A program made the position numbers and the translations under genes. Positions 1 to 37,536 of a DNA stretch of 37,536 nt are shown here, piece after piece. Below the pieces are notes generated by a model. It did no database searches and was not told the DNA's origin. It worked only from the letters and a program-made list of their open reading frames with translations. Source of the stretch: a virus; the IMG/VR virus record IMGVR_UViG_3300017991_000226, positions 1-37,536 of that record, one strand, 5' to 3'. Numbering within the stretch: position 1 is the stretch's first letter; each line of letters starts with the position of its first letter.

Positions 1-1037
1 ATGACGGTATTAAGAGCCACCTCATACTCATTCAGGATCCGCTGTGTATCAAAGCCGGTATTATCCGGAAGGGAGGTAAGCGATCGGTACCAGCCATGTG
101 ATACGATCATATCATCTGTTGATTGCTTATGGAGATCCGTCCAGCTCCCTTCATCATGCTGCTTCGTCTCGATCAGCTCCGTACGATCAGCCTTCTCATT
201 CTCCCGAGCTCTTGATTTCGTGATCGTCAATAGCTTTGCCTGCTTATCCTCTCCGATGAAATTCTTCTCGATATGATTGATCACCTGTTTTGATTCAGGC
301 TTATCCTTTACAGGGATAACGAGAATACCGGATACCCGGAAGGAATTTTTCAGCCTTGCCAAATTCCAGCGGTTCGTTCGAAAATCTATCTCAATAGAAT
401 CCTTTGCTGCAATATACTTGGGTATCCCATAAAATACATATTCCGGACGGTACCTTTTGAAATGGTACACGCATCTGTAGGCCGGGAAATCCTCTCCCTC
501 ACTGTCAGGCTCGAAGTTGGGATAGAGGGAGAGAATCTTCCGGTTTTTATCATCTTTTCCTTTGTCCTGTCTCCAATCAGGGTGAACGATTACCTTATCC
601 AGATCCTTATGCAGCCGGACCTTTGTTGCATCGATTTGATTAAACCATAGGTATGATCTATTCGCATCTGTAATCAGCTCCCAATATGTATTCCCTACTA
701 TCAGATCATCCAGGAGAAGGCGCTGTATTACATCATCCATTGTCTCCCCCTCGTAATTTACTGAAGACATGAGATCAACGGTCGCTTGATCATCTGAGGT
801 GATACCATCTCCAAGGATATACTCATGCTTAGAATCGATAATGCCGGAGTGGTTTGGGCTTTTCCTCTCGAATAAGGCCAAAGCCTGGGGGAATAGATTA
901 TCTGGACCGAAGGGAATGAACTCTGCTGTATTGATCTTATTTACCCCTGTATAGGGCTGTGGATCATTCGCGCTCAGATCGATAAACTGAGCCTCAATAA
1001 CTCCTTTATGTTCGCTTTCGCTCTTCTGCTTTGCCAT
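1..1037 (-). CDS. Phage portal protein, N-terminal 345 residues (cut by window edge)
   Basis: Portal proteins form the dodecameric ring at the capsid vertex through which DNA is packaged and to which the tail attaches. The reading frame opens with ATG at 1037 and stays open to base 1. Visible portal-like stretches are PFGPDNLFPQAL near the N-terminus, a helical SGIIDSKHEYILGDG segment, and RLKNSFRVSGILVIPV in the middle, as in Bacteroidota phage portals. The last readable residues are NEYEVALNTV. The missing C-terminus appears to be the fragment at 37316-37536, which continues the same kind of helix. A hairpin with a U-tract lies 10 nt upstream of the start. The gene sits after capsid and tail-tube-like genes and before the connector. 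Family assignment is by recognition only. Confidence 0.85.
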   Translation of the reverse strand, partial: MAKQKSESEHKGVIEAQFIDLSANDPQPYTGVNKINTAEFIPFGPDNLFPQALALFERKSPNHSGIIDSKHEYILGDGITSDDQATVDLMSSVNYEGETMDDVIQRLLLDDLIVGNTYWELITDANRSYLWFNQIDATKVRLHKDLDKVIVHPDWRQDKGKDDKNRKILSLYPNFEPDSEGEDFPAYRCVYHFKRYRPEYVFYGIPKYIAAKDSIEIDFRTNRWNLARLKNSFRVSGILVIPVKDKPESKQVINHIEKNFIGEDKQAKLLTITKSRARENEKADRTELIETKQHDEGSWTDLHKQSTDDMIVSHGWYRSLTSLPDNTGFDTQRILNEYEVALNTV

Positions 1038-1046
1038 ATTGTAGCC

Positions 1047-1083
1047 AAAAAAGGGGAGTGAAGTTCCTCCTCCGCTCCCCTTT
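1047..1083 (-). terminator. Hairpin with U6 tract just upstream of the portal start
   Basis: On the minus strand a 9-bp perfect stem (AAAGGGGAG paired with CTCCCCTTT, arms at 1075-1083 and 1050-1058) encloses a 16-nt loop and runs into six T (1052-1047). The T-run ends only 9-10 nt before the portal ATG at 1037. The shape is that of an intrinsic terminator. It could reduce portal transcription relative to the upstream capsid and tail-tube-like genes, or act as a processing or stability element. Confidence 0.6.
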
Positions 1084-1106
1084 GATCAATGAACATTTCT
1101 TCTTTA

Positions 1107-1295
1107 TTAACCCTGCTTCCCTGCTGCTGCTTTTTGCTCGATGCCAGGGTGGCCCCCTTTATGAAGCTGTGCCATTTGAGCCTGGGATAGCTGTGAAGCT
1201 TCCACCTTTCGGAACTGCGTTCCTACTTTCTCTCCTCTGATATGGAAAGCTGATTCCTTGAATCGAGCTACCACTTGATATTTAGTGCTTGACAT
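1107..1295 (-). CDS. Small hypothetical protein (62 aa) between tail-tube-like protein and portal
   Basis: I do not recognise this protein. It is hydrophilic, begins MSSTKYQVVARFKESAFHIR, and ends in a Gln/Gly/Ala-rich tail (KGGHPGIEQKAAAGKQG). The ATG at 1295 is preferred to a TTG two codons upstream. The gene starts 6 nt after the stop of the upstream tail-tube-like gene, so the two are probably co-transcribed. A terminator-like hairpin follows before portal. Its place between capsid and portal genes suggests a virion or assembly role, but nothing in the sequence proves this. Confidence 0.6.
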   Translation of the reverse strand: MSSTKYQVVARFKESAFHIRGEKVGTQFRKVEASQLSQAQMAQLHKGGHPGIEQKAAAGKQG

Positions 1296-1301
1296 AATCA
1301 A

Positions 1302-1961
1302 TTAAACATATGTGATAAATACAGCCGTTCCAGCAATAATACCAGCCTTGAGAGTATCATCGAATGGGATATCAATATAACCTGAAACACATTCCAGGAT
1401 TATATCCACATTCTGAGAATCCTCCTCCCCGGACTCCTGGCCTGAGTTAAGATTATCCTGCTGAACGTACAAGGCCCTGTCCGTTCCATCAATCTCATTG
1501 TATCCAGAGAGCCAGCATTCCCCATTAGCATCCTGGACGATGGCCAGCACTCCACAGCTTGATGCAGCGGTCAATGAATCCCTCAAGGCACTAAGCTCCG
1601 TGGATGGACGATTAAAGAACATTTCTACCTGGTGCGTGTACGAGATATTATTCCTCGATCCGGCACCCTCCTCCGTGCGTATCACCCCATCGATATTGGC
1701 TTGTACCTGTTGGAAGGTCTGGCCTGATGCCATTGTAATCGCTGATATCTCTCCAGATGTAACCGTTACGCTGGACAAATTCGCTGCCTCAGTCAGGAAT
1801 ACATTCGAGTTACCTGCAACGTTCTTATTGCAGGATCTGGTATAGGTACCGATTGCCATACCAAGGATAACCCCGGTCTCTTGCTCCAGGATCATAGCCA
1901 TACAAATAGCTACAACGATAAACCCGAGCACTCCGATAATTGTTTTAATATGCTTTTTCAT
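1302..1961 (-). CDS. Tail-tube-like structural protein, paralogue B, with N-terminal membrane-type extension
   Basis: From residue 35 (MAIGTYTRSCNKNVAGN) this is a close paralogue of the N-terminal domains encoded at 34820-35863 and, more distantly, 29898-31322. The domain resembles the Bacteroidota phage tail-tube family: a beta-rich start, then a helix after HQVEMFF, then an AIVQDANGECWLSGYNE strand pair. It follows the capsid gene, a usual place for a major tail protein. Two starts compete. The ATG at 1961 has an AGAGGAAG ribosome-binding sequence and adds a 34-residue segment with one predicted membrane helix (about residues 7-27). The ATG at 1857-1859 gives the same N-terminus as the paralogues but lacks a clear ribosome site. 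Function is inferred from resemblance and position. Confidence 0.7.
   Translation of the reverse strand: MKKHIKTIIGVLGFIVVAICMAMILEQETGVILGMAIGTYTRSCNKNVAGNSNVFLTEAANLSSVTVTSGEISAITMASGQTFQQVQANIDGVIRTEEGAGSRNNISYTHQVEMFFNRPSTELSALRDSLTAASSCGVLAIVQDANGECWLSGYNEIDGTDRALYVQQDNLNSGQESGEEDSQNVDIILECVSGYIDIPFDDTLKAGIIAGTAVFITYV
1432..1656. repeat. Dispersed duplication shared with 35436-35660
   Basis: Tracts 1432-1469 and 35436-35473 (38 nt), and 1615-1656 and 35619-35660 (42 nt), are identical, with the same offset of 34004 between copies. They lie in the homologous part of two tail-tube-like genes, so about 560 bp of that domain was duplicated relatively recently. If the genome is circular the copies are only about 3.5 kb apart across the junction. 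The third paralogue (29898-31322) is much more diverged and shows no such tracts. Confidence 0.85.
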
Positions 1962-2012
1962 GATCTTCCTCTTTAAATTGAGATATATGGTTTACAATAA
2001 GATCCTCGCAGC

Positions 2013-3344
2013 CTAATAGGCTACAGAGGAAAGCTCATTGTGTACATACTGAACGCCCATCTCAAACTTTGAACGGAAGCGGTTCTCCTCCTCATCAGGA
2101 TTGTACCACATTCTCGTTTCTGACCAGCTGTTAAGGGAATTCAGACCCAGAACGAGATTATCCTGGTTCGTATAAATTACCCTATGAGGATATGCAGGAT
2201 TCTCTCCTGAGGCATGAGCAAAGTCAGCCTCCAGATCAATCTCCCAGCTCAGAGGTATGATAGGGATGCCCCTGTACTGATGCAGCGACTGGCCATTCTC
2301 CAGCTGGATCTGCGCCCTTTCCGTACCCAGGCTCTCCAGGTAAGAGATATAATTCTCCAGAATGGTATCAGTTACCAGCATGTACTTTTCATTCTTCGGG
2401 GTAGCCTTCAATACCTTGTTAGAGGTTTCATACAGCTCCTTGAAAATATCCTCAGACTCACCGCTGGAAAGATCTGCCGGGGCAGTATTCGCAGTGGTAG
2501 CCACATTACTTCCGGTAAGGTCTCCAGTGATAGCTGCAGAGGGAACGGGGGTGGGTGTTGGCTGCCCGGGAACGGCTGAAGTGAAAATCAGCGTGCTCGT
2601 TCCCGTCAGGGTAATACCTCTCAGGGCCAGGGCTGCAGCATGTAAGGCTACAAAATTGGCAGAAGTTACCGCGATGGAGGTCGCGAATGTTGCAAGGTAA
2701 TTCACACCACCGACAGCTACGTTACACGTACCGCTGGAGCCGGTAAGGGTAACAGTATCTACCTGGGCAACTGCTCCATTGGATATGGCAACCCTCTTGA
2801 TCTGAAGATCTCCAGGGGTGACAGCAGCATTATCAAAAATCAGCTTCCACATCCCATCGAAGGAATTATAATCTACATCAGCCGTGCCCGTGATTACTCC
2901 GCTGCTAACGGTTTCCTTCGTGGTATCATTGTGCCAGTATTGCCGATAAACGTCGCTCTTGACAGCATTCTGATACAGCTCCACGAGAATGGCCTTCAGC
3001 ATTGTCTCATCCAAATTATTCCAGTCATCCGTACGAAGGCCCCTCTCGAATACGGTCTGATAGAAATCCAGGGCATCGTCGGCAGCCTCTGCCTTCATGC
3101 GATGGACCTCCAGCACTCGCTTGGTATACGTCGAGCCGGTAGCAGGATTGAATCCCTTGGCATATGCCTTAAGAAGCTTCTGCACCTTGCTGAAGTAGTT
3201 CATATTCAGTTTACTTCGCACATTGGGAACAACTCGAACTCCTTGAGTTTCGTAAGGCTGCAGTCCAATGAACAGGGGACGAAGGAAATACTCAAGTGTC
3301 TCCTCACCGTTCCACTCAATGTTGGTATTAATAAAAGTTGCCAT
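2013..3344 (-). CDS. Major capsid protein (HK97-like) with inserted beta domain
   Basis: The 443-residue product has the layout of Bacteroidota phage major capsid proteins: an N-terminal arm, a long helical region (residues about 40-140), and a C-terminal region with QYRGIPIIPLSWEID, a YTNQDNLVLGLNSL turn and an acidic-aromatic end. It lies directly downstream of the protease-scaffold gene, the usual partner. Residues about 193-292 form a Thr/Gly/Ala-rich beta segment (DTVTLTGSSGTCNVAVGGVN onward) ending in a PTPTPVP linker. It looks like a domain inserted into the capsid fold, perhaps exposed on the capsid surface. No separate decoration protein is obvious. The start at 3344 follows an AT-rich leader without a strong ribosome site. 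Confidence 0.85.
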   Translation of the reverse strand: MATFINTNIEWNGEETLEYFLRPLFIGLQPYETQGVRVVPNVRSKLNMNYFSKVQKLLKAYAKGFNPATGSTYTKRVLEVHRMKAEAADDALDFYQTVFERGLRTDDWNNLDETMLKAILVELYQNAVKSDVYRQYWHNDTTKETVSSGVITGTADVDYNSFDGMWKLIFDNAAVTPGDLQIKRVAISNGAVAQVDTVTLTGSSGTCNVAVGGVNYLATFATSIAVTSANFVALHAAALALRGITLTGTSTLIFTSAVPGQPTPTPVPSAAITGDLTGSNVATTANTAPADLSSGESEDIFKELYETSNKVLKATPKNEKYMLVTDTILENYISYLESLGTERAQIQLENGQSLHQYRGIPIIPLSWEIDLEADFAHASGENPAYPHRVIYTNQDNLVLGLNSLNSWSETRMWYNPDEEENRFRSKFEMGVQYVHNELSSVAY

Positions 3345-3415
3345 GATATTTTTTTAATTATTGATTTTACTTAATTGTTTCCCGGTATGCCTGACTTTTC
3401 TTATCCCTGTTATGC

Positions 3416-4564
3416 TTAATCTTCGACCCTTGAGAGCTCACCCCTGAGCTTCTTAAGGTCTTCCTTAAGGCTTTTATCCTCCTTCGAAAGGGAGGAGTCT
3501 CCATCATCATCACCCTCTTTACCCTCAGGTCCAATCGTCTTCGTCGATTTAGATACTCCCTTTGAAAGCATCCCCTCCAGTTCTTTGATCCGAGCCTTAA
3601 ACTCCTCATTCTCCTTCTTGAGAGCTTCCTTCTCATCCGCATCCGGATCCTTAAAGGCATCGATCTTCTCCTGCAGGGAGTCGATCTCCTTCTGAGTTTC
3701 CTCAGGGATCTCCGTTACCTCATCACCTTTATCATCCTTCTTTGTGAAAAGCTTCTTTGCGCGAAGTTGGATATCATCCAGAATACTCTGGAGTACTGTT
3801 TTGGTGACTTTCTCATCACCTGATTTCTTGGTTGTCATCGGTTTATGATTTTTGTAAGATTCGTATTTCTGTAAGAATGATTCAATAATATCCGGATGAT
3901 TAACGGCCAATTCATACACCTCAGGATGCTGGTTAAGAAATTGAGTTACCTGGATAGCCATCTCATCTGTAGTGAAATTCTCAAAGAGCCCATCTGTGGC
4001 AGCTGGAGAATCTACAAGATCCGTAGCCAGCAGTGCTGTGATTGATGCATCATCCCTATGCTTCTCATCCCCATCATCATCCTTCCATTTGTTCCTGGTT
4101 ACATCACCCATCTTAAAGACGATAGATGATCCGAACATATCAGGAGATGATTGAGCAAGATTCAGGATGTAGTCATGAGCATTCCCGAGCTTGGGGAGAT
4201 TTTTTGCAGTATCGTCAAGGTGGAGATCGGCAACCGCATGCAACCTGTTACCTGATTTGCGGGGCTTGCCGTATTCTTCGAATTCGTTGTTTGGCTCTCC
4301 GATGGATCTGAAATTTCTATAACGTCCGATAAAGGTCCCGAGTGTGGTATCGCACATGTTGGGATGACCGAACCTTGCTTTGACTCCATTGTTTTGCTCT
4401 TTTCCGAATTTTACAACATTCTTGATGAATTGCTTATTCAGGTAAACTCCATGCCCTTTCGCTTCTCCTTCAGAGCAAACTTTTACGCCCTTGATGATAC
4501 CTTTTTCGGCATCAATAGCCTCGAATTGCTGAATGAAGATAGGGTCTGAAGCGAGGAATTTCAT
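3416..4564 (-). CDS. Prohead protease fused to coiled-coil scaffold
   Basis: The N-terminal half carries a pattern seen in Bacteroidota phage head-maturation proteases: KARFGHPNMCDTTLGTFIG followed by GRYRNFRS, and later LAQSSPDMFGSSIVF. The His of GHPN and a Ser in SSPDMFGSS are the candidate catalytic residues. The C-terminal 150 residues are highly charged and coiled-coil-like (repeated Lys/Glu/Asp heptads), typical of a scaffold that is digested after assembly. The start MKFLASDPIF at 4564 is chosen over an upstream Met at 4630 because homologous proteins begin near this point and the upstream 22 residues are Cys-rich and atypical. The capsid gene follows after a 71-nt AT-rich gap. Confidence 0.8.
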   Translation of the reverse strand: MKFLASDPIFIQQFEAIDAEKGIIKGVKVCSEGEAKGHGVYLNKQFIKNVVKFGKEQNNGVKARFGHPNMCDTTLGTFIGRYRNFRSIGEPNNEFEEYGKPRKSGNRLHAVADLHLDDTAKNLPKLGNAHDYILNLAQSSPDMFGSSIVFKMGDVTRNKWKDDDGDEKHRDDASITALLATDLVDSPAATDGLFENFTTDEMAIQVTQFLNQHPEVYELAVNHPDIIESFLQKYESYKNHKPMTTKKSGDEKVTKTVLQSILDDIQLRAKKLFTKKDDKGDEVTEIPEETQKEIDSLQEKIDAFKDPDADEKEALKKENEEFKARIKELEGMLSKGVSKSTKTIGPEGKEGDDDGDSSLSKEDKSLKEDLKKLRGELSRVED

Positions 4565-4582
4565 TTTAATACATCTTTGTCC

Positions 4583-4600
4583 ATTTGTACAATTACAAAT
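4583..4600. promoter_or_regulatory. 18-bp inverted repeat upstream of the protease gene
   Basis: Forward sequence ATTTGTACAATTACAAAT has 7-bp perfect arms around a 4-nt centre, in the 81-nt gap between the tape-measure-side genes and the protease-scaffold start at 4564. It may be an operator or a short hairpin. No Bacteroidota-type promoter is visible here. Evidence is the symmetry alone. Confidence 0.3.
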
Positions 4601-4645
4601 TTCAAAGATTTTCCCACATGAAATTCTCAAATATTTTGAGACTGC

Positions 4646-4900
4646 TTAATCCTCTTTCCCTATCCGGGTGGTAACCTTCTCCACTGTGGAGTAGCTGACG
4701 CAGTATTTTTCTGCAAGCGTGATCCTTGCATCCGTGATCCTTCTATTAATCGTGATCCTCTGGAAATCTTGCTGGATAAGCTTATCCCTGCATGTCTTCT
4801 CATCCAGTATACCGAAATCGAATAGCGTTTCAGTAAGCTGAGGCTCGATCTTGAAATCTTCTTCCAACATCTTAGCCGTCCTTTTGCGAATATTTATCAT
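4646..4900 (-). CDS. Hypothetical 84-aa protein, helix-turn-helix-like
   Basis: The start ATG overlaps the tape-measure stop by 4 nt (ATGA), indicating translational coupling. The protein is basic and helical. Its C-terminal half (ITDARITLAEKYCVSYSTVE) looks like a helix-turn-helix of the kind in small terminase or sigma-like proteins, but the match is weak. It ends the tail block and precedes the head block. It could be a DNA-binding regulator or an assembly factor; I cannot decide between these. Confidence 0.65.
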   Translation of the reverse strand: MINIRKRTAKMLEEDFKIEPQLTETLFDFGILDEKTCRDKLIQQDFQRITINRRITDARITLAEKYCVSYSTVEKVTTRIGKED

Positions 4901-7900
4901 AAGCCTGAAGTATCATTTATTACAGCAAGATCCTGCACTGCCTGATTAAGCTCATTTACATAAAGTACTACACGCAAATCAGATAGGGAGCTTAATGCTT
5001 TTACCCTTGAATCAATGGCTCCGGTATTTGGTTCAGGTATCGTTCCTCCTGATTGGAATCCGGGTACTCCTGCGCTCCTGAGCGCTGCTGGTCCTCCAAT
5101 AAGAGCTTGCTGATCCTTGTTCAGTACAGCCTCCCCAGGCTGAAGTAGGGCAAGGGTATTATCCCCATTGCGAGAGAATCCAGGGAGCTCTGATCCTGAC
5201 TTCACTTTTCCTCCTTCAGCAAACTTCTGGGATTTGATGGATGCTATCTGTAGGCCAGCTGTGATAGCTGCTCCTGCTGCAGCGATTAATCCAAGGGGAA
5301 TAAATGGCTGCGTTTGCAAAGCATTCAATACAATAAGGCCAGCCTTTATAATGGCTTCAGAGATAGCTATCTTCTGCTCCTGCTTTGCATACTTCTTCCT
5401 GATCTCTTCCTGCTTTTCCTTATTGTCCCCTACAGCCTCCAGCTCAGCATCCATCAGGGCAACGTTCCTATTATACAGGTAATTCAATCCATTATTTATC
5501 ACCTGGTTCGTTGCCCTGGTAATTGACTCCTTCAGCTTCTCCTTATCCCGAAATGCTGCATCCTCCTTCTCCCACAATGCAAGTTGCCAATCAGATACCT
5601 CAGCTTTAATCTCCTTCTTATTATTTGCAAACGTTCTGAAATCATCCAGGATCCCCGCAAGAGTAATTCTGTAATCCTCCTCTATAGATGTAATATCCTC
5701 AGGGGTCAGTATCTCCTGCTCAATTACCTGTGAGATACTTGGTAATCCTGTACCTCCCCCTCCTCCTCCCGCTCCCCCTGGGGTAGCTGGATCAGGTATT
5801 GCTCCTGGGATCTCCTGCAGCTGCTCGAATAATATCCTTTGGGCCTCTGTAAGCTCTGCCAAGGCATCCTTATTCTTGTCAATATAATTCCGGTATGACT
5901 GCTGAGCATTCTGAGCACCGGCTGAAGATGCCTGGAATAGCAAGCGGGTATTCTGCACCCATGATGCAGCTCCGGTATTTACCTCCCTGAGGGAAGAGAT
6001 TACAGTACCCCATATTTCTGACTCCTGCTGAATCCGATCGTCCCGGCTTATATCTGCATCCCGGGTAAGCTTTGCCAGCTGGTCGAAGCCCTCAGATACT
6101 GCATCAGGGATCTCCCCATACCTCTCTACGAGCTGGGAATATCCTTCTGTAAGCTTCGCAACTGCCTGGTTCTCCTCTATCGTTTGCTTTGCCAGGAGCT
6201 GACCCTGCTTTGCCAGGATCTTCTGCTGCTCTTCCTCAAGCCCTGCCTGAGCAATCTTAATAGCTATCTGCCGGTTGTACAGGGCAACATTCTCCGTCAA
6301 TAGCTTTGTATCAATATTCTCCTGATCGATATTCTCCAATAATCCAGGATAGATCTTATTCAGCTCCTCAATTATCTGTTGCTTCCTGGCTTGCTCAATA
6401 TTTTCATTTTGCAGCTCAGCAGTAAGAAGGAATACCTCATCCCTTTGCTGCTCCAGTAAATCAGTAGTCGTTTGCACAGGGTTTACCAGATCAGCAAATC
6501 CCTTGATCAATGGAGCGATTAAGTCCCCTACATTCACAAATACAGCATCAAGGCCAGCCTTAACCCTATTCAATGAGGTCCTCAATGATTCTTGCTGCAG
6601 CTCGAAAGCTTTTGTAAGGGAAGAGGCTTCCCCGAAATCTGTTTTTATTACCTCCAGGATCTCGCTCGTTTCCTCCAGCGTTTCATTTGTCAATGCACCT
6701 GCAGCAACCAGAGCCCTGACATTCGGAATCAGATCAGTAAGCTCAGTATCTCCTTGCTCAACTGCTGTTGCTACTTTCTGAAGTACATTGAGGAATCCCT
6801 CCTGGCTTACATTCGTAGCTCCATAAGCGATCCCCAAGCGATCAAATGTTTCAGCTGCTTCCTTTGATGGCTTGAGCAATGCGGTAAGCGTGGCCCGGAG
6901 AGCGGTCGTGGTAAGATTCGTTTTGATACCCCTTTTTGTGAGCGAGGCATATAATGCAAGGAGATCCTCATACTGAACATTAAGCTGCGTGGCCACAGGA
7001 ATTACCTGGCCAATCTCTTGAGCCAATTCCGAAACTGTTGTCTTACCAAATTTCTGTGCGGTAAAGAATGCGGAGGCAACCTTCTCGGCTTCATCATATT
7101 CCTTACCATAGGCATTGATAACAGTAGTGAGGCCGTCAACGGATGTTGTAAGATCTGTTACCCCTCCGATGGCCAGCTTTGCAGCTGTGGTAAGAAAATC
7201 AATGGATTCCCCTCCAGATACTCCAGCTGAGACAGCATCAAAGGAGGCTTTATTCACATCTTCAATAGCGAGTCCATACTGTTTGATCAGCTGTATCGTA
7301 TCTCCGGAAAGGGATTGATTGAAGTCATCCAGGAGGGACTGCACATTGAGCTGTCCGGTTTCGTAATCAGCAAAGGTCTGGATCGATGTACCAAGGACCC
7401 TATTAAATGTACGGAAGGCAGCTACAGCAGCAAGAATACCTCCAGAGATAGCCGTGAATGCCTGTGTAAATCCTTTGGAGTATTCGCCTACAAGAGTATT
7501 ACTTCCAGATAGATCCCTATCAAAGTCCCGGATCTCCTTTGCATTGGATTGCACCTCTTTCCGGATCTCCTGGTATCTCTGCCTGCCCTCTGCCGTAGTG
7601 CGGTTTAATGTATTCGCTTCCTTCCTTAGCTGAGCGGTCCTGATCCTGAGCTGCTCAATACTCCCAGCGCTGGCCTTAAATTCCTGAGCAGAGAGCCTCT
7701 CCGTTTTATTGAGCTTCTGCTTCTGAACCTGCAAATCCTTTGTCTTGGATGCAATCTCTGAAAGGGTCTTATTCTGCTCCTCCTGCTGCTGCTGGGTCTT
7801 CGCATTGATCTTAAGCGTTTCCTTTCTCTCCTGATTCAGCTTATTCAGCTCCTTATCAATCTCAGCAATCTTCTTCGCCTCGTTAGAAACGCCTTGTACC

Positions 7901-7929
7901 GTTATCCTGAATACTAAATCCTTTGCCAT
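4897..7929 (-). CDS. Tail tape measure protein
   Basis: At 1010 residues this is the longest gene in the window. Residues 1-130 are a charged coiled coil (repeated Gln/Lys/Glu). Residues about 190-430 match the conserved tape-measure core (AAKLAIGGVTDLTTSVDGLT, EIGQVIPVATQLNVQYEDLL, KTNLTTTALRATLTALLKP). A Gly-rich linker (PGGAGGGGGG) is near residue 710, and a hydrophobic Ala-rich segment lies near 860-890. The protein sets tail length; at about 0.15 nm per residue it predicts a tail near 150 nm. It starts 3 nt after the hub gene and overlaps the following gene by 4 nt. Unusually, distal-tail genes precede it rather than follow it. Confidence 0.93.
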   Translation of the reverse strand: MAKDLVFRITVQGVSNEAKKIAEIDKELNKLNQERKETLKINAKTQQQQEEQNKTLSEIASKTKDLQVQKQKLNKTERLSAQEFKASAGSIEQLRIRTAQLRKEANTLNRTTAEGRQRYQEIRKEVQSNAKEIRDFDRDLSGSNTLVGEYSKGFTQAFTAISGGILAAVAAFRTFNRVLGTSIQTFADYETGQLNVQSLLDDFNQSLSGDTIQLIKQYGLAIEDVNKASFDAVSAGVSGGESIDFLTTAAKLAIGGVTDLTTSVDGLTTVINAYGKEYDEAEKVASAFFTAQKFGKTTVSELAQEIGQVIPVATQLNVQYEDLLALYASLTKRGIKTNLTTTALRATLTALLKPSKEAAETFDRLGIAYGATNVSQEGFLNVLQKVATAVEQGDTELTDLIPNVRALVAAGALTNETLEETSEILEVIKTDFGEASSLTKAFELQQESLRTSLNRVKAGLDAVFVNVGDLIAPLIKGFADLVNPVQTTTDLLEQQRDEVFLLTAELQNENIEQARKQQIIEELNKIYPGLLENIDQENIDTKLLTENVALYNRQIAIKIAQAGLEEEQQKILAKQGQLLAKQTIEENQAVAKLTEGYSQLVERYGEIPDAVSEGFDQLAKLTRDADISRDDRIQQESEIWGTVISSLREVNTGAASWVQNTRLLFQASSAGAQNAQQSYRNYIDKNKDALAELTEAQRILFEQLQEIPGAIPDPATPGGAGGGGGGTGLPSISQVIEQEILTPEDITSIEEDYRITLAGILDDFRTFANNKKEIKAEVSDWQLALWEKEDAAFRDKEKLKESITRATNQVINNGLNYLYNRNVALMDAELEAVGDNKEKQEEIRKKYAKQEQKIAISEAIIKAGLIVLNALQTQPFIPLGLIAAAGAAITAGLQIASIKSQKFAEGGKVKSGSELPGFSRNGDNTLALLQPGEAVLNKDQQALIGGPAALRSAGVPGFQSGGTIPEPNTGAIDSRVKALSSLSDLRVVLYVNELNQAVQDLAVINDTSGL

Positions 7930-7931
7930 GA

Positions 7932-10004
7932 TTAGAGTTTTTGGATTAATACAGCTTTTACCCTGTTGCCATCAGTGATAATGCTGCCCACCATGAAGTA
8001 CATTTCTACCCCTTCAATATTCATTTTGTATGTAGCACGAAACCCTTCATTTGCTGCGGTGCCCACAACAGTCATAAACTTCATTATCTCTGCAGGAGTA
8101 AGCACGAGCTCGCAGGTAACAATCTTATTCTTTTCAATCCTATTCCAATCCTTCACCATGAAATCATCAAATACATCATTCATATCTGGAGTCTCCATGG
8201 ATGGGAAGGTCGTGTAATTTGTGCCTGATGTATCCTCAAAATCATCGAAGTAATCAAAATCACCTTTGGTAAGGGCAACCATTCCCTTCCACTCCATTAT
8301 CCTGGGCCCCCATTCCTTTGAGCGAAAGGGAGGGTAATAGTATCCTGACCCAACAAATTCATTACCTCCAAAGATCCGGGGGATCTTGCTTTGACTGAAA
8401 TGGCCTATCTGAGGCATATCTCCTAAGACCGTCGCTGCCAATGCTAAATTTTCATTATCCCTTAACCCTGCCTTAGCATATTCACTCTCCAGGATAAGCT
8501 CCTTTTCAAATGGTACACCACTGGAGGCAACAAAATTATCATATGCCTTATCACCATCTGAAGGTTTCCATCTGAATTTCTGATTGATCTCATATTTGGA
8601 AGCGATTACCTCCAGGCCCGGGAGGCTTGAATAGTCGATCTTATCCGTCCAATCGATGACGGTCGATCCATAGAAATCATCACTCGTTTCACAATAAACC
8701 TTTTTGTTATTCCGATCAACCCAAAAGCGCAGATTAAAAGCTTCCTTCAGCCCCTTGAGTAAATCAATACTATCCATATCCGGAAGGTATTTCGATGGGC
8801 TAATTGTCTGGCCGACGCCAGGCCATAGATTGTGCTCGCTCCATAGCGCAGTGAAGAATGATGATATTGTTCCCTGGATAATAAATATATCAGCGTTCTG
8901 ACCCACCCCACTGATATTCGTTCCCTGGCATACCGCATTGACATAGATATCAATATGATCACCTGCCTCCAGGTAGATATATCCTGTATCCAGCGTGAAG
9001 CTATTCCCTGTATCAAAGAGATTATTTCCGGTATTGGAGTAGGAAAATATTGGAGAGCTGTTGTTTCGAATTGACCAGGTGAGGGAATTAAGCGTAACCG
9101 TGTACACCGTGCCATCCCCATTATTCATATCACTATCAATCTTTATCTGTGCCTGGAAGCGATACGTGCCATCAGCGGGAACGGTGTATCTATCATTTGC
9201 AATGGACCAATCATTTCCCTCATCAGTCGTTTTGGTATTAATATCCAGCACCTTGGTAATGTTTACCCCTCCGCTGGCCCCAATGCCCAGGAATGTTGTA
9301 TCCGAATTATCGGAATTATTCGTTACTGAAACAGCTAATTCCTTACCTGAGATGAAATCATCCAGAGCCGGTTTGGGATCGCTGAACAGGTATAATGATC
9401 TTCCGAATGTAGAAGCAAAAAAGCCAGATGTATCCAGGGTATAGCCAGCATCCAGAAGTATCTTTGTGATAATCGTCTCGATATGCCATCCCATGTAAAA
9501 ATCATACGGGAATAAATCTGATCCTGACAATCCATGATCCCCGCTGATCAGTCCTCCAAAATTTATGAGTGGGTACCGGTAAAAGGCCCCTGCTGCTGCC
9601 GTCCAGCTGGCCAGGATATTTGCACTCGTGAATTCATGCTCATCCCCTCCAGCCCATGACAGATCCTTAATGCTTATTCCAGATATATCGCTTATCCAAT
9701 CATTACCCTCGATGATGATAACGCACTTCTCTGTATTGGCTCTTAGTATCCGCAGCTTACCTCTGATAATCTCCATGCCATTAGCTACGAGCCTGGCCTG
9801 CTCTGTTACCTCCACACGGCTTCGAACATCTTCGATATATCCGAGCTTAGGCTTATTGCCCATGGTAAGGGGAACGTCTATTGTATAGCTCGTGACAGTA
9901 CCTCCCAGAGATAGATCTGTATAATCAGCAACCTGCCTCTTAACGTTTACTTTCCCATTAAAATCAAGTAGATCAGAGCCTATATATAGTTGCATATCAC
10001 TCAT
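7932..10004 (-). CDS. Distal tail / baseplate-hub-like protein with inserted jelly-roll
   Basis: The N-terminal 120 residues (LYIGSDLLDFNGKVNVKRQV, SYTIDVPLTMGNKPKLGYIE) match the start of a tail protein common in Bacteroidota siphophages and prophages, usually next to the tape measure, probably the tail-tip hub. Residues about 260-380 form a C1q/TNF-like beta sandwich (YTVPADGTYRFQAQIKI, then AGDHIDIYV), which often binds ligands or stabilises trimers. The rest (LKEAFNLRFWVDRNNKKVYC) looks like the hub core. The gene overlaps the upstream tail gene by 8 nt. The hub role is inferred from position and family resemblance. Confidence 0.7.
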   Translation of the reverse strand: MSDMQLYIGSDLLDFNGKVNVKRQVADYTDLSLGGTVTSYTIDVPLTMGNKPKLGYIEDVRSRVEVTEQARLVANGMEIIRGKLRILRANTEKCVIIIEGNDWISDISGISIKDLSWAGGDEHEFTSANILASWTAAAGAFYRYPLINFGGLISGDHGLSGSDLFPYDFYMGWHIETIITKILLDAGYTLDTSGFFASTFGRSLYLFSDPKPALDDFISGKELAVSVTNNSDNSDTTFLGIGASGGVNITKVLDINTKTTDEGNDWSIANDRYTVPADGTYRFQAQIKIDSDMNNGDGTVYTVTLNSLTWSIRNNSSPIFSYSNTGNNLFDTGNSFTLDTGYIYLEAGDHIDIYVNAVCQGTNISGVGQNADIFIIQGTISSFFTALWSEHNLWPGVGQTISPSKYLPDMDSIDLLKGLKEAFNLRFWVDRNNKKVYCETSDDFYGSTVIDWTDKIDYSSLPGLEVIASKYEINQKFRWKPSDGDKAYDNFVASSGVPFEKELILESEYAKAGLRDNENLALAATVLGDMPQIGHFSQSKIPRIFGGNEFVGSGYYYPPFRSKEWGPRIMEWKGMVALTKGDFDYFDDFEDTSGTNYTTFPSMETPDMNDVFDDFMVKDWNRIEKNKIVTCELVLTPAEIMKFMTVVGTAANEGFRATYKMNIEGVEMYFMVGSIITDGNRVKAVLIQKL

Positions 10005-11514
10005 AATATTCTACTTCAATATCTGTTTCTAAAAGCGTTCTCTTATCCTCAATGACTACCGAATCCGTCAATACGGTTACCTCTCTGTAATTGTCTTCAA
10101 AATCGCTGTTGAACATCCATACATCTTTCTCAGTATATGTAAGCTGATGAATGAGCCTTCTGATACCTTCCGTCTCATAAAGCGTTCTCAGGATCTCAAC
10201 TTTTTTCTTATAAGCATTCAGCACCTTGCGAATCCTATTCTGATTTTTCCAGTAGGATTTCTCTGCTCCTCCATTTTCCGTGTATAGCCCTCTGAAGATT
10301 ACAGTCTCTTCTCCCAGATCTCCAATAAAGGAAAGAGCTTTTATATCTGCATAGCAGTTCATTTCACAGAGCACGGTAGCAACTGCCCCGGTATAGATGC
10401 TTGACCCTCCATTGATAACAGCATCTATCTGGAAAATTATCGATTGATCATCAGAATCAGGGTTATACGTGAATCCACCCTCGCTATTCATTACCAATAT
10501 TCCCCACCCTAAGTTTGAAATATCTGCTTCAATATTTGTCCCTGCATCAACAGCAACGCGAGCCGTCATGTATGCAGCAACGGATACGTACATAAGCCTT
10601 AATTCCATTCCAATATCATGCTTATACAATGTATCTCCATCCTCTGCCCGGGAAAGGAATTTTTTTCCGGACCCAGTAATCAGGTACTGAGAAAATGTTT
10701 CCCCTGGTCGTACACTGACAGGCATGAATAATAGCGTATCGGCCGACTTGGTACCAGTTACAATAGTTACATCGGAAGCATTCTCATATACTTCGCTGAA
10801 CTTTACCTGAAAATATATCCCTGGGTTATCCTTGAAGTCTGTGATTTTATGGACTGAGAATGTGCCTGAAAAATTGGTATCCGGATCATCATTACCAACC
10901 CACAACGTTGGGGTACTCGTGGCAGCTGTTACCAGGAAAAAATAAATATGATTATTATTCAACTCACCGCTTATCATACCGGCATAGTTTACCCTTGGGA
11001 TTGCGCCAAATCCAGTACTGTCACTGCTAAGAGCAATCTGAGCCTTCTCCGTGCCAGAATCAACAAAATCATTCTCAACAGCTACGATAAACATCTCACC
11101 AAGCGCAGCGGATCCAAGGTCATTGCTTTTTGCATAATCAGGGCCAAAGCCTCCAGAAGAGATGGCCGAATTGATCTTCCTACCGGTTGATGAGAATGTT
11201 GTGAAATCTCCGAGCTGTGCTGTCCATGATGAAAGAAGCTCCGCACTTATACCTGGTTGCACGTGTATATCAGACCCACCAACAGCCTCATTGCATTTCC
11301 CCGTTAAGCTCTTTAGTAATTTGAAGAAATCCCAATCATCCAAACCCTTTGGCTGCTCCAGAACGGCCACGGCCTCATCCACGCCCCCAATGTATACCGT
11401 TGCCCTGATACGTAAATTTTGCTGCGATGCCCCTTCCGTGAGGCTGGTGGTAACCGTGAATTCCGGTGCGTTCGTGATCACCTCCGCAGGATGAGAAGAA
11501 ATAGTTATAGCCAT
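9997..11514 (-). CDS. Distal tail structural protein
   Basis: The 505-residue protein begins with an Ig-like beta domain (AITISSHPAEVITNAPEFTV) and a segment with LRIRATVYIGG. Around residues 90-230 is a jelly-roll-like insert with many Ser/Gly/Asn. The C-terminal part (VTVLTDSVVIEDKRTLLETD) is typical of tail proteins encoded directly upstream of the hub in Bacteroidota phages. It lies between the tail-completion genes and the hub gene, overlapping the latter by 8 nt. Tail location is well supported by context; the exact function (distal tail or minor tail) is not. Confidence 0.65.
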   Translation of the reverse strand: MAITISSHPAEVITNAPEFTVTTSLTEGASQQNLRIRATVYIGGVDEAVAVLEQPKGLDDWDFFKLLKSLTGKCNEAVGGSDIHVQPGISAELLSSWTAQLGDFTTFSSTGRKINSAISSGGFGPDYAKSNDLGSAALGEMFIVAVENDFVDSGTEKAQIALSSDSTGFGAIPRVNYAGMISGELNNNHIYFFLVTAATSTPTLWVGNDDPDTNFSGTFSVHKITDFKDNPGIYFQVKFSEVYENASDVTIVTGTKSADTLLFMPVSVRPGETFSQYLITGSGKKFLSRAEDGDTLYKHDIGMELRLMYVSVAAYMTARVAVDAGTNIEADISNLGWGILVMNSEGGFTYNPDSDDQSIIFQIDAVINGGSSIYTGAVATVLCEMNCYADIKALSFIGDLGEETVIFRGLYTENGGAEKSYWKNQNRIRKVLNAYKKKVEILRTLYETEGIRRLIHQLTYTEKDVWMFNSDFEDNYREVTVLTDSVVIEDKRTLLETDIEVEYYE

Positions 11515-11517
11515 GGC

Positions 11518-12060
11518 TCAGGTTGTTCTTGTGTATTTCAAGATGATATTTTCAAAGGTAGTTGTAAATACTATATCCACGTATTCAAAGAGCAGCTCCT
11601 GGATCTTCGATTCATTTCTCTTCATGGTATCCTCGATCCACATCGTTCGCTTTCCCGTGCTTGAGAATCGCTTCGAAGCTGCCGTGGGCATTCCTTCCCT
11701 CTTCTGCTTCGTTGCTATTGCAAAAGCTACCTGCTTAGCTTTCTGATCAGGCAAGCTCATCCTCTTCATGGCGTATCCTATCAGAGCCTGGATATACTTG
11801 GAGGTTCCTCCAGATCCTGAGTTCCCTGAATAGGGTATATTGGATGCTGATACTCCTGATTCAATATACCCACCATATGGAAACATGAAGATGGATAGAT
11901 CCAGGCTGTTGAGCTTTGTCTCCAAAACGAAGTCCGCTTCCCTTACTACGGCACCATTCATGTAATGCCCCTGAGCCTTCCATGTTTTCAATAGCTCAGC
12001 GCGAAGAAACTTTACCAGCTCATCCAGCACAGCGGTATTATTTGAGGATCTTAGCACCAT
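11518..12060 (-). CDS. Tail completion / head-tail joining protein (HK97 gp10-like)
   Basis: The 180-residue protein shows the layout of gp10-like neck/tail-completion proteins: an N-terminal helix, a strand region with FPYGGYIESGVSASNIPYSG, then a conserved helix (AKQVAFAIATKQKREGMPTA) and a C-terminal helix. The segment in which I ... W or Y helices precede AFAIA ... G-x-P is typical of this family in Bacteroidota phages. It overlaps the upstream gene by 10 nt and ends 4 nt before the next, consistent with one polycistronic tail operon. The family call is moderately sure. Confidence 0.6.
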   Translation of the reverse strand: MVLRSSNNTAVLDELVKFLRAELLKTWKAQGHYMNGAVVREADFVLETKLNSLDLSIFMFPYGGYIESGVSASNIPYSGNSGSGGTSKYIQALIGYAMKRMSLPDQKAKQVAFAIATKQKREGMPTAASKRFSSTGKRTMWIEDTMKRNESKIQELLFEYVDIVFTTTFENIILKYTRTT

Positions 12061-12494
12061 AGCCTCAAAGACAATCTATAGCGAACGCCTATCTCTCGAT
12101 CTACGGAGAAGAAGCCTGCAGGGTAATACTCAAAATTATCAATGTTATTTGCATTCAGGATCTGGATAGCGGAAAGGGAATTTACTGCCAGGAGATATAT
12201 CTGTAGATCCTCCTCCAACTCATCCCATTCACCAAGCCTGAGATCTCCGAGATCACTCTCCGGAGAAACCAATCCAATGGAGTATACATCCAGCTCGATG
12301 ATATCCGGTATCTCATCAGTAAGCAGTGATTTCTGCGTACCATTCAGATTCGTGATATCCCAAATACAAAGAGGGTAGCTCTTTGAAAGCTTCGATTCCA
12401 TGAATGAAAGATAATCGAAATACAGCTCTTTAATATCTACATTTGGATCACTGAGGACGCTCTCAAGTGCCGTTTTCAAGTCGAGCAATTTCAT
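12051..12494 (-). CDS. Putative tail terminator / neck protein
   Basis: The 147-residue acidic protein begins MKLLDLKTALESVLSDPNV and ends with a beta segment (YYPAGFFSVDREIGVRYRLS). Size, alternation of strands, and position beside a gp10-like gene fit a tail-terminator or tail-completion protein, but no motif proves it. It overlaps its neighbours at both ends (32 nt and 10 nt), as expected in a compact tail operon. Confidence 0.5.
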   Translation of the reverse strand: MKLLDLKTALESVLSDPNVDIKELYFDYLSFMESKLSKSYPLCIWDITNLNGTQKSLLTDEIPDIIELDVYSIGLVSPESDLGDLRLGEWDELEEDLQIYLLAVNSLSAIQILNANNIDNFEYYPAGFFSVDREIGVRYRLSLRLWC

Positions 12495-12645
12495 TTCTTC
12501 TATCTATTTGTAACCGGTTAATAAATGATCTACCTGTCGGGCTCAGCTCTCTGATGCAAAGGCTCTGCTTTATGTATTCGAGCAGCTGGATCTCACTTTC
12601 TCTTCTTTCTTTTTCTCTGCTGTTGCTTTCGCTTGAGTCGCTCAT
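12463..12645 (-). CDS. Hypothetical 60-aa charged protein
   Basis: I do not recognise it. The ATG at 12645 (MSDSSESNSREKERRESEIQ) is preferred to one at 12690, because the upstream extension lies inside the chaperone's frameshifted tail and looks unlike a protein start. It is hydrophilic and helical. It overlaps the end of the frameshifted chaperone product by 53 nt and the next gene by 32 nt. A small tail-assembly role is possible from position alone. Confidence 0.5.
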   Translation of the reverse strand: MSDSSESNSREKERRESEIQLLEYIKQSLCIRELSPTGRSFINRLQIDRRNEIARLENGT

Positions 12646-13584
12646 ATTTAGATATTGCATGCATGTATGAAAGATAATCCATGAAGTCATATAAATTACT
12701 CTGTTCTACTTGGGCAATGGACCCCATAGATCCATCCCTGGCCACTTCATAGAGCTTGCCCCTCCAGCCGTATTCGCTGAGGCCAGATTGTTGATAGAGG
12801 ATTCCTTGCGAATTCGAACCAGTCCCTTTATAAAGGCTTGGATGGAGCTCTGATAACCTTTGAACAGCCCGTTTATGCAAAAAAAAACAGCCCATACAAC
12901 ATCCATTGATAACTGCTCCATCATGGGGGCTCTACGGATAACTTTTCGCTCATCGTATTTCTCCCCCTCCGGTCTGCAGTATATGGATATCATCATGGGT
13001 ATTTGATTTGCTCCTTCATTATTCAGGTTATGAAGCTCAAGCTCAATCCTTGAAGCTTCTGCAAAAGATATAATCTTCTCCTCTGCCAGGGGGATATCTT
13101 CCCCGTACACCTTTAGAGAGTTTGGAAGGAAATATTTTTGTCCCTGGATCTCAAATGATTCAATAATAGGGGCCTCATATATCTCCATCCCTTTGTCAGT
13201 TATTTCGACCGGCTGCCAATAGAACGTGCTGAGCACGATATATCGTAAATACTGGTCGTAAAATACTGTCCGAGTCTCACTATCTATCCTATCCATCAGC
13301 GCTGAAGGGATTCCGGAGAGAGCGCTTATCACCTCCCCGTAATACCTGGGAAAGTTTAAAATCAAATCTTCCTCAGTAATCTTTTCGCTGATCTTATCGT
13401 AGTGAAGCTCTGCAGCCTTTCGGGCAACCTTCTCCGCTGCATTCAGCTCTGCAGATGCTTTATACAATTCCAGTAGCTTATCCGGTATTTGTATATCGCA
13501 AACCTTAATGAACTGCTTCAGCGTGATCTCATCCCAAGACTGAGGAGCCTGATAGCTCCCATCCCCAATCTCAAGCTTGATCAT
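12593..13584 (-). CDS. Tail assembly chaperone, extended product by -1 frameshift (about 330 aa)
   Basis: Reading shifts from the 292-residue frame to the -1 frame at the T-run near 12880-12886, giving 235 plus 95 residues. The -1 frame tail contains GWRGKLYEVARDGSMGSIAQ followed by LYDFMDYLSYMHAISKYE, a pattern I associate with the extended form of tail-assembly chaperones in Bacteroidota and Gram-positive phages, and it ends in a Lys/Arg-rich tail. Lambda G/GT is the classic example of this arrangement. The extended form is thought to bridge the tape measure and tail-tube subunits. A sequencing error in the homopolymer could create the same picture. Confidence 0.6.
12706..13584 (-). CDS. 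Tail assembly chaperone, short product (292 aa)
   Basis: The protein starts MIKLEIGDGSYQAPQSWDEI and continues with TLKQFIKVCDIQIPDKLLE. Such a short acidic N-terminal domain with a W-D-E-I-T-L-K-Q motif is common in the tail chaperones of Bacteroidota phages. YCRPEGEKYD appears later in the conserved central region. The start overlaps the upstream stop by 4 nt (ATGA). It lies upstream of tail-completion genes and the tape measure, as expected, though distal-tail genes come in between. The short and extended forms share residues 1-235. Confidence 0.6.
   Translation of the reverse strand: MIKLEIGDGSYQAPQSWDEITLKQFIKVCDIQIPDKLLELYKASAELNAAEKVARKAAELHYDKISEKITEEDLILNFPRYYGEVISALSGIPSALMDRIDSETRTVFYDQYLRYIVLSTFYWQPVEITDKGMEIYEAPIIESFEIQGQKYFLPNSLKVYGEDIPLAEEKIISFAEASRIELELHNLNNEGANQIPMMISIYCRPEGEKYDERKVIRRAPMMEQLSMDVVWAVFFCINGLFKGYQSSIQAFIKGLVRIRKESSINNLASANTAGGASSMKWPGMDLWGPLPK
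12880..12886 (-). promoter_or_regulatory. Candidate -1 ribosomal slippage site (T TTT TTT)
   Basis: A run of nine T on the minus strand (12887-12879) places the heptamer T TTT TTT in the zero frame of the chaperone gene, across codons V233-F234-F235. This is the ideal X XXY YYZ form. Both zero and -1 frames are open through the following 175 nt. I did not identify a clear downstream pseudoknot. Confidence 0.6.
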
Positions 13585-13985
13585 TTCCTTCTGGTTTTTT
13601 CAAATCTCCTGCGAAGGTTGGCAACCTGCCGGAAGTGTACGAAATAGAAGGTATATGGTCTCTTCTTCTGCTTCTCAATTACTTCCTTCTCTGCCAGTAA
13701 GCTCTCCAGATTAAGATAAGCCTCAATAATTGCCTCATCACTGGGCTCCTTTTTCTTTTTCTTTTTACCAATAGGAGAAGCCTTCATACCCAATTGATAG
13801 CCTCGGAGGAGGTGCTGCATCAGATCCAGGTTTTCGGTGGCCTCCGGTAATTTAGTAAGGATCTCTCCAGCTTTCTTGTGATGGCCTTTCTCAAGCGCAG
13901 CATGAAATTCCACCTTCTGCTGGAGGACCTCTTCAGATTCTTTCTCCTCTTCTGGAGTTGGATTGGTTTCTTCTTCTGTTACCAT
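13581..13985 (-). CDS. Hypothetical 134-aa charged protein
   Basis: The N-terminus is strongly acidic (EEETNPTPEEEKESEEV), the middle has a run of Lys (GKKKKKKEPS), and the C-terminus is basic (RQVANLRRRFEKTRRK). It is predicted helical throughout. I do not recognise it. It directly precedes the tail chaperone with a 4-nt ATGA overlap, so it may act in tail assembly or be a virion component. The start at 13985 follows a 68-nt AT-rich gap. Confidence 0.6.
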   Translation of the reverse strand: MVTEEETNPTPEEEKESEEVLQQKVEFHAALEKGHHKKAGEILTKLPEATENLDLMQHLLRGYQLGMKASPIGKKKKKKEPSDEAIIEAYLNLESLLAEKEVIEKQKKRPYTFYFVHFRQVANLRRRFEKTRRK

Positions 13986-14053
13986 GATTATTTTTTTATC
14001 TGTGAATAATATATGCAGTTGGCAATTTATGAAATCTTATAACACGAATCCAC

Positions 14054-14239
14054 TCAAATCTTTTGAGCCATCTTAAGCTTTGGCAGGCCCAACTTGAACC
14101 TCCTCTGATTAATTATATTTATCGTGCGATCCGATCCAGCGATCTGTATATCGAGATTGTACAGAGCTTTGAATTCATCATCATCCAGCTGCTTAATGAA
14201 ATACCTGGATACAAATATCTGCCTGGTATCATTTTGCAT
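14054..14239 (-). CDS. Hypothetical 61-aa protein
   Basis: The frame is open from 14356, but the 39 residues before Met at 14239 are charged and overlap the upstream gene by 128 nt. The ATG at 14239 (MQNDTRQIFVSRYFIKQLDD) leaves an 11-nt overlap typical of this genome, so I prefer it. It has no recognised domain. The C-terminus is basic (RRFKLGLPKLKMAQKI). It sits in a small-gene block between the large terminase and the tail chaperone. Confidence 0.55.
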   Translation of the reverse strand: MQNDTRQIFVSRYFIKQLDDDEFKALYNLDIQIAGSDRTINIINQRRFKLGLPKLKMAQKI

Positions 14240-14678
14240 CCCCAGGCTTCTCAGCTTTGCCGTCAGTCTTGTCAGAGCGTTTTTTCCCTCCTCCGAATTC
14301 TGGGGTGATGAGCTTTCCTGATTTCTTTCCCTGGGCATTTCCTTTTTTCTTTCCATCTTGATCTAAGTCTTCTTCAATGAATAATTTTTCGTCGAGTTCG
14401 ATAAACTGAGGTACAGCCATGAAGCATTTATCCTGAGTTAGATTAGGGAGAAAAAATACCTTCATCTCCTTAATCATAATCTCGTTATTCCCTGGATTGT
14501 GCTTGATAAGCGTGCTATCCGGATTCTTCTGGATATAATGGTACAATGCCGGGAGCAATGCCCCATTCATAAATACGAGAGTGGGGAACTCCCCATTCTT
14601 CTCCTTGTACATTCTCCTGGCCTGCATGATTTCATCCATCAATTTTGCTGGAGTTGAATTAAAATGTTTCTGTTTCAT
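14229..14678 (-). CDS. Hypothetical 149-aa protein with Lys/Gly-rich tail
   Basis: Residues 1-100 are a mixed alpha/beta region (FPTLVFMNGALLPALYHYIQ, then EMKVFFLPNLTQDKCFMAV). The last 45 residues are low-complexity and charged (Lys/Gly/Asp-rich). I recognise no family. Between terminase and tail genes one often finds structural or assembly factors, which is the only functional hint. The 61-nt AT-rich gap before it holds nothing I can support. Confidence 0.65.
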   Translation of the reverse strand: MKQKHFNSTPAKLMDEIMQARRMYKEKNGEFPTLVFMNGALLPALYHYIQKNPDSTLIKHNPGNNEIMIKEMKVFFLPNLTQDKCFMAVPQFIELDEKLFIEEDLDQDGKKKGNAQGKKSGKLITPEFGGGKKRSDKTDGKAEKPGDAK

Positions 14679-14739
14679 CTGCTGTAATTTAAGTGAAATA
14701 TATAAATATTGATTATCGAAATACTTTTTATTGTAGAGC

Positions 14740-14940
14740 TTAGCCAGGGCCTAAATTTGGCTTTCTACTTTTCCGATCGTCGGGAACAAATACTAAATGC
14801 CCTTGGAAACCATCTGCATAAATCCATCCTCCGGGAACCTTCGTGACTATCCATCTCCATGAATGATCTGGATCTGGATCCTTTGATTTGAAAACCATTT
14901 GCTCATGCATTTCCAATTGATATGGTGTTTTTTTACTCAT
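14740..14940 (-). CDS. Hypothetical 66-aa Trp-rich protein
   Basis: The small protein has a central HSWRWIVTKVPGGWIYADG segment that suggests a compact beta domain. No family was recognised. Its ATG overlaps the stop of the 27-residue membrane peptide by 4 nt, and that peptide in turn overlaps the terminase stop by 4 nt, giving a chain of translational coupling from the large terminase. Confidence 0.6.
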   Translation of the reverse strand: MSKKTPYQLEMHEQMVFKSKDPDPDHSWRWIVTKVPGGWIYADGFQGHLVFVPDDRKSRKPNLGPG

Positions 14941-15020
14941 TGAATTAGTATTAAGATGATTATAATTACTATGATTCCTATCCAGGCAACAAATGCCGCT
15001 TTGTAGCTTATATCTTTCAT
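14937..15020 (-). CDS. 27-residue single-pass membrane peptide
   Basis: Minus-strand codons from ATG 15020 encode MKDISYKAAFVAWIGIIVII followed by an Ile/Leu run and a Gln before TGA at 14937-14939. Nearly the whole length after residue 8 is hydrophobic, making one membrane helix with a charged N-terminus. Both ends use ATGA overlaps: the start overlaps the terminase stop and the stop overlaps the next gene's ATG. That double coupling is the main reason to treat it as real. Function is unknown; a membrane-active or packaging-linked role would be guesswork. Confidence 0.6.
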   Translation of the reverse strand: MKDISYKAAFVAWIGIIVIIIILILIQ

Positions 15021-16504
15021 ATCGCTGAAACTCCTATTATACTATCTGATTCAATATCTTCCTTTGCCCATGAGATAGCCATTGATGTGCAGTCGGCCAG
15101 GTCATCATATTCAGAGAAGGGGAAGGCTTCTAATTCATCGGTATACATCTTAGCCCATGGCGCTCCATCGAGAACTATAAAATGCCCCCCCTCTGCAAAT
15201 GGCAGGCCAGCTTTGAAGCGGACTACCTTATCATCCACTGGAGGCTTATCGATGATCACATTCAGCTTAGAGTACCTGCGCAGCGTTTGAGCAGCTGATA
15301 GCCCTGACGCTTTAGGCTCAACAAATACCTTGCTTTCTGATCCCAGCTCGTTTATGATTGCAAGCTGAGGGATATGCTTTATTAAATCAGGTAGCTCCAT
15401 CCATACCCATTCAGCAAATCGAATGAAGAGATGAGGCCCCACCTTGCATCCTATCAGTATTCCTGTCGGATCATTTGTGGTATCCTCGGTATATGCTCCA
15501 TCGATCCACATATTCCAGATAATATCCTGGTCCAGCTCGAAGGCGAGATCTTCCAGCCATTTGAATGTCCTTTGCTGAATCCATGCTGATTTCATCAGGG
15601 TACCCCCCTCAGGTACCGGCTCCTGATCATACTGTCCCGTGTATGCATTCGTTCCCAGCTCCAGCTTGAAATCCTCAAGGATCTTCTTTGCGAGCCTCTC
15701 AGGGGCAAGCAGCCCTCCATGCTTATCATACATCTCTACCAATTCCGGAGGGCAAATATTAGCTCTCTTCTTTGCCGGTAAGCATATACTGCGATATCTA
15801 TTCCCTGGCTTCCTGAGGCAATGCCCAGAGAGATCTGCTATAGCCAGACGCTGCATTACAATAATCTTCGTGGATACATTCGGGTTAGTCATCCGCGTGG
15901 AAACTGAGCGATCCCAAATCATATTTACCTTTTTCATCTCCTTCAGGGAGGTGGCTTTGAGTGGGTTCGTCGGGTCATCACAAATAAATATATCTGCATG
16001 CTTTCCAATTGGAATGGATTGCATACCTGCAGCAACTCGCAATCCTCCTTTATCCGTGGCATACTCGGAGATCTTGTTTACATCGATCTTGAGTTTGAAA
16101 ATATGCCCGAACAGCTCCTGGTACCACTGGGATTGTATTACATCCCTGGACTTACCGGCATGGCTATTCGCTAAAGATGCATCATGGGATACAGTAATAA
16201 ATTTGAGGTGAGGGGCATGTATCCAGCACCATGCAGGGAATAGGATTGAGATTAGCGAGCTCTTGGATGTGGCAGGAGGGACATTGATAACAAGATCGTT
16301 TTCCCGGGGAAGCTTACCCATGACCCTATGAAGGACATTCTCAAGCTGCTCGCATAGGTAGTACATATACCAGCCTTCAATGAGTGTCGTTTGAGGCTCG
16401 ATAACTTTCCATGCATCACGGAAGAACCTCCAGTAGGAATCTTTGTAATATCCTACCCGGAGGTCCCCTTCTATTTCATGTATATGAATATCCTCCATGA
16501 ACAT
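15017..16504 (-). CDS. terL: Terminase large subunit (packaging ATPase-nuclease)
   Basis: The motor cuts concatemers and pumps DNA into the capsid. The ATPase half has a Walker-A-like NVPPATSKSS near residue 80, with the usual glycines replaced by Ala and Ser, and a Walker-B-like ADIFICDDP. The nuclease half has WIDGAYTEDTTNDPTG with the metal-binding Asp, VEPKASG, and a late acidic DDLADC. Length (about 495 aa) is normal. An upstream TTG at 16507 is possible; I take the ATG at 16504. The small terminase is two genes upstream. The sequence alone does not give the packaging mode. Confidence 0.92.
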   Translation of the reverse strand: MFMEDIHIHEIEGDLRVGYYKDSYWRFFRDAWKVIEPQTTLIEGWYMYYLCEQLENVLHRVMGKLPRENDLVINVPPATSKSSLISILFPAWCWIHAPHLKFITVSHDASLANSHAGKSRDVIQSQWYQELFGHIFKLKIDVNKISEYATDKGGLRVAAGMQSIPIGKHADIFICDDPTNPLKATSLKEMKKVNMIWDRSVSTRMTNPNVSTKIIVMQRLAIADLSGHCLRKPGNRYRSICLPAKKRANICPPELVEMYDKHGGLLAPERLAKKILEDFKLELGTNAYTGQYDQEPVPEGGTLMKSAWIQQRTFKWLEDLAFELDQDIIWNMWIDGAYTEDTTNDPTGILIGCKVGPHLFIRFAEWVWMELPDLIKHIPQLAIINELGSESKVFVEPKASGLSAAQTLRRYSKLNVIIDKPPVDDKVVRFKAGLPFAEGGHFIVLDGAPWAKMYTDELEAFPFSEYDDLADCTSMAISWAKEDIESDSIIGVSAI

Positions 16505-16532
16505 CAAAGTTTAATTATCCTGGTACTTCCAC

Positions 16533-16817
16533 TCATGATTTCATTTCTTTTTCAATTGCTTCAGTAATTAGCTTGATAGTATCCTTACGGCTCAACCCTG
16601 GGATGTTCTCCTTATCCAGGGCCTCTATCATCAGATGAGCAAGTTCCTCAGAGGTTACCCTGCATTCCTTAGCCATACCGCATGTTTCTTTGATTGCTCC
16701 CCCGAGCTCTTGCTGGATATACTTTCGATACTGGTCCATGACCCAGGAGCTGGCTTCTGGAGGGGCAATGCCTGGAGCTTCTCCGAATGGCTTACCGGTA
16801 GCTGTGAGTTTAATCAT
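16533..16817 (-). CDS. Hypothetical 94-aa protein between terminase subunits
   Basis: I do not recognise it. It begins MIKLTATGKPFGEAPGIAPP, followed by helices; the C-terminal part (LSRKDTIKLITEAIEKEMKS) is an amphipathic helix. It overlaps the small-terminase stop by 8 nt and precedes the large terminase by 28 nt, so all three are probably translated from one mRNA. A packaging accessory role is an inference from position. Confidence 0.6.
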   Translation of the reverse strand: MIKLTATGKPFGEAPGIAPPEASSWVMDQYRKYIQQELGGAIKETCGMAKECRVTSEELAHLMIEALDKENIPGLSRKDTIKLITEAIEKEMKS

Positions 16818-17325
16818 CTTCTACAATTTCAGCGTTTTGTATTTCTTCTTCATCCGGGATAGTGGCCTTATCAAGGAGCCGGTACCATTCCTCTCGCTCT
16901 TCCTTGCTCAAGCGATCCAGATCGATCCTTGATGGAGGCCGGGTATTGTGCTCATGCTGGATCTTCTCAACATATCCCCGGTCCTTATTCAGGGCTTTGT
17001 TCATGAAGATCACTGCAGCGGAATCTGGCCTCTCATCCCATCCAAGGAGCTTACCTGTATCCTGCTCCACCTTTGGGATACCTCTGGCCAGAACAATAAG
17101 CTGTGATTCAGCAAAATCCTTCAGCTCCTCCCGGGCCTCGATCATGGCCAGAGCAAATGCTTTGTCAGTTTTCTGCCATGAGTAGATAGTAGTCCTGGAG
17201 TTTACTCCTGGGACCATCTTGATAGCTTTGGATATATTGAACATCGACGCTTTGTATGCATCCAGGAACTCAGCTTTGAGATCTGGAGGTTGTACTTCAG
17301 CCGGTGTTTTATCCTTTTGCTTCAT
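16810..17325 (-). CDS. terS: Terminase small subunit
   Basis: It recognises viral DNA and loads the large subunit. The 171-residue protein has an N-terminal helix-turn-helix region (AIKMVPGVNSRTTIYSWQKT), a central oligomerisation helix (FALAMIEAREELKDFAESQL), then AAVIFMNKALNKDRGY, a pattern common in small terminases of this type, and an acidic C-terminal tail. Location just upstream of the large terminase supports the call. It overlaps the upstream gene's stop by 4 nt. Confidence 0.8.
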   Translation of the reverse strand: MKQKDKTPAEVQPPDLKAEFLDAYKASMFNISKAIKMVPGVNSRTTIYSWQKTDKAFALAMIEAREELKDFAESQLIVLARGIPKVEQDTGKLLGWDERPDSAAVIFMNKALNKDRGYVEKIQHEHNTRPPSRIDLDRLSKEEREEWYRLLDKATIPDEEEIQNAEIVEDD

Positions 17326-17573
17326 TCCTGTTCAGATTGTTCAGGCTTAGAATATTCAATATATGGTACCGCTACTCCATGGCCACAACAAGCATTTTCA
17401 ACTCCTTTAAGATTTCCGAGGCAAGCGTCATGCCCTTCATCTGTAGGCATTTGATTGCATCTTGGGCAAGGTCTATCCTCCATCCAAATTGGTTTACCAT
17501 CAAAGGAGTAGCACCACTGCTCCAATTCCTTTTCCCAATAGATTGGGTTCCCTCTATGATGGCTCGTAATCAT
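17322..17573 (-). CDS. Zinc-binding small phage protein
   Basis: The 83-residue protein has the series RPCPRCNQMPTDEGHDACLG and later ENACCGHG, giving six Cys and two His likely to bind zinc. The pattern HRGNPIYW near the start, then RPC-x2-C, then GHDACLG and CCGHG, is familiar from small uncharacterised proteins of many phages. Function is unknown. It is coupled by 4-nt overlaps both to the ASCH gene upstream and to the small terminase downstream. Confidence 0.65.
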   Translation of the reverse strand: MITSHHRGNPIYWEKELEQWCYSFDGKPIWMEDRPCPRCNQMPTDEGHDACLGNLKGVENACCGHGVAVPYIEYSKPEQSEQE

Positions 17574-17947
17574 TTCAGTATTTCTATTAGATTTTCTGTT
17601 TCGATGGGTAGATTAAAAATTGAGAGCTGTCCCTTTACCGGTACTGGGAATACCTTCCGGATATTCTCTAAGTGCCATGAGTATCCACCATATGAACTAC
17701 ACAAGGCTTTACCCTTATGATGAGGATAAAATGGAGTGCAGCTAACGAGATTTACAAGGCAAAGGGCCATACCAAAGAATTGATTCTCTGGCTCTGTGTA
17801 AGAAGCTAACATTTCCGAATCTCCTTTAAGAGAGGCACAGATTAATAATTCACCCCTGTAATTAGTTCTCCATGATCTTGTCTCAATGGATTTCTTTCCG
17901 GAAGCAATGTATCCTGCCCATGGTTGCTTAACGCTTAAAGCTTTCAT
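17570..17947 (-). CDS. ASCH-domain protein
   Basis: The N-terminus SVKQPWAGYIASGKKSIETR plus SWRTNYRGELLICAS is the hallmark of ASCH domains (beta barrel, related to PUA RNA-binding domains). Family members bind RNA or hydrolyse N4-acetylcytidine. At 125 residues it is a single domain. It overlaps the previous stop by 4 nt. In phages these proteins may act on tRNA, mRNA or modified nucleosides, but which one applies here cannot be read from the sequence. Confidence 0.8.
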   Translation of the reverse strand: MKALSVKQPWAGYIASGKKSIETRSWRTNYRGELLICASLKGDSEMLASYTEPENQFFGMALCLVNLVSCTPFYPHHKGKALCSSYGGYSWHLENIRKVFPVPVKGQLSIFNLPIETENLIEILK

Positions 17948-18276
17948 CTTTTTTCTATTGGGATAAATTCTCCTTTTACGCCTGCTGCTGTTTTAAGGCA
18001 TTCGATAATATGAAATGACTCGATCTCTTGTTTATCATTATCAGCAACTTTTTGTAAGGCATTGAATTGATCAACTGCTTCCCTGAATCTTTCAATTTGT
18101 GGCTTCAGCTTGAACTCTTCATTTAAAGGATCGTCCCTCTGGTTTATAACTTCCAGGCATCCGTTTAGAATGTTCTTTTCTCTCTGGGATAATTGTTCTG
18201 ACAGCCGTACTGTTGGATCAATAAAGTCCAGCGCTCCTGTCTTAAATAGTTCTTCAACTAAGTTTATTCTTAACAT
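17944..18276 (-). CDS. Hypothetical 110-aa helical protein
   Basis: I do not recognise it. It is acidic and helical (LSEQLSQREKNILNGCLEVI, then RFREAVDQFNALQKVADNDK). It is coupled to the ASCH gene by a 4-nt overlap. Upstream, a TAACTTTG matching the Bacteroidota -7 element lies at 18296-18303, but no matching -33 element stands 19-21 nt away, and this site is inside the preceding small gene. Confidence 0.6.
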   Translation of the reverse strand: MLRINLVEELFKTGALDFIDPTVRLSEQLSQREKNILNGCLEVINQRDDPLNEEFKLKPQIERFREAVDQFNALQKVADNDKQEIESFHIIECLKTAAGVKGEFIPIEKR

Positions 18277-18403
18277 GATTTCTTTTTTTTAGATTCAAAG
18301 TTACGCAATACCCAAAGAGATAGAGATAGCCATATCCCGTTTTGCCTGACCAATGGCTTTCCCCTCTCCCTGGATACTGAGCTTTTTTAATTCTGAGTTT
18401 CAT
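18254..18403 (-). CDS. Small basic 49-aa protein
   Basis: Minus-strand ATG at 18403 encodes MKLRIKKAQYPGRGESHWSG, then a Tyr/Gly-rich stretch (GYGYLYLFGYC), then a Lys-rich tail, stop at 18254. The composition is protein-like, and the gene fills what would otherwise be a 169-nt gap in a genome with almost no gaps. It overlaps the next gene by 23 nt. No function is recognised. Confidence 0.5.
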   Translation of the reverse strand: MKLRIKKAQYPGRGESHWSGKTGYGYLYLFGYCVTLNLKKRNHVKNKLS

Positions 18404-18445
18404 TTTGATCTATTTTTCAGGAGTTCAGCTTACGATATATCATAA

Positions 18446-19027
18446 TCAATCCTCCTCTTTCTTCTCCCCTTCTTCCTCCTGGGTATTTTCTTTTAGCTCG
18501 GAGCGAGTCATACCTGGGAGAGTACCCTGAGCGCATTTACCCTCGAAGATGTAAAGGAATAGCTCATCCCTAAGATGATCCACTCTCTTGATAAGGCGCT
18601 CCGACTCAAAGGGAATTATCCCGGAATTCATTTTCCCGACCATGTAACCATGCTTGTTCGTCATCTTCCCGTAAATAGTGATCACGGACTTACTATCCTT
18701 CTCATCAATAGTATAATCCTGAAGCAGCTGATCATACAGCCATTGCCCAAAGGGAAGGTTATCAATTACAATAAATTCCCTGATTTCCTCTTCAGTATAC
18801 CCCTCTGCCTTATCGATCCATTTATCAGGGATCTCATCATACCCGAGCTCCTGGAGTGCTCTGAAGCGCTGATTCCCTGCAATGATAATATTTTGCTCAT
18901 CAATGATGATAGGACGCAGCTCCATGAACTTGGATGATCGCTGTAAAGAGCCTTTAAGCTGCTCCAGCTTATCCTTGGATATTGTCCTGGGATTACTGTC
19001 GTTCGGTTTCAGATCCTTAGCTTTCAT
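18446..19027 (-). CDS. ParB-like N-terminal domain protein
   Basis: The first 75 residues follow the ParB/sulfiredoxin fold: DSNPRTISKDKLEQLKGSL, then PIIIDEQNIIIAGNQRFRAL (the phosphate-binding GNQR motif), then LGYDEIP. The remainder is a helical region and a highly acidic tail. Phage proteins of this type often sit near terminase or modification genes. They may bind DNA or use CTP, but no partner ParA is present, so plasmid-like partitioning is not supported. It is coupled by ATGA to the 33-residue gene upstream. Confidence 0.8.
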   Translation of the reverse strand: MKAKDLKPNDSNPRTISKDKLEQLKGSLQRSSKFMELRPIIIDEQNIIIAGNQRFRALQELGYDEIPDKWIDKAEGYTEEEIREFIVIDNLPFGQWLYDQLLQDYTIDEKDSKSVITIYGKMTNKHGYMVGKMNSGIIPFESERLIKRVDHLRDELFLYIFEGKCAQGTLPGMTRSELKENTQEEEGEKKEED

Positions 19028-19125
19028 AACCGAATGGATCTTTTAGGTAGAAGAGACTCAAAGGGTACCCGGTACCACTTATTATTGATCTTTATCCATC
19101 TGTACCTTTTTCTATTTCTTTTCAT
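19024..19125 (-). CDS. Small very basic 33-aa peptide
   Basis: Minus-strand ATG at 19125 encodes MKRNRKRYRWIKINNKWYRV plus 13 more residues, stop at 19024. Its stop overlaps the ParB-like gene's ATG by 4 nt and its start overlaps the end of the VRR-NUC gene by 14 nt, so it exactly bridges an otherwise empty 84-nt gap. The high Arg/Lys content suggests nucleic-acid binding, but this is inference only. Confidence 0.45.
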   Translation of the reverse strand: MKRNRKRYRWIKINNKWYRVPFESLLPKRSIRL

Positions 19126-19549
19126 GATATAAGGGTATTGGTGGAATTCTATCAAATTTCAAGTTTGGATCTCCCTGGCTCATATACCACTCAATCAGCT
19201 CAATCGTCTGATCATGGCCCTGGCAGAAGCGAGCTAAATATCCTCTCTCTGACAGATCATGCAACATCTTATTTTGATTCTTGATCCGATCATCAGCTAC
19301 CAAATACCCGTCTTTCCGGAGCAGCCTCGCATCCATATGCTTGAGCTCAATGAATAACCCGAAGTATGGCCCCCTGGGTTCATAGATAGAAATATCAGGG
19401 AAGCTATTCGATGATCTCATCCGCTTGACAGCCATGGATTGTCCCATCGTTAACCGGATGCCTGAAAGATCTGTGTTGAATATGGCCTTGGGGTATTGCA
19501 ATGCAATGTATCTGCATATGGCCAAATGGAGTGATTCTTCTTTTTTCAT
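19112..19549 (-). CDS. VRR-NUC family nuclease
   Basis: The 145-residue protein has the PD-(D/E)XK core of VRR-NUC enzymes: SFPDISIYEP (Asp52) followed by LFIELK (Glu68, Lys70), with a later LSERGYLARFCQGHD helix-strand. Phage VRR-NUC proteins are probably Holliday-junction or structure-specific nucleases that help in recombination or DNA processing. Its own promoter lies upstream inside the DnaA-like gene (19568-19599), and the leader carries the AAGCACCAC motif found before two other early genes. Confidence 0.8.
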   Translation of the reverse strand: MKKEESLHLAICRYIALQYPKAIFNTDLSGIRLTMGQSMAVKRMRSSNSFPDISIYEPRGPYFGLFIELKHMDARLLRKDGYLVADDRIKNQNKMLHDLSERGYLARFCQGHDQTIELIEWYMSQGDPNLKFDRIPPIPLYHEKK

Positions 19550-19567
19550 TCTGTGGTGCTTGTGTTA

Positions 19568-19599
19568 CAAACTTATGATCTTACCTCTTCAATTCCAAA
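19568..19599 (-). promoter_or_regulatory. Bacteroidota-type promoter for the VRR-NUC gene
   Basis: On the minus strand TTTG (19599-19596) is separated by exactly 20 nt from TAAGTTTG (19575-19568), matching the Bacteroidota housekeeping consensus TTTG / TAnnTTTG. The start codon follows 18 nt after the -7 element. It lies in the 3' end of the preceding gene, so it would give a second, nested transcription start. Confidence 0.75.
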
Positions 19600-20058
19600 T
19601 CTGCAAAGTAATTCATTCAATCTTTCCCGGTAAAGCTTTACTGTATTGGCCAGCTCCATGCACTTCTTTGCTCTGGCATATGTAAGCGAGCGATCCCATT
19701 TCAGTATCCTGGGGAAATCAGCAGGAGTAAATCCGAGCTCCAGGGCAACATAGCAAACCTGCTGCCGGACATCGGCCAGCTCTCGCTTGTTATTCTTGCT
19801 ATTTACTTTAGACTTTTCCACCTCATGGATATTGCAGGCAACATTCAGAATCTTCATGAGCTGTAATGCTGCAGGTTTTACTGAAGCAATTTCCTCCTTC
19901 AGCTTTTTTGGCACCTCTGAGAGATCATTCATATCTCTTGGATTCCGGTTATACTTCTGCCAATTCTGGTATATCTCATCAAATGTAAGTCCTGTGATAG
20001 CAAAGCGATGATAGAAATCAGCAAAGCTGAACATATCTATTTTTGAATATTCCTCCAT
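19573..20058 (-). CDS. DnaA domain-IV-like DNA-binding protein
   Basis: The N-terminal 85 residues are helical and not recognised. Residues about 90-155 (RELADVRQQVCYVALELGF, then WDRSLTYARAKKCMELANTV) resemble the C-terminal DNA-binding domain of DnaA, including an R-D-x-S/T-x2-Y/H-A-like segment (here DRSLTYARAKK). Such a domain could bind an origin or a regulatory site. The ATPase domain of DnaA is absent. It lies in the replication region, two genes downstream of a DUF5131 gene. Moderately confident. Confidence 0.55.
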   Translation of the reverse strand: MEEYSKIDMFSFADFYHRFAITGLTFDEIYQNWQKYNRNPRDMNDLSEVPKKLKEEIASVKPAALQLMKILNVACNIHEVEKSKVNSKNNKRELADVRQQVCYVALELGFTPADFPRILKWDRSLTYARAKKCMELANTVKLYRERLNELLCRFGIEEVRS

Positions 20059-20060
20059 AG

Positions 20061-20222
20061 CTATAAATGATCAATTTCAATATCTATCCACCCTTCCTCA
20101 GCAGAGCGGTACTGGGTACCCTCGATCAGATCCACGGCTATCATACCAGGTACATGGTTATTTTCTGTACAGAACCATTTTGTACAGAATGCTTTTCCCT
20201 CATGGAATATAATGTATCTCAT
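20061..20222 (-). CDS. Hypothetical 53-aa protein
   Basis: I do not recognise this small acidic protein. It begins MRYIIFHEGKAFCTKWFCTE, with two F-C-T repeats. An ATG at 20243 is in frame, but the ATG at 20222 gives a 4-nt ATGA overlap with the DUF5131 stop, which is the usual arrangement here. Beta-rich composition suggests a compact domain. Confidence 0.55.
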   Translation of the reverse strand: MRYIIFHEGKAFCTKWFCTENNHVPGMIAVDLIEGTQYRSAEEGWIDIEIDHL

Positions 20223-21085
20223 CGCTGTGGCATTTGGTCCCATACCCTACCAGAGAAAAATGGCATTTTGACCTTAACGCTCTTTGCTTCCAGATCTCCA
20301 TCCCCATACATCTGCTTCAGGAAAAAGGGAGTAACAGCTTTCTTGCATTGATTAATAAGAGATTTTACCCAATCATCATTACACTCCCTCCGGCCTGGAC
20401 CTGATTCCGCTCCGCAGATTACCCAATCAATGCAATCCTCCTGGGGAATATCACCAGGTAAATTCCTTCCACATATGCATCCCTGAATTACTCGCACCCT
20501 AATGGTGCATGTGGATTCATGTAAGTACTCGGATATATCCACCGGACCGAGCATAGGCTCCACGGATACATATCGAATGATCTTGCCGGTACCTGTTTCC
20601 AAAAGTATTGGAATTCTTTCTTCAGCCATCTTTTGATTTTCAGCTGATACTCCCAGCCATATATTACTGGGTAGATCTCCATAGGTACTCTTGAAATATC
20701 CATTGATAAATTCACGCATCCGCTCTGGCCTTTTCGTCAGGATCTGGAATATATGCTGAGGGCATTTGACCATCCTGGTAAATACCTCATGCAGCATATG
20801 GAGTTTCACATCATGATGAAATAGATCTCCCATACTACTGACAAAATATGTAGTCGGCTTCTTCCTTTTAAGAGGCTTATCAAGGGCTGATTCTACTAAA
20901 TGGGTTACGCCATTCCACTTCCCTTCAATATTTGTAACAGGCCCATATATGTGTTCCGTCTTTGGATTGTTACGCATTCTATTTGCCATCCTTTCTGCAT
21001 AGCAGTTACGACATCCCAAAGATATCTTTGAACATCCGATAATTGGATTATACGTTTCCTCGCACCATTCTATCTTAGATGTCAT
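20219..21085 (-). CDS. DUF5131 (phage Gp37/Gp68 family) iron-sulfur protein
   Basis: The N-terminal motif YNPIIGCSKISLGCRNCYAE contains Cys18, Cys25 and Cys28 (C-x6-C-x2-C), the conserved cluster of the Gp37/Gp68 family, whose fold resembles radical-SAM enzymes. Later conserved segments are FVSSMGDLFH, ILTKRPERMRE, WLGVSAENQ, RYVSVEPMLGP, DWVICGAESGPG and FFLKQMYG. At 288 residues it is full length. The reaction is unknown; an iron-sulfur-dependent modification of nucleic acid or protein is an inference. It follows the HNH gene remnant, overlapping it by 11 nt. Confidence 0.88.
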   Translation of the reverse strand: MTSKIEWCEETYNPIIGCSKISLGCRNCYAERMANRMRNNPKTEHIYGPVTNIEGKWNGVTHLVESALDKPLKRKKPTTYFVSSMGDLFHHDVKLHMLHEVFTRMVKCPQHIFQILTKRPERMREFINGYFKSTYGDLPSNIWLGVSAENQKMAEERIPILLETGTGKIIRYVSVEPMLGPVDISEYLHESTCTIRVRVIQGCICGRNLPGDIPQEDCIDWVICGAESGPGRRECNDDWVKSLINQCKKAVTPFFLKQMYGDGDLEAKSVKVKMPFFSGRVWDQMPQR

Positions 21086-21475
21086 AACGTTCCCTCCTTA
21101 TAATTTTTTGAATTGTTGTATGGGATGTGCCCATCATTTTAGCGATGGTTCTCGATGAATATCCGACCTTATGATATCCTCTTACTTTTACAGCATCCTG
21201 ATTGGTCATTGTAGCGAATGCGGCTTTTTCTCCTTTGGGTTTCTTTCCATGCTTTTTAGTGTCCTGAGCATTCTCATTTCGAGTACCCCATTTGAGATTA
21301 TAGAGTTTATTATTCGTTGGATTTCCATCCAAGTGCCTACACTCCATTCCTGGAGGGCATGGTCCTTCATAACTTTATCCACGGAAACAAGGCGGGTTTT
21401 ATCACCTCCAATATGTTGCAATAATTCACCTTTATAATATCCGTTTTGACTCATCCATTTCGCTGCTGTTTTCAT
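21075..21475 (-). pseudogene. HNH homing-type endonuclease, split by a frameshift
   Basis: Frame one (from ATG 21475) gives MKTAAKWMSQNGYYKGELLQ, then RLVSVDKV. The -1 frame continues near 21374 with SYEGPCPPGMECRHLDGNPT, then NLKWGTRNENAQD, which is the HNH core, followed by a NUMOD-like helix-turn-helix (GYSSRTIAKMMGTSHTTIQK). Joining them would give about 133 residues, normal for this class. The shift is not at a classical slippery site, so a lost base is likelier than programmed frameshifting. A truncated product from ATG 21347 keeps the His and Asn residues but lacks the first strand. It is bounded by unrelated replication genes, consistent with a mobile intruder. Confidence 0.7.
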
Positions 21476-21486
21476 CTCTCTAAGTT

Positions 21487-22026
21487 TTATTGGTTTTCCT
21501 TCTCCCTCTCCCCTGACTCATACAGGGCGTGGATGGCTTTCTGTGCTTCTGAAACAGGAATTAACATTCCTCTAACATTATACAATATCGTTTCAAGTTT
21601 TTTAATCCCCTCCACCGTCGGAGCCTTCTTTTCTGGTGGGTGGGGAATAGAAGGGCGTACCCTACATCTTGCGGCATCTACAATATCTGAATCAACTTTC
21701 CATGCTTGAAGTCCAGGTTGAATTGCGGAGAAATAAACACCTCTTACATTATCAATACAATTCACTTGGCGGTACTCTTGCACATGTATCCCAAAATCGT
21801 GCACCCAATTATCAAATGCTCTTTTGTAAGGCGTGATTAAAGCTATTGGATATTCACTCACTGGCTGCTGGGGTGGGAGGGGTTCGAGCCAAATAAATTC
21901 TCCTTCTCTATGGTCTGGATAAATTGTTTTAACATAAATCAAGGGGCCTCTTTCTTTTGGGGGTGGATTACCTTTTACTTCTCTGTATAGCTTTTCCTTT
22001 TCTGTTAATTTGCCAATTGTTTTCAT
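21487..22026 (-). CDS. Hypothetical 179-aa protein
   Basis: I do not recognise it. It has a Pro-rich central region (WLEPLPPQQPVSEYPIALIT), a conserved-looking RAFDNWVHDFGIHVQEYRQV segment, and a C-terminal helix (SEAQKAIHALYESGEREKEN). It starts 3 nt after the replication initiator, so it is co-expressed with it. No catalytic motif can be named. Confidence 0.6.
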   Translation of the reverse strand: MKTIGKLTEKEKLYREVKGNPPPKERGPLIYVKTIYPDHREGEFIWLEPLPPQQPVSEYPIALITPYKRAFDNWVHDFGIHVQEYRQVNCIDNVRGVYFSAIQPGLQAWKVDSDIVDAARCRVRPSIPHPPEKKAPTVEGIKKLETILYNVRGMLIPVSEAQKAIHALYESGEREKENQ

Positions 22027-22028
22027 AA

Positions 22029-22787
22029 TTATCCGTGGTTTGTACCCTGGATCTGCTCCTTCTCAATCCAATCCTCAAGGATGAGGAAAAGGGACTGTTT
22101 GCCGGAAGTATATCCAGGATTGTTTATAATTCGCTTTAGCTTTGATAGTATATTGATTCCTCTCTTTTTTGCCTTGTCTCTTAATTCAGAATATTCCGCA
22201 AGGCTCAATGGATTTGGCATATCAAGTATATGATCGACTGGGCTTCCTATAGAATTCTGATGTTCGCCTTCATTATAAATTGTACCAATGAATTTATAAT
22301 AGCCATTCCTCAAGGAGCGCTCTTTCAATAAATCACATTTTTTAAACTCTTCTCTGTAAAATTGTCGGTGGTCATACTCACTATCCTTTCTTTTGTTTAC
22401 TATACTTTCCTTTTTAGCATTGCTTTCGCTTTGCGGAGGCAATGCAATTGCATCCTTTTTATCCCAGCGTTTACGGGCGTTTGCTGATGCCACTTCACTT
22501 TTTGCCTTCCTTTTAGAAAGCCTCTTAATAATACTTTTGCTGGTGAAGAATCCATTTTTTATCTGGAATAAACCATAATTCTCAATTATCTGCTTAAGAT
22601 GGTCCGGATGAGAATTCAAGGCATATGCGAGGCGGTCATAGTTGTTTCTCATCTTACCTCCATTCTTATACAGCAGCTCAACGAGGCCCCAAAATAATCC
22701 GTAACCTGCCCACCCCATGTCTGCCATCATATCGATGATCTTCTCATCTTCTCTGGCATCGTAATCATGTGAGAAATATTCTGCCAT
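22029..22787 (-). CDS. Replication initiation protein (DUF4373/Lin1244-like N-terminal domain)
   Basis: Residues 1-90 match the domain found at the N-terminus of phage replication proteins: YFSHDYDAREDEKIIDMMAD, GWAGYGLFWGLVELLYKNGG, and LKQIIENYGLFQIKNGFF. This winged-helix domain usually precedes a DnaD-like or disordered region that recruits a helicase loader. The C-terminal 100 residues (LAEYSELRDKAKKRGINILS) fit a helical recruitment domain. The phage lacks its own polymerase or helicase, so this protein probably redirects the host replisome. A strong hairpin with a U-tract ends within 10 nt of the start. Confidence 0.75.
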   Translation of the reverse strand: MAEYFSHDYDAREDEKIIDMMADMGWAGYGLFWGLVELLYKNGGKMRNNYDRLAYALNSHPDHLKQIIENYGLFQIKNGFFTSKSIIKRLSKRKAKSEVASANARKRWDKKDAIALPPQSESNAKKESIVNKRKDSEYDHRQFYREEFKKCDLLKERSLRNGYYKFIGTIYNEGEHQNSIGSPVDHILDMPNPLSLAEYSELRDKAKKRGINILSKLKRIINNPGYTSGKQSLFLILEDWIEKEQIQGTNHG

Positions 22788-22884
22788 ATCTTAAATAAAA
22801 AAGGCCCATCACCCCCCAGGTCTCACCCGGGTACGATACCGGCAAGAGGGGGTCAGGGCCATATGTTTTGATGTATGAGTTCAT
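22765..22884 (-). CDS. Possible 39-aa ORF overlapping the initiator start
   Basis: Minus-strand ATG at 22884 encodes MNSYIKTYGPDPLLPVSYPG, then TWGVMGLFYLRYGR, stop at 22765. It spans the hairpin described here. Coding and structure compete as explanations for this 150-nt gap; the ORF overlaps the initiator by 23 nt. Amino-acid composition is plausible but I recognise nothing. Confidence 0.25.
   Translation of the reverse strand: MNSYIKTYGPDPLLPVSYPGETWGVMGLFYLRYGRIFLT
22790..22860 (-). terminator. Strong GC-rich stem-loop with U-tract before the initiator gene
   Basis: On the minus strand GGCCC (22860-22856) pairs with GGGCC (22807-22803), and inside it a run of five C pairs with a run of six G, with further pairing possible around CCGG. 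A T-rich stretch (TTTTTTATTT, 22802-22793) follows. This is the shape of an intrinsic terminator, but the initiator ATG at 22787 starts only a few nt further on. That placement suggests attenuation or translational control rather than simple operon termination. Confidence 0.5.
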
Positions 22885-22939
22885 CGTACTTTGAATGTGA
22901 GACGCTTGCAAGTTAATTCGGATCACTAAGTTATCCAAA

Positions 22940-23170
22940 TCACCACATGAAATTTATTGCAAAGATCCCGAGTGTAAAATTGATGATATGAGATTGCTCT
23001 TCTGACTTCTCATAGGAGTAACCGGCCTGGAAGGAGAATTGATAAAGAAGCATTTCAAGCCTTATATACTTACCCAGATCCAGGGAATAATATCTGCGTT
23101 TTTGATTTTTAATGTAGTCGAAAAATTTATCAGCATCATCCTGCTGGAGGACTTTTTCTATATCTATCAT
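22940..23170 (-). CDS. Hypothetical 76-aa protein
   Basis: The small protein is Tyr/Phe-rich (YIRLEMLLYQFSFQAGYSYE) and ends IINFTLGIFAINFMW, a hydrophobic tail. No domain is recognised. It overlaps the stop of the preceding winged-helix-like gene by 4 nt (ATGA). The 150 nt after it hold a strong hairpin and a doubtful ORF. Confidence 0.6.
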   Translation of the reverse strand: MIDIEKVLQQDDADKFFDYIKNQKRRYYSLDLGKYIRLEMLLYQFSFQAGYSYEKSEEQSHIINFTLGIFAINFMW

Positions 23171-23541
23171 TTGTTCATCATTTTGAATTCTTCATACTGC
23201 TTACTAATGGCATCCCTGAGGGATATCATATGCTTACAGCGCTCTGTGATACTCTTTATGTAGCTTCCCCATTCCAGGGGAGTATTCGCAATGTAATAGC
23301 CCTTAGAGGTGCCAACCACTCCCTTCATCATACCAGATACCCGGATCACATGCATGATCTTTCTGAACCTGGGGCCATCGATCTTAAAGCCTGCAGCCTT
23401 CATCTTCTGGATAGCCTCCCGGGAGCTGATAGCATTTTCAGACCCTACCTTTGATTTCATCCCGGCCATGATAGCCGGTAGGAGTTTACCCTTCTCGTAT
23501 TGATCCAAGTCAGCAGTATATTCTTCGAAGCCGGTTATCAT
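23167..23541 (-). CDS. Winged-helix-like phage protein
   Basis: The 124-residue protein has a segment typical of a small phage family found near replication genes: SSREAIQKMKAAGFKIDGPR, RFRKIMHVIRVSGMMKG, then GTSKGYYIANTPLEWGSYIK and SITERCKHMISLRDAI. The order helix, helix, strand pair (GYYIA) and long helix looks like a winged helix. Its job is unknown; DNA binding is inferred. A hairpin with a perfect 10-bp stem lies immediately upstream of its start. Confidence 0.65.
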   Translation of the reverse strand: MITGFEEYTADLDQYEKGKLLPAIMAGMKSKVGSENAISSREAIQKMKAAGFKIDGPRFRKIMHVIRVSGMMKGVVGTSKGYYIANTPLEWGSYIKSITERCKHMISLRDAISKQYEEFKMMNK

Positions 23542-23553
23542 GATCTTGATTTT

Positions 23554-23602
23554 AAAAGAAGGGGGAGGCGCTTTGAAATTATCTCCATCGACCCTCCCCC
23601 TT
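23554..23602 (-). terminator. 10-bp perfect hairpin with U-tract between nuclease and winged-helix genes
   Basis: On the minus strand AAGGGGGAGG (23602-23593) pairs perfectly with CCTCCCCCTT (23568-23559), and the stem is followed by CTTTT (23558-23554). The next ATG is at 23541, 12 nt later. It looks like an intrinsic terminator set directly upstream of a gene start, as at 1047-1083. Confidence 0.6.
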
Positions 23603-23614
23603 GCACCCCAACAA

Positions 23615-24295
23615 TTACTTTCCTAAGAATTTAGGATCTGTGATCTGATCCTTGAAGTGAGTACAGAAATACAAGAACTCCTCAACCTCAACTCTGATAC
23701 GCTCCTCCTCAGTACCATTCGGATAATAATCTTCTTTGAATACTGCATTGAAATTTGTAACCAGGAATTGAAACTTTCTTGATCCTGTCATCCATGGGTA
23801 TACTGATCGCTGGAGACTCGGCAAGTATTTCCCGATATCGTACTTCTTCGTGGTCTTCACATCATAGCTGATGCCATCCTTTATGGTATCCACGAATCCA
23901 AACATTTTAACAGGTCCATACTTCGTTTCCAGCATCTTCTCCAGGTACACCTCATGAATTCCCCCGAGCCTGATTTTCCCAATCTCCTCAACAGGGCCTA
24001 CAGGGAACCGGTAACGATCATAGAAGTAACAAAGCTGCTTTCTATGTTCTGCCGGTTGGAGCTGCTGCCAATTCCATTCAGTAAGCTCATGAAATGAGGA
24101 GCCTTTCATTGCTGCATCGCTTGTTGGCTGTGGAACCCTGTTGATCTTATCAATGATATCCTGTTCCTTGATACCATAAAGATCCAGCTTGAAATTCATG
24201 AACTGCTCAACGAGCGTGGGATAGATCCTATACATCGCTCTCGGCTTTTCCATCCAGGGGGAGATCTCCTGATCCGGCCTTCGCTTCCTCTTCAT
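23615..24295 (-). CDS. PD-(D/E)XK nuclease (RecB/Cas4-like exonuclease)
   Basis: Motifs are in the expected order: SSFHE (His69, Glu70), GFVDTIKDGISYDVKTTKK (Asp136, then Asp145-x-Lys147), and LQRSVYPW (Gln162, Tyr166). This is the RecB/Cas4-type exonuclease arrangement. It overlaps the Sak4-like gene by 68 nt, but internal Mets at 24253 or 24235 would shorten the overlap; I keep the longest form with doubt. Next to a recombinase-type ATPase it is likely a recombination exonuclease that makes single-stranded ends. Confidence 0.8.
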   Translation of the reverse strand: MKRKRRPDQEISPWMEKPRAMYRIYPTLVEQFMNFKLDLYGIKEQDIIDKINRVPQPTSDAAMKGSSFHELTEWNWQQLQPAEHRKQLCYFYDRYRFPVGPVEEIGKIRLGGIHEVYLEKMLETKYGPVKMFGFVDTIKDGISYDVKTTKKYDIGKYLPSLQRSVYPWMTGSRKFQFLVTNFNAVFKEDYYPNGTEEERIRVEVEEFLYFCTHFKDQITDPKFLGK

Positions 24296-25217
24296 CTTCT
24301 TTCCTCAGATCGACATAGCATTCCATCTCTTTGTCATAGGTAAACCCAAGGTCCTTGCATTTGGCAGAGATCTTGCTCTTCAGGACCACATGGCTGTCCC
24401 ATATGGAATCCAGGTTCTGCATCTCCTCGATGAAATCATTCGCATGGTCCACATTTGCTATCCCGGAAATTTTTAAAAGCATCTCATTTTTCAGATCATT
24501 ATATTGCTTGATAACTTCCATCTGGCTGGCCAGCTTAGCATGATATGTAGCGAATATATCCGTCAGGGGCTTTGAGGTTTTTACCTCATTCAGATCCGGG
24601 ATCTGGATAATGGGAGGAAGCTCGCAGGCATTCTTTCCATAATAATTATCCGTTGGATCAAAAGAGATAGTTCTCTTATTGCTCCTGCTCTGCATGTATC
24701 CTACAAGATCCATATCCCTGATGATATTACCTGCAGTCTGCCCTGAAATATCTGGCCGGTAGTATCTGGTATCATTCTCAACGGACTCCTTGAGGTGGGC
24801 AATGAAGATCAGGTTTTTCCCGGAGGTATTCATCAGGGCAAGAAAAGCCTTGAATTGATTACCCAGGACTCCCCATCCCTGGAGGGTAAGTGCGCCACCG
24901 GCCTGCAGTTTATAATTCTCCTTAATGATATGAGCTGCCAGGAAATCCAGGGCTTTCCCAACTGTATCCACGACGAAGGTATCATACTCTCCAAGATTCT
25001 CCTTCGTTACCTGCAGGATATCATCCCATGATTCCACTGGAATGTAATCCTTCCGGAATTGAGGAGATACCCTGCGAACTCCTCCATCGCAATCAATAAG
25101 AAGAGGTTTTGGAGCAGACAATCCAATAGTGGATTTGCCTATACCAGGTTCCCCGTAAATTAACGCCTTGATGGCGCTTGCCGTGATAGGCTCTGAAGCT
25201 TTAACAATTTTTGCCAT
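24228..25217 (-). CDS. Sak4-like RecA-family ATPase (AAA_24)
   Basis: Walker A is GEPGIGKST (residues 22-30) and Walker B is YDTFVVDTVG near residue 80. A conserved NLIFIAHLKE segment follows near 135. Proteins of this size with this motif set are the AAA_24/Sak4 group, which promote single-strand annealing during phage recombination. The acidic C-terminal tail (KEDEEEAKAGSGDLPLDGK) is consistent with an interaction tail for a nuclease or SSB. The next gene encodes a PD-(D/E)XK nuclease, the usual partner. Confidence 0.85.
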   Translation of the reverse strand: MAKIVKASEPITASAIKALIYGEPGIGKSTIGLSAPKPLLIDCDGGVRRVSPQFRKDYIPVESWDDILQVTKENLGEYDTFVVDTVGKALDFLAAHIIKENYKLQAGGALTLQGWGVLGNQFKAFLALMNTSGKNLIFIAHLKESVENDTRYYRPDISGQTAGNIIRDMDLVGYMQSRSNKRTISFDPTDNYYGKNACELPPIIQIPDLNEVKTSKPLTDIFATYHAKLASQMEVIKQYNDLKNEMLLKISGIANVDHANDFIEEMQNLDSIWDSHVVLKSKISAKCKDLGFTYDKEMECYVDLRKEDEEEAKAGSGDLPLDGKAESDV

Positions 25218-25243
25218 TTCTAATTTTGGTTTTTAATTAATAA

Positions 25244-25441
25244 TTATCCGCGTTTGGGCCTGCGAATCTGCAGCACCCTTTTAATCTTTATTCCATCTTC
25301 GAAGCTGTATTCATCCTGATCCTTAAGCGCTCTATTGACGGTCCAGTATTTAGGCTTTCTGCCAATATATTCGCATAGGTATGATAGGGATGTACATGAT
25401 ACATCAATACCATGATGAGAGGTTACAAAAGTGTACTTCAT
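25244..25441 (-). CDS. Hypothetical 65-aa basic protein
   Basis: The protein begins MKYTFVTSHHGIDVSCTSLS and has KPKYWTVNRALKDQ, a possible helix-turn-helix-like stretch, and a basic end (RVLQIRRPKRG). No family is recognised. Its ATG overlaps the upstream stop by one base (TAATG). It precedes the recombination genes. Confidence 0.6.
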   Translation of the reverse strand: MKYTFVTSHHGIDVSCTSLSYLCEYIGRKPKYWTVNRALKDQDEYSFEDGIKIKRVLQIRRPKRG

Positions 25442-25602
25442 TAGTTTTGGGAAATTACAACAAATGAAGAGTCGCTCAGCTCAAATACTTGGAACTGACC
25501 CCCGCGCTTGATATCCCGAGATTTGGGAGAAGCCTCACCGAAGATCTGAGTAGGCTCTTGCTTCCTTAGATCAAATTTCTCGATGATTTCGAGGTTCTTC
25601 AT
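25441..25602 (-). CDS. Hypothetical 53-aa protein (start uncertain)
   Basis: In-frame ATGs occur at 25683, 25626 and 25602. A perfect promoter has its -7 element at 25637-25630. The first ATG lies upstream of that promoter, and the second would make the mRNA nearly leaderless. The ATG at 25602 (MKNLEIIEKFDLRKQEPTQI) leaves a 27-nt leader like those of the other promoters, so I choose it. The protein ends in a short strand region (FQVFELSDSSFVVIS). No function is known. Confidence 0.55.
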   Translation of the reverse strand: MKNLEIIEKFDLRKQEPTQIFGEASPKSRDIKRGGQFQVFELSDSSFVVISQN

Positions 25603-25629
25603 CTGTATGTGTTCATTGTTCGCCATGCC

Positions 25630-25661
25630 CAAATATATGGTTATTTTGGCAAGCTTGCAAA
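25630..25661 (-). promoter_or_regulatory. Bacteroidota-type promoter inside the early operon
   Basis: On the minus strand TTTG (25661-25658) and TATATTTG (25637-25630) are separated by exactly 20 nt. The element pair is the Bacteroidota housekeeping consensus and would start transcription close to 25625, driving the 53-aa gene and the recombination genes downstream. Confidence 0.75.
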
Positions 25662-25676
25662 ATATCCTCCGTAATT

Positions 25677-25901
25677 TTAGCATCTCGCTAATTTTGAGGT
25701 TCGATCTGATACTTGCCCCAAAACTCCATCCATTCGGAGCTGCGTGAGCTTACCGGCACATTTATCGCAAAGTATACGATCATCGATAATACAAGGGTCC
25801 AGGGCCTCATATCCCCATATATACCCCCGGCAGGAATGGCATTGGTATTCTTCCTCAATCCGGGACTCTTCATTCATTCCAAATCTTTCATCTAAATCCA
25901 T
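25677..25901 (-). CDS. Small zinc-ribbon protein
   Basis: The 74-residue protein contains CHSC (Cys21, Cys24) and CDKC (Cys45, Cys48), a four-Cys zinc ribbon spaced by 20 residues. Such ribbons bind DNA, RNA or protein, and several phage early proteins have this form. No closer assignment is possible. The start MDLDERFGMN at 25901 lies 2 nt after the upstream stop. Its stop overlaps an in-frame ATG of the next gene. Confidence 0.65.
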   Translation of the reverse strand: MDLDERFGMNEESRIEEEYQCHSCRGYIWGYEALDPCIIDDRILCDKCAGKLTQLRMDGVLGQVSDRTSKLARC

Positions 25902-25903
25902 GG

Positions 25904-26137
25904 CTATCGTATTTGCATTAGATGAAACTTATCCTCCTGAGCGCCTATATGGAAAGAGAGATTCAAGAGGTGGCACAGAAATACTAAAGCATCCATGAAC
26001 TGAATCTCAATCTTAAAGCTGATTTTCTCCTGTTCAATATTTATATCAATATCATGGAATGTAATGTATCCATGCGTTTGATTGTGGGCCTTCATTACTA
26101 TCATGGCCGTAGTTAGAACCTCGATATTATTCATCAT
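25904..26137 (-). CDS. Hypothetical 77-aa protein
   Basis: The frame opens at 26173, but the ATG at 26137 gives a 4-nt ATGA overlap with the upstream stop, so I choose it. The protein begins MMNNIEVLTTAMIVMKAHNQ, a helix, then beta strands (HDIDINIEQEKISFKIEIQF). No function is recognised. Confidence 0.55.
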   Translation of the reverse strand: MMNNIEVLTTAMIVMKAHNQTHGYITFHDIDINIEQEKISFKIEIQFMDALVFLCHLLNLSFHIGAQEDKFHLMQIR

Positions 26138-26382
26138 GACTTTGTGTTTATATGGTTTACAATAATTTCGCATGGATCGATATCAGTATTGGCATATACC
26201 TGAGCCATCAATTCATTTAGCTTTGCCATCTCTTCAGCGGTTGGAGGATCTTCGCATGAATTCCATTGTACATCCATAGCGTCATCCTCAGGATGATACT
26301 CTTCTCCATTCTGGCAGAGTTCATTCAGGAATTGAACGGCATCGTACTCCGTTTTGATTTCAATGTTGAGATTCGTTTTCAT
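26134..26382 (-). CDS. Hypothetical 82-aa acidic early protein
   Basis: The protein is strongly acidic (CQNGEEYHPEDDAMDVQWNS). No domain is recognised; small acidic early phage proteins often inhibit or mimic DNA-binding targets, but that is only a thought. Its leader carries AAGCACCAC two nt before ATG, the same motif as before the 55-aa and VRR-NUC genes, although no matching promoter lies upstream. Confidence 0.6.
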   Translation of the reverse strand: MKTNLNIEIKTEYDAVQFLNELCQNGEEYHPEDDAMDVQWNSCEDPPTAEEMAKLNELMAQVYANTDIDPCEIIVNHINTKS

Positions 26383-26403
26383 AGTGGTGCTTGATTTAAA
26401 GGT

Positions 26404-26425
26404 GCTCGGGGAATATTCCCTCAGC
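26404..26425. promoter_or_regulatory. 22-bp interrupted palindrome centred on GGGAATATTCCC
   Basis: The 12-bp perfect palindrome at 26409-26420 is flanked by GCT and AGC arms across 2-nt mismatches, 26404-26425. It covers the stop codon of the 55-aa gene and lies 22 nt upstream of the 82-aa gene's start. It could be an operator for an early regulator or a short hairpin. No U-tract follows, so it is not a standard terminator. Confidence 0.35.
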
Positions 26426-26588
26426 TGATCAATGATTCCAGGACTTCGCTTTCAATTTTCTCAGCGATATCATGAGGAAGATCATACATGGAAGTAATGT
26501 GTACCTCTCCATCTACTACGATGATTTCATAGATTCCATAATACTTAGCTTCTTCTGGGAGGGCGATTGTGTTGATCAGGTTCTTCAT
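26421..26588 (-). CDS. First early gene: hypothetical 55-aa protein
   Basis: Minus-strand ATG at 26588 encodes MKNLINTIALPEEAKYYGIY, then EIIVVDGEVHITSMYDLPHD and a helical end, stop at 26421. It is the first gene after the main promoter (26618-26649) and its leader carries AAGCACCAC. As the first early product it is a good candidate for a host-takeover or regulatory factor, but no family is recognised. Confidence 0.65.
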   Translation of the reverse strand: MKNLINTIALPEEAKYYGIYEIIVVDGEVHITSMYDLPHDIAEKIESEVLESLIS

Positions 26589-26617
26589 TGTGTGGTGCTT
26601 GATTGATTAGTATGATT

Positions 26618-26649
26618 CAAATATAGGGTGGATATCAATACCGTGCAAA
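26618..26649 (-). promoter_or_regulatory. Main early promoter, Bacteroidota type
   Basis: On the minus strand TTTG (26649-26646) and TATATTTG (26625-26618) are separated by exactly 20 nt. This matches the Bacteroidota housekeeping promoter. It sits at the start of the early operon, in the only long non-coding region, 29 nt upstream of the 55-aa gene. Confidence 0.8.
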
Positions 26650-26753
26650 TATTTCCCGCATTTTTTTGCATTTATTCATGTTATCGATTTTAAGCCATTA
26701 GAACGCCTTATAGAGAGATGCTGAGTTCACGGCCCCGATGTACCAGAAAGTTT

Positions 26754-26792
26754 AGATATGCCCTATATCGAGAGATATGGCCTATAAAATCG
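26754..26792. repeat. Tandem 19-nt direct repeat in the main non-coding region
   Basis: Two adjacent units share AGATATGsCCTATA (13 of 14 identical; units start at 26754 and 26773). ATATC-GAGA-GATAT across the unit border is also an inverted repeat. The 294 nt between the spanin and first early gene otherwise hold only a promoter and a hairpin. Such repeats may bind a replication initiator or regulator. Confidence 0.55.
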
Positions 26793-26801
26793 CATATAAA
26801 G

Positions 26802-26851
26802 AAGATCCGAGCCCCTTAGAGTTTTGGCGAACAATGAGGAACCCGGATCTT
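26802..26851 (-). terminator. Terminator-like hairpin after the lysis genes
   Basis: On the minus strand AAGATCCGGG (26851-26842) pairs with CTCGGATCTT (26811-26802), 9 of 10 positions, around a 30-nt loop that can pair further (CCT with AGG). A pyrimidine-rich CTTTAT follows. It lies 32 nt past the spanin stop and would end the late transcript before the early promoter. Confidence 0.5.
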
Positions 26852-26882
26852 ATGAACGGATAATTATGAAGAAAAACCAGAT

Positions 26883-27449
26883 TTATCGTTTGAACATCAG
26901 TATTGCGAACAGCAATAACAATAATACGACAGCCACCGGCAGGCTGGCCCTGTAATACCAGGGTACTTTAATTATTGGAGGCTCCTTGTGTATCTCTACA
27001 GTATAGAGCTCCCTAAAATGATCTTTGATTTTGATAACTGAATCAAGTTTGATTTTTAATATATGCTCATGCTCAATAAGCCTCACATGGAGGCGCACGG
27101 ATTTATAGTCCACTGCCTCTATCCAGGCTCTTGCATCAGCGAGGGTACCGGTTACTGCAACCGTATCAGTAGTGAGATCCGGAGAGGGGTCAAGCACCAC
27201 ACTATCTCCCTCCTCCGGACATGGGATCACAACAGCGATCTCCTCACGTACTGTATCGCCTGGTAGTAATACCTCGACGATTGTATCTCTATACTCCACC
27301 TCAATCCTGGTAATCGTATCGCTCAAGATCTCCGGGGGGTATAATTCAAAACAGCGCTTCTGTGTAGCACATCCCATGAATAGCATAATCATGAGCGTGA
27401 ACCAGAATGCTGTCCAGAATAAGCGCCTTATGTATTTTATCTCTATCAT
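26883..27449 (-). CDS. Unimolecular spanin (u-spanin-like lipoprotein with C-terminal membrane helix)
   Basis: It fuses inner and outer membranes at the end of lysis. Residues 8-26 are a lipoprotein signal peptide with lipobox LFMGC, lipidated Cys27. The middle is a beta/coil region rich in Asp and Thr, then a helix. Residues about 165-185 (LPVAVVLLLLLFAILMF) form a C-terminal membrane helix followed by KR. One protein with both an outer-membrane lipid and an inner-membrane anchor is the definition of a u-spanin, as in phage T1. It is the last late gene, coupled by ATGA to the endolysin. Confidence 0.75.
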   Translation of the reverse strand: MIEIKYIRRLFWTAFWFTLMIMLFMGCATQKRCFELYPPEILSDTITRIEVEYRDTIVEVLLPGDTVREEIAVVIPCPEEGDSVVLDPSPDLTTDTVAVTGTLADARAWIEAVDYKSVRLHVRLIEHEHILKIKLDSVIKIKDHFRELYTVEIHKEPPIIKVPWYYRASLPVAVVLLLLLFAILMFKR

Positions 27450-27877
27450 TTAACTTGAATAGATATTTCCTCTCCCCTCTTGATGGCTTTAGAAATCATG
27501 CTGACTATCTTCCTTTCATATTTCGCTGAATTGATCACCATGCCCTTTACCTTATTTTCTCCTGGAAGGATACATCCATGGGAATCCTTTGCAGTATTTC
27601 CTCTGTGTATACGTATACCGGTAAAATGTTTTACATCGAGTACCAGGGGAAGAAGTCTTTTAAATTTTGGTGACATGCTAAGCTCAACCTGGTATAATCC
27701 AAATGGGATGGCAGTTTCTCCATATACCTTCTTTTCATCATCATCGAGCAGATCTCCATCATGATTCAGATCCCTGACCTTATCTTCGATTGTATCGCAA
27801 AGATATTGATTATCCACAGAGAGTATTCCGATCGTGTAATCCGGACCCAGGTACCTGCGATAAAGAATGAATTTCAT
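27446..27877 (-). CDS. DUF5675 endolysin-like protein
   Basis: The motif HRGNTAKDSHGCILPGE (His91, Asp98, Ser99, Cys102) has the His and Ser-x-Gly-Cys pattern of L,D-transpeptidase-like catalytic centres and is characteristic of DUF5675, common in lysis modules of Bacteroidota phages. The N-terminus MKFILYRRYLGPDYTIGILS is the usual start of this family. It probably cleaves peptidoglycan peptides, although activity of the family is inferred. It overlaps the membrane-protein gene upstream and the spanin downstream by 4 nt each. Confidence 0.8.
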   Translation of the reverse strand: MKFILYRRYLGPDYTIGILSVDNQYLCDTIEDKVRDLNHDGDLLDDDEKKVYGETAIPFGLYQVELSMSPKFKRLLPLVLDVKHFTGIRIHRGNTAKDSHGCILPGENKVKGMVINSAKYERKIVSMISKAIKRGEEISIQVK

Positions 27878-28260
27878 TTCTTGCGCTTAGCTATAAATTT
27901 ACTGGCATCCTCTCCCCCTCCGAGAATTGCCTCCAGGAGGCGGTCGATAAGGGTACCCAGCATGAAGGAGGACCAGCCATTAAGGGGAACGGGATCCTCA
28001 ACTGCAAATATCACCAGAGAGATCTGCTCCCAGAAGATAATTGATATGGCAAGTAGGATGATGGATAATACAACACGGATAGCCCCCATGGAGAAATGCT
28101 TCCATGAAAAAGCCCCCGGGGTACGGCTGTCCATCTTAATCGCTTTGTATAGCGAGAATAGGAAAAAGGAAATTGCTCCAGCAAGGGCAAAGAAATAGAA
28201 TACAATGAACTCCCCGAAGGGCATCCCATTCAATACGAGCTTATGTACTTCTTCTCCCAT
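27874..28260 (-). CDS. Two-helix membrane protein of the lysis module
   Basis: The 128-residue protein has hydrophobic stretches at about 18-38 (FIVFYFFALAGAISFFLFSL) and 60-85 (VVLSIILLAISIIFW), with TPGAFSWKHFS between them, a pattern recurrent in Bacteroidota phage proteins beside endolysin. It may be a holin or antiholin partner of the 134-aa protein upstream. It ends in a basic tail (FIAKRKK) and overlaps the endolysin start by 4 nt. Confidence 0.6.
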   Translation of the reverse strand: MGEEVHKLVLNGMPFGEFIVFYFFALAGAISFFLFSLYKAIKMDSRTPGAFSWKHFSMGAIRVVLSIILLAISIIFWEQISLVIFAVEDPVPLNGWSSFMLGTLIDRLLEAILGGGEDASKFIAKRKK

Positions 28261-28354
28261 GGCTGGTCATATTTTGTGAAAATTGGGAGAGAGCTCTTCT
28301 GCCCCCTCCCCTCTCCAGGTCTTAAAGCTCTGAGAGCATGCCTCTGTTTATAAT

Positions 28355-28759
28355 TTAATCTCTTCGAAATTTCTCCTCAATGGCCTCCAGAATATCCTGG
28401 ATGAATCCAATGGCAAATACTCCGACCTGAGCTAATACCAATCCGAGGATATTTAAAGGGATTGCGATCCAGTGCGCTCCATACAGGTACCCGAAATCTA
28501 TGAAATAGCATAGAGCAACGATCAATGCAGCTGTGAGGGTAGTGAATAGGTACTTCAGGAACTTCCCTTCGAGATGAAGCGTTCCTATGACCAGGGGTAC
28601 CAGGAACAACAGGAGAGCGAATGCTCCAAAGATTGATCCGAGGAATACCCTCAAATTCATGAATACTTCCCATACATCCCCGGGAGGTTCAACATCCTGT
28701 GCAAAGATTGCCATGGATCCTGTGATAAGAATCGAAATAAGTAAAATGAGCCTTTTCAT
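28355..28759 (-). CDS. Holin-like membrane protein with signal peptide
   Basis: Starting at ATG 28759, residues 1-20 are a secretion signal (MKRLILLISILITGSMAIFA, next residue Gln) ending in the Bacteroidota-typical A-x-A-Q-like cleavage site. Three hydrophobic helices follow at about 36-56, 65-85 and 95-120. Size and helix number fit a holin, and the lysis genes follow. An earlier Met at 28822 lies in an AT-rich leader and is not favoured. Both membrane proteins here may act together as holin and antiholin. Confidence 0.6.
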   Translation of the reverse strand: MKRLILLISILITGSMAIFAQDVEPPGDVWEVFMNLRVFLGSIFGAFALLLFLVPLVIGTLHLEGKFLKYLFTTLTAALIVALCYFIDFGYLYGAHWIAIPLNILGLVLAQVGVFAIGFIQDILEAIEEKFRRD

Positions 28760-28871
28760 AATAATTTGAATTTTGGTGAATATTAAGAGGTTACAATTTA
28801 TGATAATACAATGACTTGGCAAAATTCATGTCTTCAGCTGGTAATTTAAGTCAATAAAATATTAATTGCGT

Positions 28872-29885
28872 TTATAGTGTTCCTAAATACGTTAGCCACA
28901 TAGTGGCTGCCACTGAATTATCAAAGGCTGCATTACTATCAAAATCAGTGTCTATGTTATTGGTGTAGTACTGAAGCCTCAGCGTATCACCAACAGCCAG
29001 GCTGTCAGTTCCATTGTAGCTTAATACATCTTCCCCGCCTGACCTTATGCTTCCCGCATAGCCTCTCTGTGAGCACCTGGCCTCTGTTGTTCCATTCTTG
29101 AAGATTCTGGATAATATCAGGAATGCATCAAAACCGCCTCCTGTATTATTCTGAACATGAACACAACCTCCAAATTGCCACAGCCCACCAACCTTGCAAA
29201 CCATAGTGGAATCATTCAATAATTCCATTCCATCCCCCTCACCCTCTGATGCCACTTCTGTAAATCCAGTAAAGTTGCGCCACGTATCAACCTCTTCGGC
29301 ATCTACCTTAGATGTGATATGCGCTTTTATCGCAGATGCTTGATGCAATAATGCTCCGTCCGCTTTAAGTCGCATTATCTCATTATCAAGTGCGCTGAAA
29401 TCATGAGAATCTGTGGGATCAGAATACCATACAAAATCCTTATTGCCATCTACAGTCAGCAGGGTATTACCATATCCCTGGTTATAAAAATGAAAGGTGT
29501 TCTGAAAGATCCCTCCAAGGATCGTCGATTCAGAGCTTGTCATTCCTATCAGGCTCCAATATCCTAAATCATTGGTCAGCTGATGAACAGCCCCTGCAAC
29601 ATTGATTGCGCTTCCGTATGTATTCGTAACCTTCGTCCCGAGCAAGCCAGGATAATTCCCTATGATATTCAGATCTCCGGATGAATTAATCTCTGTAAAG
29701 GCTGAATCCCCCGAACGGATCCCAGCTGCTTCCCTAAATATTCTACTGAAATTCAGATCAACCCTTTCCCTTGCCCATGGGGACATCGCTCGATCAATAG
29801 GGATAGGGAATATCGTTGTATCGATCTCCTGAGCCATGCCTATGGCTGGGATCAATAACATAAGGTATAAGAGTATTTTTTTCAT
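28872..29885 (-). CDS. Secreted-type fibre protein with C1q-like C-terminal domain
   Basis: The first 19 residues (MKKILLYLMLLIPAIGMAQ) are a signal peptide of Bacteroidota type, with cleavage after Ala. The middle is Gly/Ser/Asn-rich beta sequence, typical of fibres. The last 130 residues (GGLWQFGGCVHVQNNTGGGF, then LRLQYYTNN, then AATMWLTYLGTL) resemble a C1q/TNF-like trimeric head. Phage structural proteins usually lack signal peptides, so this one may be exported, perhaps to alter or block the host surface, or the signal may be used differently. It lies between the lyase fusion and the holin. Confidence 0.65.
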   Translation of the reverse strand: MKKILLYLMLLIPAIGMAQEIDTTIFPIPIDRAMSPWARERVDLNFSRIFREAAGIRSGDSAFTEINSSGDLNIIGNYPGLLGTKVTNTYGSAINVAGAVHQLTNDLGYWSLIGMTSSESTILGGIFQNTFHFYNQGYGNTLLTVDGNKDFVWYSDPTDSHDFSALDNEIMRLKADGALLHQASAIKAHITSKVDAEEVDTWRNFTGFTEVASEGEGDGMELLNDSTMVCKVGGLWQFGGCVHVQNNTGGGFDAFLILSRIFKNGTTEARCSQRGYAGSIRSGGEDVLSYNGTDSLAVGDTLRLQYYTNNIDTDFDSNAAFDNSVAATMWLTYLGTL

Positions 29886-29897
29886 GATTCTATTTTT

Positions 29898-31322
29898 TTA
29901 AATGTACACCGGGGGATAAGTCGTTAGTATCGCATCATCCGTTCCTGGAATATCTGTAGTATTTCCGAGGCCAACGGCCCCAGCTCCATACTGAGGGTGA
30001 TCAACATCAGGGGCCCACTCCTTTGTCCAAAATAATGCTACCCACTCATCGCGCAGAGCCTCCTGTCCCGCTCCACCTCCGAAGAATATCCCCATCAAAT
30101 ATAAGTCAATCTCAACCTCTTCATATTCCCTGAATTTCATTGTGGCAGAAGAATAAACGCACTCATTTCCAAGGAACATTTCATAGATTCCATCATTATT
30201 CCCATTACCTGGGGAGGATACTGTATTCATTTTTATCCTGATGGTAATCAGATAAGACGCTTGCGAAGGTCCTGACAGATCAAGCAGCTTATTAAAATTC
30301 CAGTGCGATCCGTACGCACTCGGTTGGTCATGGTGGTAGACATAGCCCCCATGTTCACCTGCTATATTATCAAACGCTCCCCGGCTTGTCCACCCCATGT
30401 TTGGATTAATAGGATACTCTGCCCCTCCCACTGGGTATGAAGAACCATTATATGTATACCCATTGGCATTAAATCCCGCCATTCCGAATCCAATCTTTCC
30501 CCCTGCGTTTTTCAGGAACCCAGGCTTGAATGCTTGAATAGATGTCAGCCAGATCTCTTTTTGAGGAGTATAATTCCCAACCAAAGCATTAATGTCATCA
30601 CCAGCGTTATTACCTAAATCAACACTTTGTTCCAATACCGTATAACTACCCAAAGCAACGATTGAACCTGGGCTGGATGCAATTGATGCTCCATAATCTA
30701 CCCCCGTCATGGCATTTGTATAAGGCTCTATAGTTCGATTATTGAAATCCACTTCATTGAAAATAGTATACAAGTCGGATGCAAATGGAAGAGTATCATA
30801 TCCATCGCTTATCCTTCCAAGGACGTAATCATTCTGAGTTTCATCCAGGGGGATATCTTTGCATTCACTGATACTGCCAAGGATAAAATTACCTACATTC
30901 TCAGGGCTGCCTATCTCCACCGATTCCAGAGCGAGGGCACGAACGTACTCCTCGATGTAATTCCATCCTACTAACCATGATTGATTATTTGAATCTACTA
31001 CGATGGCAACGATCCCACAAGGAGATGCAGCCTCCAGTTGATCATGCAGATCATTTATCTCCAGGCGAAGCTTAGAAAGTATAAATTCAACGTTATGCTT
31101 ATATGAGAATGCAGGGGAACCGGTGTTAATCGATTCTGTCCTGATAATTGTATCAAGATCTGCCTCAATTTTCTGGAATGATGTACCTGAATCCAAGTTG
31201 ATATTTGATACTTCCCCGGAGGTGATCGTTACACTTGATATACTGTTGAGCTCTATCAAGAACAAAGCCCTGTTGCTTGGCCGGTTAAGATCGCATGTTT
31301 TATTATAATTTGAAATTCCCAT
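29898..31322 (-). CDS. Tail-tube-like protein fused to a polysaccharide-lyase-like domain (paralogue C)
   Basis: Residues 1-190 are a diverged copy of the tail-tube-like domain (SISSVTITSGEVSNINLDSG, then SPCGIVAIVVDSNNQSWLVG). Residues about 210-474 form a beta jelly-roll with KPGFLKNAGGKIGFGMAGF, GWTSRGAF, GGYVYHHDQPSAYGSHWNFN, and FGGGAGQEALRDEWV. This order (G-G-K-x-G, S-R, Y-V-Y, W-N-F, M-N-T, F-G-G) resembles polysaccharide lyase family 14-type domains. It could cut a capsular or surface glycan. The catalytic Lys and Arg cannot be assigned with certainty. Next to other glycan-active genes it fits a receptor-degrading tail component. Confidence 0.6.
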   Translation of the reverse strand: MGISNYNKTCDLNRPSNRALFLIELNSISSVTITSGEVSNINLDSGTSFQKIEADLDTIIRTESINTGSPAFSYKHNVEFILSKLRLEINDLHDQLEAASPCGIVAIVVDSNNQSWLVGWNYIEEYVRALALESVEIGSPENVGNFILGSISECKDIPLDETQNDYVLGRISDGYDTLPFASDLYTIFNEVDFNNRTIEPYTNAMTGVDYGASIASSPGSIVALGSYTVLEQSVDLGNNAGDDINALVGNYTPQKEIWLTSIQAFKPGFLKNAGGKIGFGMAGFNANGYTYNGSSYPVGGAEYPINPNMGWTSRGAFDNIAGEHGGYVYHHDQPSAYGSHWNFNKLLDLSGPSQASYLITIRIKMNTVSSPGNGNNDGIYEMFLGNECVYSSATMKFREYEEVEIDLYLMGIFFGGGAGQEALRDEWVALFWTKEWAPDVDHPQYGAGAVGLGNTTDIPGTDDAILTTYPPVYI

Positions 31323-31323
31323 T

Positions 31324-31680
31324 CTAATTGAGCTTATGTCCTGGAGGAAGGCTCCTCTTCTTTACCTCATATACATCATTCATCAAACCATCAAGGCGCA
31401 GGGTAAGCTGGCCGATCAGCTCCTTTGCATTTTCGCCCTGCCCCTCCATTTCCTTTCTTAATAATTCATTCGTAACTCTGAGCTCATTTACATATAGCAG
31501 CATAACCTCCCTGGAGACTCTTGTTTGATCCAGCGCCTCGATATGCTTTTCATTACTATTTATTCGCTGATGATTTGTAATAGATACAACGATCCCGGAC
31601 AGGATAAAGGGAGTAAGGACCGAGATAAGAGTAATCTTCAGCTTCCGTATGAATTCAGATTGGTCTTGCGACATAGCCAT
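31324..31680 (-). CDS. Single-pass membrane protein with coiled coil (about 118 aa)
   Basis: Open from 31788, but the ATG at 31680 (MAMSQDQSEFIRKL) starts just after the preceding gene, so I choose it. Residues about 15-38 (ITLISVLTPFILSGIVVSIT) are one membrane helix. The rest is a coiled coil (NSNEKHIEALDQTRVSREVM, later AKELIGQLTLRLDGLMNDVY). Its shape is like small phage membrane proteins near lysis or fibre genes, but I cannot name it. It could anchor a complex to the host membrane. Confidence 0.5.
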   Translation of the reverse strand: MAMSQDQSEFIRKLKITLISVLTPFILSGIVVSITNHQRINSNEKHIEALDQTRVSREVMLLYVNELRVTNELLRKEMEGQGENAKELIGQLTLRLDGLMNDVYEVKKRSLPPGHKLN

Positions 31681-31684
31681 TACA

Positions 31685-32029
31685 TTAATCATTAACACTT
31701 TCCGTGACATCAAAATACCCATACATAATTTGTGAATCATCATCGATGTTCTTAAGTCCATGATGATACCTTTTTTCCTTAAGATCAAAATCCATAGGCA
31801 ATCCCACGATATTATTATTTGCTCCGGTAACCGTAATTGTAGAGGTCAGCTCTGCAACTGATGTACTGGAATTTATTCCTTCCTTCACCTTAAAGATCAA
31901 TGATTTTCCAGATAGATCAACAGGGTTATTATCTTTATCAGTTACCTCGAAATAAAGAGTATAACTGGATCTGGAAATATAACAGATATCCTTTTTCTTC
32001 GCTTCTTTTGCGTTTAAGTCACAGCTCAT
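31685..32029 (-). CDS. Baseplate upper-protein-like (BppU N-terminal type) domain
   Basis: The 114-residue protein has YTLYFEVTDKDNNPVDLSGK, LIFKVKEG, then YFDVTESV, the strand order of the BppU N-terminal Ig-like domain, which attaches receptor-binding proteins to the baseplate in lactococcal phages. Here it is a stand-alone copy directly after the 758-residue esterase fibre, coupled by ATGA. An adaptor for that fibre is the most likely role, but the match is to a variable family. Confidence 0.5.
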   Translation of the reverse strand: MSCDLNAKEAKKKDICYISRSSYTLYFEVTDKDNNPVDLSGKSLIFKVKEGINSSTSVAELTSTITVTGANNNIVGLPMDFDLKEKRYHHGLKNIDDDSQIMYGYFDVTESVND

Positions 32030-34302
32030 AATCGTAATTTTTCAGCTAACAATCTCCCTACAAGATTCTGACCGGATGTATTGTAATGCAAATTATCATC
32101 ATTAAAATATTCCCCAAAAAACTCATCAGTCTCATAAACAACATTCTGAACATTATCATATAGTTCAGCCATTTCTCGGTGTATGTTCCTTACATCATCC
32201 CATGCATCTAATGCATATCCAGAGTTTGAAAGCAGAACCATATACAATGCGGTTCCGGGATAATCAGCCTTAATCCTCTCAATAAAATTAATGTATGCAA
32301 TCCTGATATCTGAGATTGTATAGCTTGAATCTCCATGCCTAACCCCGGCATCCTGCTCACCTTGAATCCAGATAATACCAAAAGGAACATCAGCGTTAAC
32401 ATAAGACAATGCCCCGTCTGTTATCTGCTTAGCATCAGCATATAAATCGCCTGTTTCAGACCAGTTATATGGGTCGGCCGAAGCCTTCGGGGTCATACCT
32501 GTTGAACCCCTTCCCTTTTTTGCTATTAAAACTTTCTTGCCTGTTCTTGAATGAAAGTATTTCCCAAATGGAGGACCTGAGCTTCCAGAGAAATCAGCAT
32601 CCATTAGATGATATAAAAGCCCTCCAGAGTAATAAAATCCATCTCCAATATTTGGCCCCTCCTGGCTGATTGTCCTTGCTTGTCCAAGAGCATTTGATTG
32701 CCCCCAAAGGCCAAATACTACTGTATCATCATCACCAATAAATAAAGAAAGAGTTCCTGAATCATACGTATTCACAACCAAATCAATACCAGATATTATA
32801 TTGTCGACTTCCCTTACAGTCATATTTGATTGATATGCTGCATTCAAATTTGATTCCTCCAATTCTGATACATGCAGCATGTGTGCAAATCTCTGATCAT
32901 TATATGAAGACGATCGAATTAAATCCTGATAATATGGGGTGATCGAAACAGCAGAAACCGTGTCCAAGATTGCTGTTGTGCCTGATGCAAATTTCAATAC
33001 AAGGTCATTTCCGTCTGCTGTAATAATCCTTCTTATTAATCCGTCCGTGGCAATTGATTCCAGATCCCCCGTTTCGGTGGCAATCTTAACAGTCCCATCA
33101 TTTTCAGGTAAGATAAAACGAACAAGATACTTTTGTCCTGAGATAAATACATCAGATTGCGTGATAGATATATCTGCGCCCTGCCCCCCATCTGTTGAAA
33201 CATATCCGTCTGCAATCGTAAGATTCCCGCCTGGATCATTTTCTACCCAATCAGATGAATCAGCAAAGTTTCCATTTGTAATTAAATCGGAACCCTTCAC
33301 ACCGCCATATCTATTGAACAATTCAAGGTCATACTGATCATAATTCAGTTTCCGTGGATTAAAATCAATAAGCGAATCGTACTTATTGTGGAATCCACCC
33401 CCGGCATGGTATGAGATGTAATAATAAGTTGTTCCTAAAATAGACTGAGAAGCACCTATGCTTATATTGTAAACCAATGAGCCATCTGGCTGCACCGGGA
33501 TATAGAAGTCTGTTCCTGATCCATCAGAAGAGGTATTGAATAGCTGAAACGCTCTATCTAAAGCATGATAAGCTGCGCTATTCCAAGAAACTGTACCAGC
33601 GAAAGACTCAGCATTGTTATTGCCCATCAAGTCTAATAGGGTGGATGGATCATAAAAGTAATTTGTCGGGGGTGTTGTAATGGTCCATGTATGATATTTC
33701 AGCAGTTCCGTTTCGCCTATATCTGTATTCCAGAAAGCCAAGTCCCAAAAATAGCCTCTTAATGTGTGAATATTTGGATAGCCATTTGTGAAGTTCTTAA
33801 AATATAACTGGGTGCTGTCTGGCGTGATGTAACCATAAGACACACCATCAATATAAAGATAGATATTTGTACCATCAGAGCGATACATAAAGTTTTGAGA
33901 TACACTCTTTCGTAGGTCATCAAAATCAGCATCAGAGGTATTACCCGATCCGTCCCAATGAAAATATGCTCCACCGCTATCCCTAAATCCCAGTTTTGTA
34001 TTCACGGAAGGGAATTCCAATTGCGCTCCAAATCCTCCCCCAATCACAGAGTCTCTGCCACCCGTTCTAAATTCAATAGCCTTAAATGCAACAGCCCATT
34101 CAGTTAGATTATTTGAAAGCGGAGTGTCCCATTCGACCCCTCCTTCTTCACCATTGAAAAATGGACACCGGCACGAGATAACGGCTTCACTTAAAGTATT
34201 TCCTTCGAGTAAATTATTAGCCCTCGAAGACAATGTTTTATTGTAATCTACCTCGGATATGTTGTATTTCCGCTGCTGTACCTGTGTGATTTGAAAGGTC
34301 AT
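32026..34302 (-). CDS. Receptor-binding fibre with LamG-like domain and SASA acetylesterase
   Basis: Residues about 30-210 form a LamG/concanavalin-like sandwich (EWAVAFKAIEFRTGGRDSVI, LYIDGVSYGY, GYFWDLAFWNTDIGE). Residues about 340-455 form a carbohydrate-binding-like domain (DLITNGNFADSSDWVEN). The C-terminal 240 residues are a SASA-type esterase: nucleophile Ser536 in WGQSNALGQ, WIQGEQDAG, and DDNLHYNTSGQ near the end (Asp735/736 and His739). The enzyme class removes acetyl groups from sugars such as sialic acids or xylans, so it may strip O-acetyl groups from host surface glycans. It is coupled to the carbohydrate-binding-like gene by ATGA. Confidence 0.78.
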   Translation of the reverse strand: MTFQITQVQQRKYNISEVDYNKTLSSRANNLLEGNTLSEAVISCRCPFFNGEEGGVEWDTPLSNNLTEWAVAFKAIEFRTGGRDSVIGGGFGAQLEFPSVNTKLGFRDSGGAYFHWDGSGNTSDADFDDLRKSVSQNFMYRSDGTNIYLYIDGVSYGYITPDSTQLYFKNFTNGYPNIHTLRGYFWDLAFWNTDIGETELLKYHTWTITTPPTNYFYDPSTLLDLMGNNNAESFAGTVSWNSAAYHALDRAFQLFNTSSDGSGTDFYIPVQPDGSLVYNISIGASQSILGTTYYYISYHAGGGFHNKYDSLIDFNPRKLNYDQYDLELFNRYGGVKGSDLITNGNFADSSDWVENDPGGNLTIADGYVSTDGGQGADISITQSDVFISGQKYLVRFILPENDGTVKIATETGDLESIATDGLIRRIITADGNDLVLKFASGTTAILDTVSAVSITPYYQDLIRSSSYNDQRFAHMLHVSELEESNLNAAYQSNMTVREVDNIISGIDLVVNTYDSGTLSLFIGDDDTVVFGLWGQSNALGQARTISQEGPNIGDGFYYSGGLLYHLMDADFSGSSGPPFGKYFHSRTGKKVLIAKKGRGSTGMTPKASADPYNWSETGDLYADAKQITDGALSYVNADVPFGIIWIQGEQDAGVRHGDSSYTISDIRIAYINFIERIKADYPGTALYMVLLSNSGYALDAWDDVRNIHREMAELYDNVQNVVYETDEFFGEYFNDDNLHYNTSGQNLVGRLLAEKLRL

Positions 34303-34820
34303 AATTTCTTCTTGATCGATAAATTATCAAGGTAAATGGCACCATCATTTGATCCGCTTGCCTCTCTTATTTGTACATTCAATGTTACACCTATTGCTGT
34401 AACTTCAAGATCCAAATCACGCCATTCCGTTTCTGTGTTTGCAATATAATAAGCCTGATTCGCTCCGTTGATATAAACCCCCCAGCTTCCTCCTACACCC
34501 TTATGCTTCCATCGTCCAGTGATTTGATATACCTCTCCACCTGTTACTCCAGAAATACTGTATTGAGCCCTCGCATTTACTGTTGGGGTATCATTGCAAT
34601 CAAGTTCAAAAGCATAACCTCCAACCTCCTTTTCTACTGATTGGCTTCTGGATATATTCGCCCCCGTTCCAGCAAGTCCGGTAAAATCCCACCCTGTTGT
34701 GGCATCCGCTTCGTTTCCATTGGGATCTGAAACAGCGTTTGCATCAACATGGAGTTCCGGCCCATAAGATTCCCCGGCTCTACTTTTCAGCAATCCTATT
34801 CCTATTCCGATTCCTGGCAT
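34299..34820 (-). CDS. Stand-alone carbohydrate-binding-like protein
   Basis: The 173 residues match almost end to end the C-terminal domain of paralogue A. They start after a Gly/Ile leader (MPGIGIGIGLLKSRAG), then YGPELHVDANAVSDPNGNEA, then GRWKHKG and DGAIYLDNLSIKKK. The fold suggested is a CBM4/9-like jelly roll (G-x-x-D-x-W-x-H-K-G and D-N-x-S-I/V-K-x-K end). The gene is separated from its parent copy by a TAATG overlap. It could be a freely acting glycan-binding or decoration module. Confidence 0.65.
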   Translation of the reverse strand: MPGIGIGIGLLKSRAGESYGPELHVDANAVSDPNGNEADATTGWDFTGLAGTGANISRSQSVEKEVGGYAFELDCNDTPTVNARAQYSISGVTGGEVYQITGRWKHKGVGGSWGVYINGANQAYYIANTETEWRDLDLEVTAIGVTLNVQIREASGSNDGAIYLDNLSIKKKL

Positions 34821-35248
34821 TACAATTTTTCTTTTACTGATACATTATCAATGAAGACTCCCCCATCATTACCAACATTGTTTTCTCTTATCTGAATATT
34901 TAAGGTAGTTGATGGAGATGCAATTTCATATACAACAGAATTAAATGATGTTTCTGTATTAGTGATTGTTACGGGCTGCGCAGCTCCATTAATGTATAAT
35001 GCCCAATCTCCCCCAGATCCTTTATGCCTCCAATCAAATGTAATACGGTATGTGTAACCAGTAGTTACCCCCGCAATAGCAAGAACGCCCATAGCCCCGG
35101 AGGTTGGAGTATCATCAGCATCCAGTTGAAGAGCGTAGCTACCTACATTTTTCACAGCTGATTGGCTCTGAAAAATATTCGCCCCCGTTCCAGCAAGTCC
35201 GGTAGATGTCCAACCGGTAGTTGCATCCGCTTCGTTTCCATTGGGATC
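34654..35248. repeat. Tandem duplication of a carbohydrate-binding-like domain, period 521 bp
   Basis: Tracts 34654-34683 and 35175-35204 (30 nt), and 34702-34727 and 35223-35248 (26 nt), are identical with a constant offset of 521. The duplicated unit extends through 34820-35270 and its copy at 34299-34750. The two copies encode the C-terminal domain of the 347-aa protein and the whole 173-aa protein. Confidence 0.85.
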
Positions 35249-35863
35249 GCTTGCTGCATTCGCTGAGGTATGCAGTTCTGGACCATACGTTGCAGAGCTC
35301 CATTCAATTGGAGATCCTCCTCCTGCTGCCAGGGCATCCGATATTGATGTATTTAATGCATCATCGAACGGGAGATCCTGATATCCTGAATCTGACTCAA
35401 GGATTATATCCACTTCCTGAACATCTTCTTCATTTGACTCCTGGCCTGAGTTAAGATTATCCTGCTGAACGTAAAGGGCCTTATCCGTTCCATCTGTCTC
35501 ATTGTAGCCAGAGAGCCACGTCTTACCATTACCATCAACGACCAGGGCAACAATACCGCAGCTTGATGCAGCGGTAAGGGAATCACGCAGAGCATTCAAT
35601 TCTGCTGATGGATGGGAGAAGAACATTTCTACCTGGTGCGTGTACGAGATATTATTCCTCAAGCCAGCACCCTCCTCCGTGCGTATCACCCCATCAATAT
35701 TAGCCTGGACCTGTTTAAAGGTTGCAGATCCAACCATACTAATGGCAGTAACTTCCCCTCCGGATACAGTAACAGAATCAATATTCGCAGCCTCAGTAAG
35801 AAGAACAGCCAAATTTCCGGCAACGTTCTTATTGCATGATCTTGTAAAGGTTCCTATTGACAT
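34820..35863 (-). CDS. Tail-tube-like protein fused to carbohydrate-binding-like domain (paralogue A)
   Basis: Residues 1-190 begin MSIGTFTRSCNKNVAGN and are close to paralogue B at 1302-1961; the DNA includes tracts of identity. Residues about 195-347 form a jelly-roll-like domain (YGPELHTSANAASDPNGNEA, FDWRHKGSGGDWALYING, DNVSVKEKL). The fusion could display the binding domain on the tail tube, as some siphophages do with Ig-like domains on their tail-tube protein. The 36178 and connector genes lie upstream. It is followed immediately by a free copy of its binding domain. Confidence 0.7.
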   Translation of the reverse strand: MSIGTFTRSCNKNVAGNLAVLLTEAANIDSVTVSGGEVTAISMVGSATFKQVQANIDGVIRTEEGAGLRNNISYTHQVEMFFSHPSAELNALRDSLTAASSCGIVALVVDGNGKTWLSGYNETDGTDKALYVQQDNLNSGQESNEEDVQEVDIILESDSGYQDLPFDDALNTSISDALAAGGGSPIEWSSATYGPELHTSANAASDPNGNEADATTGWTSTGLAGTGANIFQSQSAVKNVGSYALQLDADDTPTSGAMGVLAIAGVTTGYTYRITFDWRHKGSGGDWALYINGAAQPVTITNTETSFNSVVYEIASPSTTLNIQIRENNVGNDGGVFIDNVSVKEKL

Positions 35864-35872
35864 GATTTCTAA

Positions 35873-36178
35873 TTATTTGAAGTAATTACGAACTGTCCCT
35901 GATGCTACGACCACAGATTTAGCATCATAGCCTAATGGAATGAAGCTGTTTACTGTATCTGCTGAAGCGAGAGTAACGCCCATCCATGACTTGTCATCGA
36001 TTGTCTCATCGACCCCATGTTTGTTCGTTACTATGATACTTGTGATTTCCGCATCAGCCAGGATGCCAATCCCATGAATCTTCTTATCATCATCTTTCCC
36101 GGAAGGAGTGAAAGTTCCAGCTCCCACTTGATCGTCGCAACCATTTGATCCGGCCACATTTGCTATAAATCCGCTCAT
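35873..36178 (-). CDS. Hypothetical 101-aa protein, likely virion-associated
   Basis: It begins MSGFIANVAGSNGCDDQVGA and contains strands (EITSIIVTNKHGVDETIDDK) with a Gly/Ser-rich pattern. No family is recognised. The place between head-tail and receptor-binding genes suggests a structural or decoration protein. It starts 2 nt after the Rossmann-like gene stop. Confidence 0.55.
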   Translation of the reverse strand: MSGFIANVAGSNGCDDQVGAGTFTPSGKDDDKKIHGIGILADAEITSIIVTNKHGVDETIDDKSWMGVTLASADTVNSFIPLGYDAKSVVVASGTVRNYFK

Positions 36179-36180
36179 CG

Positions 36181-36804
36181 TTATATATTTATTTTGTTAA
36201 TATCCTGTTTCTTACTTGGAAACCTACTATAAAAATCTGAATCAATATCCATCTTTGGAAATGATTCAATCTTGCTATCCAGGCCAACATTCAAGATCCT
36301 ATTCCAGTATGGCAACTTGAATACATCATAATGCTCATTCGCATTCTCATAGCTGGATCGAGTTACCCCCTCGGATGGATTATCATAATACGTCGGCCTC
36401 TCTCCTTCATATCCTCCATCAAATCCCAGGAGGATCACCCTGGAGGCTCCCAAATGGAAAGCCAGGGATAAGGCAAAGAATCCGCTCAGATTAGATTTCA
36501 GTATACACCAATCCTCTGAGAATGGCTCCGGGGATGGCTCAATAAATACCTCATGGAAGGAATGCATATTCCTGCCATTGTAAGATATCTTTAATCCATC
36601 GAATGCATCCAACTCCTTCATGAACTTCTTCTCCCATGGTGGATCGATGGCCACTACTACATGGCAATCGCATTGAATGAATGAGCTATTGATAGCAATA
36701 ACCGGCTTTTGTAACCGAGAGAAATCAAAGCCAGAGAGAGATACTCCTCCCCCAACAATCGTTACTACCTCTCCGTCGAATATAGCTGGCAGCTTGGTTT
36801 CCAT
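36181..36804 (-). CDS. Rossmann-like phage protein (DUF115/MptE-like)
   Basis: VVTIVGGGVSLSGFDFSRLQ near residue 15 is a nucleotide-binding-type Gly-rich loop, then PVIAINSSF. Later SNLSGFFALSLAFHLGASRV, then ILLGFDGGYEGERPTYYDN, matches a family of DUF115-like phage proteins whose fold resembles sialyltransferase and MptE. Such proteins occur in structural modules of many phages, where they may glycosylate something or bind a nucleotide sugar, but none of this is shown here. It lies in the head-to-fibre transition, between the connector and small structural genes. Confidence 0.65.
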   Translation of the reverse strand: METKLPAIFDGEVVTIVGGGVSLSGFDFSRLQKPVIAINSSFIQCDCHVVVAIDPPWEKKFMKELDAFDGLKISYNGRNMHSFHEVFIEPSPEPFSEDWCILKSNLSGFFALSLAFHLGASRVILLGFDGGYEGERPTYYDNPSEGVTRSSYENANEHYDVFKLPYWNRILNVGLDSKIESFPKMDIDSDFYSRFPSKKQDINKINI

Positions 36805-36816
36805 TAAATCAAAGAA

Positions 36817-37341
36817 CTAATAATATGGTAAATCCTGCGTGTAATCGTAATCATCACAATCCTTCTTATGAGTTCCATCCATCACGATCCCACCATGAAT
36901 CTCAATCCCTTTGGCCTCATTCAATCCGCTTTCATAATCAGGATATAAAGCCTCATTATCATTAAGGTATTTTACAAGCTCTTCAATGAGCATATTTGCT
37001 GAATCCAGAGCATTATTCTGCATCAGATCATAATCCGAATCAGGAGGAGCATTCCGATTCTGTCCTCTTATCTGAGCCATCCCTACAGTACCCACCTCAG
37101 TCTTTAGCACAGGGAGGATGTAATACTTCACGAAGTATGCCAGGGGAGGATTTATTTTCTCTACAAGGGCAGTATATGAGGATGGGGTAGCTATAACAAG
37201 ATCATAGAAATCCTCTCCCAGCACCGGCTTGATATGCCTTAGCTGAGCCCCCAGGATGATATTGTCCCGGATCTTAGCTACATCGACATTCCTATCGAAT
37301 GCAAGCTCAATCACCTCATTGCTGCTTATCAGTAGTCCCAT
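36817..37341 (-). CDS. Head-tail connector-like protein
   Basis: The 174-residue protein has KIRDNIILGAQLRHIKPVLG followed by a LALYDL-type aromatic stretch (EDFYDLVIATPSSYTALVEK), then YFVKYYILPVLKTEVG. This pattern fits DUF6712/gp6-like head-tail connectors of Bacteroidota phages, small alpha-helical proteins bound under the portal. Its start overlaps the C-terminus of the portal fragment by 26 nt, so portal and connector are adjacent, as expected. The call rests on pattern and context. Confidence 0.65.
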   Translation of the reverse strand: MGLLISSNEVIELAFDRNVDVAKIRDNIILGAQLRHIKPVLGEDFYDLVIATPSSYTALVEKINPPLAYFVKYYILPVLKTEVGTVGMAQIRGQNRNAPPDSDYDLMQNNALDSANMLIEELVKYLNDNEALYPDYESGLNEAKGIEIHGGIVMDGTHKKDCDDYDYTQDLPYY

Positions 37342-37536
37342 TGATTCCTATAATTTGCATTTGCTGTGGATCATTCTTATTTACATCCAGCCCCTTCTCC
37401 TCTCTGAGCTCCCAAACGTATTTATAATTATCTCCCTGAAGAGGGGGGCTGTTCTTAAATACGATATCAATATCCTGCTGGAGAACCTCACGGTAAAATT
37501 TCTTTATCAGATTGATATACTTCTTCTGATAATTTG
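37316..37536 (-). CDS. Portal protein, C-terminal fragment (about 72 aa, 5' cut by window edge)
   Basis: The open frame reads from the right edge (first codon 37534) NYQKKYINLIKKFYREVLQQ, then IVFKNSPPLQGDN, and ends INGTTDKQQ at TGA 37316. It continues naturally the C-terminal helix left open at base 1 (NEYEVALNTV). Joining base 1 to base 37536 directly puts the two frames out by two nucleotides; two additional A in the AAA run at the join would restore I-K-N-Y-Q-K-K. It overlaps the connector start by 26 nt. Its identity as portal C-terminus is inferred. Confidence 0.7.
   Translation of the reverse strand, partial: NYQKKYINLIKKFYREVLQQDIDIVFKNSPPLQGDNYKYVWELREEKGLDVNKNDPQQMQIIGINGTTDKQQ

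Follow-up and report, generated by a model that had tools for sequence, protein, structure and literature searches.

Genome organisation and the three tube paralogues

The window analysed here is the whole of an IMG/VR virus record (37,536 bases), whose main genes all lie on the minus strand and whose host is a probable member of the phylum Bacteroidota. Three of its minus-strand genes encode a common domain of ~180 amino acids. Gene A (1302..1859), located between the major capsid protein (MCP) and portal genes, encodes a protein of 185 amino acids from MAIGTY that was assigned as the main tail-tube protein by fold search and gene order. Gene B (34820..35863) encodes a tube paralogue (residues 1 to ~188; 76% identical to A) followed by a predicted carbohydrate-binding jelly roll (residues 190–347, assigned by its fold-match Z score), and gene C (29898..31322) encodes an older tube paralogue (residues 1 to ~170; 39% identical to A) followed by a C-terminal domain of ~290 amino acids with a weak match to PF21294. 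The initial annotation had recognised the common domain in these three open reading frames (ORFs), which we confirmed on this strand and at these coordinates; only the end of A was amended, from 1857 to 1859 with the stop codon included. In blastp comparisons, A and B are 75.9% identical over 174 amino acids (E 4e-97), A and C are 39.1% identical over 169 amino acids (E 1e-36), and B and C match at E 5e-31. At such E values the likeness is not due to chance, and A, B and C are very probably tube paralogues. The dN/dS ratio between A and B is 0.18 (dS 1.08; Nei–Gojobori), indicating purifying selection on both copies.

The ORF of A extends upstream (1302–1961, 219 amino acids) through an in-frame hydrophobic leader of 34 amino acids (1860..1961, minus strand), identified as an open frame and resembling leaders in relatives; its ATG is preceded by a weak Shine–Dalgarno (SD) sequence (GAGG). 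Similar leaders of 32–35 amino acids occur in L063, L066 and L067/L068, the latter lacking an internal methionine at the tube start. Following A, an ORF at 1107–1301 encodes a 64-amino-acid protein resembling a small gene at the equivalent place in L062 and L063. The possibility that B or C is a frameshift extension of the main tube was rejected, since both are separate ORFs, each with its own start, and the ORF after A carries no glycan domain.

Each end of the window carries part of the portal gene (3–1037 and 37316–37534). The two parts align, ~2 residues apart, to an uninterrupted portal protein in L005, and because they fit this single protein the record very probably represents a complete genome that was opened within the portal gene. 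The apparent 33 kb between A and B thus only reflects where the contig is cut, and in the closed genome B starts ~3 kb downstream of A. The closed map runs through the tape measure gene, a protease/scaffold region, the MCP, tube A, the 64-amino-acid gene, the portal and a DUF6712 connector to a sialyltransferase-like protein, a 101-amino-acid protein, B, a fourth gene (D, described below) and a SASA fibre, followed by further small genes, C and then probable lysis genes. The tape measure protein (4897..7929, minus strand; phrog_991, E 7.7e-56) indicates a long-tailed phage. The probable MCP (2013..3344, minus strand), directly upstream of A and named by position, is 65–70% identical to its counterparts in L005, L063, L066 and L068 and also matches phrog_38780 (unknown function, E 2e-9). 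Directly upstream of B, the 101-amino-acid protein (35873..36178, minus strand) occupies the same place in L005, L062 and L063 (45%, 44% and 38% identity, respectively). The tail-fibre-like protein adjoining B and D (32026..34302, minus strand) carries a SASA esterase domain at residues 613–756 (Pfam SASA, 31.6 bits, cut-off 24.8). We also observed that the portal join, read from the end of the window to its start, is off frame.

Predicted fold of the tube domain

Direct searches of Pfam, PHROG, PDB sequences and INPHARED gave no significant tube match for A, B or C, and the tube assignment therefore relies on a fold search and on neighbouring genes. A tube search of 84,980 genomes and a terminase scan of IMG/VR likewise returned no match. 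The AlphaFold2 model of A, built from a four-sequence alignment, is a modest one (pLDDT 66.5, pTM 0.70) and predicts strands and a helix at residues 87–97, as in the tail-tube beta-sandwich with its flanking helix. A Foldseek search of the PDB with this model recovered almost only tail tubes and tube-fold baseplate or neck proteins (best E 0.006). VIA Z scores reached 8.3 over ~120–129 aligned residues (tubes of Pa193, 80alpha, YDC107, SPP1, monocin and lambda gpV), with the caveat that a Z of ~8 is the level at which the tool warns and that the model has a pLDDT of 66.5; nearly all PDB matches of A are tubes or Hcp. In BFVD, 29 matches fell below E 0.001, some of them named major tail or tail tube protein, and the best two, of 185 amino acids (33%, E 3e-14) and 485 amino acids (27%), are both labelled 'uncultured marine virus'. 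A is moreover a structural-module gene of a long-tailed phage, and its MCP–tube–portal order is kept in the relatives L005, L062, L063, L066, L068 and L069. On the basis of this position and of the predominance of tubes among the matches to its model, A is the main tail-tube protein. The tail-tube-like character proposed earlier for the N-terminal domain is thus borne out by the model of A, and the N-terminal regions did not prove unrelated to tube folds in the fold search.

Alternatively, B and C could decorate the head or neck by means of a reused tube fold (cf. the folds of head-tail adaptors and tail terminators), given that the closed map puts B after the portal, the connector and the ~101-amino-acid protein, and that some Bacteroides relatives are annotated 'Head-tail adaptor'. 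We consider this very unlikely, however, since no other gene comes near the similarity of A to B, and tubes make up most of the fold matches.

Glycan-related modules

A full-length model of B from 17 sequences reached a pLDDT of 71.6 overall and of ~78–94 over residues 211–347. Residues 193–347 matched the porphyran-binding carbohydrate-binding module (CBM) 8xmz (Z 15.3, 2.1 Å over 130 residues), followed by CBM16, CBM22, CBM61 and CBM4 at Z 11.6–13.8, and also matched the phage tailspikes CBA120 TSP4 and K2-2. With high confidence, the end of B is predicted to adopt a CBM jelly-roll fold, in agreement with the carbohydrate-binding jelly roll read from the sequence in the initial annotation, and this fold points to glycan binding as its probable role. 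Matches to insecticidal proteins are explained by a common jelly-roll domain and were given no weight. By sequence the likeness is weak: three of the 15 members of the module matched Pfam CBM_4_9 (best E 0.0089), those listed lying below the cut-off, and a profile search of the PDB gave E 0.0056 at best, to a CBM4-2 xylanase module.

Gene D (34299..34820, minus strand), a fourth part that had escaped earlier notice, encodes a free-standing copy of the module (173 amino acids, starting MPGIGIGIG) that resembles the C-terminal half of B and is 58% identical to B residues 192–347. In L007 (10462) and L063 (13436), a counterpart of D immediately follows the second tube gene. The search of 84,980 genomes also recovered the CBM family in marine Flavobacteriia (Flagellimonas, Allomuricauda, Eudoraea, Leptobacterium and Galbibacter), in proteins with a signal-peptide-like start (judged by eye) followed mostly by FN3-like repeats. 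This presence in surface-type proteins is consistent with a role of the family with surface glycans.

The lyase-like domain previously proposed for C finds a single Pfam match, to polysaccharide lyase 14 (PF21294), which is sub-threshold (21.8 bits, cut-off 27) and spans profile positions 142–199 of 215 only (58/215); no relative of the domain was found among PDB sequences or in IMG/VR. The end of C is thus weakly suggested to be a polysaccharide-lyase-14-like domain and a putative enzyme.

Spare tube genes and recurrence of the fusion

Contrary to the view in the initial annotation that a single-copy tail tube is normal, Bacteroidota siphophages often carry two or three tube paralogues. Within-contig comparison and tblastn located 364 tube places in 140 INPHARED records. 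Cellulophaga phage phi46:1 has two tubes (gp04 and gp05, 77% identical), Nonlabens phage P12024S also has two (gp03 and gp09, 32% identical), and several Bacteroides and Phocaeicola phages have three in tandem, where the tube identity of the phi46:1, P12024S and Bacteroides copies was assigned by homology and MCP–portal position. The phi46:1 record carries no MS/MS note on gp04 or gp05, unlike other structural genes, which counts against confident claims. In the open-access literature, we found no account of Bacteroidota phages with several tube paralogues. It is not the spare tube itself that is unusual in the window, but the fact that a glycan module is borne by a protein paralogous to the phage's own tube.

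Scanning IMG/VR with the CBM module yielded 18 loci, three of which (L005, L007 and L018) repeat the architecture of an own tube joined to a CBM. L005, a close relative of the window phage (MCP 65%, portal 60%), has its main tube at 3869–4426 and a tube–CBM gene at 9425–10459, its own tubes being 39% identical. The corresponding genes of L007, a different phage, lie at 4430–4981 and 9440–10459 (tubes 64% identical), the latter followed by a D-like gene. In L018, a plain TP901-1-type tube (4515–4916) is accompanied by a 56% identical copy at 9593 that leads into a CBM, of which the first 26 residues precede the contig end; the tube type is indicated by PF06199 in the fused copy (22.5 bits, cut-off 23.8) and by phrog_1407 in the plain copy (E 5e-13). 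Profile comparison (hhalign) revealed remote homology among the tubes of the window, of L007 and Bacteroides phages, and of P12024S (E 1.6e-5 to 1.7e-11, against 0.03 or higher for unrelated controls), and detected no relation between the L018 tube and A. The notion that the window, L007 and L018 tubes represent three unrelated families was discarded, as this comparison joins the window and L007 and leaves L018 alone apart. The presence of this architecture in L005, L007 and L018 with differing tubes indicates that own-tube anchor and CBM were joined several times.

Variation among close relatives in copy number and C-terminal modules, including L067/L068, where no second tube copy was found within the flanks examined, could mean that the extra copies are passengers of recent duplication and module shuffling, without selected function. 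Such an explanation appears extremely improbable, since dN/dS is 0.07–0.32 across pairs with estimable dS, the frames are intact, and the same architecture has been assembled repeatedly with different tubes.

History of the second tubes

Phylogenetic analysis of 12 tube domains placed A with B (support 93/99) and C with the fused tube of L005 and the second tube of L063 (support 93/96). Forcing B together with the L005 and L063 second tubes was rejected (AU p 0.016); forcing all four extra copies together was not (AU p 0.165). The tube domain of B is closer to A than to the fused protein of L005, whereas the CBM of B is 58% identical to that of L005. This tree position despite an L005-like CBM suggests that the main tube of this phage supplied the anchor of B, whether by renewed derivation or by conversion, an outcome that co-assembly would favour. 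In gene order, B takes the position that second tubes have in L005 and L063, immediately following the ~101-amino-acid gene, and L063 presents an unfused state in which second tube and CBM are adjacent overlapping genes. Most simply, the second-tube lineage would be old, its C-terminal ends having changed over time (none, CBM or polysaccharide-lyase-like), and at the second-tube place of the window the main tube would have been newly copied in or would have converted the gene there.

Proposed function

The main tubes of L005, L062, L063, L066 and L068 have an SD match of 5–8 nt, a match of a kind seen in 4/49 other genes listed in those phages, although these genes come from related phages and are not independent. 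No SD match precedes the fused or second copies (B, the fused copies of L005, L007 and L018, and the second copy of L063); A of the window has a weak SD (GAGG) and the L018 main tube none. These signals suggest that the fused copies may be made in smaller amounts.

We propose with moderate confidence that B, and perhaps C, is a minor subunit that co-assembles into the tail and displays a glycan-related domain. Encoded separately within the adhesion cluster, it would be expressed at a lower level than A and would join the tube rings, either alongside A or replacing a fraction of the A subunits, with the tube domain serving as anchor and the glycan-related domain kept at the C-terminus. This domain would be displayed on the tail exterior, where the CBM could bind surface polysaccharide weakly but many times over, such that the phage stays near its host. 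We infer virion incorporation of B and C, and outward exposure of the C-terminal domain would be expected by analogy with the tubes of lambda, SPP1 and T5. Co-assembly is favoured by the recurrence of the same own-tube and CBM design with differing tubes, by the purifying selection on A and B, and by the apparent derivation of the B anchor from A. Against it, B and C sit among adhesion genes, and the fused copy of L018 follows a large protein gene (7406–9577) downstream of the tape measure gene, a position that a tip component fits equally well.

In the main rival explanation, B and C make up one or two dedicated rings at the distal end of the tail, similar to an evolved-Dit-like adhesion ring, which carry the glycan domains and dock the fibre, and they do not spread along the tube; a tube fold by itself is compatible with either location. 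In the window, L005 and L063, second tubes immediately precede fibre or adhesion genes; gp05 precedes the fibre gp06 in phi46:1, gp09 precedes gp10 in P12024S, and the L018 copy follows the distal-tail region. The old second-tube lineage has also diverged (~35–39% to main tubes), as separate ring contacts would predict, and at this level of identity C, the fused copy of L005 and the second copy of L063 may form rings separate from those of the main tubes. Nevertheless, we regard distal rings as rather unlikely, since a specialised ring has no need of an anchor that is 76% identical to A across the entire tube domain and apparently re-derived from it, and since Bacteroides phages carry up to three unfused tandem tubes between the MCP and portal genes. 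Co-assembly of minor subunits is thus our preferred reading, whereas lysis or capsule penetration along the tail, as envisaged in the initial annotation, is not supported and amounts to speculation. As a tentative generalisation, it is possible that Bacteroidota siphophages build mixed tails from tube-paralogue families, in which one paralogue acts as an exchangeable holder of glycan domains, its module being kept while the anchor is replaced by, or matched to, the main tube.

Comparison with known systems

Accounts of tail decoration have so far dealt mainly with a single tube gene, whose product is extended by frameshift or has Ig domains built in, and we found no description of a decorated duplicate tube gene in the open-access literature. 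A separate duplicated gene would allow dosage and module to change without touching the main tube, and some phages may thus coat their tails with sugar-binding parts by means of a modified spare tube gene. If confirmed, this would help to explain the several unannotated tube-like genes in many Bacteroidota phages, would allow decorated tails to be recognised in metagenomes, and would make heteromeric tails by paralogy testable.

The tubes of lambda (gpV), T5 (pb6) and YSD1 bear Ig-like C-terminal domains outside the tube (PMC8718954). They resemble B and C in placing an accessory domain after the tube domain, but this domain is an Ig-like fold present on every subunit and encoded by a single gene. 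Two or three tube paralogues, remote homologues of A, occur in phi46:1 (gp04/gp05), P12024S (gp03/gp09) and Bacteroides phages (ARB14_13-15), and in the first two one copy lies just upstream of a fibre gene as in the window; these tubes, however, lack a glycan module, and those of Bacteroides phages form a tandem array flanked by the MCP and portal genes. A precedent for hetero-assembly is the Hcp2–Hcp3 heterohexamer of the Bacteroides fragilis T6SS (PDB 9vne, by title), in which tube-fold paralogues form mixed hexameric rings, albeit in a secretion system.

SPP1 combines plain and C-terminally extended tubes, gp17.1 and gp17.1*, in one tail at 3:1, and the FN3 extension of gp17.1* has been proposed to contact cell-wall carbohydrates (PMC8718954). 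The extended form gp17.1* is dispensable and, unlike B, is a frameshift product with an FN3 domain and has no separate gene. In lactococcal 936-group phages, a CBM-bearing extension of the MTP, TpeX, is made by frameshift, and a GFP–TpeX fusion bound host cells specifically (PMC6669499). This MTP–TpeX product is likewise a tube protein with a C-terminal CBM that decorates the tail, but its CBM is of the BppA type and it arises from the sole MTP gene by programmed frameshift, whereas the decorated copy of the window is a separate gene of the adhesion cluster with a predicted CBM4/16/22-like jelly roll. The arrangement in the window would thus work like the decoration of SPP1 and TpeX-bearing tails, but is built by gene duplication.

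The main tail-tube gene of the window is preceded in frame by a sequence encoding a hydrophobic N-terminal leader (1860-1961), and similar leaders are found on the main tubes of the related or compared phages L063 (9905), L066 (9902) and L067/L068 (9896). Leaders in frame with the major capsid protein (MCP) occur in some relatives as well (L063, 8428; L068, 8450; L066, 8430), and all these leaders, 32-38 residues long, end alike, in ..AGVIGA or ..PGIIFG. The leader must be translated in L066 and L067, since the tube start in these two phages lacks a methionine. Neither the second tubes nor the tubes fused to glycan-related domains carry it. Shine-Dalgarno (SD) sequences are rarely used in Bacteroidota; a strong SD is nevertheless present at the main tube genes of the close relative L005 and of L062, L063, L066 and L068, where nearly all other genes are without one.

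Multiple tube-like genes are also encoded by Bacteroides and Phocaeicola phages, in which three unannotated copies lie in tandem in the interval between the MCP and portal genes (L055, 15220-16828; L056, 8460-10051; L057, 8444-10078; L059, 4959-6585; L060, 8468-10131). One of these tandem genes matches phrog_21217, a PHROG family labelled as unknown function.

The two ends of the window (1-1037 and 37316-37534) each hold part of the portal gene, and the two parts are out of frame where they meet. This record very probably represents a whole genome in which one base was lost or gained at the join. Directly following the connector gene is a gene for a sialyltransferase-like protein (36181-36804; phrog_4603, E 1.4e-16), which is retained within the structural cassette in L005, L062, L066 and L068. 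The adhesion cluster includes a gene for a 114-residue protein (31685-32029; phrog_1084, E 1.2e-6), with a counterpart at 12632 in L007, a different phage, and this gene resembles small fibre-adaptor genes.
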